From Prosthecodimorpha staleyi (lineage in GTDB: Bacteria > Pseudomonadota > Alphaproteobacteria > Rhizobiales > Ancalomicrobiaceae), in NCBI RefSeq assembly GCF_018729455.1, contig NZ_JAHHZF010000013.1, positions 173,162 to 222,470 on the forward strand: DNA of 49,309 nt. The letters are read 5' to 3'. The notes under the pieces were generated by a model that saw only the letters and a list, made by a program, of their open reading frames with translations, was not told the origin of the DNA and searched no databases. Shown in pieces: positions 1 through 49,309 of this stretch. Position 1 is the first letter of the stretch, and each line of letters begins with the position of its first letter. Made by a program: the position numbers and the translations under genes.

Positions 1-1
1 C

Positions 2-1378
2 CGGTCCGCTGCGGCCTCAATGCGCGACCGTCCCGTCCGGTCCCCCCCCGCGAGGGGGGCGCCCGGCCACATGATGCGCGAGCGCGACGTGAACGCCCTC
101 TTCGTCCAGGACGGCGACCGCCTCGGCATCGTCACCGGCATGAACCTCTCCAAGGCGGTGGTGCTGGCGCGCAAGCCGCTGGAGACGCCGATCGGGGACG
201 TGACCCACTACGACATGGTCGCGGTCGACGAGGACGATTTCGTCTTCGAAGCGCTGATGAAGATGACCAAAAGCAACAAGCGGCGGCTGGCGGTGACGCG
301 CGCCGGCGCCGTCACGGGCGTACTCGAGGATATCGACATTCTCGGCCTGTTCGCCGGCAATTCGCAGCTGATCCCCGGCCGCATCGACCGCGCCCACGGG
401 CTCGACGACCTGGCCATCGCGGCCGGCGACATCCAGGATCAGGTCGGCCGCCTGCAGGCCCAGGGCGTGCGCGTCGAGGACATCGCCGAGATCACCTCCG
501 ACCTCAACCGACGCCTGCTCGCCCGCCTGTTCCACATGCTCGCCCCACCGTCCATCCGGCAGGCCGGCACGCTGATCGTAATGGGCTCGGAGGGGCGCGG
601 CGAGCAGACCGTGCGCACCGACCAGGACAACGGGCTGATCCTGTCCGCGCCCGTCCCCGAGGCCGATCTCGACCGGTTCCGCACCGAATTCTCCGGCGCG
701 CTGGCCCAGTTCGGCTTCCCGCCCTGTCCCGGCAACGTGATGGTCTCCAACCCGGTCTGGTCGGCGACCGAGGAGGCCTTCGCCCGCCAGATCCGGCGCT
801 GGGTGCTGGAGCCCGACGACGAGGCGCCGATGCATCTCGGCATCTTCTTCGATGCCGTCGCGGTGGCGGGCGATCCGGCCCCGCTCGATCGCGTCAAGAC
901 CGGCTTCATCGAGATGATGCGCGGCGAGAGCGCCTATCTGGCGCATTTCGCCAAGGCGATCGACCAGTTTCCCGGCCCCGGCGGCGTCATCGGCACCTTG
1001 ATGGCGACGGTCGGCCGCGAGGAGGTGATCGACCTGAAGAAGTCCGGCACCTTCCCGATCGTGCACGGCATCCGCAGCCTGGCCATCGAGCACGGTCTCG
1101 TCGAGGCCGGCACGGTCGAGCGCATCGGGCGGCTGGCGGAGACGGGATTGCTCTCGGCCGCCTTCGCGCGCGAACTGGTCGGCGCCTTCCGCTTCTTCAG
1201 CGAATTGCGCCTGCGCGCCCAATTGCGCGCCGTCCGGGTCGGCGAACCGCACCAGGAGCGGCTGGTCCGGCCGTCGGAACTCTCCAGCACCGACCGCGAC
1301 CTGCTGCGCGACGCGCTGCGCGTGGTCAAGCAGTTCCGCGACATCGTGCGCAGCCATTTCAAGCTGGGGCTGTTCTGA
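2..1378 (+). CDS. CBS-domain / DUF294 nucleotidyltransferase-like signalling protein (5' end missing)
   Basis: The reading frame is open from the window edge, so the N-terminus (in this family often a cyclic-nucleotide-binding domain) lies outside. Two CBS motifs are visible at about nt 20-350, where CBS pairs usually bind adenosyl ligands. They are followed by the DUF294 putative nucleotidyltransferase core with the motif GSEGRGEQTVRTDQDN at nt 584-631; its Gly-Ser and Asp residues are the signature of the polymerase-beta-like fold. A DUF294 C-terminal helical domain runs to the stop. The stop codon overlaps the ATG of the next gene (TGATG), so the two are translationally coupled. Family members are thought to regulate in response to nucleotides, but the substrate is not known. 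Nucleotides 44-59 form a C6-GCGA-G6 hairpin inside the coding frame, which stays open through it. Confidence 0.9.
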   Translation, partial: RSAAASMRDRPVRSPPARGAPGHMMRERDVNALFVQDGDRLGIVTGMNLSKAVVLARKPLETPIGDVTHYDMVAVDEDDFVFEALMKMTKSNKRRLAVTRAGAVTGVLEDIDILGLFAGNSQLIPGRIDRAHGLDDLAIAAGDIQDQVGRLQAQGVRVEDIAEITSDLNRRLLARLFHMLAPPSIRQAGTLIVMGSEGRGEQTVRTDQDNGLILSAPVPEADLDRFRTEFSGALAQFGFPPCPGNVMVSNPVWSATEEAFARQIRRWVLEPDDEAPMHLGIFFDAVAVAGDPAPLDRVKTGFIEMMRGESAYLAHFAKAIDQFPGPGGVIGTLMATVGREEVIDLKKSGTFPIVHGIRSLAIEHGLVEAGTVERIGRLAETGLLSAAFARELVGAFRFFSELRLRAQLRAVRVGEPHQERLVRPSELSSTDRDLLRDALRVVKQFRDIVRSHFKLGLF

Positions 1379-2049
1379 TGGCGCTCCTCGGCGCGGTGAC
1401 CAAGCTGGTCGACCAGCAGCGACTGTGGGACAAGCGCTGGCTGTGGATGTTCGAGCCGGACGCGACCGGCGAGGTGGTCTCGGTCGACTGCGAGACGACC
1501 GGCTTCGACACGCGCCGGGACGATGTCGTGTCGATCGCCGCGGTGCGCATCCGCGGCAACCGCATCCTGACCTCGGAGGCCTTCCGGGCCGTGATCCGGC
1601 CCGAGGCGGCGATGACGGCGGAAGCCATGAAGGTGCACCGGATTCTGGGCTCCGACGTGGTCGACGCCCGCGTCATCCGCGAGGTGCTGCCGGAGTTCCT
1701 GGAGTTCGTCGGCACGCGCCCCCTGGTCGGCTACTGGATCGACTACGACGCGACCATGCTGAACCGCTACACGATCGAATATTACGGCCTGCGGCTGCCG
1801 AACCGGCGGATCGAGGTCTCGAAGCTCTATTACGACCGCAAATACGGCAAGGCGCCGCAGGGCTCCGAGATCGACCTGCGCTTCGCCACCATCCTGGCCG
1901 ATCTCGGCCTGCCGGACCGCGTCCAGCACGACGCCTTCGAGGACGCGCTCGCGGCGGCCGAAATGTATGTCGTGCTGAAGGACATGATCGATCGCGGCGT
2001 CCGGCTCGGCCGCGATCGGCCCCGCACGGGAGGCCCGGTCGGGGTGTGA
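1378..2049 (+). CDS. DnaQ-like 3'-5' exonuclease
   Basis: This is a 223-residue protein of the DEDDh exonuclease fold. ExoI is visible as VDCETTGFD (Asp37, Glu39), ExoII around Asp122-Asp124 (YWIDYD), and ExoIII as HDAFEDA (His184, Asp189). These four acidic residues plus the His would bind two metal ions and hydrolyse DNA or RNA from the 3' end. The start overlaps the stop of the CBS/DUF294 gene, and this gene pair recurs widely in proteobacteria, so the exonuclease probably acts with that signalling protein. It is not the replicative epsilon subunit: the C-terminal polymerase-binding region is absent and the context is different. Family assignment is firm; the biological substrate is unknown. 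Confidence 0.88.
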
Positions 2050-2194
2050 CGGCCCGGCGGCGGGCCCCCAGGCGCACGAGGACCGGCACGGGGGACCGGC
2101 CGGCCGCGATCGGTCCTCCCGCGCCACGGCCGGCCGGCGAAGGGGGTACCGGTCAGGCCGCAATGAGGCTATGTCTCGCCGCGGGGACCGCGCC

Positions 2195-2869
2195 ATGACC
2201 GAAGCCGATTTTCAGCCGCTTGCCTTCGATGTCCTGCCTGAGGCGGAGATGCGGGCGCGGGCCGACGCCTTTCTGGCGCTGATGCGCCGGCGGCGGTCGC
2301 TGCGCGCCTTCTCGGACCGTCCGGTGCCGCGCGGCCTGATCGAGACCGCGATCGCGACGGCCGGCACCGCACCCTCCGGGGCCAACCAGCAGCCCTGGAC
2401 CTTCGTGGCCATCGGCGACCGGCGCGTGAAGCGGCGCATCCGGGAGGCGGCCGAGGCGGAGGAACGCGCCTTCTACGGCGGCCGCGCCGGGGATGCCTGG
2501 CTCGATGCGCTCGCCCCGCTCGGCACCGATGCCGACAAGTCGTTTCTGGAAACCGCCCCCTGGCTGATCGCGATCTTCGGCCAGCGCTGGGGCACGGCGC
2601 CGGACGGCGCCAAGGTGAAGCACTATTACGTGCCCGAATCGGTCGGCATCGCGACCGGTTTCCTGATCGCCGCGCTGCACGGCGCCGGCCTCGCGACCCT
2701 GACCCACACGCCCTCGCCGATGGGCTTCTTGAACGAGATCCTGGGTCGCCCGGACGCGGAAAAGCCCTATATCCTGCTGGTCGTCGGCTATCCGGCGGAA
2801 GGCGCCACGGTGCCGCGCATCACCAAGAAGCCGATCGGCGAGATCGCCGTGTTCATCGAGGAGGATTGA
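2195..2869 (+). CDS. Nitroreductase-family flavoprotein resembling iodotyrosine deiodinase
   Basis: This 224-residue FMN protein has the nitroreductase signatures [10 protein letters not shown] and [13 protein letters not shown] near the N-terminus. From recall of the human enzyme, it matches iodotyrosine deiodinase (IYD) over nearly its whole length without gaps, including HYY, the GRPxxEK stretch and GYPxxxATVP. The three residues that IYD uses to clamp the amino-acid part of halotyrosine have counterparts at the same spacing: Glu90, Tyr94 and Lys115. The predicted activity is reductive dehalogenation or reduction of halotyrosine-like phenols, by inference. The start is placed at ATG 2195; an in-frame ATG at 2171 would add eight residues. 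The stop directly abuts the ATG of the DUF1330 gene. Confidence 0.82.
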
Positions 2870-3178
2870 ATGGCCAAGGCATACTGGATCGCCCGCGTCG
2901 ACGTGACCGACCCGGAGCGCTACAAGGCCTATGTGGCAGCGAACGGTCCGGCTTTCGCCAAATATAACGGCCGCTTCCTGGTGCGTGGCGGTCCGTTCGA
3001 CAATCCGATCGGCTCGGCGCGCGATCGCAACGTGGTGATCGAGTTCGACAGCCTGGACGAGGCGCGTGCCTGCTACGCCTCGCCCGAATATGCCGCCGCC
3101 ATCGCAGCGCGCGGCGACGGCGCGGTGATCGATCTGATCATCATCGGCGGCTATGACGGGCCGCAGCCGGGCGCCTGA
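2870..3178 (+). CDS. DUF1330 domain protein
   Basis: This 102-residue protein has the ferredoxin-like alpha/beta pattern of DUF1330: a start like AKAYWIARVDVTDPERYKAY, a central GGRF/RGG-type loop (YNGRFLVRGG) and VVIEFDSLDEARACYASPEY. The family is small, cytosolic and of unknown function, related to dimeric alpha-beta barrel proteins. The ATG follows the stop of the deiodinase-like flavoprotein with no gap, so the two are almost certainly cotranscribed and coupled. That pairing suggests an accessory role in the metabolism of the same small molecule, but nothing in the sequence gives the substrate. Confidence 0.82.
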   Translation: MAKAYWIARVDVTDPERYKAYVAANGPAFAKYNGRFLVRGGPFDNPIGSARDRNVVIEFDSLDEARACYASPEYAAAIAARGDGAVIDLIIIGGYDGPQPGA

Positions 3179-3226
3179 GCGCCGGCGGGACGGAATCGCG
3201 CGCTTCGGCCGCGATCGGTCGCCGGC

Positions 3227-3250
3227 CGACGCGAGGTTTTGCTTGCGTCG
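3227..3250. terminator. Hairpin between the DUF1330 gene and dnaN
   Basis: CGACGCGAG and CTTGCGTCG pair over nine positions (one G-T) around a six-base loop. No T tract follows on the plus strand, so this is either a weak terminator of the upstream pair or a structure in the dnaN leader. Confidence 0.35.
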
Positions 3251-3414
3251 CGAAGGCGTTCCGGCCAAGTTTCACAGCCCGGCGGGGTCGTTCGCGACCG
3301 GTTCGCCATGTGGTTCCACCGGGCCGCATGGATGACCGGTGCCGCCGGGGCAGGCCCACCGACCAGCGCGCCGAGACGCCGGCCGCGCGAGGCATCATCC
3401 AGAGTTCGAGCCCC

Positions 3415-4557
3415 ATGAAAGTCACCGTCGAGCGGGCGCATCTCCTCAAGTCGCTGAACCACGTGCACCGCGTGGTCGAGCGCCGCAACACGATCCCGAT
3501 CCTGTCCAACGTGCTGTTGCGCGCGGAGGGCGGCGAACTGAAGCTGAAGGCGACCGACCTCGACCTGGAAGTCTCCGAGGCGATCCCGGCCATGGTGGCC
3601 GAGCCCGGCGCCACCACGGTTCCGGCGCACATGATCTATGACATCGTGCGCAAGCTGCAGGACGGCGCCCAGATCGAACTGGCTACCCGCAACGACGGCG
3701 CCACGCTCGACCTGAAGGCCGGCCGCTCGAAATTCGCGCTGCAGATGCTGCCGGAGACGGATTTCCCGGATCTGACCGCCGGCACCTTCGGCCATCGCTT
3801 CTCGCTGTCCGCGGCCGACCTGAAGCGCCTGGTCGACCGGACCCAGTTCGCCATCTCGACCGAAGAGACGCGCTACTATCTGAACGGCATCTATTTCCAC
3901 ACCGTCGAAGGCGGCGGCGAGTTGCGTTTCCGCGCCGTCGCCACCGACGGTCATCGGCTGGCCCAGGCCGAGATGGTCGCCCCGCACGGCTCGGAGGGCA
4001 TGCCGGGCATCATCGTGCCGCGCAAGACCGTCGGCGAGATCCAGAAGCTGGTCGAGGATCCGGAGGCCAAGGTCGGCGTCGAGGTCTCCGACAGCAAGAT
4101 CCGCCTGACCTTCGCGGCCGCCGGCGAGGGCGCCACCGGCGCCGTGGTGCTGACCTCGAAGCTGATCGACGGCACCTTCCCGGAATATGGCCGGGTCATC
4201 CCGCAGGGCAACGACAAGGAACTGAAGGTCGACCGCGACGAGTTCGCCGCCGCCGTCGACCGCGTCTCGACCATCTCGTCGGAGCGCGGCCGCGCCGTGA
4301 AGCTGACGGTGGGCGACGGGCGTCTGGTCTTGACCGTGGTCAATCCGGATTCCGGCTCGGCGACCGAGGAACTGGCGGTCGAATACGAATCCGATCCGCT
4401 GGATATCGGCTTCAACAGCCGCTACCTGCTCGACATCGCCGGCCAGTTGGAGACCGATACGGCCGTGTTCCGGCTGGCCGATCCGGGCTCGCCGACGCTG
4501 ATCCACGATTTCGGCCAGACCAACGCGCTCTACGTCCTGATGCCGATGCGGGTCTGA
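3415..4557 (+). CDS. dnaN: DNA polymerase III beta subunit (sliding clamp)
   Basis: This 380-residue protein begins MKVTVERAHLLKSLNHVHRVVERRNTIPIL-like, the standard DnaN start, and carries the family landmarks NVLLRA, RYYLNGIYF, VATDGHRLA and the C-terminal LMPMRV. It forms the dimeric ring that tethers DNA polymerase III and repair polymerases to DNA. The ATG at 3415 is chosen because it matches the family start exactly; an upstream in-frame GTG/ATG extension would add non-conserved residues. The 236-bp gap upstream should hold the promoter. Neither dnaA nor recF is adjacent within the window: the upstream neighbour is a DUF1330 gene and the downstream one is convergent mepA. Confidence 0.97.
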   Translation: MKVTVERAHLLKSLNHVHRVVERRNTIPILSNVLLRAEGGELKLKATDLDLEVSEAIPAMVAEPGATTVPAHMIYDIVRKLQDGAQIELATRNDGATLDLKAGRSKFALQMLPETDFPDLTAGTFGHRFSLSAADLKRLVDRTQFAISTEETRYYLNGIYFHTVEGGGELRFRAVATDGHRLAQAEMVAPHGSEGMPGIIVPRKTVGEIQKLVEDPEAKVGVEVSDSKIRLTFAAAGEGATGAVVLTSKLIDGTFPEYGRVIPQGNDKELKVDRDEFAAAVDRVSTISSERGRAVKLTVGDGRLVLTVVNPDSGSATEELAVEYESDPLDIGFNSRYLLDIAGQLETDTAVFRLADPGSPTLIHDFGQTNALYVLMPMRV

Positions 4558-4586
4558 CCGACCCGTTGCGGCCTGCCGGATAGGCG

Positions 4587-4617
4587 TGACGCCGGCGGCA
4601 GGACGCCGCAGGCGTCA
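4587..4617. terminator. Hairpin between convergent dnaN and mepA
   Basis: TGACGCC and GGCGTCA form a seven-pair outer stem enclosing a GGCG/CGCC inner pairing. It lies in the short gap between the converging genes and reaches the mepA stop codon. There is no T tract, so terminator function is tentative. Confidence 0.35.
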
Positions 4618-5544
4618 GGGCGTTGCCAGCACCTGGGCGCAGGTCTCGGGCAGGTCGGCGAGCTTCATCGGCGGCTTCGGCGGGGAGGGCGGCGACGGTT
4701 TCCAGGGCTCGGGGCCGAGCCACCAGGCCAGATCGGTGCCGCAGCCGTCGCCCTCGGGAGGCCTGTCCTGGTCCTTGCAGTCGGCGATGCCGGCCGGGCA
4801 GGCCAGCCGGACGTGGAAATGGTAGTTGTGCCCGTACCAGGGGCGCACCTTGCCGAGCCAGCGGGCCCGATCCGCGCCGCCGTCCTTCCAGTCGCACAGC
4901 GCCTTCTTGATCGCCGGATGCACGAAGATGCGCGCGACCTCCGCGTCGCTCGCCGCGCGCCGGATCAGCCGGGCATGCGCCTCGGTCCAGACCCGGGTGT
5001 CGATCTCGCGGGTCGCCATCCTGACCATCGAGACGGCGCTGATCGATTCGCGCTCCTGCAGCAGAAGTTCGCGCTGCGGCATGGCGAGCAGCCAGATGTC
5101 GGCGTCGAGCCCGATCTGGTGGCTGGCATGGCCGGTCAGCATGGGGCCGCCGCGCGGCTGCGACATGTCGCCGATCAGCAGGCCTGGCCAGCCGTCGCGC
5201 CGCGCCGCCTCGGCGAAGCGTTCCAGATAGGCGATCAGCGCCGGATGGCCCCAGTTGCGGTTCCGGCTGAGCCGCATCACCTGCCATGCCGGCCCGTTGA
5301 CCGGCATGGCGACGCCACCGGCGAGGCAGCCCCGGGCGTAGGACCCGATCGAGCGGGCGGCCAGCGGCGCGGGCTGTGTCATCGAACCGAACAGCACCTT
5401 GGCGGCATCGGCCGGCAACCCGTTGCGGGCCGCGACGATCTCGGCGCGGCTCTCCTCGGCGGTCGACTGCCCGTGCGCCGGCAGGCCCAGCCCGCACAGG
5501 ACGGCCAACCCCACCGCCAATCCCCAAACCGGCCTTGCCACCAT
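4615..5544 (-). CDS. mepA: Penicillin-insensitive murein endopeptidase MepA
   Basis: This is a LAS-family (M74) zinc peptidase that cleaves D-alanyl-meso-diaminopimelyl cross-links of peptidoglycan in the periplasm. The zinc site is visible as GHASHQIGLDAD, which supplies His139, His142 and Asp149, and as NYHFHVRL near the C-terminus, which supplies the HxH pair. The start chosen, ATG at 5544, gives a typical signal peptide (VARPVWGLAVGLAVLCGLG, cleavage after AHG or nearby) and has a GGAG eight bases upstream; ATGs at 5568 and 5595 are possible but bury the signal. The length of 309 residues is normal for the family. The gene converges on dnaN and is divergent from the small-gene cassette at 6.3 kb. 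Confidence 0.93.
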   Translation of the reverse strand: MVARPVWGLAVGLAVLCGLGLPAHGQSTAEESRAEIVAARNGLPADAAKVLFGSMTQPAPLAARSIGSYARGCLAGGVAMPVNGPAWQVMRLSRNRNWGHPALIAYLERFAEAARRDGWPGLLIGDMSQPRGGPMLTGHASHQIGLDADIWLLAMPQRELLLQERESISAVSMVRMATREIDTRVWTEAHARLIRRAASDAEVARIFVHPAIKKALCDWKDGGADRARWLGKVRPWYGHNYHFHVRLACPAGIADCKDQDRPPEGDGCGTDLAWWLGPEPWKPSPPSPPKPPMKLADLPETCAQVLATP

Positions 5545-6321
5545 GCCGCTCCGTCCGTCTCCCGGCATCCCGCCAAGCCCGATTCGTCGCGGCATCGCCG
5601 CGTTGGCATCAGCCTAGATCATCTGCGTCGCCAACGGAATCAGGCCGAAGCGACGGCCACCGGCTGGGCAATGGTCGATCCGAGCATGGTCTCGCGCCCC
5701 TGAGGATGGCGGATTTCGAGATCAAGTTGGGGCAGCGGATCGGCCGATGCAGTCCTGTCGGGGCCGGCTTGCGTAAACCGCCGGCAGGCTGCCGCCGAGA
5801 ACCAGTACAACGCGGCCGCCCCGGGCTATGGCCGGATCGGGATCTTGGCCTGCACATGGCGGCCGGCGGCGCGATCGGGCCTGGGTCACGGCGATAGGGT
5901 GACGGTTCGACAACTCCCGCGGAGCGTTCATTTTCAACGCTCCGGCTGTCGATCGTCTGTTTTTCTTTCTGTCGCGAAAACAAACACGCGCAAATCGCTT
6001 GTGTCGCGCGCCAATGAAGTACATATAAGGAACTCGTAGATTTGGCCGATATGGCTTTGCGGTGTCAGAGACCCGCCATCTTCCTTCGAATTTCCGATCG
6101 CCAAGGCATGCGCTGTTCCGGCGCGACCGTCGCTCGATTCGAATCCTGGAATGAATTCAGGCACTGACCACGGATGTACTGGCAGTCGGAGTTCATTGCT
6201 GATCGAACCGGAGCGGCGCATGCGGCGCATCCCTCGTGGTCGAAGAGCCCGTGGTTCGATCCAAGGGGAGGATGCTCCTCCCTTTCGATCGGACCTAGGG
6301 GCCTCGCGGAGACCCGCACGC
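5545..6321. other. 777-bp divergent intergenic region
   Basis: No convincing gene is seen; reading frames here lack family-like sequence. The stretch near 5940-6060 is relatively AT-rich and probably carries promoters for the small-gene cassette to the right. A hairpin at 5920-5944 (CGGAGCGTT paired with AACGCTCCG, seven-base loop) lies about 15 bases before a T-rich run at 5958-5970, so it may be a terminator or attenuator on the plus strand. Confidence 0.4.
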
Positions 6322-6585
6322 ATGGCCAGTCGCACGACCGAGACCACCGTCCGCTTCTCGAAACCCTTTCTGCTGCCGGGTTTCGACCTGTCGCTGCCGG
6401 CCGGCGACTACCGCGTCGATCATGATGAGGAAGCCCTTGAAGGCCTCTCCCAGATCGCCTGGCACCGGGTCGGCTCGTTCATCCACCTGCCGGGCATCGG
6501 CCAGTCCGGACCGACGCGCCAGATGGTGCCCATCAAACCCGCAGACCTCGAAGCCGCATTGGAAAAGGACAACAGGGGCTCATGA
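6322..6585 (+). CDS. Small conserved hypothetical protein
   Basis: This 87-residue protein has no domain I can name. The N-terminal part reads FSKPFLLPGFDLSLPAGDYRVDHDEE, a pattern that recurs in Hyphomicrobiales hypothetical proteins. It is followed by a short helix and an LPGIG loop. No signal peptide or membrane segment is evident. The ATG at 6322 is preferred because residues in the longer frame upstream are Arg-rich and low in conservation. Its stop overlaps the start of the next gene (ATGA), making it the first gene of a coupled cassette reaching 8794. Confidence 0.7.
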   Translation: MASRTTETTVRFSKPFLLPGFDLSLPAGDYRVDHDEEALEGLSQIAWHRVGSFIHLPGIGQSGPTRQMVPIKPADLEAALEKDNRGS

Positions 6586-6881
6586 CCACCGCCAACCATC
6601 CGCGTCGCGGCTCCGCGCCGAACCGCTCCGAAGAGCAGACGCATCTGTTCGCCATCGGACAGGCCGTCCGCCTCAAGGGCGGCTTCGGGCAGCTGTCGCG
6701 GTCCTCGGATGTCTATCGCATCACCGGCACGCTCCCGCCGCGGGGCGACCAGCCGCAGTATCGCATCCGCAACGAGGCCGAACGTCACGAGCGCGTTGCC
6801 ATGCAGGACACGCTCGAACCGCTTCGCGCCGCGCCCGGCGAAGAAGCCGCTCTCATCGAAAGAACCTTCGGACATGGCTAA
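6582..6881 (+). CDS. Small conserved hypothetical protein (KOW-like start)
   Basis: This 99-residue protein has the core FAIGQAVRLKGGFG followed by YRITGTLPPRGDQPQYRIRNEAERHERVA. The first part looks like a small beta-barrel of KOW/SH3 type that could bind nucleic acid or protein. The second part is a conserved alphaproteobacterial signature without known function. The start overlaps the previous stop by ATGA, and its own stop lies eight bases inside the next gene. No catalytic motif is visible, so function is unassigned. Confidence 0.72.
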   Translation: MTTANHPRRGSAPNRSEEQTHLFAIGQAVRLKGGFGQLSRSSDVYRITGTLPPRGDQPQYRIRNEAERHERVAMQDTLEPLRAAPGEEAALIERTFGHG

Positions 6882-7017
6882 GGCACAGAAGCGCAGCAAC
6901 CGCGAGACCCGCAAGCCGAAGCAGGACAAGCCCGCGGCCAAGCCGCCGGTCCTCGGCGCCGGCCAGAACAAGGTGACGGCAGCCTTCAGCACCGACCGGA
7001 CCAAGGGCAAGACCTGA
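6874..7017 (+). CDS. Very small basic protein
   Basis: This is a 47-residue, highly basic and Lys-rich peptide (MAKAQKRSNRETRKPKQDKP at the start) that is probably disordered. It overlaps the end of the preceding gene by eight bases in another frame, consistent with translational coupling. The composition suggests nucleic-acid or ribosome association, but this is inference from charge only. It could be an overcalled frame. The coupled position and the dense cassette argue for reality. Confidence 0.55.
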   Translation: MAKAQKRSNRETRKPKQDKPAAKPPVLGAGQNKVTAAFSTDRTKGKT

Positions 7018-7051
7018 TGCCCGTGGCGGCCCGCGGTTCGAGGGCGCGGCC

Positions 7052-7279
7052 ATGAAGGTCGTGATCGAATTCTACCGCATCCGCCCCTCGGACAAGGCCT
7101 GTGCGATCATCGGACGGGAGACCGCCGAAGCCGCCGACCGAAACGCGGCGATCGCCGTCGCGCTTCAACTTCGGGAGACCCTCGACATGCCACAGCGGCC
7201 TGACGGCATGTCGATCTATGACGGTGAGGGGAACAAGTTCCACTCTGGATCGTTTGATGATGACGCAGTTCCGGACTGA
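7052..7279 (+). CDS. Small hypothetical protein
   Basis: This 75-residue acidic protein starts MKVVIEFYRIRPSDKACAII and has a central Ala-rich helix (AAEAADRNAAIAVALQL-like) and a C-terminal IYDGEGNKFHSG strand. The beta-alpha-beta layout resembles the small alphaproteobacterial stress-associated hypothetical families, but I cannot assign one. It lies 34 bases after the previous gene and 11 before the next, in the same direction. Confidence 0.6.
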   Translation: MKVVIEFYRIRPSDKACAIIGRETAEAADRNAAIAVALQLRETLDMPQRPDGMSIYDGEGNKFHSGSFDDDAVPD

Positions 7280-7290
7280 AAGGCCGCCGC

Positions 7291-7704
7291 ATGGACGCCC
7301 CACGATTTGACAGAGCCCGCGCGCGGCAAGCCCTCGCGCTCGGCGTCTGGGAGAACGAGGGCGGAGCGCCGGCCACCGCGATCCTCGACCATCAGTTCGG
7401 GCGACGCATCGAAAGCGATCGATCCTGGACGGTCTATCACGTCTTCACCGGCGTCCCGGCCCGCCGCGGCGGTGCGCCGATGACGGGCCTTAGCCGGTCG
7501 GAAGCGACCGACGGCATGGTGTCGCTCAATCGGCTCGATGCGCGGGTCAACGCCCGGCGCCGCCGCGAGCGCGAACTGCCGGCATCGTCGTCGGCGGCGG
7601 TCGCGGCCGACGAGGCCCCAACCGGCAACCCACCAACCGACACGGCCGCACCCGATACGGGGCCGACGCAGACGGCGCCGACCGGAACGGGCCGCCGATC
7701 ATGA
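7291..7704 (+). CDS. Conserved hypothetical protein with disordered tail
   Basis: This is a 137-residue protein. The first 90 residues are family-like, with SWTVYHVFTGVPA and MTGLSRSEATDGMVSLNR as the striking motifs; an Arg-rich helix follows. The last 45 residues are Ala/Thr/Pro-rich and probably disordered. No catalytic site is apparent. Its stop overlaps the ATG of the DUF1488 gene by ATGA. The motif set recurs in Hyphomicrobiales genomes next to similar small genes, from general knowledge. Confidence 0.65.
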   Translation: MDAPRFDRARARQALALGVWENEGGAPATAILDHQFGRRIESDRSWTVYHVFTGVPARRGGAPMTGLSRSEATDGMVSLNRLDARVNARRRRERELPASSSAAVAADEAPTGNPPTDTAAPDTGPTQTAPTGTGRRS

Positions 7705-7973
7705 CGCTGGCTTTTCCCAATCCGACCCGTAGTTTCGATCGGGCGCGCAATGCGGTCCGCTTCCTCGGTCACGACGGCATGTTCGAGGTCCGGTTCTTCG
7801 TCGAAGCGGCGGCGCTCGGCGGTGCCGGATCGCGTGGCGGCGCGGAACTGACGGAAGACGAGTGTTTGTCCGCCTTCGATCGGCTGCGCAGTACCATTCA
7901 GGCGGTCGCGCTGAAGGCCTATGCCGGCCGGCGGCTCGACAGCTACACCTTGACCACCACCCAGTTGCGATAG
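7701..7973 (+). CDS. DUF1488 domain protein
   Basis: This 90-residue protein matches DUF1488 along its length: a start like MTLAFPNPTRSFDRARNAVRF, the GHDGMFEVRFFVE strand pair, and the C-terminal helix ending AYAGRRLDSYTLT. The family is small, cytosolic and uncharacterised, common in alpha- and betaproteobacteria. The gene is coupled to the one upstream (ATGA) and is eight bases from the next. Confidence 0.82.
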   Translation: MTLAFPNPTRSFDRARNAVRFLGHDGMFEVRFFVEAAALGGAGSRGGAELTEDECLSAFDRLRSTIQAVALKAYAGRRLDSYTLTTTQLR

Positions 7974-7981
7974 TGGGGCCG

Positions 7982-8794
7982 ATGCTCATTCGTTGCGGTT
8001 ACGAAATCACCATGTCGTTTGACCAGCCCACGGCGCTGGTCTGCCTGTTGTCGGTCCATGAGGATCGGCGCGCCGACATCCGAAGCCAGGAGACGGCCTT
8101 CACGACTCCCGAAGTGCCGATGTCGATCTATGTCGACCTGTTCGGCAACCGCTGCCGGCGGCTCGTCGCGCCGCCGGGCGACTTGATGATCTGGGGCGAT
8201 GCGACCGTCGAGGATAGCGGTCACCCGGACCCGGTGCTGCCCTGGGCGCGCGAGATCCCGGTGACCGATCTGCCGGATTCGACGCTCGCCTATCTGATGG
8301 GCAGCCGGTATTGCGAGACGGATCGTCTCAGCCAGATCGCCTGGGACCATTTCGGCAAGATCCCGCCGGGCTGGGGACGCGTCCAGGCGATCTGCGATTT
8401 CGTCAACAATCACATCAAGTTCGACTATCTGCAGGCGCGTTCGACGCGGACCGCCTACGAGGTCTATCACGAGCGCATCGGCGTCTGCCGAGACTTTGCG
8501 CATCTGGCCGTCACCTTCTGCCGCTGCCTCAACATCCCGGCCCGCTACGTCAATGGCCATCTCGGCGATATCGGCGTGCCGGTCGTCGAGCCGATGGATT
8601 TCAGCGCCTGGATCGAGGTCTTTCTCGACGGTGCGTGGCGCACCTTCGACCCGCGCAACAACGTGCCCCGGATCGGCCGCATCGTGGTTGCCCGCGGTCG
8701 CGACGCCGCCGACGTGCCGCTGGTCAACTCCTTCGGCCCGCATGTGCTGAAGACATTCCGCGTTTGGACCTACGAAGTGCGGCAGGCCGCCTAG
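7982..8794 (+). CDS. Transglutaminase-like cysteine-protease-fold protein
   Basis: This 270-residue protein has a beta-rich N-terminal domain (about 1-100), then a transglutaminase core. The nucleophile motif is GVCRDFAHL (Cys169), and the Asp of the triad lies in TFDPRNN (Asp223). The position where the usual HAWVEV motif gives the catalytic His reads DFSAWIEVF, so Ser208 replaces it. I believe this is a feature of a whole subfamily, which then uses another general base or has lost peptidase-type activity. There is no signal peptide, so it is probably cytosolic. It is the last gene of the coupled cassette that starts at 6322. Confidence 0.82.
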   Translation: MLIRCGYEITMSFDQPTALVCLLSVHEDRRADIRSQETAFTTPEVPMSIYVDLFGNRCRRLVAPPGDLMIWGDATVEDSGHPDPVLPWAREIPVTDLPDSTLAYLMGSRYCETDRLSQIAWDHFGKIPPGWGRVQAICDFVNNHIKFDYLQARSTRTAYEVYHERIGVCRDFAHLAVTFCRCLNIPARYVNGHLGDIGVPVVEPMDFSAWIEVFLDGAWRTFDPRNNVPRIGRIVVARGRDAADVPLVNSFGPHVLKTFRVWTYEVRQAA

Positions 8795-8876
8795 CCTCGT
8801 TCCGATCCGGCGGGGCGGTCCCGCCGCTTCAGACCTTCATCCGGCCGCGCGCCATTCCCCATTTTCAAAAGCCTCC

Positions 8877-8900
8877 ATACCCTTGATAATGGGAGGGTAT
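8877..8900. promoter_or_regulatory. Inverted repeat upstream of the sulfotransferase gene
   Basis: ATACCCT and AGGGTAT form a perfect seven-base inverted repeat around a ten-base spacer, ending 20 bases before the sulfotransferase start. It could be an operator or the terminator of the transglutaminase cassette; neither can be decided from sequence. Confidence 0.35.
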
Positions 8901-8920
8901 CGGGCGCGTGGGGACAGTTG

Positions 8921-9889
8921 GTGGCGAACGAAGACTGGCATGGCAAGATCGGGGGTCCGCAACGGCGGGCGCTCGTCGTTCTGGGCATGCATCGGAGCGG
9001 GACCTCTGCGCTGGCCGGGAGCCTCGCGGCTCTCGGGGCGGGCACGCCGGCGCGCCTGATGCGGCCGGCGCGGTTCAATCCGCGCGGATATTGGGAGCCG
9101 GTCGCCATCGTCGCGGTCCATGACGAAATTCTGAGTGCGATCGAGATCGAGTGGTCGTCCTGGCGCTCGGTACCCGCCGCATGGTTCCGCTCGGATATGG
9201 CGGCCCGCTACCGGGCGATCCTGTCCGACCTCGTCCTGTCCGAGTATGGCGCGTCGCCCCTGTTCGTCGTGAAGGACCCGCGCATGTGCCGGCTTCTGCC
9301 ACTCTGGCACCGGGTCTTCGCCGGTCTTGGGATTGCTCCGGCTTTCCTCATTGCGCTCCGCCATCCGCTGGCCGTGGCCGCCTCGCTGGAGCGTCGGGAA
9401 GGGATCGGCACCAGTCGTGCCGTTCTCGTCTGGATGCGTCACATGCTGGAAGCGGAAGCCTCGACGCGGGACCGGGTCCGTGCCTTCGTGAGCTACGAGG
9501 GTGTGCTCGCCGATTGGCGCGCGGAACTGGGCGAGGCCGGCCGTCGCATCAAGTTCGATTGGCCGCTCGACGAAGACGACCGGCGGGCTGCGGTGGACGC
9601 CTTCCTGTCGGCGGACCTCCGCCATCATGCGCCGCCGCCCTTCGACGACGCCCTCCAGGGCATCCTGCCGCACGCCGCCACGGTCTATCGGCTTCTGAAC
9701 GCGCTCAGAGCCGGCGACGACAGCGCCGCAAACCGGGCGACGCTGGATGCCATTCGTCGCGAGACGGACGCGTGGTGCCGGCTGTTCGGCAATATCGGGC
9801 CGGAACACGAACCGGCCGACGGCCGCAAGAAGGCGCCACCCGCACTGGACGCCGAAGCTCCGAAGTCGCCGCCGCCGACAATCCCCTGA
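8921..9889 (+). CDS. Sulfotransferase family protein
   Basis: This 322-residue protein has the P-loop-like 5'-phosphosulfate motif LGMHRSGTSALAGSLAALG near the N-terminus and the KDPRMCRLLPLW and ALRHPLAVAASLERR motifs that resemble the 3'-phosphate-binding Arg region of PAPS sulfotransferases. Such enzymes, or relatives acting on other donors, modify surface polysaccharides or proteins. The start is a GTG at 8921 (or TTG three bases earlier); no ATG lies before the P-loop Met. The last 35 residues are Pro/Lys-rich. It converges on the methyltransferase operon and probably belongs to the same glycan locus. Confidence 0.8.
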   Translation: MANEDWHGKIGGPQRRALVVLGMHRSGTSALAGSLAALGAGTPARLMRPARFNPRGYWEPVAIVAVHDEILSAIEIEWSSWRSVPAAWFRSDMAARYRAILSDLVLSEYGASPLFVVKDPRMCRLLPLWHRVFAGLGIAPAFLIALRHPLAVAASLERREGIGTSRAVLVWMRHMLEAEASTRDRVRAFVSYEGVLADWRAELGEAGRRIKFDWPLDEDDRRAAVDAFLSADLRHHAPPPFDDALQGILPHAATVYRLLNALRAGDDSAANRATLDAIRRETDAWCRLFGNIGPEHEPADGRKKAPPALDAEAPKSPPPTIP

Positions 9890-9938
9890 AGCGATCGCGG
9901 CGGGCCGCCGTGATCGGAGCCTGCTCTCGTGGTTCGAT

Positions 9939-9965
9939 CGAGACGGATGGTACCCATCCGTCTCG
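9939..9965 (+). terminator. Perfect 12-bp hairpin after the sulfotransferase gene
   Basis: CGAGACGGATGG and CCATCCGTCTCG pair perfectly around a three-base TAC loop, 50 bases after the stop. There is no T tract, but the stability and position fit a terminator. Confidence 0.6.
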
Positions 9966-9999
9966 TGAATCCGAAGCATTAACTCTTTGACTCCGCGGT

Positions 10000-10031
10000 C
10001 AATTCAATCTGACGTCAATTCATTCTGACAT
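10000..10031. repeat. Two tandem 16-bp repeats
   Basis: CAATTCAATCTGACGT is followed at once by CAATTCATTCTGACAT, identical at 14 of 16 positions. The second copy runs into the neighbouring hairpin. It could be a binding-site pair or a product of slippage. Confidence 0.5.
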
Positions 10032-10056
10032 TTGCGGGACGCAAATGTCAGATTTT
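10025..10056. terminator. Perfect 12-bp hairpin between convergent genes
   Basis: CTGACATTTGCG and CGCAAATGTCAG pair perfectly around GGA and are followed by ATTTT on the plus strand and preceded by AATTCATT. It sits just past the stop of the leftward methyltransferase gene and can serve both directions. Confidence 0.65.
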
Positions 10057-10061
10057 GACCA

Positions 10062-10964
10062 CTAGCGGGTCGCCATCGCGACGGCGTAGTGGGTCTCTCC
10101 CAGCAGGGTCAAGCTTTCGTCGAGCAGCAGCGCGGTCTTCAGGAGCCCCTCGTCGGCCTGCTCGTCGATGTTGGACAGGATGTCGTTGAGCGCCGAATGA
10201 TAGATGACGCCGCCGGTCAGCCTGATCTGGATGTCCGGAAAGATCGCCTTGAGCGACGGGATGATCCGGTCGCTGTCGGCGGCTTCGGACGGATCTTCGG
10301 CGATCATCAAATCGATCGACGGGCGCAGGACCGCGCGCGGGATCGATCGCGCGGGATCGCCTGGTGCGACGAGATAGCGATCCGGCAGGCCCTGGCGGAA
10401 TCGGCTGCCGAAGTCGAGCATCCGGTCCGTCCACTGGAAGCGGGACGGTCCGACGAAGTCGTTCATCGCAAAGACGCCGCCGGCGCGCAGGCGCTCCCGG
10501 CTCCAGGCGACCGCCATCTCGGTATCCGGCATGTGATGAAGGGCGTCATGCCAGTAGACGAGGTCGAAGGTGCGATCCCGGCAATCCGTGAAGGCGTCGG
10601 TCTCGTGGAAGAAGACCTTGTCGGTGATGCCGAGCCTCTCGGCATGCTGGCGTCCGGCGGCGATCCGAACACTGCTGATCTCGTAGAGGTGGAACTCGCC
10701 AACCAGGCCCGCGACGACCAGTTCCATCTCCATCACGCCGGTCCCGCATCCGACGGAGACCGCGCGGGCGAACGGGCCGCTCGACGCTGCCTGCTCGATC
10801 AGGTGATGGAAGCCGGCATGGGCTCCCGGCCTCGGCTGACCGGTCGTCATGCGATTGATATGGGCGTGAATGGTCGGGAACTGCCACCATCGCGACCGCG
10901 CCGGCAGCGACCGGCGCTGCGCATCGTTCCAGAATGCGGCGGCTTTGCTGGTCGTCGGGTCCAT
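10062..10964 (-). CDS. SAM-dependent methyltransferase
   Basis: This 300-residue class I methyltransferase has motif I as VSVGCGTGVMEMEL (about residues 80-93), an acidic motif II (HLYEIS), and YWHDALHHMPD followed by ERLRAGGVFAMNDFVG, the usual motif IV to VI region. The start ATG has a clean GGGAGG six bases upstream. It is the last gene of the leftward operon headed by the giant glycosyltransferase, so the likely acceptor is a sugar of the surface glycan. No membrane segment is seen. The chemistry (O- or N-methylation) cannot be told from the sequence. Confidence 0.82.
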   Translation of the reverse strand: MDPTTSKAAAFWNDAQRRSLPARSRWWQFPTIHAHINRMTTGQPRPGAHAGFHHLIEQAASSGPFARAVSVGCGTGVMEMELVVAGLVGEFHLYEISSVRIAAGRQHAERLGITDKVFFHETDAFTDCRDRTFDLVYWHDALHHMPDTEMAVAWSRERLRAGGVFAMNDFVGPSRFQWTDRMLDFGSRFRQGLPDRYLVAPGDPARSIPRAVLRPSIDLMIAEDPSEAADSDRIIPSLKAIFPDIQIRLTGGVIYHSALNDILSNIDEQADEGLLKTALLLDESLTLLGETHYAVAMATR

Positions 10965-11044
10965 TGGTCGCCTCCCGGGGCGGATGGGTGTTGGGGGACG
11001 GGCCTGCCCGTTCGGCGGGCCCGCCCGATCGGCGGGGGTTGCCT

Positions 11045-11740
11045 TCAGGCGCCCGGGGCGGGTCGCTGGAGGCTTCGATAGCGGGAGTCCTCGCGCAGAT
11101 AGGCGCCCACGGCGGCGAGAACGGCGGCCGATTTCGCGATCAGGTGGACGGCCTCCGTATCGCCTGTGACCGGATCGGCCGTCTGGACGATGAGCAGATG
11201 CAGTCCGGCCTCGGCCAGGCCGAACCGAACTGCAAAGTCGCGCCCGTAGAGGTGGAAATACTGGTGCACGCCGGTGGCGGTCTCGAAGTCCTGGCTGAAC
11301 TCGCGCGAGAGGGGCCGCGAGACGACGAGATGGATCAGTCCGGCGGGACTGAGGATGCGGGTCAGTTCGCGAAAGGACGCCCGGTCGTCGGGCACGAATT
11401 CGAGAACGTGGCTGAGCGATATGAAATCGTAGGCTTCGTCCGGACGGTCGATCTTCTGCAGATCGAGGCTGTTCTGGCCGCCATAGACGGAGACTTCCAG
11501 CGAAGCGAACCAAGACGGCGCCAGGGCGACGTCCGGGCTGAACTGCAAGCCCCGCCGCCAGGACAGGACCCCGATCGGCAGGTGCTGGAACAGCGCGCGA
11601 TTGGCGCGATGCCGCTCCAGCGAGCCGCACCGGGCGCAATGGGGCGGCTTGCCGGACTCGGACATGCGGCCGGCGGGGCCGGGCGAAAACACGGTCCCGC
11701 CGCAGACCGTGCAGGCGGGGGTGGGCGAGACACTGGTCAT
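11045..11740 (-). CDS. Zinc-ribbon class I methyltransferase-like protein
   Basis: This 231-residue protein begins with a two-CxxC zinc ribbon (CTVCGG at about 10-15 and CARC at about 35-38) followed by SLERHR, LPIGVLSWR and a degenerate methyltransferase core in which HVLEFVPDDRASFRELTRIL marks motif IV. Motif I is LQFSPD rather than GxGxG, a variant known in other sugar-locus methyltransferases. The whole chain is clearly paralogous to the C-terminal third of the fusion protein at 26643-28910. It has an AGGA ribosome site and lies between the dehydrogenase and the second methyltransferase of the operon. Confidence 0.78.
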   Translation of the reverse strand: MTSVSPTPACTVCGGTVFSPGPAGRMSESGKPPHCARCGSLERHRANRALFQHLPIGVLSWRRGLQFSPDVALAPSWFASLEVSVYGGQNSLDLQKIDRPDEAYDFISLSHVLEFVPDDRASFRELTRILSPAGLIHLVVSRPLSREFSQDFETATGVHQYFHLYGRDFAVRFGLAEAGLHLLIVQTADPVTGDTEAVHLIAKSAAVLAAVGAYLREDSRYRSLQRPAPGA

Positions 11741-11859
11741 GATCTGCTTCCTGGGTCTTCGAAGGACCGGCGGCCGCCCGCCGGGCTCGGAACCTTCATG
11801 TCGTCATGCGCCGTCGCCGGGACATGCCGCGGGGCTGCCCCCGACGGCGGCCGCACCCG

Positions 11860-13212
11860 TCAGGCCTTGACGATTCGATCGGCATGCCGGTCGACATGAC
11901 GCATTGCGTTGCGCGTGTCCACGATCAGCGGACAGCCCTGCGCCAGCATCTCGTAGTCGATCAGGTCGTGATCCGTGACGATCAGCGCCGCATCGAACCG
12001 AGCCAGAGTGCCCGGCGACCATTCGACCGACCGCAGACCGGCCAGGTCCGGGTGCTCGCGCGTGATCGGGATCGTCGGGATGTGGGGATCGTAGAACTCG
12101 ACCTCCGCCTTGCGCGCGCGCAGCAGTTCCATCAGCCGCAGGCCGGGCGATTCGCGGCAGTCGTCGACATTCTTCTTGTAGGCGATGCCGATGAGCAGAA
12201 TGCGGGCGCGGCTCAGGCTCTTGCCGTGGCGCAGATCCAGTGCCTCGGCCAACCGGTCGACCACGTAGCGCGGCATCATGGTATTGATTTCGCCGGCCAG
12301 TTCGATGAAGCGCGTCGAGATCTCGTATTCGCGCGCCTTCCAGGTCAGGTAGAAGGGATCGATCGGGATGCAGTGACCGCCCAGGCCCGGACCCGGGTAG
12401 AACGGCATGTAGCCGAACGGTTTCGACTTCGCCGCCTCGATCACCTCCCAGATGTCGATGTTCATCCGGTCGAACACGATCTTCAATTCGTTGACGAGCG
12501 CGATGTTGACCGATCGGAAGATGTTTTCCGTCAGCTTGGTCGCCTCGGCCACTCTGGCGGACGACACGGGAACGACGTTCGAGACGACCTGCGCGTAGAG
12601 GGCCGTGGCGAGGGCCCGGGCCGTGTCGCCGTCGCCGCCGACCACCTTGGGGATGCTGGTGGTCGAGAACTGGATGTTGCCGGGATCTTCGCGCTCCGGC
12701 GAGTAGGCAAGAAAGAAGTCGGTGCCGGACTTGAGGCCGGTTTCCTCGAGGATCGGGCGCACGACCTCTTCGGTCGTGCCGGGGTAGGTGGTCGATTCGA
12801 GCACGATCAGCTGGCCGGGCCGGAGATGGTCCCGGATCATGCGGGCGGTGGCGACGACGAAACCGAGATCGGGCTCCCGCTGCGGCGTCAGCGGGGTCGG
12901 CACGCAGATGATGACCGCATCGGCGGCATCGAGCGCCCGGGCATCCGATGTCGCGTGGAACCGGCCCGTGGCCACGGCCGCCGCGATGCGCGCGTCCGCG
13001 ATCTGCTGGATGTAGGATCGGCCGGCATTCAGGTGCTCGGTCTTGCCGGCATCGATGTCGAAGCCGGTGGTCGGAAAGCCGGCGCCGCACAGAGCCAGCG
13101 CCAGCGGCAATCCGACATAGCCGAGGCCGATGACGGCGACGCGCGCCGTGTGCGCTCGGAAGTGGGCGTCGGGACGGTCCGAACCGGCGGGAGAATTGTC
13201 TTCCAAGATCAT
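11860..13212 (-). CDS. UDP-glucose/GDP-mannose dehydrogenase family, WbpA/TviB-like
   Basis: This 450-residue NAD-dependent four-electron dehydrogenase turns a nucleotide sugar into its uronic acid. The Rossmann motif VAVIGLGYVGLPLA begins near residue 25, the TxxPGT motif reads STTYPGT, and the catalytic Cys lies in PGLGGHCIPIDPFYL. The spacing and the GIAYKKNVDDCRESP segment are typical of UDP-N-acetylglucosamine 6-dehydrogenases (WbpA/TviB) rather than UDP-glucose dehydrogenases, so UDP-GlcNAcA is the likely product. The ATG overlaps the stop of the giant glycosyltransferase (ATGA), which ties precursor supply to the polymerising enzyme. Confidence 0.9.
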   Translation of the reverse strand: MILEDNSPAGSDRPDAHFRAHTARVAVIGLGYVGLPLALALCGAGFPTTGFDIDAGKTEHLNAGRSYIQQIADARIAAAVATGRFHATSDARALDAADAVIICVPTPLTPQREPDLGFVVATARMIRDHLRPGQLIVLESTTYPGTTEEVVRPILEETGLKSGTDFFLAYSPEREDPGNIQFSTTSIPKVVGGDGDTARALATALYAQVVSNVVPVSSARVAEATKLTENIFRSVNIALVNELKIVFDRMNIDIWEVIEAAKSKPFGYMPFYPGPGLGGHCIPIDPFYLTWKAREYEISTRFIELAGEINTMMPRYVVDRLAEALDLRHGKSLSRARILLIGIAYKKNVDDCRESPGLRLMELLRARKAEVEFYDPHIPTIPITREHPDLAGLRSVEWSPGTLARFDAALIVTDHDLIDYEMLAQGCPLIVDTRNAMRHVDRHADRIVKA

Positions 13213-16200
13213 GCCTGTTCTTTGAGGGCGGCCTGGGCCTGGAAACGGGCGACGATGTCCAGGATGTCCGAGACGCGGTGGTCGAAGGTGTGCCGGGCGA
13301 GCACGATGCTGCGCAGGGCGGCGCCCATGGCCTTGCGCCGGTCGTCGTCGGACAACAGCGCCCGTACGGTCGCGCCGAGATCGTCCGCGTTCCGGTAGGT
13401 GGCGACCGCGTCACCGAACAGGTCGGTCATGCCGGGCACGTCGTCGCTGACGATGGCGGCGCCGCAGGCCCCCGCATCGAAAATGCGGTTCGAGACGAAC
13501 CCCTCCCGCTTCATGTCCTGCCAGTGATCGTTGAAGACGATCTTGGCATTGGCGTAATGGTGGCGCAGCCGTTCGTTCGGCAGATAGGTGCCGCGGATCT
13601 GCTTCTCGGGGATCAACCCGTCCCACCGGCTGCCGTAGACGCCGACATCGAGCCCCGCCCGAACGGCATCGTCGATGATCGGACGCCGGACGCCGCGGGA
13701 ATTGGCGACGAACAGGAGGTCCGGCACCGCCGCGGGCTCCGCTTCGGCGTCGCGCCTGTCGCCGTCGTGAAAGTCGCCATCATGAAACAGGGCCGGGTCG
13801 GTGCATTGCAGGAGCGGCGACACGCGGTCGCCGAGCCGGCGGCGCAGGACTTCGGCATAGGAATCCGAAGCGACGAAGACATGGTCGTAGGCGTCCAGCT
13901 CGCTCAGCGGCACGTCGTCCGGATGGCTGATCAGCCAGAGCAGGTTGATCTTCGAGGCGACCGGCTTCCATGCCGACAGCCCGCGCAGCACGAGCACGAC
14001 ATCGTCTCCGGCGCCCTGCTGGGTGGCCCAATCGGGCAGGATGTCGATGCGCGCGAAATGCCCGGCCCGGGTCAGCGCGCGCTGCAATCCGAGAGCGAAA
14101 TGCCAGTCGCCCCAGGAGAGCTTCTCCTCGTGGTTGGGGACGCCGATCTTGATGCTGAAGCGCAGGGTGCTGCGGGCGAAAGCCCGCAGGGCGTCCCTGA
14201 ACGCCATCGCCCGGTTCTTGTAGGTGTGCTTCTCCCGCACTTCGGCGCAGAGCCGCGCGGCCAGGGCGGCCCGCTCCTCCGGGTGGGCCAGATAGCGGGC
14301 CAGCAGCGCCGACAATTCCTCGGCGGTGGAGAAGGTCGGCAGCAGGTCGCCGAACAACTCCCTGGCGCCGCCCCGGCAGTTGGTGACGACCAACGCCCCG
14401 CTGCCCAGCGCATCGAAGATGCGCGAGTTCAGCGAATTCCAGGTCCGCGTGACCGGGTGCGAATCGTCGATGACCAGCCTGGCGGACGGGTAGATGTCGG
14501 GCAGCTCGTAATAGGGCACCGAGCGGCGCCAGTGCCGGCGCCAGCGCGGATGATCTCCCCATCCGTAGCCGTAGATCGCCAGGGACCCCGGCAGGTCGAC
14601 CTTGTCCAGAAGCCCGACGGCCTCCCGTTCGTGGCTGAGATAGTAGCTGCCGGTGAAGACGATGTCGGTGCGGTGTTCCTCGACCGGTTCCCGGGGCGAG
14701 AAGCGCTCGTCGTTCGTCGCGATCGGCAGCAGATAGGCGGTCCGTCCGGTCGCCTCGGCGATATGGCGGATCGCCAGTTCCGACGAGCAGAAGATCAGAT
14801 TGTAGGATTGGAAATGCGGCGAGGCCAGCCATTCGTCGACCCGGTTGCGGATCCAGGCGACCGTGACCAGTCCCGGATTGGCGCTGCGGGCCTTGCCCAG
14901 GTCGTAGTCGTGGCGCATCGCGACGGCCACGTCTGTCCCCTGCAGGTCGTGCAAATTGAACCTGACGAACAGCGTTTCCCAGCCGTACAGCTTGCGCATG
15001 GCCGAGGCCATTTCCATCGCGGTGTAGAAGTCGCCGGCGGGGGTCGAGAAGGAGGCGTCGGTCACGATGAAGGTGACGCGCAGCGGGCGCGCGCGCCAGA
15101 CGGTCTCGCCGTCGATCAGCGACTGGAGCGTGCGATGGACGATCCGGCGCTTGAAATGCGCGTTGAAGGTCTGATGGTTGGCGATCTGCGATTTGGGATT
15201 CGACAGGATCGGATTGGGCTTGCCTGAGACGAGGCGGGCCGTCCGGGTGTAGCTGCGATTGTGGATCGCGGTGACCGAGGTGTCGCAGACGATGCGCCGG
15301 CCGATCCGCTCGGCCATCCGCAGGCACAGGTCGACATCCTCCATGCCGTAGAAATAGGCCTCGTCGAAGCCGCCGACGGCCAGGAAGTCCGCCTTGCGGC
15401 AGAGGAGCGCGGCACCGGTCACCGCCGGCAGTTCGTAGGCGGCGCCGATATCGGAATATTCGTCGGCCACCTCCGCGGGGTGATAGGTCACCTCGCCGGA
15501 CGCCTGGATCCGCGGACGGAACTGGATCCCGCGGTGGTGTGTCTCGTAATGCAGCGTGCCGCTCTGGTCGGGGATCGGCTCGACCAGCCGCATTCCGACG
15601 ACGCCGACGGTCGGATCGCGCTCCAGCCAGCCGGCCATCGCGGGCAGGCAGTCGCCGGTGAACAGGATGTCGTTGTTGACGAAGAACAGATACTCGCCCG
15701 AGGCCATGCCGGCGGCGAGATTGTTGGACGACGAGAACGAGAAATTCGCGTGGCGCGGGACGATCTTCAGATCCAGCCTCGACCGGAAGCCGCCGGCCAC
15801 GTCGAGGCTGTCGTCCGACGAGCCGTGGTCGACCACGATGACCTCGACCGGCCGCGAGGTCATGTGCCGGGCGATGGTTTCCAGGGTCTGCGCGAGGATC
15901 CGGGCGCCGTCCCAGTTCAGGATGATGATGCTGACGCGGCCGGCCGGAGATGCGGCGGCGGCCTGGGGTGGCCGGCTGACGATGTTGGTCAGCGGCAGCG
16001 CCATGGTGTCGCTGCGCGGGGACAGGCTGTCGTAGGCGGCGAAGAAGTCGACCAGCGGGAACAGGACGCGGCGGCTGCGTTCCCGTTTCTCGCCGAACTC
16101 CAGCACCGCGCCCCCGCCCTCGACGACGCGCGCCTCGATGATGCGCCAGGTGCCGTTCATCAGATGCGTCGGCCACCGGAAGCTGAATGCGTGGAACCCG

Positions 16201-17744
16201 CTTTCGGTCACCGTCTGCAAGCGCTTCTGGAACTGATTGGCCGTCACGATGGCGACCGAGACGCCGTCGACCAGAAGCGAGATGCGGATGGGCCGGAAGG
16301 GTGCCTGCAGGTTGACCGCCCAGCCTTCGACGGTCTCGCAGTCGACATGCTCCACCCGGCCGGCAAAGCGGTCGCTCTTGCCCTGCAGGAGGTTCCGGCC
16401 GAGGTTTGTCGGCAGGCGGCGATGGCTCGGAAAGGTCAGGGCTTCGCCGGCAACCTTCAGCGTCAGCCAATGACCCAAGCCGTCGAACAAGGCTTGGGGA
16501 ACCGGCAGGCTGAAGCCGTGGTTGCCGAAGATGCCGTATTTGGCATTGACATCGTTTCGGGTCACATTCGTTTCGGTGCTGGCGACGAAACGCTTTCCGT
16601 CCCACAATTCGACCGTCACGACGGCATCGGCCATGGTGCTGTCGAAAGCCCAGCCGCGAATGATGCCACCTTCGACGGAATCGACCGACATCAGCACCTT
16701 CGCCTGGTACAGCGCCAGATTCCGACCGCTGGCGTTTGGCAGATGCCGCCCCGGTTCGCCAGCCGGCGTGACGCCGAGCCGATGAGGCCGGTTGTCGGCG
16801 AGCGCCTGGGGCAAGTGATAGGTGAAGGATGCGAGCGGTCGGTAGGGCGTGTCGGCCGACGGCTCGGCCACCGTGACGGTCAGTTCCGCGAGCTTTTCGC
16901 CGTCGCACCAGACCGCCAGGCGGATCGTTCCGCGTGCCGCCGGGATCAGCCATCCCTGGATTTCCCGGCCGAGGATGCGCCAGCTGCCGTCGAGAATGCC
17001 CGTGGACAACGAACGCGGTATCGGGCCCGATGCCGCATTCTGACGCAGCGGCGCGACCGTATCGGACGGCATCGCGTCCTGGTTCGCAGCCGTGTCCGAT
17101 ACCGGCGCCAAGACCGGGGCGGGGTCGAAGCCGTCGGTGGATGCCCAGCCGGTCGGTTCGGGGCTTTGGAGGTCGTCCGCGGGACGGCGCGCCACCTCCC
17201 TCAATCGGTCGAGAAACGCTGCATTGTTGAACGGCACGGTGACATCCGGCAGGACGTCCAAGTCGATCGCTTCGGACAGATGTCGGATGCGCAGAGCCGC
17301 CGGGGCGTCGGGTGCCGCCGCAACGGCTTGCGACAGGTCGTCCAGGATCGGGATGATGACGGCGGGCGGGATTTGCGCCCAATCAATTTGAAATCCGCCG
17401 AGACAGTCGGCTCTTCCGATGGCGGCAGCCAGATCGGGGCGGTGCCGGTCGGCAAGGATCGACCCGAGAGTCCGTCCCTGGAAGACCAGCTCGAGTTCGG
17501 CGATCGGGGCGTCTTCATCCGTGCCGATGCACCACCCGCCAAGGCTGGTGTCGTTGCACCATTCGACCGCGCCGCGAATGCCGGGTGGTTCACGCAGATT
17601 GCCAAGGTTCCAAGATGCCGCGACCGCAGGTTCCGTCGTTTCCGCCGCGTCCGGGACGGCTGGATATTCTGCGTCCGCCGATGGCGCCACGAACACGTTC
17701 GTTAACATTCCTTCGGTTGCGGATCGACGTCCAAGCTGAACCAA
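13209..17744 (-). CDS. Giant multidomain glycosyltransferase (N-terminal modules, GT2, two GT4/CgeB-like domains)
   Basis: This is a 1511-residue protein. Residues 50-560 hold about four repeats of a beta-rich module marked by a Gly-Trp motif (GGWCIG, QGWLIP, RGWAFD, EGWAVN), each followed by a strand with DG. Residues 603-835 are a GT2 domain with VSIIILNWDG, VVDHGSSDDS, the metal-site FFVNND and GMEDVDLCLRM. Residues 890-1190 and 1195-1500 are two CgeB/GT4-like domains; both end with a motif of the type IFDALGSGALVVTN or IFDAGACGAAIVSD, which binds the donor nucleotide in this superfamily. There is no signal peptide or membrane segment. The start is TTG 17744 or ATG 17708; neither has a good ribosome site. 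It leads the operon to the dehydrogenase and methyltransferases. It should assemble a repeating glycan; the sugars are unknown. Confidence 0.85.
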   Translation of the reverse strand: MVQLGRRSATEGMLTNVFVAPSADAEYPAVPDAAETTEPAVAASWNLGNLREPPGIRGAVEWCNDTSLGGWCIGTDEDAPIAELELVFQGRTLGSILADRHRPDLAAAIGRADCLGGFQIDWAQIPPAVIIPILDDLSQAVAAAPDAPAALRIRHLSEAIDLDVLPDVTVPFNNAAFLDRLREVARRPADDLQSPEPTGWASTDGFDPAPVLAPVSDTAANQDAMPSDTVAPLRQNAASGPIPRSLSTGILDGSWRILGREIQGWLIPAARGTIRLAVWCDGEKLAELTVTVAEPSADTPYRPLASFTYHLPQALADNRPHRLGVTPAGEPGRHLPNASGRNLALYQAKVLMSVDSVEGGIIRGWAFDSTMADAVVTVELWDGKRFVASTETNVTRNDVNAKYGIFGNHGFSLPVPQALFDGLGHWLTLKVAGEALTFPSHRRLPTNLGRNLLQGKSDRFAGRVEHVDCETVEGWAVNLQAPFRPIRISLLVDGVSVAIVTANQFQKRLQTVTESGFHAFSFRWPTHLMNGTWRIIEARVVEGGGAVLEFGEKRERSRRVLFPLVDFFAAYDSLSPRSDTMALPLTNIVSRPPQAAAASPAGRVSIIILNWDGARILAQTLETIARHMTSRPVEVIVVDHGSSDDSLDVAGGFRSRLDLKIVPRHANFSFSSSNNLAAGMASGEYLFFVNNDILFTGDCLPAMAGWLERDPTVGVVGMRLVEPIPDQSGTLHYETHHRGIQFRPRIQASGEVTYHPAEVADEYSDIGAAYELPAVTGAALLCRKADFLAVGGFDEAYFYGMEDVDLCLRMAERIGRRIVCDTSVTAIHNRSYTRTARLVSGKPNPILSNPKSQIANHQTFNAHFKRRIVHRTLQSLIDGETVWRARPLRVTFIVTDASFSTPAGDFYTAMEMASAMRKLYGWETLFVRFNLHDLQGTDVAVAMRHDYDLGKARSANPGLVTVAWIRNRVDEWLASPHFQSYNLIFCSSELAIRHIAEATGRTAYLLPIATNDERFSPREPVEEHRTDIVFTGSYYLSHEREAVGLLDKVDLPGSLAIYGYGWGDHPRWRRHWRRSVPYYELPDIYPSARLVIDDSHPVTRTWNSLNSRIFDALGSGALVVTNCRGGARELFGDLLPTFSTAEELSALLARYLAHPEERAALAARLCAEVREKHTYKNRAMAFRDALRAFARSTLRFSIKIGVPNHEEKLSWGDWHFALGLQRALTRAGHFARIDILPDWATQQGAGDDVVLVLRGLSAWKPVASKINLLWLISHPDDVPLSELDAYDHVFVASDSYAEVLRRRLGDRVSPLLQCTDPALFHDGDFHDGDRRDAEAEPAAVPDLLFVANSRGVRRPIIDDAVRAGLDVGVYGSRWDGLIPEKQIRGTYLPNERLRHHYANAKIVFNDHWQDMKREGFVSNRIFDAGACGAAIVSDDVPGMTDLFGDAVATYRNADDLGATVRALLSDDDRRKAMGAALRSIVLARHTFDHRVSDILDIVARFQAQAALKEQA

Positions 17745-18804
17745 AGATAGTCTCCAGAATTGCTACGTTACGTATCGTCAGGAGATCCGATCCTCACCGA
17801 TCCTCCCGGCTAGCACAGGATGCCAATCCTAAAAACAGTAGCTTCCGCTACTCGATCCGACCCGCTGGACCTGCATCAATCTCCCGTCTATCGAATTTGT
17901 GTGACGAAGGTGACCACCTGAATCACAGGATTGCAAGATTATGGCAACGGGGGAATACGGGTCGGAACTGAGGACTGGCATGCGCTACCTTGTTGGCGAA
18001 CCGGCTCACCCAGGAACAGCCGCGCTTTATTTCCAAGATTTCCCAAACGCTTGGAAGACTACCGGGATTTTTCCAGGGGCGCATGGCATCAATTCCGACA
18101 TTGCCGCCCACCGTGGTGGCGAAGGTGCCGATCGATCTTGATCTGCCCTACACCCTTCACCTCCGTAGAGAAAATCGTCCGGTGGATCGTTCCGTTGCGA
18201 GATCCGGGGGGCAATATCATCAGCTGTTTGTCATTTTGCAAGTGCGTCGAAAAATCACTTCGACAATAATACCGCTATTTCGAATTTTATGAGAGTCCTA
18301 ATTGTCAAATAAGAAGGGCATGAGTTGTTTTATATTGAAAAGAATTACAGGATATGCGAGCCGTCTGAGTGGAAGTAATACAATAATGTCTTGAAAATAA
18401 TTATTAATATATTCAATAAATATAATTTATATTTATTGAATATTGCAATAATTGTTACGAGCATTTATATGCTTGGATATTTCTGAATTGTTTCTATTTC
18501 AAAATTCTTCGAAGGCAAGCACCGCCGAGACCAGGCCGGCTTATGCCTTGGTTGCGCGCAGCGGACAAGTCTGACCTCATCTCACATCGATAGATTGAAT
18601 AGTATTGATTTGTTTATTTGATATCGTTTCCCGATTTTCGGGCGTCGCGAGATGTGATCTCTTCGTCTAAGCTGGAATTGATCCTGAGATTCGCTGTAAT
18701 TTCTGGCTGCATCGGCGATAGGGATCTCGATAGAAGCGAGGCGCATACTCGATGGTTCGGCACTACAACTTTCAGTCGCGCCTTGGATATTTTCGGTTGA
18801 GCGG
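17745..18804. other. 1-kb AT-rich divergent intergenic region
   Basis: It separates the leftward giant glycosyltransferase operon from the rightward deacetylase. No credible gene is seen. Nucleotides 18240-18530 are strikingly AT-rich in an otherwise GC-rich window, which suggests transferred DNA or a silencer and promoter region bound by an H-NS/MucR-like protein. Several short reading frames between 17930 and 18300 have atypical codon use and no family-like sequence. Confidence 0.55.
18409..18443. repeat. 17-bp-arm AT palindrome
   Basis: The arms begin with ATATTCAATAAATATAA and close with TTATATTTATTGAATAT around one central T, with perfect pairing. It lies at the centre of the AT-rich gap and could be a regulator site, a transposon-end relic or a cruciform. 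Confidence 0.65.
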
Positions 18805-19734
18805 GTGCAGCGCGCCGGAGTGCGCCATTTTTCTGAGGGCCGGAAGGTGACCGTCAGCGCCAGCGCGGCCGGCGCGCGCGGGCATGTCCTGGTCGTCGAA
18901 GGCGCATCCGGGAGAAGCGACCGGGCCGACGCCCGGCCCGCCTCGGAGGCCCGGTCGTCACGGGGCCTCGATGTCCTCCGGACGGAATTGCACCTGTCGC
19001 GGGAAGCGGGCGTGCCGGTGCGGATGTGGTGGCGGGACGACGACCTCGTCGCGAACTCGCGCGCCTTCGAAGCGCTGATCCGTCTGGCACAAACCTTCCG
19101 GACGCCGGCCCTGGTTTCGATCATCCCCGGATTGGCGTCGGAGGCCCTGGATGTCTCCGCGGCCGATCCGGACCTCATTCATTTCTGCCAGCACGGCTGG
19201 CGGCACATTAATCACCAGCCCGAGGGCGGCGGCAAAAGCGAATTCGGCGCCGGACGCGATCCGGAGGCGGTGGAAGCCGAGATCGCCGCCGGTCAGGTCG
19301 TTCTCACCCGCCTCCTGGGCGACCGGTGCATGCCGATTTTCGTCCCCCCCTGGAACGCCTGCGACGAGCGTCATCTGGAAATCGTGCGGGCCCGCGGCTT
19401 CACCGGCCTGTCGAGCTTCGGGCCGCGCCCGCGTCCCTTCGCGGTCGGCGGTCTCCGGTTGGCCAACGCCCATCTCGACATCCTGCAATGGGAGGCGCCG
19501 GGCGGCCCTCGGCCGGTGCCGTTCGACGAGGCCTGCCTGCGCCTGGCCCGCATCGTGCGAGAGCAAAGGCAGAAGCCCGAGGCGGATGCCGAACCGATCG
19601 GCATCCTGTCCCATCACCGCGCGATGCGCGAGGAGTCCTGGTCGTTGCTGGAGGGGTTGCTCTCGGCATTCTCGGGCGTGCCGGGCGTCTCCTGGCTCAC
19701 CGCATCCCAGGTCTTCGCGCCACCGCCCGCCTGA
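18805..19734 (+). CDS. Polysaccharide deacetylase family protein
   Basis: This 309-residue NodB-fold protein has the metal and catalytic motifs WWRDDD (Asp78-Asp80) and QHGWRHINH (His130, His134), plus the loop FVPPWNA and a late SHHRAM. It would remove acetyl groups from N- or O-acetylated sugars of the glycan. The first 50 residues are Ala/Arg-rich and not conserved, so the true start may be later than GTG 18805; GTG 18847 is one option. No signal peptide is seen, which suggests cytosolic action on intermediates. Its 3' end overlaps the convergent pyruvyltransferase-like gene by 121 bases. Confidence 0.8.
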   Translation: MQRAGVRHFSEGRKVTVSASAAGARGHVLVVEGASGRSDRADARPASEARSSRGLDVLRTELHLSREAGVPVRMWWRDDDLVANSRAFEALIRLAQTFRTPALVSIIPGLASEALDVSAADPDLIHFCQHGWRHINHQPEGGGKSEFGAGRDPEAVEAEIAAGQVVLTRLLGDRCMPIFVPPWNACDERHLEIVRARGFTGLSSFGPRPRPFAVGGLRLANAHLDILQWEAPGGPRPVPFDEACLRLARIVREQRQKPEADAEPIGILSHHRAMREESWSLLEGLLSAFSGVPGVSWLTASQVFAPPPA

Positions 19735-21404
19735 TCCCAGACCACGAACGTTCGGGGATGCAGCCTCGGGTCGACAAGTTCGGCCCAGGCGAAGCGATTA
19801 TTGTCTCCGGTGGACGCCATGCTGGTCGCGATCAGGAGGCTGCCGGTTCCTTCAACGCCCTGCGGGACCGCAATCCGCCACGGCGTGACCCCGGTGGCGT
19901 CGGCCACGACATCGGTCCGCCCCAGCATCCGGCCATCCTCGCCGATCAGCATCAGGCCGAAACGGACCGGTCGGCCGTCCGGATGGGCCACCGTCGCCCC
20001 GCCGCGCAACTGGTCGCCGCCGCGCAGCGGAATCGGGTCGAGAACGGCCTCGGTGACGCCGCCCGGCGGCGGATGCAAGGCCAGGCGGTCGCCCTGTCGG
20101 CCGACATGGTCGCGCATCCCGCGCAACCCGAGCAGGTTCGTTTCGAGCAGGTTCACGGACGGCGCGGCGCGCGTGCCGGCCGCCGATCGGGCCGCCATGC
20201 CGGCAAGGCGCGCAACCCAGCTCCGCGACGCCGCATTGTCGGCGGCGACGGCGCGGGCGAAATCCGCCCTTTGCGCCTGGCGCGACGGATCGGGTGGCGC
20301 CGCGAGCACGCCTTCGATCGCAGCCCAGTGGGTGTCGAGCGCATCCTGCGCCGCCGCCAGGGCGGCGATCCGCGGCGCTTCGTCATGGCCCACGGCCGCG
20401 AGGCGCGCCGGCGCGTCCGCCCAGTCGCCGCAGAGGATATCCGGCAGCCCGTATTGGTCGGCCAGGTCGGCGGCCCATGACGTGGCGTCGCCGGTGATCA
20501 GGACGCCGGGATTGCCGTAGGCGAAGGCCGCCAGGAAGCAGGTCCGATCGGACCCGACATAGCCCTCGCTCGAGGCGAGGCAGGCCGCCACGTCGCGCAA
20601 GGCGGAAGGCCGATCGAGCAGAAGGTGCGGGACGGGAAGCGAGGCCGACACGGCGCGCGCCAGAATGCCGGCATTGCGATCGGTGTCGCCCGCCAGCAGG
20701 ATCGGCAGGCCGCGGGCGGGCGCGGCCGCCTGCATCACCCGTTCCGCCAAGGCCGCGGCGGAAATCCCGGCGCGGTCGTCGATATGCACGACCACCGACC
20801 GGGCCGGAACCGGCTGGCCGCGGCGGACGAACAGTGCCCGGAACCGTTGCGTCAGGCTCGCACGCGGCCAGAGGCGCGCAATGTCGAGGATTGGGTCGGG
20901 AACCAGGGACACCGGGACGGTCGCATCGGTGCAGTCCCGAAGCCGCTGCAGGCTCGACCGGTCGCGGACCGCGACATAGTCGCTGGCGGCCAGCAGGGTG
21001 GCCACGAGCCGCTGCAATTCGGCCGTCCAGACGGACCCGGCAACGCCGGGTGCGTTCCAGATCAGGCGCGCGCCGGCCCGCTCGGCGGCGAGGCCTGCAC
21101 CAAGCCACAGGGACGGCAGGGCAACATGGCGCATCGGATCGTCGGCGCCATAGCCGGGTTCATCGGCCGTCCCGATCCGGATCACGTCGCCGCCGCCGAT
21201 CAGACAGGCATCGCAGCGAAAGCTGTCGTCCAGCGCGCGCTCGGACGCGGTCGACGACCGCGCATCCTGCCAGCGCAGGGATACCCCGCCCGCCGGAGCC
21301 AGTGCGGTCAGCCGATGGTCGGCCAACCGGGCATGCGCGATCAGCGGCATCAGCAGATCGCCGAAACCGCCGGTGTCGAAGCATCCGAACTGGGCGATAT
21401 CCAT
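19614..21404 (-). CDS. Polysaccharide pyruvyl transferase-like protein (WcaK/CsaB type)
   Basis: This is a 596-residue protein. The first 370 residues fit the polysaccharide pyruvyltransferase fold: GCFDTGGFGDLLMPL at the start, CLIGGGDVIRIG (the usual GGG motif), DYVAVRDRSS, VPDPILD, and the late GNPGVLITGD. Family members add ketal pyruvate from phosphoenolpyruvate to sugars. Residues 380-560 form an extra module of unknown type, and the last 40 residues are a Ser/Asn/Asp-rich tail encoded over the convergent deacetylase gene. The length exceeds the usual 300-400 residues. It is divergent from the right giant glycosyltransferase across a 450-bp gap. Confidence 0.72.
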   Translation of the reverse strand: MDIAQFGCFDTGGFGDLLMPLIAHARLADHRLTALAPAGGVSLRWQDARSSTASERALDDSFRCDACLIGGGDVIRIGTADEPGYGADDPMRHVALPSLWLGAGLAAERAGARLIWNAPGVAGSVWTAELQRLVATLLAASDYVAVRDRSSLQRLRDCTDATVPVSLVPDPILDIARLWPRASLTQRFRALFVRRGQPVPARSVVVHIDDRAGISAAALAERVMQAAAPARGLPILLAGDTDRNAGILARAVSASLPVPHLLLDRPSALRDVAACLASSEGYVGSDRTCFLAAFAYGNPGVLITGDATSWAADLADQYGLPDILCGDWADAPARLAAVGHDEAPRIAALAAAQDALDTHWAAIEGVLAAPPDPSRQAQRADFARAVAADNAASRSWVARLAGMAARSAAGTRAAPSVNLLETNLLGLRGMRDHVGRQGDRLALHPPPGGVTEAVLDPIPLRGGDQLRGGATVAHPDGRPVRFGLMLIGEDGRMLGRTDVVADATGVTPWRIAVPQGVEGTGSLLIATSMASTGDNNRFAWAELVDPRLHPRTFVVWDQAGGGAKTWDAVSQETPGTPENAESNPSSNDQDSSRIAR

Positions 21405-21852
21405 TCCGGCGCCTTCCTTGCCCTGGGCCCGCCCCTGGCGACCTAGGACGGACGGACCGATTTTGCAATGCGGCGGTCCTCTTTCGCGCCCGCCCGCCCA
21501 CCTGCTCGCCCGGACGGGTCGGCGGATTTGGACGGGCGGTGTGACCGGCGGGGGCCGCGACCGGCATCCAAAAGCGCGGCGCCGGCAGCCTCATTTCGCC
21601 AAGACACAATCTAAGAGCGTATAAATCGCGAGAAAACGATCGAAGATCGTATTGTTCCGCGAAAATGCGTGGCAACCAGCGCATCATTGACGCTCATGGG
21701 AGAGGCAGTATACGCCAGCATGAGAGTGCGATTAGGTTTGCATTTGTCAAAAGAGGGAGCGCCTGTATTTTTGGTTGTATAGGCATCTTTCTCTACCATT
21801 AGATAGAATCTCTCGATAAGCCGCAGTATTGACTACCGGAAAAGGGTCCGCC
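21405..21852. other. 450-bp divergent intergenic region
   Basis: No gene is seen. It holds a short inverted repeat ACGATC-GAA-GATCGT near 21636-21650 and an AT-rich stretch (about 21600-21830) that should carry the promoter of the right giant glycosyltransferase. Confidence 0.4.
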
Positions 21853-24800
21853 ATGAGCCAGAGAAGCCTCTCGACATCCTGGTCGGATGCCGATTCGGTG
21901 GGGGTCGAAGCAGCCCGGTCCGGGGTCCGCGCCGCGACGATCCGTGCGATGTCCAGTTGGGCGCTGGACGATCTGGCCGCGGCGCCATCGATCCGAGGGG
22001 CTGTGGAGCAGGTAACGGCCGGTGGCGTGCGCGGGTGGTGCCTTTGGGCATCCGATCCCCGGTCGATCGTCGATCTGGAGATCTCGTTTCTCGGCATCCC
22101 GCTCTGCGCCGCCAGGACGGGCGTCGGGCGTCCGGATATCGGTGGCATCCTGGGGCGGGGAACCGTCCCGGTCGGTTTCGAGATCGCCTGGGCTTCGCTT
22201 TGGTTCGGCGATGTCGATACGGGTGCGTTGGTGGCCGAGGTGGCGCGCGCGCCCCATGCACCCGCCGCGGTATCCGTCCGGGTCGCCGCCGCCGGCCGAC
22301 CTTATCTGCCGGTTCTGCCCAATGCGGACCTTGCGCTCACGAATGCCGAAATGCTCGCCATCGTCCGGGAGCGGACGGCTCCGACCGGCGGCATCGACAG
22401 CGTCGATCTGCTGACGGTCGATGCGCAGATCTGCTGGCCCGGCAAGGAGCGGCCGATCACGGTGGCGCTGACGGTGGACGGGCGCGCCGTGGCCGCGGAG
22501 AAGATCGCTGCGCGGGCGCCTACGGACGGCATCGAACGGATCCGGATCCCGATCCCGGCCGATCTGATCGATGGGGGAATCCATCGAATCGGTCTTCTCG
22601 CCGTAGCCGAACCGCCGGCCCCGGTCGGCGCGACGATCGAGGTGCGTTTGTCGGTCGTCAGCGAGGCGGCCTGGTCGGTCCGTGGAACGCTCGTCGAGGG
22701 CTGGATCGTCGGGGCCTGCGATCGGGCGGTGACGCTCGATCTCCTCGCCGACGGCAGCGTCGTCGCCTCCGTGCCGGTGACGCTTGAAGCCGGCCGACCG
22801 GTCAGCTTCGCCGGCATGCTGCCGCACCAATTGACCGACGGTCAGACGCATAGGCTGCAGGTCGCCGTGTCCGGGGAACGGGTCATGCCGCTGAAGCATG
22901 TCTCCGGGGGCCTGGAGGTGGATTTCCGGCGCCGGATCGCGGCTCGGGTCGAGGCGACCACCAACGGGTCGATCCAAGGCTGGGCCTTCGACCGCCTGGC
23001 GCCGGAAGCGGCCGTCGAGGTCGAGCTTTGGGAGGGACCGGTCCTGCTCGGCCGGACGATGACGAATCTCATCCGGTCCGATGTGAACAAGGCCTTCGAT
23101 CTGCAGGGCCCGCACGGCTTCGCGCTGTCGATCCCGGCCCGGCATTTCGACGGGATGGTGCATCAGTTGACGCTCCGGATCGGGGGCGAGGAGATCTCGA
23201 TCGCGCCGGACAAGCGCTTGCCGAAGATCCTGGCGCCGTCCCTGATCGCCGATCCGGCGCTGCGCTATGCCGGCCGCGTCGAGATCGTGTCGGCACAGCA
23301 GGTCTCCGGCTGGGCGGTCAATCGCCTCGCACCCTCCGAACCGGTTTCGGTGTCGATCTTCGTCGACGGCGTCTGCGAGGCGGTCGTTTCCGCCGATCAA
23401 TTCCAGAAGCGCCTCCAGAGCATCGCCGGTTCGGGCTACCATATCTTCCAGTACAAGTTCCCGCTGCGTCTGATGAACAACAGCCTGCGGACCGTGGAGG
23501 TCTTCATCAGCGACGGGCATGTTCCGCTCGAGGTCATTCTGCACGGCAAGCCCCCGGGCGAGCGGAGCTCCAAGATTGAGGTATTCTTTCCGCTGATCGA
23601 CTATTTCGGCGCCACCGTCGGCGCCCCGGCTTGCAACGATCCCTATCCGCACCGGCTGACCAACATCGTCGAAGGCCGCCCGAACCCGACGCCGCTCCGG
23701 CCGGCCGGCTCGGGCGATCCCGAGGTCAGCTTCATTCTGCTGAACTGGAACGGAGCGCCGCTGCTCGATCAGATGCTCGAGTCCGTCGCGACGCACATGG
23801 CCGGCGAGAGCATCGAGCTGCTGATCGTCGACCACGGCTCGACCGACGACAGCCTGGCGGTCATCGAAAAGTACCGCGCAAAGCTCGATATCCGGCTGTT
23901 TGCCCGGGGCGCGAACTTCTCCTTTTCGGCGTCGAACAATTACGCCGCCGCGCGGGCCAGGGGGCGCTATGTCTTCCTGGTCAACAACGACCTGGTCTTT
24001 CCGAGCAACTGCCTGCCCACTCTGCTGTCCTGGCTCGAACAGGATCCTTCGGTCGGCATCGTCGGCGCGGGCCTGCTCGAACCCCTGCCCAAGGCCGGCG
24101 GCGGATGGCGATACGCCTCGCACCATCGCGGCGTCCAGTTCGCGCCGTTCCTGCGCGCGGGCGACGATCCGACCTTCGGGGCGATCGAGACCCACGACGC
24201 CTACTCCGCCATCGGCGCGGCCCTGGAGGTGCCGGCCGTCACGGGTGCCGCCCTGCTGTGCCGGCGCGAGGATTTCCTGGCCGTCGGCGGACTGGACGAG
24301 ATGTACTTCTACGGCATGGAGGATATCGACCTCTGCATGCGCATGTCGCGCCATTTCGGCACGCGCATCATCTGCGACCTGTCGGCGATCATCCTGCACA
24401 ATCGCAGCTTTACCCGGACGGGCCGTCTGGTGACCGGGAAGCCCAATCCGGTCCTGACCCAGTCCGCCAGTCAGAACCGGAACACCATTCTGTTCAGCCA
24501 GCGCTTCAAGCGGCGGTTCGTGCAGGCATCGCTGGCTTCGGCGATCGAGAGCCAGACCCTGTGGCGCAACCAGCCGCTTCGCGTCACCTTCGTGGTCAGC
24601 GAGGTCTCGCTGGAGGCCCCGGCGGGCGACTTCTCCATCGCCCTGGAGATGGCTGAGGCCTTGCGATCCGGTTCTGCGTGGGAGGTCGCCTTCGCGCTTC
24701 CGGAAACGACCGACGTGATCGGGACCGATGTCCTGGTCGTGATGCGCCCCGACTTCGATCTCGCCGCGGTCCGCAACGGAAATCCCGGCATGGTCTCTGT

Positions 24801-26394
24801 CGCCTGGATCGGAGACCGCGTCGACCGATGGCAGGAAACGGCGCATCTGCAGGGCTACAATCTGCTGTTCTGCACGTCGTCGCTCGGGGTCGAAACGATT
24901 GCGCGGACGACGGGCCGGACAGCCCACCTGCTGCCGCTCGCCGCCAACGACGAGCGCTTCCATCCCGGGACATCGGTGCCGCACGATGCGGCCGACATCG
25001 TCTTCGTCGGCAGCCGCCACGATGGCCGGTCGCGGGCGGCCGTCGACCTGCTCGGCGAGATCAATCTGACCGGCGAGGTGGCAATCTACGGCTTCGGCTG
25101 GGATCGTCCGCCGCAACCGGCCGGACATTGGCGCGGTCCGCGCCGCTATGACGAACTGCCGGAGATCTACGCCTCCGCCAAGATCGTCGTCGACGATTCC
25201 CGTCCGGCCCGGCAGGAATGGGGTGCGCTCAATGCCCAGGTCTTCGACGTGCTGGCATCGGGCAGTCTCGCCGTCACCAATTGCCGGGGCGGATCGCAGG
25301 ATCTGTTCGGCGGCCGCCTGCCGACCTTCGCCGACAGCGCGGAACTGGCGGACCTGCTCAAGCGCCATCTCGACCACCCGGCCGAACGGGAGGCATTGGC
25401 GGCGGCCCTGCGCGCCGAGGTTCTGGAAAAGCACACCTACCGGCACCGCGCCGAAACCTTCAAGTCGGCCCTGGCTGCCCTGGTGCGGGACAGTCTGCGC
25501 TTCGCGATCAAGGTTGCGGCGGACGGTGCCGATGACCGCGACGGATTCGAGACTTGGCAGATGGCCCTCGGCCTGCAGCGCGCCCTGCACCGGGCCGGGC
25601 ACTTCGCCCGCGTCGATGTCAGGCCCGATTGGGGTTACGGTCAGTCTGCGGGTGACGACGTCGTCATCGTGCTGCAGGGCGGCGGCGCCTACAAGCCGGC
25701 GCCGTCCAAGATCAACATCCTGTGGCTGACGGACGGTCCGGACGACCTCCCGTTGGCGCAATTCGACAGCTACGACCATATCTTCGTCGCGTCGGCCAAC
25801 CTGGCCGACCGCCTGAAGTATCGCCTGGGCGAGCGGGTCTCGGCGCTGCTGCCCTGCGTCGACCCGGAGGTCTTCCGGCCGGTCGAGGCGGAGCCGGAAA
25901 CGGTCGCCGATGTGGCCTTCGTGGGCGGCTGCAGTGGCGGACGTCCGGCCATCGTCGATGCGGCGCTGCAGGCCGGAATCGCGGTCCGCGCGTTCGGACC
26001 GGGCTGGGACGGACAGGTTCCGGCCGGATCGGCGTGCGGCATGTCGCTCGCCGCGGAGGCGCGCCGTGCCTGCTATTCGGGCGCCGGGATCGTTCTGCAC
26101 CAGCATTCGGCCAGCATGCGCCGGGAGGGTATCGTCTCGACCTGGCTGATGGAGGCCGGAGCCTGCGGGGCTGCGGTGATCTCCGACGATCTTGCGGGTC
26201 TGTCGGAGATCTTCGGCGATGCCGTCGCCATCTGCAACGGCGCCGAAGACCTGGAAGCCAAGACGCGCGCGCTGCTCGCCGACGGCGATCGGCGGCGGGC
26301 GATGGGTGCCGACCTGCGCCGGATCATCGTGGAACGGCATACGGCCGATCAGCGCGTGCAGGACATTCTGAAAGTGGTCGAATCCTTCCGGTAA
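21853..26394 (+). CDS. Giant multidomain glycosyltransferase, paralogue of the one at 13209-17744
   Basis: This 1513-residue protein has the same architecture as the left giant. Four or five Gly-Trp modules (RGWCLW, EGWIVG, QGWAFD, SGWAVN) fill residues 50-590. A GT2 domain follows at about 625-865 with VSFILLNWNG, IVDHGSTDDS, FLVNND and GMEDIDLCMRM. Two CgeB/GT4-like domains occupy about 905-1215 and 1220-1510. Stretches such as NFSFSASNN, CRGGSQDLFG, GDDVVIVLQG and SKINILWL match the left protein nearly word for word, so the pair arose by duplication. The start at ATG 21853 is chosen over a TTG at 21829. It precedes the sulfotransferase-methyltransferase fusion by 248 bases in the same direction. 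Confidence 0.86.
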   Translation: MSQRSLSTSWSDADSVGVEAARSGVRAATIRAMSSWALDDLAAAPSIRGAVEQVTAGGVRGWCLWASDPRSIVDLEISFLGIPLCAARTGVGRPDIGGILGRGTVPVGFEIAWASLWFGDVDTGALVAEVARAPHAPAAVSVRVAAAGRPYLPVLPNADLALTNAEMLAIVRERTAPTGGIDSVDLLTVDAQICWPGKERPITVALTVDGRAVAAEKIAARAPTDGIERIRIPIPADLIDGGIHRIGLLAVAEPPAPVGATIEVRLSVVSEAAWSVRGTLVEGWIVGACDRAVTLDLLADGSVVASVPVTLEAGRPVSFAGMLPHQLTDGQTHRLQVAVSGERVMPLKHVSGGLEVDFRRRIAARVEATTNGSIQGWAFDRLAPEAAVEVELWEGPVLLGRTMTNLIRSDVNKAFDLQGPHGFALSIPARHFDGMVHQLTLRIGGEEISIAPDKRLPKILAPSLIADPALRYAGRVEIVSAQQVSGWAVNRLAPSEPVSVSIFVDGVCEAVVSADQFQKRLQSIAGSGYHIFQYKFPLRLMNNSLRTVEVFISDGHVPLEVILHGKPPGERSSKIEVFFPLIDYFGATVGAPACNDPYPHRLTNIVEGRPNPTPLRPAGSGDPEVSFILLNWNGAPLLDQMLESVATHMAGESIELLIVDHGSTDDSLAVIEKYRAKLDIRLFARGANFSFSASNNYAAARARGRYVFLVNNDLVFPSNCLPTLLSWLEQDPSVGIVGAGLLEPLPKAGGGWRYASHHRGVQFAPFLRAGDDPTFGAIETHDAYSAIGAALEVPAVTGAALLCRREDFLAVGGLDEMYFYGMEDIDLCMRMSRHFGTRIICDLSAIILHNRSFTRTGRLVTGKPNPVLTQSASQNRNTILFSQRFKRRFVQASLASAIESQTLWRNQPLRVTFVVSEVSLEAPAGDFSIALEMAEALRSGSAWEVAFALPETTDVIGTDVLVVMRPDFDLAAVRNGNPGMVSVAWIGDRVDRWQETAHLQGYNLLFCTSSLGVETIARTTGRTAHLLPLAANDERFHPGTSVPHDAADIVFVGSRHDGRSRAAVDLLGEINLTGEVAIYGFGWDRPPQPAGHWRGPRRYDELPEIYASAKIVVDDSRPARQEWGALNAQVFDVLASGSLAVTNCRGGSQDLFGGRLPTFADSAELADLLKRHLDHPAEREALAAALRAEVLEKHTYRHRAETFKSALAALVRDSLRFAIKVAADGADDRDGFETWQMALGLQRALHRAGHFARVDVRPDWGYGQSAGDDVVIVLQGGGAYKPAPSKINILWLTDGPDDLPLAQFDSYDHIFVASANLADRLKYRLGERVSALLPCVDPEVFRPVEAEPETVADVAFVGGCSGGRPAIVDAALQAGIAVRAFGPGWDGQVPAGSACGMSLAAEARRACYSGAGIVLHQHSASMRREGIVSTWLMEAGACGAAVISDDLAGLSEIFGDAVAICNGAEDLEAKTRALLADGDRRRAMGADLRRIIVERHTADQRVQDILKVVESFR

Positions 26395-26642
26395 GGGCGC
26401 AAATGCCCGGAACGGTTCATGACAGCCGGCGGCGGCCTGTCCGGCGGCCCGCTGCGGAAGTATTGCCGCGCCGAGCGGTTCGGATCGAAGCGGGCGCGTG
26501 TCGATGAAGCGAGCCGGACGCGGCACCCGCTCGGATATCCGGTCGGAACGGATCGGCCGGCCGATGCCGGCCAGGACCCGGCGACCGCCGCATCGCCGGC
26601 ACGCGACGCCCATCGGGGATGGGATCGGAGAGGATCTTTCGG

Positions 26643-28910
26643 ATGCTGTTCAATCAGGTCTCGAAGCCGCAAGGCGATGCGGTCTTCATCCATGTCCATG
26701 TTCCGCGGACCGGCGGCACGTCGCTGCGCCGGCTGTTCGAGCGGACGTTCGGGGCCGAGTCCTTCATCTTCAACTACAATGGCGAGATCGAGACGGCGAC
26801 ACCCGAACAACGCGACAAGTGCCGGCTGATCAGCGGTCACATACCGTACGGAGTGCACAGGTACTTTTCGAAACCCTGCCACTACATCACCGCGACGCGC
26901 GATCCGATCGCCCGCTACCAGTCCCTCTATGCCGAGTTCCTCACCAATTCCAACAGCCGGCTGCACCATGCGGCGGTGCGCTACGGCATCGACGATTTTC
27001 TGCGCTTCTGCATCTACAGCGACGATGCCTATACGCTCCACCAACTGGGCAACCTGCAGTGCCGGCTGATCTCCGGATCGAATGATTTCGAGACCGCCAA
27101 GGCATTCATCGACAGCAAGTATCTGCTGGCCTGTCCGTTGCCGGAACTGGATCTGATGGTCGCCATGTTGGCGGAGGTTGCCGGAGCGGGCGACGTGGGC
27201 GCCGTCGAGCGGGTGAACTGGTCGGCGCCGCGCCTGGAGGGCCTACCGTCCCGGTTGGTCCTGTCGGACGCGTCGCTGGACCTGCTGTTCGAACACGACT
27301 CGGGCGATTTCCACCTGCACAGCTATGTGCAGCAGGCCTTTCGGAAGGTCGCCGAGACCTGGGTGCCGGGTGGGGCGCCGGGTGGGGCGCCGGATGCGGC
27401 GCCGGATGCGGCGCCGACACGGGCCGTTGCCGCGCCGGTGCCGCCCCGGCCGGACCCCGAAGAGCAGACCATCCCGCCATCCGACCTGCGCTTCATGGGC
27501 GAGGCCGATGCGGACTTCATGGGCATGGCACAGGCGTTGGCCGACCAGGTCCGCACCATGCTGCCTCGCGAGATCGGCGACGATTTCGAGCTTCTCGATG
27601 TCGGCTGCGGCTACGGCCGCCTTGCCTATGGTTTGAGGGCGCGGGACTATCCCGGCCGCTACACCGGCTTCGACTGCCTGCCGCGACAGATCGATTGGCT
27701 GAACCGGAATTTCGGGAACCGCGATGCCTATCGGTTCCATCATCTTGATCTCGTCAACGAACGCTACAATCCGACCGGCCGGCCGCTGGCCGACGTGAGC
27801 CTGCCGATGGCCGAGCAGTCCAGCGACTGTCTGGTCGCGCTTTCCGTGTTCACCCACATGTACGAACACGAAGTGGTCCAGTATTTCCGGCGGTTGAAGG
27901 CGTTGATAAGGGACGGCGGCCTGTTCATTGCCACGTTCTTCCGAATTCCGCCCGGGTTCGCTCTCGGCGCAAAATATCCGAATGCCATATACGAACTGAC
28001 CAAGCGGGTTTCGGAGAATGCCTTCATCGCGTCCGAAGACCAGCCGTTATGGGTCATCGCCTTCCGCGAGGCCTTCCTGTTGAAGCTCTTCGCGCGGGAA
28101 GGTTTCGAGGTTGTTCTGCAGCGCAAGGGCAAGTGGCTTTCCGGCGAGAACGCCCTGGGTCTGCAGGACTGGTTCATGCTCCGCAAGAAGCCATCTCCCG
28201 GCTCGGATACGGTCCGCTTCGCGCCGATCGCAACCAATGCCGATCCGGGGGTCTGCCCGATCTGCGGCTCGAAGGCCTTCGGGCCCGGTCCGGGCGGCCG
28301 TCTGGCCGCCAGCGGCAGCAATCCGCGGTGTCTGCAGTGCGATTCGCTGGAACGTCACCGCATCGTCCGCACCCTGTTCCACGGCCTGCCGATCGGGCTC
28401 CTCAATTGGCGGCATGCGCTTCTGATCGGCGCCAGCGCCGGGATCGAACCCGGCTGGTTCCGATCGATGGACCGTCTCGACCTCGAGCGGCCGGAGGACC
28501 TTGCCGAGCGGCTCGCCGCGCTCCCCGACGGCAGCTGCGACTTCGTGGTGCTCGACCATGTCCTTGAGTTCGTCGACGACGACCGGGCGGCGTTCGCGGC
28601 CTTGCGCCGGGTCCTGTCCGGGCGCGGCATCCTGCTGATCACCTTCGCAAATTCGGCACAGTCCGACCGAACCGTGGATTTTGCCGAGCCGACCGGCCCC
28701 TATGCGCGCTGGCACGCCTATGGTGCGGATCTGCCCCGTCACTTCGATCTCAAAGGCCACCGCATGCGCATTCTGGCCGTCTCGGTCGAAGACCCCGGCA
28801 CCGGGGTCCGGGAGACCGCGCACCTGTTCTTTTCCGATCAGGCGGCGTTTCATCAGGTCCGACGCGTGCTGGGCGTCTCGAACGCCACCGGCGCCGACGG
28901 GAGCGAATGA
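26643..28910 (+). CDS. Three-part fusion: sulfotransferase, SAM methyltransferase, zinc-ribbon methyltransferase
   Basis: This 755-residue protein has three parts. Residues 1-242 form a Sulfotransfer_2-type domain: FIHVHVPRTGGTSLRRLF supplies the phosphosulfate loop and TATRDPIARYQSLY the 3'-phosphate region. Residues 243-270 are a Pro/Ala linker of GGAP and DAAP repeats. Residues 280-515 are a class I methyltransferase with LLDVGCGYGRLAYGL. Residues 536-750 carry a two-CxxC zinc ribbon (CPICG, CLQC) and a methyltransferase-like core with DHVLEFVDDDRAAF, homologous to the separate protein at 11045-11740. ATG 26643 is favoured over 26619 because GGAGAGGA ends eight bases upstream. It follows the right giant glycosyltransferase and probably decorates its product. 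Confidence 0.85.
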   Translation: MLFNQVSKPQGDAVFIHVHVPRTGGTSLRRLFERTFGAESFIFNYNGEIETATPEQRDKCRLISGHIPYGVHRYFSKPCHYITATRDPIARYQSLYAEFLTNSNSRLHHAAVRYGIDDFLRFCIYSDDAYTLHQLGNLQCRLISGSNDFETAKAFIDSKYLLACPLPELDLMVAMLAEVAGAGDVGAVERVNWSAPRLEGLPSRLVLSDASLDLLFEHDSGDFHLHSYVQQAFRKVAETWVPGGAPGGAPDAAPDAAPTRAVAAPVPPRPDPEEQTIPPSDLRFMGEADADFMGMAQALADQVRTMLPREIGDDFELLDVGCGYGRLAYGLRARDYPGRYTGFDCLPRQIDWLNRNFGNRDAYRFHHLDLVNERYNPTGRPLADVSLPMAEQSSDCLVALSVFTHMYEHEVVQYFRRLKALIRDGGLFIATFFRIPPGFALGAKYPNAIYELTKRVSENAFIASEDQPLWVIAFREAFLLKLFAREGFEVVLQRKGKWLSGENALGLQDWFMLRKKPSPGSDTVRFAPIATNADPGVCPICGSKAFGPGPGGRLAASGSNPRCLQCDSLERHRIVRTLFHGLPIGLLNWRHALLIGASAGIEPGWFRSMDRLDLERPEDLAERLAALPDGSCDFVVLDHVLEFVDDDRAAFAALRRVLSGRGILLITFANSAQSDRTVDFAEPTGPYARWHAYGADLPRHFDLKGHRMRILAVSVEDPGTGVRETAHLFFSDQAAFHQVRRVLGVSNATGADGSE
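27369..27416 (+). repeat. In-frame 12-bp tandem repeats in the fusion linker
   Basis: Two copies of GGTGGGGCGCCG are followed by two copies of GATGCGGCGCCG. They encode two GGAP and two DAAP units. The unit length is a multiple of three, so copy-number change would alter linker length without breaking the frame. Confidence 0.8.
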
Positions 28911-29056
28911 TCCTCGGTAAGGTCTTGCACGTGCTCTCCCGATCCGAGCCGGTCACTCCGATCGGATCGTGCGCGAGCCGCGGGGACCGTTCCCGACGAG
29001 GCCGGCGCGCGCCGGCCGTATCGGCCGGGATGGTCCGCACGGAGGGGGGAGCCGGA

Positions 29057-30670
29057 ATGGCCGCCGGAACGCGGCCCTGGTGGGCAACCGGGGTTCTCTA
29101 CGAGGTCTATCTGCGCTCGTTCCAGGACGGCAACGGGGACGGGATCGGCGACCTCGCCGGGCTGGCGGCGCGTGCCGACTATCTGGCCGGGCTCGGCATC
29201 CGGGCGATCTGGATCACGCCCTTCCAGCCCTCACCGATGGCCGATTTCGGCTACGACGTCGCCGACTACTGCGGCGTCGACCCGCGTTACGGCACGCTCG
29301 AAACCTTCGACGCCGTGCTCGACGGCCTGCGCCGGCGCGGCATCGGCACCATCGTCGACTTCGTTCCGCACCACACGTCGGATAGCCATCCCTGGTTCCG
29401 GGAGGCCCGGTCGTCGCGGGCCTCGCCGCGGCGGGACTGGTATGTCTGGCGCGATCCCGCGCCCGGCGGCGGACCTCCGAACAACTGGCTGAGCCAGACG
29501 GATGGCCCTGCCTGGACGCTCGATCCGGCCACGGGCCAATATTACCTGCACAGCTTTCTGCCGCAGCAGCCCAGCCTGAACTGGCGCAATCCCGAGGTCC
29601 GGCGTGCCATGCTCGACGCGATGGCCTTCTGGCTCGACCGCGGCGTTGCCGGCTTCCGCGTCGATGTGATGCAGGGCCTCCTGGTCGATCCCGGCTTCCG
29701 CGACGATCCGCCCAATCCGCAATGGCGGGACGGCGATCCCGGTTTCATGCGTCTGGCGGCGGTCAACAGTTCCAACCAGCCCGACGTGCTCGATATCGTC
29801 GCCGAGATGCGTAGCCTGATGGCCGCCTATCCGGGCGATCCGGTCCTGATCGGTGAGATCTACCGGCCCGTCGAGACGCTGGTCGCCTATTGCGGGACAC
29901 CGCAGAGCGGCCTGCAGATGCCGACGAATTTCAATCTCTTCTCGACGCCCTGGCGCGCCGAGGCGATCCTGGACCTGGTGACGCGCTACGAGGCCGCGCT
30001 CCCGGCCGGCGCCTGGCCCAATTGGGTGCTCGGCAATCACGACATCGGCCGGGTCGCGACCCGCATCGGCCTCGCCCAGGCCGGCGTGGCGATGCTGATG
30101 CTGATGACGCTGCGCGGCACCCCGACCCTGTATCAGGGCGATGAACTCGGCATGGAGGACGTGTCCGTTCCCCCGGACCGCGTCCGCGATCCCTTCGCGC
30201 GGTTCGGCGCCGGGCGCGGGCGCGATCCGGAGCGCGCGCCGTTGCCGTGGGACGAGGGGCCCCATGCGGGCTTCTCGACGCAGGCGCCCTGGCTGCCCCT
30301 GCCGCCGCCGGGGCGACCGCGCTGCGCCGCTGAACAGGCGCGCGACCCGATCTCGCTCCTGTCGCTGACGCGCCGCCTGATCGCCCTGCGCAACCGCGAA
30401 CCGGCCCTCTCGGAAGGCACCTGGATCGGCATTTCGGCCGACTGCGGGGTCCTGGTCTACGATCGCAGCCATGCCGGCCGGACCTTTCGGGTGGTCCTGA
30501 ATGTCACCGCCGCACCGGCCCGGATCGCTGTTCCCGCCGACAGCCGAGCCGTCCTGTCGACGCATCGGATCAATCCGCCGCCGGTATCTGACGGATCACT
30601 CGCCCTCGCGCCGGATGAAGGCGTCGTGCTCCGGCTCAAGAGGATCACCCGATCTGAATGGATCGGATGA
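29057..30670 (+). CDS. GH13 alpha-glucosidase / alpha-amylase family enzyme
   Basis: This 537-residue protein has the TIM-barrel glycosidase signatures: region I DFVPHH (101-106), nucleophile Asp203 in GFRVDVM, acid/base Glu267 in VLIGEIY, and Asp329 in LGNHDIGR. The start YEVYLRSFQDGNGDGIGD and the layout fit the oligo-1,6-glucosidase/alpha-glucosidase/transglucosidase branch that acts on short alpha-glucosides. There is no signal peptide with ATG 29057, which follows a GGAGGGGGGAG ribosome site, so it is cytosolic. The exact substrate (sucrose, isomaltose, trehalose) is undecided. Its last 75 bases overlap the convergent GH15 gene. Confidence 0.9.
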   Translation: MAAGTRPWWATGVLYEVYLRSFQDGNGDGIGDLAGLAARADYLAGLGIRAIWITPFQPSPMADFGYDVADYCGVDPRYGTLETFDAVLDGLRRRGIGTIVDFVPHHTSDSHPWFREARSSRASPRRDWYVWRDPAPGGGPPNNWLSQTDGPAWTLDPATGQYYLHSFLPQQPSLNWRNPEVRRAMLDAMAFWLDRGVAGFRVDVMQGLLVDPGFRDDPPNPQWRDGDPGFMRLAAVNSSNQPDVLDIVAEMRSLMAAYPGDPVLIGEIYRPVETLVAYCGTPQSGLQMPTNFNLFSTPWRAEAILDLVTRYEAALPAGAWPNWVLGNHDIGRVATRIGLAQAGVAMLMLMTLRGTPTLYQGDELGMEDVSVPPDRVRDPFARFGAGRGRDPERAPLPWDEGPHAGFSTQAPWLPLPPPGRPRCAAEQARDPISLLSLTRRLIALRNREPALSEGTWIGISADCGVLVYDRSHAGRTFRVVLNVTAAPARIAVPADSRAVLSTHRINPPPVSDGSLALAPDEGVVLRLKRITRSEWIG

Positions 30671-32680
30671 TCCTCTGCGTATTTTGGTTTGCACAAGCTT
30701 TTTCCGATCGGAGCGGGCCGCTCTGATCGGACCTTGCTCTGAGGGCGCCGTCGGACCGGACCCGCCGCCGGCCGCGGCTGCAGCGGCGGCGAGTTCCGCC
30801 TGGGCCAGGATGTAGAGGCCGGCGCCATAGCCGACCATCGGGATCGAACCGGCGTAGCGGCCGGCCGGCGCGCCCGGCGCGACGTCGTAGGTCTCCGGGA
30901 TCAGGCCGAAATGCCGGATCGCCCGGTCGGTCGTGATGTCGAGCAGCTGCCGGGCGCGGTCGAGCCGGCCCCGTCGCGCTGCCACGCAGGCGGCGCGGAG
31001 GTTGACGAAGGCCCATTCGGCCGACGCGTAGCTTCCGCCGCCGGCGCTGCGCCGGTAGCCGCCGGAGGGAACCCGCAAGGTTTCGAGCGCCGCGTAGGTG
31101 CGGTGGGCGACCGGCGTTTCCAGATCGGTCGCGACGCCGAGCGCGAACAGCTCGAAGGCCGCGCCGTCGATGTCGGTCTCCGGGCTGGATTCGCGCGCGC
31201 CGCGCAGGTGGCCCGTGGCCGGATCGCGGAAAGTGTCCGGGATTGCCGTCGCGATCGCCTCCGCGAGCGCGGCATGGCGCGCCGCATCCTCCGGCTGCCC
31301 GCATGCGGCCGCCAGCGCCGCGAAGTCGGCCAGACCGCGCGCGGCGGTCACGCTGGTGTAGAGGAAGTGTCGCGCATTCTCCTGGTGCACCTCCCAGATC
31401 GAGCAATCCGGACGCATCACCGGCGCCTCCGTCTCGATCCGGGCCGCAATGGCCTCCGCCACGTCCTCGCGCAGGATGTCGTAGATGCGGCGCCCGTCCA
31501 ACGGCGTGGCCAGCCAGGCGGCGTCGCCGTCGGTTTCGACCAGGATGCGGGTGGCCCACAGCACCAGACCCCAGCCGTCGGTTTCGATGTTGGGGGTGGC
31601 ATGGCCGGCATAGTCGGCCTCTTCCTGACCGTCGCCGAAATAGCGCACGACCGATACCCGGTAGGGGATGCCGCCGACCCAGTCGCGGTAGCGTCCGGCG
31701 CGCCGGTTGCCGAGCAGGAACAGCAGCGCGCGCCGTGCCTCGTCACGATGGCCCATGGTGGCCAGCGCGGCAATGGCGTAGCAGCCGTCGCGGACCCAGC
31801 CGATCGACCATTCGCCCGGCGCCAGGGAGGCCAGCATCATGCCGTCTGCGGGTGTCTCCCGAACCTGCCCCATGCGGAGCACAGCCTCGCTCTGCCGCCA
31901 GACCGAGATCGCATCCGGCTGCGTCAGCCAGGTCGGAACAGGCCGCCGCCACGCCCGCCAGGCGCCCAGTTCCGCCTCCGCCAGCGCCTCCGCATCGCGA
32001 TCCGCGACCCAGGCGTCGATCGCCGCGATCGCCGCCTCGCGATCGGATGCCGCATCGAGATAGGCGACCACGAAACCCAGCGCCGGCCCCTCGGCGGCCA
32101 TCACGACCGGCGCCGTCGCCCGGCCGCCGGCTGGACCGTCCCGGCGCACCGTCGTCCGGCCGACGGCCCGATAGAGCAGCGTACCCTCGCCCGGTCCCTG
32201 TTCGATCAAAAGGTCCGGCCGCAGTTCGGTGCGGATCGGATCGCCCGGACCGGGGACGATCGCGAACGGGCTCTTCCAGAACGGCTCGGCGACGGGGCGG
32301 AGCCCGAGACGGAAGGAAAGATCGGCCCCGGTCGACGCCGCGCCAGGGGCCTGCAGGCCGATCAGGACGGCATTGAGGGCAAGACCGAACGGCGACACCA
32401 CGGTCAGCGTCGCCGCGTCGGTGAACCGAACCCGGACGATATGGGTCTCTTCGACATACCCGGCCTCCCGGACCGGCTTGGTTGCCGCGCCGTCGACGCG
32501 AAAGGCGAGATCGGCAAGGAGGTTGCGCCGTTCGATTCCGAAGCCTGTCGGGTCCGGCCCGGGCCTGAGATAGCGGTAGGGATGATCGAGGACGGCGGTG
32601 ACGCGGCCGGTCGGGGCGTCGACCAGCGTGAAGTTCCTGCCGTTGCCGGTGGTCAGGGTGAAGTAGCTGCGACCCTCCAA
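30596..32680 (-). CDS. GH15 glucoamylase / glucodextranase-like protein
   Basis: This 694-residue protein fits the bacterial GH15 family: an N-terminal beta-sandwich domain (1-245) and an alpha/alpha-barrel (250-630) with GWVRDGCYAI, DGWGLVLWA, SIWEVHQ (Glu430, likely acid) and IPETYD (Glu596, likely base). It should release glucose or hydrolyse small alpha-glucosides such as trehalose. The start is TTG 32680, backed by a GAGGAGG seven bases upstream and by absence of a better ATG. The tail beyond residue 635 is low in complexity, and its final codons overlap the convergent GH13 gene. There is no signal peptide. Confidence 0.85.
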   Translation of the reverse strand: MEGRSYFTLTTGNGRNFTLVDAPTGRVTAVLDHPYRYLRPGPDPTGFGIERRNLLADLAFRVDGAATKPVREAGYVEETHIVRVRFTDAATLTVVSPFGLALNAVLIGLQAPGAASTGADLSFRLGLRPVAEPFWKSPFAIVPGPGDPIRTELRPDLLIEQGPGEGTLLYRAVGRTTVRRDGPAGGRATAPVVMAAEGPALGFVVAYLDAASDREAAIAAIDAWVADRDAEALAEAELGAWRAWRRPVPTWLTQPDAISVWRQSEAVLRMGQVRETPADGMMLASLAPGEWSIGWVRDGCYAIAALATMGHRDEARRALLFLLGNRRAGRYRDWVGGIPYRVSVVRYFGDGQEEADYAGHATPNIETDGWGLVLWATRILVETDGDAAWLATPLDGRRIYDILREDVAEAIAARIETEAPVMRPDCSIWEVHQENARHFLYTSVTAARGLADFAALAAACGQPEDAARHAALAEAIATAIPDTFRDPATGHLRGARESSPETDIDGAAFELFALGVATDLETPVAHRTYAALETLRVPSGGYRRSAGGGSYASAEWAFVNLRAACVAARRGRLDRARQLLDITTDRAIRHFGLIPETYDVAPGAPAGRYAGSIPMVGYGAGLYILAQAELAAAAAAAGGGSGPTAPSEQGPIRAARSDRKKLVQTKIRRGSSDPFRSGDPLEPEHDAFIRREGE
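30639..30676. terminator. Bidirectional hairpin inside the GH13/GH15 overlap
   Basis: AGAGGATCACCCGATC and GATCGGATGATCCTCT pair over 16 positions with one mismatch around a TGAATG loop. The GH13 stop codon lies in the right arm, and the GH15 gene reads through the whole element near its 3' end. A T-rich run follows on the plus strand. Confidence 0.6.
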
Positions 32681-32972
32681 GTCCGCGCCTCCTCGCGCCT
32701 GCTGGAACCCGCCGCGGCCTGGCCGGCAGGAGCGGCGCGGCCGCGGGAAGTGACCTTCATGCGTCGCTCGCGCGGCCGGGACCGGACGCGGCGCCGCCCA
32801 AGACCATCGCCGACATCGCCGCCGTTGGGAATGTCCCCGACCGCTTCATCGGCCGGATGATCCGGCCGGCCCGTCGGTCGCCGGGCGTTCCGGCGGCATT
32901 GGCCATCGCCCGCCGCCCATCGCCCACGGCCCATCGCCCTGCCGTCATCCGCGCCAGGCACGGATTTTCGGA

Positions 32973-33875
32973 CTACATCGATATCCGCTTGCCCTTGCCG
33001 TAGGCATCGAAGGTCTCGACCAGATGATCGAACAGTGCCGCCACGCGCGGCACGGGGCGAAGCGTCTCGTGCGCTACGATCCATGTCGGGAGCTGCGGCA
33101 GTTCGATGTCCGGCAGAACCTGTTCCAGCTCGGGGTAACGGGCCGCCGCCGGAATTTGCGCGACGGCAATGCCGACACCGGCGCGGGCCAGCGCCAGTTG
33201 GGCCGGGTGGCTGTCCGTGCGGGCGATCCATCGGATGCGGGCGGGGTCGCCGAACATGGCCGCAATGGCGAGTTCGCCGCGGCGGCGATCCGGCCCGATG
33301 AACAGATGCTCGCCGGTGTCGGCCTTCGAGGCGGGGCGGCCATGGGCCGCCAGATAGTCCCTGTGGGCGAACAGGCCGAGCGGAATCGACGGCACCTTCC
33401 TCGCCACCAGCGCCGATTGCTCCGGCGGGTGCATCCGTACCGCGACGTCGACCTGCTGGTCGAGCAGATCGGCACTGGCATTGTCCAGTTCGAGCTCGAC
33501 GGTGAGCCGCGGATGCTTGTCGCGCAGGCTGCGGAGCATGGGCGGCAGAACCTCGATCCCCACGAATTCGGAGACGCTCAGCCGAACCCGGCCCGCCGCC
33601 TCCGTCGAATCCGCCGAAGCGGCGCGCAGCATCGCTTCCGAGGCGTGCGCCATGGCGCGGGCGGGCGCGATCATCGCTTCCGCGGTCGGCGTCGGCACCA
33701 GCCCATGCACCGACCGGGTGAACAGCGCCGTGCCCAGCGCGGCCTCCAGCCCCTCGATGCGCGCCCGCATGGTCGGCTGGGACAATCCCAGACGACGCGC
33801 GGCGGCCGATAGGCTGCCGGTTTCCATCACCGCCAGAAAGGCGCGCTGAGAGTCCCAATCCACGTTTTTGTTCAT
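32973..33875 (-). CDS. LysR-family transcriptional regulator
   Basis: This 300-residue regulator has the winged helix-turn-helix near residues 9-68 (FLAVMETGSLSAAARRLGLSQPTMRARIEGLE) and a periplasmic-binding-like effector domain after residue 90. The gene is divergent from the NAD(P)-binding reductase gene across an 88-bp gap, the classical LysR layout, so the neighbour and its membrane-protein partner are the likely targets. The small ligand cannot be told from sequence. Its downstream side (32681-32972) is a non-coding stretch with short CCATCGCCC repeats. Confidence 0.92.
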   Translation of the reverse strand: MNKNVDWDSQRAFLAVMETGSLSAAARRLGLSQPTMRARIEGLEAALGTALFTRSVHGLVPTPTAEAMIAPARAMAHASEAMLRAASADSTEAAGRVRLSVSEFVGIEVLPPMLRSLRDKHPRLTVELELDNASADLLDQQVDVAVRMHPPEQSALVARKVPSIPLGLFAHRDYLAAHGRPASKADTGEHLFIGPDRRRGELAIAAMFGDPARIRWIARTDSHPAQLALARAGVGIAVAQIPAAARYPELEQVLPDIELPQLPTWIVAHETLRPVPRVAALFDHLVETFDAYGKGKRISM

Positions 33876-33898
33876 AAAAATCTTTTAGTCTGATGACG

Positions 33899-33915
33899 GA
33901 GAATTGGCAATTTTC
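33899..33915. promoter_or_regulatory. Candidate LysR binding site
   Basis: GAgAATTG-G-CAATTtTC is an interrupted palindrome in the LysR/reductase gap, with one mismatched pair. Position and form suit a LysR operator. The reductase start has AAAGGAGAT eight bases upstream. Confidence 0.45.
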
Positions 33916-33963
33916 TTGTGAACAGATTCGACGGAAGGTCTCCCTGTCGAAAGGAGATCCCAG

Positions 33964-35007
33964 ATGGTTCAGACGGTTTCCACACATGCAGCCAGCCGGG
34001 CGACCGGTCGGTCCGCCCTCGTTCTCGGTGCGACCGGTGGTGTCGGCGGCGCCATTGCCACCGGGCTCATCCGCGACGGATGGCAGGTCCGCGCCCTTTC
34101 CCGCAACGCCGAAGCGGCCACCTCCGGCTGGCGGCAGGATTGCCCCGCGCCGCATTTCGTCGCCGGCGATGCCATGGATGCCGCGTCCGTCATTCGCGCG
34201 GCGACGCTTCAGGATGGCGTCGGCGTCATCGTCCACGCGGTCAATCCGCCGGGTTATCGCAACTGGTCGTCGCTGGTCTTGCCGATGATCGACAACACGC
34301 TGGCCGCCGCCCGAGCGGCAGGCGGAGCCCGCATCGTGCTGCCCGGCACGGTCTACAACTACGATCCGGCGCGGACCACCGTGATCGACGAGCACAGCGC
34401 CCAGAATGCGCACACCGTGAAGGGCCGGATCCGCGTCGCGCTGGAACGGAAGCTGGCGGCGGCAGCCCCGGAGGTTCCCTCGCTCATTCTGCGGGCCGGC
34501 GACTTCTTCGGCCCGGGAACGCGGGCGAGCTGGTTCGCGCAGGCGATGGTGCGGCCGGGGCGGTCCGTGCGCAAGTTCACCAGCCTGGCGGCGGGCGTTC
34601 CACACGCCTACGCCTATCTGCCCGATCTCGCGGCGACTTTCGTCGGCCTGCTGGCGATCCCCGAGCGTCTGCGTCCCCATGAGACGCTGCAGTTCGCCGG
34701 GCACTGGGATGCGACCGGCAGGCAGATGGGCGATGCGGTTCGCCGGATCGTCGGGCGTGATGTGCCGGAGGCGGGTTTCCCCTGGTGGATGATGCGCCTC
34801 CTGGCACCCTTTGGCGGGTTTCCGAAAGAAGTTCTGGAGATCGAGCCGGTGTGGAAGCACCCCATGCGTCTCGACAATCGCCGGCTGGTCAGCCTGCTCG
34901 GCGTCGAACCGCATACCGCGCTCGACCAGGCCGTTGCGGCGACGCTCGCCGACATGGGCTGCCTTGCGCAACCGCAGCCAGGCGGTGCCCGCCTCGTCCA
35001 GGCCTGA
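33964..35007 (+). CDS. NAD(P)-binding atypical SDR-family protein
   Basis: This is a 347-residue protein. The dinucleotide-binding motif is LVLGATGGVGGAIATGL near residue 20, the catalytic Tyr region reads GTVYNYDPA, and LRAGDFFGPG is typical of NAD-dependent epimerase/dehydratase or NmrA-like SDR proteins. The catalytic YxxxK is not clear, so it may be a redox sensor or a reductase with a variant site. The gene is divergent from the LysR regulator and is followed 24 bases later by a small membrane protein, so the two probably form an operon under LysR control. Confidence 0.82.
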   Translation: MVQTVSTHAASRATGRSALVLGATGGVGGAIATGLIRDGWQVRALSRNAEAATSGWRQDCPAPHFVAGDAMDAASVIRAATLQDGVGVIVHAVNPPGYRNWSSLVLPMIDNTLAAARAAGGARIVLPGTVYNYDPARTTVIDEHSAQNAHTVKGRIRVALERKLAAAAPEVPSLILRAGDFFGPGTRASWFAQAMVRPGRSVRKFTSLAAGVPHAYAYLPDLAATFVGLLAIPERLRPHETLQFAGHWDATGRQMGDAVRRIVGRDVPEAGFPWWMMRLLAPFGGFPKEVLEIEPVWKHPMRLDNRRLVSLLGVEPHTALDQAVAATLADMGCLAQPQPGGARLVQA

Positions 35008-35031
35008 CAACCGGCAGAAAGGCAGCGGAAG

Positions 35032-35529
35032 ATGAACTGGAAAACCTACCTGATCGCGCAGGCCTTCGGCGTCGCCGCCTTCAACACACTGTGCAATGCC
35101 GCCTACACCGCGTGGATCTGGCGCGACGAGCCCGTGCTGTCGCTCGACCGGATCGGCTCCGACCTCGCCATGACCCCGGTCTGGATCGGCCTGCTGTCGG
35201 TGCTGTTGGGCACGCCCTTCATCCGCAAGGCGCTGGCCGACGGGCGGATGATCGGCGAGGCGAGGCAGCGCCCGCATCCGCTGGCGATCCTGCTTCCCCG
35301 CAATCTGCTGATCCGGGCGGTCGGGATTGCGGCCCTGTGCGGGATGCTCCTCGCTCTGCCGTTGGCGCTGATTCTGCCCCAGCTCGGCGACGGCCTGCTG
35401 ACGCAGGTCGAAGCCATCGGCAGCAAGGCGATCATCACCGTCGCCTTCAGCCTCGTCATCGTGCCGCTGGTGGCCTACGCGACGATCGCCGACGTGCCGG
35501 CGGCGACTGGGGGGCGCGCGTCACGGTGA
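35032..35529 (+). CDS. Four-helix membrane protein of unknown function
   Basis: This 165-residue protein has four hydrophobic stretches (about 5-25, 48-65, 90-115 and 132-155) that fit transmembrane helices. No family motif is recognised. It follows the SDR gene by 24 bases, with the same orientation and GC-rich codon use, so it should share its promoter. The short C-terminal tail is Arg-rich. A role in solute or redox handling would be a guess. Confidence 0.65.
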   Translation: MNWKTYLIAQAFGVAAFNTLCNAAYTAWIWRDEPVLSLDRIGSDLAMTPVWIGLLSVLLGTPFIRKALADGRMIGEARQRPHPLAILLPRNLLIRAVGIAALCGMLLALPLALILPQLGDGLLTQVEAIGSKAIITVAFSLVIVPLVAYATIADVPAATGGRASR

Positions 35530-36070
35530 TGCAGCGAGCGCCAGACCAGAGAGCGGATTTCGACGGTTCGCGACACCGCCCGGCACAAGTCCGGCAACCG
35601 GCAAAGACAACGGACCACAGAAGAAGATCGGCAGGGTGGCAGCGGGAGGCATCCGTGCCCTGGCCCACCCTTGTCCGCGCCCGGGAACGACTACCGCCCG
35701 TTCTCGGACTGCACAGCAAGGCGGAGTCCGGCTCGCAACCGCGCGATCGGCCGAAATTGGCAACATGCTGGAGAAAATGGGAATTCTCGCCGGAACCGCA
35801 AAAGCCGAGGTTCGTGCAGAGTGAGACGGAAGGCCGTTCAGAGACTGTCAGCCACCGCCCGGACGGTCCCAGAGGGTCTGTCCCGTCGCGCAAACCCCTC
35901 TGGACGCAAAAGGAATTTCGAGCGCTGAAGCGCAGGTCTTGGGGATCGTGGAGGGAGAATGGCGGAGGGATTGCACCGGCGATCCAACCTTCTCTGCTCC
36001 GGACCCTGCCACAACGCTATTTCCATTTTTTTCGAAGTAGGCTTGACGACCGAGCTTTCTGGCGCCATCT
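35530..36070. other. 540-bp intergenic stretch before the arsenic island
   Basis: No convincing gene is seen. Codon use is irregular, reading frames switch and none looks like a known family, so this is probably decayed DNA at the left border of the arsenic region. Near its right end TTGACG (36043-36048) is a possible -35 element for the arsR gene at 36078. Confidence 0.4.
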
Positions 36071-36084
36071 TATTTCTATGAATA
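36071..36084. promoter_or_regulatory. Candidate ArsR operator overlapping the arsR start
   Basis: TATTTCTATGAATA covers the ATG of the arsR gene at 36078 and differs at two positions from the perfect palindrome TATTTCTAGAAATA at 36423-36436. The two copies upstream of consecutive genes suggest autoregulation. No ribosome site precedes the ATG, so the transcript may be leaderless. Confidence 0.45.
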
Positions 36085-36395
36085 TCGAAGAAGCAGCGGA
36101 CCAGCTTGAAGCCCTCGGCAATTCGACCCGGCTCCAGATCTACCGGACCCTCGTTCGGGCCGGCGATGCGGGCATGTCGGTCGGACGCCTCCAAGACAGG
36201 ATCGGCATCGCGGCTTCCACCCTGTCTCATCACCTGAAGCGGCTGGTAGAGACGGGCCTAGTTGCCCAAGAGCGACAGGCCACCACCCTGATCTGCCGGG
36301 CACAGTATCCGGCCATGCGCGACCTGATCGGTTTCCTTTCGGACGAGTGCTGCGCCGACATGCGCAACGGCTGTGCCTCCGGCGAGGCGGCGTGA
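36078..36395 (+). CDS. arsR: ArsR/SmtB-family repressor
   Basis: This 105-residue winged-helix protein has the ArsR signatures LGNSTRLQIYRTL, the recognition helix AASTLSHHLKRLVETGLV, and a C-terminal cysteine group ECCADMRNGC. The cysteines near residues 94-101 could bind arsenite or another metalloid, as in ArsR proteins with C-terminal sites; the helix-3 CxCxxL site of the classical type is absent. The gene sits 54 bases upstream of the flavoprotein and probably controls it through the TATTTCTAGAAATA palindrome. The longer open frame upstream is not conserved and is excluded. Confidence 0.9.
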   Translation: MNIEEAADQLEALGNSTRLQIYRTLVRAGDAGMSVGRLQDRIGIAASTLSHHLKRLVETGLVAQERQATTLICRAQYPAMRDLIGFLSDECCADMRNGCASGEAA

Positions 36396-36422
36396 TCGGG
36401 TTTTTCGGCTTCATTTATTCGG

Positions 36423-36436
36423 TATTTCTAGAAATA
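36423..36436. promoter_or_regulatory. Perfect 14-bp palindrome before the flavoprotein
   Basis: TATTTCTAGAAATA lies between arsR and the flavoprotein, 14 bases ahead of its ATG and just before the GGAAGGA ribosome site. It matches the arsR start site copy at 12 of 14 positions and is the likely operator of this regulator. Confidence 0.5.
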
Positions 36437-36449
36437 GGGAAGGAATGCC

Positions 36450-37907
36450 ATGACTGGTCTCCGCGATCTGCCCGTGGCCGTCATCGGCGCGGGTCCTGTA
36501 GGTCTCGCCGCCGCAGCCCATTTGGTCGAGCGCGGTATTCGCCCGCTCGTCTTCGAGAAAGGCCGGAGTGTCGGCGCCGCTGTCGCGGCCTGGAGTCACG
36601 TCCGGGTCTTCACGCCCTGGAGCCTAAATGTGGATGCGGCCGCCGCTCGACTCCTCGCGGCGACCGGATGGCCGGCGCCCGACCCGGACGAGACCCCGAC
36701 CGGCGCCGCCATCGTCCGGCGCTACCTCGAGCCGCTTGCCCGGGTCGAGGCGATCGCGGCGGGGCTGCATCTCGGCGCGACGGTCATGGGGGTCACCCGC
36801 AAGGGCTTCGACAAGATGACGAGCCCGGGTCGCGACGCCGCCCCCTTCGTCCTGCACTGGCGGGACGCGGCCGGCCGCACCCACTGCACCGAAGCCCGGT
36901 CCATCATCGATGCCTCGGGCGTTTGGTCGAGCCCGAACCCGATGGGGGTCGACGGCATGCCGGTCCCGGGAGAACAGGATGCCACGGTTGCGGCCGCGAT
37001 CGCGAGCGGGATCCCGGACGTGCTCGAGGCGGAGCGTGGGCACTATGCGGGCCGGCGCGTCCTCGTCGTCGGCGCCGGACATTCCGCCATCAACGTCGTC
37101 CTCGATCTCCTCCGGCTCCAGGCCGAGGCGCCGGAGACCCGGGTTGTCTGGGCCCTGCGGCGCGAGCGTCTCGACCTGATCGCCGGCGGCGGCCTCGACG
37201 ACAAGCTCGCCGAGCGCGGCGCTCTCGGACTTGCCGCCAAGGCTGCGATCGAGGCGCGGCGGCTCGAATTGCTGGCGCCCTTCGCCGCCGAGTGGATCCA
37301 GGCTCGACCGGATGGGGTCCGCATCGAGGCGCGGCACGGAGAGAGGTCCGTGACGCTGGACGTGGATCGGATCGTCGTGGCCACAGGCTTCCGCCCGGAT
37401 CTCCGGCTCCTCGCCGAGTTGCGGGTCGCGCTGGATCCGGCCGTCGAAGCGCCACCGGCCCTGGCCCCGCTGATCGATCCCAACCTCCATTCTTGCGGCA
37501 CCGTCCCGCCCCATGGCGCTGCCGAACTCGCCCAGCCCGAGCCCGGTCTTTACATTGTCGGCGCGAAGAGCTACGGGCGCGCGCCGACATTCCTGATGGC
37601 GACGGGATACGAACAGGTCCGGTCGGTCGTCGCCGCCATCGCGGGGGACGAGAAGGCAGCGCGTGAGCTGCATCTCGTCCTGCCGGAGACGGGCGTCTGC
37701 AGTGCCGTTCCCGGGATCGCCGACGCGGCATGCTGCGGGGATCCTGTTCCGGCGGCAGAGGGGGCCGATTGCCGGGCGGACCGGGACGCCAAAGCCGCGG
37801 CCATGGATGGCTGCGGCTGTTCAGCGGCGCCCACACCCGCACCGGCAGTCTCCGGGTGCTGCGGCGGCGCGAAGACGCGGCCCGATGCCGATCTGGTCGA
37901 GGCGTAA
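36450..37907 (+). CDS. FAD/NAD(P)-dependent monooxygenase-like flavoprotein with cysteine-rich tail
   Basis: This 485-residue protein has the FAD-binding start VAVIGAGPVGLAAAAHLVERG, a central NAD(P) motif VLVVGAGHSAINVVLDLL (residues about 204-221), and ATGFRPD near residue 313. This layout suits the flavin monooxygenase-like enzymes found in ars operons (often called ArsO). The last 74 residues are added: eight Cys fall at 417, 428, 429, 441, 455, 457, 470 and 471 in Gly/Ala/Pro-rich sequence, a likely metal(loid)-binding tail. The ATG has a good GGAAGGA site and follows the arsR gene. The substrate is unproven; oxidation or binding of an organoarsenical is inferred from context. Confidence 0.85.
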   Translation: MTGLRDLPVAVIGAGPVGLAAAAHLVERGIRPLVFEKGRSVGAAVAAWSHVRVFTPWSLNVDAAAARLLAATGWPAPDPDETPTGAAIVRRYLEPLARVEAIAAGLHLGATVMGVTRKGFDKMTSPGRDAAPFVLHWRDAAGRTHCTEARSIIDASGVWSSPNPMGVDGMPVPGEQDATVAAAIASGIPDVLEAERGHYAGRRVLVVGAGHSAINVVLDLLRLQAEAPETRVVWALRRERLDLIAGGGLDDKLAERGALGLAAKAAIEARRLELLAPFAAEWIQARPDGVRIEARHGERSVTLDVDRIVVATGFRPDLRLLAELRVALDPAVEAPPALAPLIDPNLHSCGTVPPHGAAELAQPEPGLYIVGAKSYGRAPTFLMATGYEQVRSVVAAIAGDEKAARELHLVLPETGVCSAVPGIADAACCGDPVPAAEGADCRADRDAKAAAMDGCGCSAAPTPAPAVSGCCGGAKTRPDADLVEA

Positions 37908-37956
37908 CGGCCGATTGGCGCTCGAACCTTCTTGAGGATGTCTGGAGCTACGTGCT

Positions 37957-37974
37957 TATGCGCTCTTGCGCATA
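37957..37974. promoter_or_regulatory. Candidate operator of the second arsR
   Basis: TATGCGC-TCTT-GCGCATA is a perfect seven-base inverted repeat 27 bases before the ATG at 38001. It resembles the ATGCGC-type half-sites of ars operators and argues that the gene begins at 38001 and not at the upstream TTG. Confidence 0.55.
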
Positions 37975-38000
37975 CGTGTGGCGACGCCGACGTTCGGGCC

Positions 38001-38294
38001 ATGTCGGACATTATTTCGGTTCTGTCGGCGCTCGCCGAACCCACCCGCCTTGGAGCGATGCGGATCCTGCTGGACGGGGGAGAGCATTGCGTTTGCGAAC
38101 TGATGCGCAGGCTCGGCGCCAGCCAGTCGCGCATGTCCCGCCACATGGGGATTCTCAAGGCGGCCGGGCTGGTGGTCGACCGGCGCGACGCGCAATGGGT
38201 CCGGTATCGGCTCCATCCGGAGATGTCGCCCCACTCGGCGGTGATCGTCGAGGCGGCAGTCGTCGCCCTGACAGAGACAAGGCTCGCGGCATGA
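38001..38294 (+). CDS. arsR: ArsR-family arsenic repressor
   Basis: This 97-residue winged-helix protein starts MSDIISVLSALAEPTRLGAM and carries GEHCVCELMRRLG, which matches the ELCVCDL-type arsenite site of ArsR (two Cys in CxC on helix 3). The DNA-recognition helix reads SQSRMSRHMGILKAAGLV. It should release DNA on binding As(III) or Sb(III). The gene's stop overlaps the permease start (ATGA), so the repressor controls an operon with the permease and the CxxC protein. A palindromic operator candidate lies just upstream. Confidence 0.92.
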   Translation: MSDIISVLSALAEPTRLGAMRILLDGGEHCVCELMRRLGASQSRMSRHMGILKAAGLVVDRRDAQWVRYRLHPEMSPHSAVIVEAAVVALTETRLAA

Positions 38295-39346
38295 ACACGT
38301 TTGCCGGCTCGAGACCCGACCTTCGCGAGGCGCCGGCCCTTTGGATCGGCGGCACGGTGCTGTTCGTGTTCGCCTGGTTCCTATTATACCGGCAACTGGT
38401 CCCATTCTCGGAATGGGCCGTTGCGCATCTGCCTGTGGACGCCGGGAGCCATCTTGGCGAATCCGTCAAATTCTTTATCTACGACACCCCCAAGGTGTTG
38501 ATGCTGCTCACCCTGGTCGTGTTCGGGATGGGCGTGGTTCGTAGCTTTTTCTCACCCGAGCGCACGCGGGCGCTGCTGGCGGGCCGTGCCGAAGGCTTCG
38601 GCAATGTTGCGGCCGCGGGTCTGGGCGTGTTCACCCCCTTCTGTTCCTGCTCGGCGGTACCGCTGTTCGTCGGCTTCGTATCGGCGGGCGTGCCGCTCGG
38701 CGTGACCTTCTCGTTCCTGATCGCCGCGCCGATGGTCAACGAGGTCGCGCTCGGGCTTCTGTTCGCGCTGCTCGGCTGGAAGGTCGCGCTGACCTATCTG
38801 GCGTTCGGGCTGACGCTGGCCATCGTGGCGGGCTGGGTGATCGGCCGCCTTCATCTGGAGGGTTGGCTGGAGGAATGGGTCCGCAACGTGCGGGCGACCG
38901 CCGTCAGCCTGCCCCAAGAGCGCCTTTCGATTGTCGATCGGCTCCGTGCCGGGGTCGACGCCGTCAAGGAGATCGTCGGCAAAGTCTGGCTCTGGATCAT
39001 CGCGGGCATCGCGGCCGGCGCCTTCATCCATGGCTATGTGCCCAACGAGCTCCTCGCCACCATCATGGGAAAGGACAGCTGGTGGTCGGTTCCTGCTGCC
39101 GTACTGCTCGGCATTCCCATGTATTCCAATGCGGCCGGAATCATTCCCGTGGTCGAGGCGCTGCTCGGCAAGGGTGCGGCGCTCGGGACGGTCCTCGCCT
39201 TCATGATGGCGGTCATCGCCCTTTCATTCCCCGAGATGGTCATTCTGCGCAAGGTGCTGACGACCAAGCTGATCGCCGTGTTCATCGGCGTGGTCGGTAC
39301 CGGCATTCTTGGCGTGGGCTTCCTGTTCAACGCCCTATTCCACTGA
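38291..39346 (+). CDS. Permease of the DUF318 / ArsP-like family
   Basis: This 351-residue protein has about eight hydrophobic helices. The hallmark is TPFCSCSAVPLFVGFVSAGVPL, a paired Cys motif in the membrane, with a matching second half around GIPMYSNAAGIIPV. ArsP members export methylarsenite; the wider family includes other permeases. Coupling to ArsR by ATGA overlap and the ars neighbours favour efflux of a trivalent organoarsenical or arsenite, by inference. The next gene follows by 13 bases. Confidence 0.85.
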   Translation: MNTFAGSRPDLREAPALWIGGTVLFVFAWFLLYRQLVPFSEWAVAHLPVDAGSHLGESVKFFIYDTPKVLMLLTLVVFGMGVVRSFFSPERTRALLAGRAEGFGNVAAAGLGVFTPFCSCSAVPLFVGFVSAGVPLGVTFSFLIAAPMVNEVALGLLFALLGWKVALTYLAFGLTLAIVAGWVIGRLHLEGWLEEWVRNVRATAVSLPQERLSIVDRLRAGVDAVKEIVGKVWLWIIAGIAAGAFIHGYVPNELLATIMGKDSWWSVPAAVLLGIPMYSNAAGIIPVVEALLGKGAALGTVLAFMMAVIALSFPEMVILRKVLTTKLIAVFIGVVGTGILGVGFLFNALFH

Positions 39347-39359
39347 GAAGGATCGCACG

Positions 39360-39596
39360 ATGAAAGAGGTCAAGGTGCTCGGCCCAGGCTGCGCGCGCTG
39401 CAAGGCGACCGAGGAAATGGTTCGGGTTCAGGCCGCCAAGCTCGGCATTCAGGTGAAGGTCGAGAAGGTGACCGACTACGCGGCCATCGCAGGGTTCGGT
39501 GTCGCCTCGACGCCGGGCATCGTGGTGGACGGCACGGTCGTACATGCTGGCGGCCTGCCGAAGCCGGAAGACGTCGCGAAGTGGCTGGCAGCGTGA
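39360..39596 (+). CDS. Small CxxC thioredoxin-fold protein
   Basis: This 78-residue protein has the redox-active disulfide pattern VKVLGPGCARCKATEEMV (CARC) and the cis-Pro ASTPGIVVDG. It is a glutaredoxin-like, probably cytosolic protein of the family often found next to DUF318 permeases. It could deliver or reduce the metalloid for the permease. It has a GAAGGA ribosome site, starts 13 bases after the permease and ends the small ars operon. Confidence 0.86.
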   Translation: MKEVKVLGPGCARCKATEEMVRVQAAKLGIQVKVEKVTDYAAIAGFGVASTPGIVVDGTVVHAGGLPKPEDVAKWLAA

Positions 39597-39699
39597 CATG
39601 GCTGCTTCGCTCGAATACCGGGTGCAGGCACGCCGAAACGGTGTCGGCAGCCGTCCCGCATCCGGTGCAAACCCGGACAGGGTCGGACCACCGACTGGC

Positions 39700-39885
39700 C
39701 AGATCCCGGAGCTCCCGGACCTTCGGATACCTCGTCTCGGCATCGTGGGGCAGCGGCAGGCCTCAGAGGTTTAAGGTCCGGCTTTTTGCACCGAAGAGCC
39801 GCATGATGCGCGCCGACGCCTCGACAACCAGGCGGTCAACCGAGCGCGGCCGCACCGCGCCGCAGAGCAGCAGGACGCATCGACG
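39700..39885 (-). pseudogene. Truncated arsH remnant
   Basis: Translation of the minus strand in one frame gives VLLLCGAVRPRSVDRLVV, then ARIMRLFGAKSRTLN, a TGA stop at 39763-39765, then GLPLPHDAETRYPKVRELRDL. These match the intact ArsH at 48457-49179 ([53 protein letters not shown]) and break off after about residue 90. The rest of the stretch down to 39600 does not match. The piece lies in the same orientation as the intact gene and points against the operon to its left. Confidence 0.8.
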
Positions 39886-39997
39886 CCTGCCTATTCGTCT
39901 CGGGGCTCATGCTCGCGAGACCCTGCCGGACAGTGGGGATGCGGAGTTGGCGGTGACCTGAGCGTTCCATCATGTGCCCACCGATTCGGCACCAGAT

Positions 39998-40015
39998 CTG
40001 TCATGATATTGTAAT
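39998..40015 (+). promoter_or_regulatory. Candidate PHO box upstream of phnD
   Basis: CTGTCAT-GATA-TTGTAAT has one perfect PHO half-site (CTGTCAT), the required four-base spacer and a second half-site matching five of seven. It lies 48 bases before the phnD start and suggests PhoB activation in phosphate starvation. AGGAG precedes the ATG. Confidence 0.55.
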
Positions 40016-40063
40016 TGGACTCCTGTTGTTCGGACGACGAGTTGGACGCGTCAGGAGATCACC

Positions 40064-41017
40064 ATGAACACGCTCCCCAGAACGATTCTCGGACTTGCAT
40101 TTTCCCTGACCATGTCGGTCAGCGCCTTTGCGCTCGATGCCCGTTACACGGATGCCGACGGCGACCTCCTGGCCGACATTCCGACCGCTGCCGCCGATCT
40201 GGTCGATCCGCCGGTTCTGGTGTTCGCCTACACGCCGGTCGAAGATCCCGCAGTCTACGCAAAGGTCTGGGAAGGCTTCCTGGAGCATATGGCGACAGTC
40301 ACCGGCAAACGTGTGCAGTTCTTCCCTGTGCAGTCCAATGCGGCGCAGATAGAAGCCATGCGAGCCGGTCGTCTGCATGTCGCGGCTTTCAACACGGGCT
40401 CCAATCCGCTTGCCGTGAATTGCGCCGGCTTTCGGCCCTTCGCGATGATGGCATCGAAGACAGGCGATTTCGGCTACAAAATGGAGTTCATCACCTATCC
40501 TGGCTCCGGAATCGAGAAGATCGAAGACATCAAGGGTAAGAAGATGGCCTTCACCTCCGAGACATCGAACTCGGGATTCAAGGCGCCGTCCGCTCTGATG
40601 CGCGATCAATTCAAAATGGAAGCGAAGCGTGATTTTGAGCCGGTCTTCTCCGGCAAGCACGATAACTCGATCCTGGGCGTCGCCAACAAGGACTACATGG
40701 CCGCCGCCGTCGCTTCTTCCGTTAGGGACCGGATGACTGCGCGGGGCGTCGTCAAGGCTGATCAGCTCAAGGTGATCTACGCATCCCAGGCCTTCCCGAC
40801 CTCCGGCTACGGCACCGCTCACAACCTCAAGCCCGAGCTGCAAGCGAAGATCCAGGAAGCGTTTTTTAGTTTTAAGTGGGAGGGATCCGAGCTTCTGAAG
40901 GAGTTCGAAAAGTCAGAGCCCCCGCAAGAGAAATTTATCCGGATCTCCTACAAGGAAACATGGGAGGTCGTTCGCCAGATCGATCAGGCCATGGACATAA
41001 AGTATACCTGTAAGTAA
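40064..41017 (+). CDS. phnD: Phosphate/phosphite/phosphonate ABC transporter substrate-binding protein
   Basis: This 317-residue protein has a signal peptide (residues 1-23, cut after AFA) and a PhnD-type type-2 binding fold: [67 protein letters not shown]. The binding-site residues that differ between phosphonate, phosphite and arsenite binders cannot be read without a structure. It heads an operon with phnC and two phnE genes and has a PHO box candidate. In an ars setting an arsenite-sensor role of AioX type is possible, but the complete ABC operon argues for transport. Confidence 0.9.
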
Positions 41018-41120
41018 GCAAGGCATCCGCTCGTGGGGCCGAGATCTGCGTCGTTCAGTGTTCAGCCGCACGACGCAGACTGTCGATGATGCCCCAAGGG
41101 GGCGCCGGGGTACATCTGAC

Positions 41121-41960
41121 GTGCTGACCATCCACAATCTGGAAAAGCGCTACAAGACCGGTGATCGGGCCCTCAAAGGCGTCTCGCTCACTCTGGCTCC
41201 CGGTGACATCGTCGGCCTGATCGGGCCATCCGGCGCGGGTAAGTCGACGTTGATCCGCTGCGTGAACCGGCTTGTCGATCCCACGTCGGGCACCATCAAG
41301 CTGTTCGATCTCGACCTCACAAACCTGAGCGGTGGCGACCTGCGCAAGGCGCGCCGCCGCATCGGTATGATCTTCCAGGAATATGCGCTGGTCGAGCGCC
41401 TCACTGTCATGGAAAACGTGCTCTCCGGCCGTCTCGGCTATGTGGGATTCTGGCAGAGCTGGCTGCGCCGGTTCCCTGAGGCCGACGTGGCGCGCGCCTT
41501 CGCACTGCTCGGCCGCGTTGGGCTGACCGAATTTGTCGACAAACGGGCGGACGCCCTGTCCGGCGGGCAACGCCAGCGCGTTGGCATCGCCCGAGCACTC
41601 GCGCAGGAACCCGAACTGCTGCTGGTCGACGAACCGACCGCCAGCCTCGACCCGAAAACGTCCCGCCAGGTGATGCGCCTGATCCTGGAGCTTTGTGCCG
41701 AGCGCAAGTTGGCAGCGATCGTCAACATCCACGATGTCGTGCTGGCCCAGATGTTCCTGCCGCGGATCGTCGGCCTGCGGGCCGGCGAAGTCGTCTACGA
41801 CGGCCCGGCCGCCGGGCTGAATGCTGAAGTACTGACGCGCATCTACGGCGAAGAGGACTGGGCCAAGACGTCGACGAACGAGGAGGCGAACGACACCGTG
41901 GCCCCGATCCCGATCGCCTCCACTCTCGAACGGCGCAACGCAGCCATGGCGGGCCCGTGA
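41121..41960 (+). CDS. phnC: Phosphonate-type ABC transporter ATP-binding protein
   Basis: This 279-residue protein has the Walker [10 protein letters not shown] at residues 35-43, signature [10 protein letters not shown], Walker [10 protein letters not shown] and the H-loop NIHDV. It energises the two PhnE permeases. The start is placed at GTG 41121 ([11 protein letters not shown]), which fits the family start; a GTG at 41058 would add 21 non-conserved residues. The stop overlaps the next start (TGATG). Confidence 0.9.
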
Positions 41961-42769
41961 TGACCGAAGCCATTCCCGCCCAACACCTGGTCTGGAAGCC
42001 CCCCCGCCTGATCGAGCGCGCGTGGCTGCGCTGGGTCATCCTCGGCGCGATCATCCTATACCTGTGGCTCGCACTGGGCAGCATCGACGTCAACTGGACG
42101 CGTGTTTCAGAAGGATTGGTCCGCGCCGCGCGGCTGTTCGCCGGGTTTCTGCAGCCGGATTTCACAACGCGCTGGAGAGACATCCAGCAAGGCCTGATCG
42201 AAAGCCTGACCATGACGGTCTGCGCGACAGTGTTCGGTCTGGTCCTTGCTCTGCCGATCGGGCTCGGTGCAGCGCGAAACGTCGCTCCGCTATGGCTCTA
42301 TGGTCTCTGCCGCGCATTCATCGCGCTGGCGCGGGCCTTCCAGGAAATCATCGTCGCGATCCTGTTCGTCGCCATGTTCGGCTTCGGTACTTTCGCCGGC
42401 TTCCTCACGCTTTCGCTCTCCACGATCGGCTTCTTGTCAAAGCTGATCGCCGACGACATCGAAGAGATCGACCCGGCGCAGGTCGAGGCGATTCGCGCCA
42501 CCGGCGGCGGCTTCTGGCAGGTGATGGACTACGCCGTTTCTCCCCAGATCGGCCCTCGGTTCGTCGGGCTAACGGCCTACAAGGTCGACATCAACTTTCG
42601 GGAAAGCTCTGTCATCGGCATTGTCGGAGCCGGAGGCATCGGCGCCACGCTCAATACGGCGCTCGACCGCTACGAATTCGACAGTGCGGCCGCGATTCTG
42701 CTGATCATCATCGGCATCGTGATGATCTGTGAGTACGGCTCGGGATGGATCAGAAAGGCGATGGCGTAG
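41960..42769 (+). CDS. phnE: Phosphonate-type ABC transporter permease
   Basis: This 269-residue inner-membrane permease has about six hydrophobic helices and the EAA loop EIDPAQVEAIRATGGGFWQV, which contacts the ATPase. It is paired with a second, related permease directly downstream (next ATG at 42770 with no gap), so they should form a heterodimer. Start ATG 41960 overlaps the phnC stop. Confidence 0.9.
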   Translation: MTEAIPAQHLVWKPPRLIERAWLRWVILGAIILYLWLALGSIDVNWTRVSEGLVRAARLFAGFLQPDFTTRWRDIQQGLIESLTMTVCATVFGLVLALPIGLGAARNVAPLWLYGLCRAFIALARAFQEIIVAILFVAMFGFGTFAGFLTLSLSTIGFLSKLIADDIEEIDPAQVEAIRATGGGFWQVMDYAVSPQIGPRFVGLTAYKVDINFRESSVIGIVGAGGIGATLNTALDRYEFDSAAAILLIIIGIVMICEYGSGWIRKAMA

Positions 42770-43588
42770 ATGGCGATCGTAATCGGCAGCGACGGCGCGC
42801 GCCACTGGACGCTGCTCACCCCGGGAGAACAACGGTGGCGCTGGTTCGGCTGGCTCGTGCTTGCCGCGCTCACGGTGTTCTGCTGGCGGATCATGACGGC
42901 CGATACGATCTGGGCATTCGTCGCGGATGCCCCGACACAGGCGGCAGACATCTTCGGTCGCATGTTGCCACCCCGCTGGAGCTACATTGATCAGCTTTGG
43001 GGCGCCATCTGGGACACGATCAACATCGCCACACTCGGGACGCTGATCGCCATCGGACTGGCCACCCCGCTCGCGTTTCTGGCCGCCCGCAATACCACGC
43101 CGAGCGTGCTTTTCCTCCGCCCGGTCGCGCTGTTCGCCATCGTCGCCTCGCGATCGATCAACGCGCTTATCTGGGGATTGCTGCTCGTGGCGGTGCTCGG
43201 CCCCGGTGTGCTTGCCGGCATCTTCGCGATCGCGCTCCGCTCCATTGGGTTCATCGGCAAACTGCTGTACGAAGCCATCGAAGAAATCGATGAAACACAG
43301 GTCGAGGCGATCCGAGCCACCGGGGCCGGGCAAATGCAGGTCATAGGCTACGGCATTTGGCCGCAAATCCTGCCCGCATTCGCGACGATCTGCGTATTCC
43401 GCTGGGATATCAACATCCGCGAATCCACCGTCCTCGGCCTCGTTGGCGCTGGCGGTCTCGGTCTGGCGCTTGAAGGTTCGCTGAATACACTCGCTTGGCC
43501 GCAAGTTTCGCTAATTCTGCTGATCATTCTGGTCACCGTTATACTCAGCGAATGGATCACCGCTCAAGTTCGTCGGATGATCATCTGA
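42770..43588 (+). CDS. phnE: Second phosphonate-type ABC transporter permease
   Basis: This 272-residue permease has the same fold as its neighbour and the EAA loop EIDETQVEAIRATGAGQMQV. It ends the phnD-C-E-E operon. The longer N-terminus (about 50 residues before the first core helix) is soluble and Trp-rich. No phosphonate-degrading gene (phnX, phnG-M, ptxD) follows within the window. Confidence 0.9.
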   Translation: MAIVIGSDGARHWTLLTPGEQRWRWFGWLVLAALTVFCWRIMTADTIWAFVADAPTQAADIFGRMLPPRWSYIDQLWGAIWDTINIATLGTLIAIGLATPLAFLAARNTTPSVLFLRPVALFAIVASRSINALIWGLLLVAVLGPGVLAGIFAIALRSIGFIGKLLYEAIEEIDETQVEAIRATGAGQMQVIGYGIWPQILPAFATICVFRWDINIRESTVLGLVGAGGLGLALEGSLNTLAWPQVSLILLIILVTVILSEWITAQVRRMII

Positions 43589-44261
43589 TATATAACTCTG
43601 GAATGCAGAATGCGTGGCCATGCATTTGGCTTTCAGCGGGACGCAGTTGCAACTGTAAGGGGCCTGTCTGGTTAATTTCATTTAAATCGATTTGGAAAAT
43701 CGTCGATGGCCGGAGCCGGTTGCGCAGCGATGGTGTGAGAGCGCTGGCGGGTATTTCTTTTCCAGGTTGTCGTAGTCGAGTTCGATCCAATTGGCGTCAT
43801 GGATCGGGCGATTGGGAGAGCGTCGGCGATGCCGGGATTTTCGCTGATTTCATATCGGCGGTCGGCGCGGGCGAGCGTCGGGGCGGCGAAGAGGCGCGGC
43901 ATGCGGTGGTGGACGGCGGAGCGGCCCTCTAAATTTCGCTGCCGGATCAACCGCCTCAGGTCGTCGCCCAAGACGTCTATTCGGATCGAAGATCCACGCC
44001 AGACCGATCGCCGCTTAAAGAAGCGTCCGGTGCCGATGGAAACTGATTTGCGGACATTCTTCGAAGCGCCCTGTCGGATGGTTACATGCGGCTGTCATGA
44101 AAATTCCATAGCGTCGATTTGAGCGTAGTCCCTTCGTGATCGTCCCCGAGCTTGCAGGCCAGGAACGACGGCGCATCGGGCATCGCAGCGCCATGGGATG
44201 GCCGATTCACGGCCCCGGTCGGACTCGGCGGCGCCGGCACCAACAATAGTGAGATTGAAGC
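43589..44261. other. 670-bp region between the two P-compound transport operons
   Basis: It holds no intact gene. A minus-strand frame at about 43820-43950 has GC-rich third positions and reads DDLRRLIRQRNLEGRS-like, but it loses coding character toward 43800; it may be a decayed gene I cannot name. A perfect palindrome CAGTTGCAACTG lies at 43644-43655. A PHO-box-like cluster lies at 44081-44109. Confidence 0.45.
44081..44109 (+). promoter_or_regulatory. PHO-box-like 11-bp periodic half-sites
   Basis: Three half-sites, GTTACAT, CTGTCAT and ATTCCAT, follow one another with four-base spacers. The middle one is a perfect PHO half-site. They lie 153 bases before the aminoethylphosphonate-type binding protein gene. 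Confidence 0.45.
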
Positions 44262-45269
44262 ATGATAAAATCACTGATCGGTATGGTGATGCTCGCCCTG
44301 GTCGGAGGGACGGCACAGGCCCAGGAATTGACGGTCTACACCGCGCTCGAGGCCGATCAGATCAAGGCCTATCAAGTCTCCTTCGAGAAGACCAACCCGA
44401 CCATCAAGATCCGCTGGGTCCGGGACTCGACAGGCGTCGTCACGGCGAAGCTCCTCGCCGAGAAGGCCGCTCCGAAGGCCGACGTCGTGTTCGGCCTGGC
44501 CGCGACCTCCCTGATGCTGCTCGACAAGGAAGGCATGCTCCAGGGCTATGCGCCCGTCGGGCTCGACAAGATCAAGCGTTCGATGCGCGACCCGGCCGAA
44601 CCGCCGAAGTGGGTCGGAATGGATATTTGGGCCTCGGCGCTCTGCTTCAACACGGTAGAGGCCGGGAAGAAGAACATATCGATGCCGGCCTCCTGGGCCG
44701 ATCTCGTCAAGCCCGAGTACAAGGGCCAGATCGCGATGCCGAACCCGGCTTCGTCCGGCACGGGGTATTTGATGGTCGCCTTCTGGCTTCAGATGATGGG
44801 TGAAGAGGCCGGCTGGAAGTACATGGACGCTCTGCATCAGAACGTCGCCGCCTATACCCATTCCGGCTCAAAGCCCTGCCGCCAGGCCGCTGCCGGCGAG
44901 TATGCCGTCGGTCTGTCGTTCGAGTACCGCGCCAACAAGACCAAGAAGGATGGCGCTCCGATCGAGGCGATCCTGCCGAAGGAGGGTCTCGGTTGGGACA
45001 TGGAGGCTTCGGCCATCATGGCCACGACGAAGAACGTTGAGGCCGCGCGCAAGCTTCTCGACTGGTCGGTCACCGAAGAGGCCAACAAGCTCTACTCGGA
45101 GAACTACGCCATCGTCGCCTATCCGGGCGTGCAGGCGAAGCTCGATCATGTGAAGGGCGACGTGGAAGCCATGCTCGGCAAGAACGACTTCGTCTGGTCG
45201 GCCGCCAACCGCGACCGCGTCCTCGCTGAATGGATGAAGCGCTACGACGGCAAGTCCGAGAAGAAGTGA
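44262..45269 (+). CDS. phnS2: 2-aminoethylphosphonate-type ABC transporter substrate-binding protein
   Basis: This 335-residue protein has a signal peptide (1-20, cut after AQA) and the iron/AEP-type binding fold: LTVYTALEADQIKAYQ, WVRDSTGVVTAKLLAEK, DVVFGLA. The layout with one ATPase and one fused permease matches the putative 2-aminoethylphosphonate transport systems (PhnS2-T2-U2). AEP is the most common natural phosphonate, but the ligand is inferred. No AEP-degrading genes lie in the window. Confidence 0.83.
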   Translation: MIKSLIGMVMLALVGGTAQAQELTVYTALEADQIKAYQVSFEKTNPTIKIRWVRDSTGVVTAKLLAEKAAPKADVVFGLAATSLMLLDKEGMLQGYAPVGLDKIKRSMRDPAEPPKWVGMDIWASALCFNTVEAGKKNISMPASWADLVKPEYKGQIAMPNPASSGTGYLMVAFWLQMMGEEAGWKYMDALHQNVAAYTHSGSKPCRQAAAGEYAVGLSFEYRANKTKKDGAPIEAILPKEGLGWDMEASAIMATTKNVEAARKLLDWSVTEEANKLYSENYAIVAYPGVQAKLDHVKGDVEAMLGKNDFVWSAANRDRVLAEWMKRYDGKSEKK

Positions 45270-45299
45270 CGGGGATCGACCCTTCGGGCCTGGCGGGAC

Positions 45300-45314
45300 G
45301 CCGTGTCGCACGGC
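45300..45314. terminator. Short hairpin after the binding protein gene
   Basis: GCCGTG-TCG-CACGGC is a perfect six-pair stem 30 bases after the stop. Such elements after binding-protein genes often reduce or protect downstream messenger, giving more binding protein than transporter. Confidence 0.4.
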
Positions 45315-45394
45315 TGTCGCCGGGCCCTTCGCTGTGCCGCAGCGGCGAGTGGCGACCCTGATCCTGCCATCCTGCGAAGCAAAGGGCTGAAGAC

Positions 45395-46486
45395 ATGTAC
45401 GCTACCGCCGGGTCCGACGATCCCTATCTCGTGATCCGGGGCGTCACCAAGCGCTTCGGTCCTTTCACCGCCCTCCAGGACATCGACCTCGATATCCACA
45501 AAGGCGAGTTCGTTTCCTTCCTCGGCCCATCCGGCTGCGGCAAGACGACCTTGCTGCGCGCCATTTCCGGACTGGATGTGCAGACCACGGGCAGCATCTG
45601 CCAGGGGGGGCGCGACATTTCGAGCCTGCCTGTCAGCCAGCGCGATTTCGGCATCGTCTTTCAGAGCTACGCGCTTTTCCCCAATCTGAAGATCAAGGAC
45701 AATGTCGGCTACGGCCTGGTCTCGGCCGGCAAGAGCCGCAAGGAGATCGCCGACCGCGTCATGTATCTTCTCGGCATGGTCGGCTTGGCGGACCAGGCCG
45801 AGAAGTATCCGTCGCAGCTTTCTGGCGGACAGCAGCAGCGCGTGTCGCTTGCGCGTGCCCTGGCCCTGTCGCCGGGTCTCCTGTTGCTCGACGAGCCGCT
45901 GTCAGCCCTCGATGCGCGGGTTCGGGCGCGTCTGCGCGGCGAGATCCGCGAACTGCAGCAGCGCCTCGGCATCACCACCATCATGGTGACGCACGATCAA
46001 GAAGAGGCGCTGACGATGTCGGACCGCATCGTCGTGATGAGCAAGGGGCGCATCGAGCAGATCGGCACACCGGATGAGGTCTATCGCCGGCCGGCGTCGC
46101 CCTTCGTCGCCGATTTCGTCGGACGCATGAACTTCATCTCGGGCAAGCTGGTCGACGGCGGAGCCGCAGACTGCAAAGGAGCCATGCTCCGGTTCGTCGG
46201 CGAACTACCTTACGCCCCCGGGACGCCGGTCACGATTTGCCTGCGGCCCGAAGACGTTGTCGTACGCGAAGTGAGCGCCGGCTCGAACGTCTTCGACGTC
46301 GACGTGGGCGTGATGGAGTTCATGGGCAACCACTTCTCGACGACGCTTCATGTCCAGGGCTCGAACCTGAACATTTCCGCCGACCTTTCGATGAACGACG
46401 TCCGCGATCTCGGCATCAAGCCGGGAGCCCGTGTCTTGGCCTCTCTGCCGACCGACCGTTTGCGCGTCTTCGCGTCCGCCGCCTGA
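45395..46486 (+). CDS. phnT2: AEP-type ABC transporter ATP-binding protein
   Basis: This 363-residue protein is a MalK/FbpC-like ATPase with Walker A GPSGCGKTT, signature LSGGQQQRVS, Walker B LLLLDEPLSALDAR and H-loop MVTHDQ, followed by a C-terminal TOBE domain (about 270-360, with CLRPEDVVV). It energises the fused permease directly downstream (46-bp gap). Its match to the AEP family is by gene order and overall sequence. Confidence 0.87.
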   Translation: MYATAGSDDPYLVIRGVTKRFGPFTALQDIDLDIHKGEFVSFLGPSGCGKTTLLRAISGLDVQTTGSICQGGRDISSLPVSQRDFGIVFQSYALFPNLKIKDNVGYGLVSAGKSRKEIADRVMYLLGMVGLADQAEKYPSQLSGGQQQRVSLARALALSPGLLLLDEPLSALDARVRARLRGEIRELQQRLGITTIMVTHDQEEALTMSDRIVVMSKGRIEQIGTPDEVYRRPASPFVADFVGRMNFISGKLVDGGAADCKGAMLRFVGELPYAPGTPVTICLRPEDVVVREVSAGSNVFDVDVGVMEFMGNHFSTTLHVQGSNLNISADLSMNDVRDLGIKPGARVLASLPTDRLRVFASAA

Positions 46487-46531
46487 GAGCGGCGCGGCTC
46501 TCCGCCCCGGTACCGTGTTGAAAGGTCCATC

Positions 46532-48262
46532 GTGACGATGTCAGCGAGCACTCTTCCGCCGTCCGGTCTGCCGGCGGCTTCCGATGCCAGACCGGTGCGT
46601 CAGCGCGCCAGCCGCGACGATGTTCTAATGCGGCTCATCCTGGGCGTGCTCACCGTCTGGCTGATCGTCACGGTCCTCCTGCCGCTCAGCGCCCTGCTGA
46701 TCAAGAGCGTCGAAAGCCCGTCCGGCGAGTTTGTCGGGCTGGCGAATTTCGCCCAGTATTTCTCCAATCCGGCTTTGACGGCATCGATCGGCAACAGTGT
46801 TTGGATCGCGCTGGTCAGCACGGCCATCTGTGTGCTGCTCAGCTTCGTTTTCGCCTACGGCATGACGCGCACCTGCATGCCGGGTCGCAGCGTGTTCCGG
46901 CTCATCTCCCAGATCCCGCTGCTGGCGCCGTCGTTGCTGCCGGCGATCAGTCTCGTCTACCTGTTCGGCAACCAGGGCGTTGCCAAGGATCTCCTGTTCG
47001 GCGCCTCGATCTATGGCCCGATCGGCCTCGTGATGGGCGAAGTCTTCTGGACCTTCCCGCACGCTCTCATCATCATGACGACCGCGCTCTCGACCTCGGA
47101 TGCGCGCCTCTACGAGGCGGCCGCAGCGCTGAAGGCCAGCAATTGGCGGACCTTCTGGACAGTGACTATACCCGGCGCCCGCTACGGCCTGATCAGCGCG
47201 ACCTTCGTCGTCTTTACGCTGGTGATCACCGACTTCGGTGTCCCGAAGGTCATCGGCGGGCAGTACAATGTCCTGGCGACCGATGTGTACAAGCAGGTGA
47301 TCGGTCAGCAGAATTTCCGGATGGGCGCGGTCGTCGGCCTGCTCCTGCTCCTGCCCGCCATGCTCTCGTTCGCCGTCGATCAGTGGGTGCAGCGCCGGCA
47401 GTCGGCGGCCTTGTCGTCGCGCGCGTTGCCCTACGAGCCGAAGCCGAACGCCGCGATCGACGGGGCCGCCTTCGTGGTTTGCGGCATGATCGCCGCCGTC
47501 ATCCTGGTCGTCATCGGGATGGCCTTCTTCGCGTCGATCGCCACCCTGTGGCCCTACAATCTGACGCCGTCCTTGAAGAACTACGACTTCGACAACATGG
47601 ACGGCGGCGGCTGGGAGAGCTTCTACAACTCGCTGCAGATGGCCGGCTTGACGGCAGTCTTCGGGACCATCGTGGTGTTCACTGGCGCCTATCTGGTCGA
47701 GAAGACGAAGGGCTTCGGCATAGGCCGCTTCCTCTTCCAACTGCTCGCGCTGCTGCCGCTGGCGGTGCCGGGGATCGTCCTCGGCCTCGGCTATATCTTT
47801 TTCTTCAATTCTCCGAGCAACCCGGCCAATTTTATCTACGGTACCATGAGCATTCTCGTCGTCTGCTCCATGGCGCATTTCTATTCGGTCGCGCATCTGA
47901 CCGCGGTCACGGCCCTGAAGCAACTCGACCAGGAGATCGAGACCGTATCGTCGTCGCTGCGCGTACCGTTCTACCGGACCTTCGGGAGAGTCACATTGCC
48001 GGTCTGCCTCCCTGCCGTGCTCGATATTGCAATGTATCTCTTCGTCAACGCGCTGACGACAGTATCGGCCGTGGTATTCCTCTATTCGCCGCAGACCACG
48101 CTCGCCTCGATCGCCGTCCTCAACATGGACGATGCTGGCGACGTAGCCCCGGCTGCCGCCATGGCGATGACCATATTCTTCGCTGCAACGGCGGTCAGGG
48201 TCGCGTACACGCTGCTCTCCGCCGGCGTCCTGGCGCGAACCCAGGCCTGGCGCCGACGCTGA
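46532..48262 (+). CDS. phnU2: AEP-type ABC transporter permease, two permease halves fused
   Basis: This 576-residue inner-membrane protein carries two permease domains in one chain, each with about six helices: first half with the EAA loop around ALKASNWRTFWTVTIPG, second half with SSSLRVPFYRTFGRVTLPV. This replaces the two separate permeases of most ABC importers and fits PhnU2. GTG 46532 is favoured over ATG 46538 since AAAGG ends six bases upstream. The 194-bp gap after it holds a minus-strand stretch with coding character I cannot name. Confidence 0.87.
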   Translation: MTMSASTLPPSGLPAASDARPVRQRASRDDVLMRLILGVLTVWLIVTVLLPLSALLIKSVESPSGEFVGLANFAQYFSNPALTASIGNSVWIALVSTAICVLLSFVFAYGMTRTCMPGRSVFRLISQIPLLAPSLLPAISLVYLFGNQGVAKDLLFGASIYGPIGLVMGEVFWTFPHALIIMTTALSTSDARLYEAAAALKASNWRTFWTVTIPGARYGLISATFVVFTLVITDFGVPKVIGGQYNVLATDVYKQVIGQQNFRMGAVVGLLLLLPAMLSFAVDQWVQRRQSAALSSRALPYEPKPNAAIDGAAFVVCGMIAAVILVVIGMAFFASIATLWPYNLTPSLKNYDFDNMDGGGWESFYNSLQMAGLTAVFGTIVVFTGAYLVEKTKGFGIGRFLFQLLALLPLAVPGIVLGLGYIFFFNSPSNPANFIYGTMSILVVCSMAHFYSVAHLTAVTALKQLDQEIETVSSSLRVPFYRTFGRVTLPVCLPAVLDIAMYLFVNALTTVSAVVFLYSPQTTLASIAVLNMDDAGDVAPAAAMAMTIFFAATAVRVAYTLLSAGVLARTQAWRRR

Positions 48263-48456
48263 TCGGAAACGCCTTCGGGCAGCTCTGTTCGTCGACGCGG
48301 CTGTCGGCCAAATAGAGGTCCACATCGTCGTCGAGCATGCCGGACGCGGCCCCGACCTCGGCGTGCAGCGTCGGATGGTCCGCCCTGAGGCAGGGAGACA
48401 GTCCCCGCCCTCTGACCCGGACGCAGCTTCCGGCGTCCTTTGCACTTCGGACACGC

Positions 48457-49179
48457 TCAGATCGAGCGCTGGTTCACCCGGGCGGACAGGGCCTCGGCGC
48501 TCTCTTTCCGTTCCGAATAGCGGTCGACCAGGTAGTCGGCACGGTCGCGGGTCAGGAGGGTGAACTTCACCAGTTCCTCCATCACGTCGACGATGCGGTC
48601 GTAGTAGGCGGACGGCTTCATGCGGTCGTTCTCGTCGAACTCCGTGAAGGCCTTCGGCACCGACGACTGGTTCGGGATCGTGATCAGCCGCATCCACCGA
48701 CCCAGGATACGCAACTGATTGACGGCGTTGAACGACTGCGAACCTCCGCTCACCTGCATGACGGCGAGGGTCTTGCCCTGGGTGGGGCGGACCGCACCGA
48801 GCGACAGCGGGATCCAGTCGATCTGGGCCTTCATGATGCCCGTCATCGCGCCATGCCGCTCGGGCGAGCACCAGACCATGCCTTCTGCCCAGGTGACCAG
48901 CTCGCGGAGTTCCTGCACCTTCGGATGGCTTGTGTCGGCATCGTCGGGCAAGGGCACTCCGGACGGGTTGAAGGTCCGGGTTTCCGCCCCGAAGCGCCGC
49001 AGAATGCGCGCTGCTTCTTCGGTGACAAGCCGGCTGAAAGAGCGCGATCGCACCGAGCCATAGAGCAGGAGGATGCGGGGCGGGTGGTCGGCCAGGGTGG
49101 CGGGGAACAGCCGCTCCGGCTCAACTAGCCGGAAGCAGGTTTCGTCCAATTGTGGGGTCGTCTCGTCGGATTCAGCCAA
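48457..49179 (-). CDS. arsH: ArsH NADPH-dependent FMN oxidoreductase
   Basis: This 240-residue protein has the flavodoxin-like FMN motif [16 protein letters not shown], the GTGFNP-type region [36 protein letters not shown] and [12 protein letters not shown], which are specific to ArsH. It oxidises trivalent methylarsenicals to less toxic pentavalent forms, with FMN and NADPH. The start is a TTG at 49179 (GGAGG nine bases upstream), overlapping the stop of arsC. A truncated copy lies at 39700-39885 in the same orientation. Confidence 0.95.
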
Positions 49180-49309
49180 CCCTGCGTCCCTCCGGGTCGA
49201 TCAGCGGCGCGCCGTCCTCCTTGGCGAAGGGGCCGGGCGGCAGGCGGTCGAGGAGGTCGAGCACCGTCTCGCTCGGCCGGCACAGCCGGACGCCCTTCGC
49301 GGTGCAGAC
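49172..49309 (-). CDS. arsC: ArsC arsenate reductase, 3' end only (window-edge truncation)
   Basis: The frame is open from the window edge and gives 45 residues ending in a TGA that overlaps the arsH start. It contains [16 protein letters not shown], then [10 protein letters not shown] and LIDPEGRRV, which match the C-terminus of glutaredoxin-linked ArsC. The enzyme reduces arsenate to arsenite in the cytosol. The catalytic Cys is outside the window. Confidence 0.85.

Follow-up and report, generated by a model that had tools for sequence, protein, structure and literature searches.

The locus described here poses the question of what two giant, divergently encoded glycosyltransferase proteins do in Prosthecodimorpha staleyi, and whether the two arms that they head are equivalent. 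The window (the whole stretch of DNA that was analysed, 49,309 nucleotides) was called to contain 35 proteins, 16 of which, including every gene of Table 1, were scanned with Pfam. As a preliminary description of this DNA had proposed, the giants are paralogues of 1511 and 1513 residues that point away from a central segment and share one layout, i.e. GW (Gly-Trp) modules, a GT2 domain and two CgeB-type GT4 domains. BLASTP gives them 44% identity (667/1509). The reading that we favour, with a probability of roughly 0.5, is that of a locus for the assembly of a decorated surface polysaccharide, in which the left giant would be complete and the right giant would be a GT2 enzyme with an altered last GT4 domain.

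Table 1. Features of the two-arm locus, in window positions.
Feature	Position	Strand	Basis
Sulfotransferase-like gene, 323 aa, convergent with left arm	8918..9889	+	Sulfotransfer_3 E 0.0099, under cut-off
Left class I SAM methyltransferase, 300 aa	10062..10964	-	Pfam Methyltransf_31/11/12/25 above cut-offs
Left zinc-ribbon methyltransferase, 231 aa	11045..11740	-	Methyltransf_11 E 1.4e-6; Cys pairs read from sequence
UDP-glucose/GDP-mannose dehydrogenase (UGDH), 450 aa	11860..13212	-	Pfam UDPG_MGDP_dh N, central and C domains
Left giant, 1511 aa, TTG start: 4 GW modules, GT2, GT4a, GT4b	13209..17744	-	Pfam, BLASTP, GW profile
AT-rich intergenic gap, 46% GC	17745..18804	.	Between divergent genes
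Polysaccharide-deacetylase-like protein, 309 aa	18805..19734	+	PF01522 E 0.009, PF10096 E 0.0075, both under cut-off
Polysaccharide pyruvyltransferase-like protein, 596 aa	19614..21404	-	PF04230 E 2e-11, above cut-off
Right giant, 1521 aa (TTG) or 1513 aa (ATG, codon 9): 4 GW modules, GT2, GT4a, GT4b	21829..26394	+	Pfam, BLASTP, GW profile
Right giant, domain state			GT2 motifs kept; conserved sites partly altered in GT4a, strongly in GT4b
Fusion, 763 aa: sulfotransferase-like + SAM methyltransferase + zinc-ribbon methyltransferase	26619..28910	+	Pfam

Each giant is one unbroken open frame at the positions of Table 1. The GT2 family (PF00535) reaches 63.9 and 66.4 bits in the two proteins against a cut-off of 23.3, and its motifs are present as NNDI/NNDL and MEDVDLC/MEDIDLC, NND and ED being motifs of the GT2 family. 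The CgeB-like GT4 family Glyco_trans_1_2 (PF13524) scores 177.8 and 148.3 bits (cut-off 25) and covers two stretches per giant. The four GW copies in each giant were found with a profile built from the window and P. hirschii giants, which the window copies match partly by construction; the module has no Pfam match, occurs in 24 of 297 Hyphomicrobiales genomes and is joined to glycosyltransferase domains in six of nine further proteins scanned. PHROGs yielded no match to the giants, and among solved structures searched by sequence the GT2 part alone was matched, e.g. by chondroitin and heparosan synthases, with nothing below E 0.25 for the N-terminal 600 residues. Neither giant, nor the right-arm fusion, has a 19-residue hydropathy window above 1.6. 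Structure prediction of both giants, which had been suggested as a check, was run with AlphaFold2 on residues 331-1511 (left) and 350-1521 (right) from four-row alignments and gave mean pLDDT values of 32.6 and 46.5, respectively. These models are too poor and were discarded as evidence, together with the Foldseek matches of the right one (GT-B proteins, SenB among them, with rmsd above 20 Å, and GT-A fragments at ca. 2.4-7 Å).

Concerning the conservation of the two-arm gene set, also proposed as a check, the set is conserved in two species: P. hirschii carries a collinear locus with per-gene identities of 82-99% (tblastn; one GH13 segment 80%) and was the sole match in a pattern-based, insensitive scan of genome contigs. 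The giants are present in two of the three genus genomes and two of the 15 family genomes. A simple empty site in G002, a genome without the giants, was ruled out, the best transglutaminase and GH13-type homologues lying ca. 2 Mb apart. Rfam gave no match reaching gathering scores, and none of eight locus proteins tested against NCBIfam reached a family cut-off. Outside the genus we largely found what the preliminary description had named as unfavourable to it, i.e. single homologues among unrelated neighbours, with one giant match each in genomes G235 and G121 (two candidates scored per genome) and in P. aminophilus plasmid pAMI5. However, UGDH adjoins the match in G121 and a sulfotransferase that in pAMI5, which we count in favour of the surface-polysaccharide reading; that the 20 kb read around the G235 match hold neither gene is counted against it.

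In the tree, the left and right giants are sisters (98/98), with the G121 protein as the next branch and branch lengths of 0.76 (right) versus 0.18 (left); hence, the pair evidently arose by an old inverted duplication. Residual inverted DNA similarity amounts to ca. 66% across 2.8 kb. The mirror duplication described earlier is thus real and old, but the arms are unequal, with an altered last domain on the right, UGDH on the left only and one methyltransferase mirrored. Counting residues invariant among outgroups, GT4b is changed at 27/73 sites on the right versus 6/73 on the left (p 5e-5; 21/57 versus 4/57 with six outgroups), GT4a at 18/69 versus 11/69 (p 0.17, not significant, which counts against the favoured reading) and GT2 at 7/56 versus 12/56. 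An earlier count over columns invariant in all non-right rows, which favours the left giant by construction, had the right one changed at 0/44 GT2, 13/58 GT4a and 21/53 GT4b positions; the fairer outgroup-only count keeps the GT4b result and weakens that for GT4a. The changes in right GT4b include the WGD-H, ISH, NDHW and SNR.FD stretches, and the Arg of the NSR.FD/SNR.FD motif is lost in both right GT4 domains. The lost GT4b signature residues are probably catalytic ones. This inequality of the copies had not been foreseen in the preliminary description.

The right giant is nevertheless maintained under purifying selection. Its dN/dS values by domain are 0.10-0.26, which argues that it is kept and not decaying, and no domain exceeds 0.31. 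P. hirschii encodes its own giants, 88% and 92% identical to these, in likewise uninterrupted frames. Together with this and with the layout shared by Paracoccus plasmid proteins and G235, the dN/dS values make it extremely improbable that the giants are an artefact, for which the altered right GT4b is the sole point in favour. Such an artefact would be a decaying duplicate or, as had been considered at the outset, two or more genes run together through a mistake of assembly or frame; the P. hirschii frames argue in particular against an assembly error. A possible, though doubtful, alternative is that both giants are fully active three-step enzymes, the right one with shifted specificity, and that the arms build two glycans or two halves of a repeat. 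It agrees with the purifying selection on the right giant (GT4a dN/dS 0.10), the kept GT2 motifs, a GT4a change not significantly above that of the left and the separately fused right decorators; with 27 of 73 GT4b sites changed, however, and five of the 27 differing between the two species, loss fits better than a shift. Rather unlikely, in our estimate, is a glycosyltransferase/pseudo-glycosyltransferase pair, in which the complete, three-step left giant and a right giant with an active GT2 and at least one dead CgeB domain, serving for glycan binding or as scaffold, would form one heteromeric polymerase. If true, it would offer a route to pseudo-glycosyltransferase partners inside a single giant chain.

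The UGDH gene, whose start overlaps the stop of the left giant, lies between this giant and the methyltransferases and has no counterpart in the right arm. Among the enzymes that had been listed, the UDP-sugar dehydrogenase has its three Pfam domains and the pyruvyltransferase-like protein is above its cut-off; the sulfotransferase-like and deacetylase-like proteins are under theirs. The central segment likewise retains its pyruvyltransferase-like gene, the 3' end of which overlaps the deacetylase gene, and its AT-rich gap, with a weak deacetylase call. This weak call and both sulfotransferase calls count against the surface-polysaccharide reading, as do hydropathy windows above 1.6 in UGDH, the left sulfotransferase and the left zinc-ribbon protein. 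By tblastn the left sulfotransferase has matches on 39 plasmid records, with 35-44% identity and mostly annotated as sulfotransferase among the 30 listed; one of these relatives is that beside the P. aminophilus giant and another lies on Ruegeria pSD20. An invertible sulfotransferase gene was ruled out, since it is oriented identically in P. hirschii and the repeats amount to a pair of short hairpins where convergent genes meet.

Each giant had been described as followed by zinc-ribbon and SAM methyltransferases. The zinc-ribbon proteins are indeed mirrored, the left one being 39% identical to the C-terminus of the fusion over 202 aa (BLASTP), without a resolved sister pairing of the two relative to the S. 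sojae sequence; but BLASTP finds no relation between the left SAM methyltransferase and the fusion, UGDH intervenes on the left, and the first domain of the fusion is sulfotransferase-like (PF03567 at E 0.013, under cut-off). Equal arms were ruled out on the unrelated second methyltransferases and the GT4b residues lost on the right. The left SAM methyltransferase, whose start is the ATG found as residue 4 in the frame tested, is 49% identical to a gene of genome G075 located ca. 6 kb from a GW-GT2 protein. Of 397 genomes of the order, in each of which two candidates were scored, G000 and G001 alone have a full-length match to the fusion; elsewhere in the order genomes its three parts match separate frames, and solved structures searched by sequence gave no match to it.

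The absence of an exporter or priming transferase, already remarked on, holds for the 16 scanned proteins of the 35 called, in which no Pfam match to a polysaccharide exporter, a priming family or a kinase family was found. Capsule-type genes and priming transferases were found elsewhere in the P. staleyi genome. PF05159 (KpsC/KpsS-type, Capsule_synth) has 8, 8 and 7 matches in G000, G001 and G002, respectively; contig C14 carries an ABC ATPase, an OPX protein and Capsule_synth genes, which counts in favour of the surface-polysaccharide reading, and the exporter missing from the window may thus lie elsewhere in the genome. Confidence is lowered by the six C14 proteins scanned, which include no export permease and a KpsE candidate with a sub-cut-off FapA match only, and G002, lacking the giants yet having capsule-type genes, is counted against a link to the locus. 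An exporter absent from the scanned window proteins, and incomplete at the capsule-type genes, would also suit a locus for the glycosylation of a lipid, or of a protein such as flagellin or an adhesin, instead of one that builds an exported capsule or exopolysaccharide. We consider this quite unlikely, since relatives of GT4b and of the sulfotransferase are accompanied on pSD20 by genes annotated for an ABC transporter, for Kdo and for pyruvyl- and acetyltransferases, and many decorators would suit a polymer.

In the surface-polysaccharide reading, the GT2 and two CgeB-type GT4 domains of the left giant would most likely form three linkages of the repeat unit one after another in the cytoplasm, and acceptor glycan or protein would dock at the GW modules. 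The UDP-sugar dehydrogenase would supply an acidic sugar, the sulfotransferase-like, methyltransferase, pyruvyltransferase-like and deacetylase-like proteins would decorate the chain, and a capsule-type ABC system encoded elsewhere would export it. The right arm would go back to the old inverted duplication, which took in the giant and probably the zinc-ribbon methyltransferase gene, and the right copy would then have evolved fast, keeping the GT2 motifs, losing the GT4b signatures and having its methyltransferase fused to others. Most likely it is now a GT2 enzyme with a last GT4 domain that would bind or scaffold and no longer transfer, or else transfer with changed specificity. In two species, the locus offers the case of a duplicated giant multi-module glycosyltransferase: the signature of one domain has gone from one of the copies, yet that protein as a whole is still under selection. 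What altered or dead modules do in polymerases can thereby be tested directly, and attention is drawn to a GW module lacking a Pfam match.

Among the closest known systems are the homologous giants of Paracoccus yeei plasmid unnamed6 (WP_167553533, 40% over left-giant residues 602-1497) and P. aminophilus pAMI5 (WP_020953013, 35% over residues 456-1494), which also combine GT2, two PF13524 stretches and GW modules; they differ in having one matching place per plasmid record, plasmid records alone having been searched. The P. yeei plasmid also carries dTDP-rhamnose genes and a nucleotide-sugar dehydrogenase. In Ruegeria sp. PR1b pSD20 and Phaeobacter sp. G2, the plasmid that encodes a large protein with a GT4b-type domain also encodes a sulfotransferase homologue. 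A pyruvyltransferase is a further likeness of pSD20, whereas its annotated ABC transporter and Kdo genes are a difference, and the Roseobacter plasmid loci show no mirrored paralogues within the stretches read. In a Hyphomicrobiales cassette (e.g. in G043, which adds a GT4), a GT2, a GW protein and a methyltransferase related to the middle one of the fusion are adjacent to one another, but as separate genes and not as fused giants.

No description of the locus or of such giants was recognised among the literature matches listed, PMC4653794 and PMC11231755 among them. The locus had been regarded as no system known by name, yet multi-module polymerases are a known kind: the discussion of the latter source describes ABC-transporter-dependent O-polysaccharide polymerases with two to three glycosyltransferase modules per chain (K. 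pneumoniae O12 WbbB, E. coli O9 WbdA, K. pneumoniae O7 ORF6), to some of which a methyltransferase module is added, either within that chain or in a partner (PMC11231755). The P. staleyi giants resemble the WbbB/WbdA type in carrying several such modules in one chain, a likeness of module layout. Methyltransferases are present here too, with no ABC exporter among the locus genes scanned, and the giants differ from that type in joining GT2, two CgeB-type GT4 domains and GW modules, and in forming a mirrored paralogue pair.

The 6.19 Mb genome of P. staleyi (window at contig C13, 173162-222470) encodes a left and a right giant protein that are 44% identical over almost their whole length, each containing, according to Pfam, a GT2 domain and two PF13524 (CgeB-type) stretches, here GT4a and GT4b. 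The Gly-Trp (GW) modules of the giants have no Pfam match, and a profile made from them finds four per protein, which bears out the earlier view of two paralogues sharing one layout. No 19-residue window of either giant exceeds a hydropathy of 1.6. The remaining parts of the locus are listed below; by coordinates, the left giant's stop overlaps the start of the UDP-sugar dehydrogenase gene (UGDH), and the two genes downstream of the fusion are presumably GH13 and GH15.

Genes and small sequence elements of the giant locus, in window order
Feature	Window position	Strand	Placement
Sulfotransferase-like gene		+	left arm
Near-perfect hairpin	9939-9965		between convergent sulfotransferase-like and methyltransferase genes
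Near-perfect hairpin	10024-10052		between the same two genes
Methyltransferase		-	left arm
Zinc-ribbon methyltransferase, left	11045-11740	-	left arm
UDP-sugar dehydrogenase		-	left arm
Left giant	13209-17744	-	left arm; GW modules N-terminal
AT-rich gap			centre
AT-rich palindrome, 30+30	18396-18456		central gap
Deacetylase-like gene		+	centre
Pyruvyltransferase-like gene		-	centre
Right giant	21829-26394	+	right arm; GW modules N-terminal
Three-part fusion		+	right arm
12-base tandem repeat, 4.7 copies	27361-27416		within the Gly/Ala/Pro/Asp linker that follows the sulfotransferase-like domain of the fusion
Zinc-ribbon methyltransferase, right	fusion residues 546-747		right arm

About 120 bases at window 9892-10013 resemble, inverted and at 73%, the far side of the sulfotransferase gene in Prosthecodimorpha (formerly Prosthecomicrobium) hirschii, a species of the same genus. 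Bases 18279-18893 of the window have no blastn match there.

The mirror goes back to an old inverted duplication. In midpoint-rooted trees based on the two GT4 domains, the left giant pairs with the right one as its sister (98/98), with a protein of another genome of the order (G121) as the next branch, and they also cluster by GT2 (99/99). Aligned in inverted orientation between the window and the P. hirschii copy, the giant DNA is about 66% similar over 2.8 kb and that of the zinc-ribbon gene about 69% over some 154-165 bases, and inverted similar stretches are found inside the window itself too. The two zinc-ribbon proteins are 39% identical, and their tree does not separate the branching order of left, right and S. 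sojae proteins. The other methyltransferases of the two arms are unrelated by BLASTP, and so are the left sulfotransferase-like protein and the fusion; the duplicated block is therefore the giant, probably together with the zinc-ribbon gene, and the two-arm mirror of the preliminary description holds for these, the remainder not having been duplicated.

The true oddity of the system is the asymmetry of the right giant, whose branch measures 0.76 vs 0.18 for the left. Counting columns invariant across four outgroups, GT4b is changed at 27/73 sites in the right giant vs 6/73 in the left (p 5e-5), GT4a at 18/69 vs 11/69, which is not significant (p 0.17), and GT2 at 7/56 vs 12/56 (p 0.06), with more change in the left. 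The altered stretches of the right GT4b include the left's WGDWH, ISH, NDHW and SNRIFD, and the arginine of the last motif is gone from both GT4 domains of the right giant. Their conservation suggests that the changed GT4b residues may be catalytic; five of the 27 differ between the window species and P. hirschii. The right giant is nonetheless maintained by selection, since dN/dS between the two species is 0.10 for its GT4a and 0.26 for its GT4b (left giant, 0.10 and 0.15).

Of 397 genomes of the order, searched with two scored candidates each, 41 show some similarity to the fusion, but only P. staleyi and P. hirschii match it at full length, its three parts matching separate frames in the others, and none of 108 matching plasmid records reaches at least 80% coverage. 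The classic glycine-rich motif I is absent from the left, the right and three related zinc-ribbon methyltransferases. The LHxAPE of the relatives reads LQFSPD in the left protein and LLIGAS in the right, and the right part is possibly a pseudo-methyltransferase.

Matches to the left giant are found in two of three genus genomes (1e-30), in 10 of the 397 order genomes (1e-40, both genus genomes included) and, among 385 class genomes, in P. staleyi alone (1e-60), the order and class searches scoring two candidates per genome. Eight of 72,556 plasmid records match it at 1e-20, and the right giant matches in two of 15 family genomes (1e-20). Outside the genus, GW modules, GT2 and two PF13524 stretches occur together in Paracoccus yeei, Paracoccus aminophilus and one order genome (G235); the G121 relative has GW modules, two PF13524 stretches and an adjoining UGDH, with GT2 as a separate nearby gene. 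The P. aminophilus giant adjoins a sulfotransferase 36% identical to that of the window; within the 20 kb examined, neither UGDH nor sulfotransferase neighbours the G235 giant. The 43 kb P. yeei plasmid, typed mobilizable, carries two different GW multi-domain glycosyltransferase giants, the second of which combines GW modules and GT2 with GT4 domains that belong to other Pfam families, as well as dTDP-rhamnose genes and a nucleotide-sugar dehydrogenase.

The GW module itself occurs in 24/297 Hyphomicrobiales genomes. In six of 14 GW loci examined, a GW protein stands together with a GT2 related to that of the giants and with a methyltransferase related to the middle one of the fusion; this fraction is not an unbiased estimate, because six of the 14 were preselected for adjacent GW and methyltransferase matches, five of them being among the positives. 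Nine of the 14 GW proteins were scanned with Pfam, six long ones having glycosyltransferase domains and three short ones no Pfam family; the longest frame has 2066 aa. In one order genome (G043, locus L106, 6017-13381), GT2, methyltransferase, GT4, a GW protein and a 756 aa protein without Pfam match are tightly packed, parts similar to those of the giant locus but present as separate genes. The giant locus appears to be a version of a wider GT2-methyltransferase-GW cassette that has undergone fusion and duplication.

In agreement with the preliminary description, a scan of 16 proteins out of the 35 genes called in the window found no polysaccharide exporter or priming transferase. Elsewhere the genome has three PF02397 transferases, and PF05159 (KpsC/KpsS-type) is matched on contigs C14 (locus L053, 7364-19621), C16 (L055) and C5 (L057). 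A PF05159 gene of C14 lies close to genes for an ABC ATPase and an OPX protein, and pyruvyltransferase and deacetylase families are present on C14 as well; among the six C14 proteins scanned no permease was identified, and a KpsE candidate has only a sub-cut-off match. C5 has a sulfotransferase match below cut-off. Any link between the KpsC/KpsS-type genes and the giant locus is hypothetical, because the third genus genome, without giants, has such genes too.

The P. hirschii genome paper (PMC4653794) does not mention the giant locus, and among the matches listed in literature searches we recognised no description of such giants. On Ruegeria pSD20 a homologue of the sulfotransferase occurs along with a large GT4b-type protein, and the annotation of this plasmid includes a pyruvyltransferase as well as ABC transporter and Kdo genes. 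Multi-module polymerases are established for Klebsiella and E. coli O antigens (PMC11231755), and the locus described here most likely serves a decorated surface polysaccharide, as a variant of this multi-module polymerase kind.
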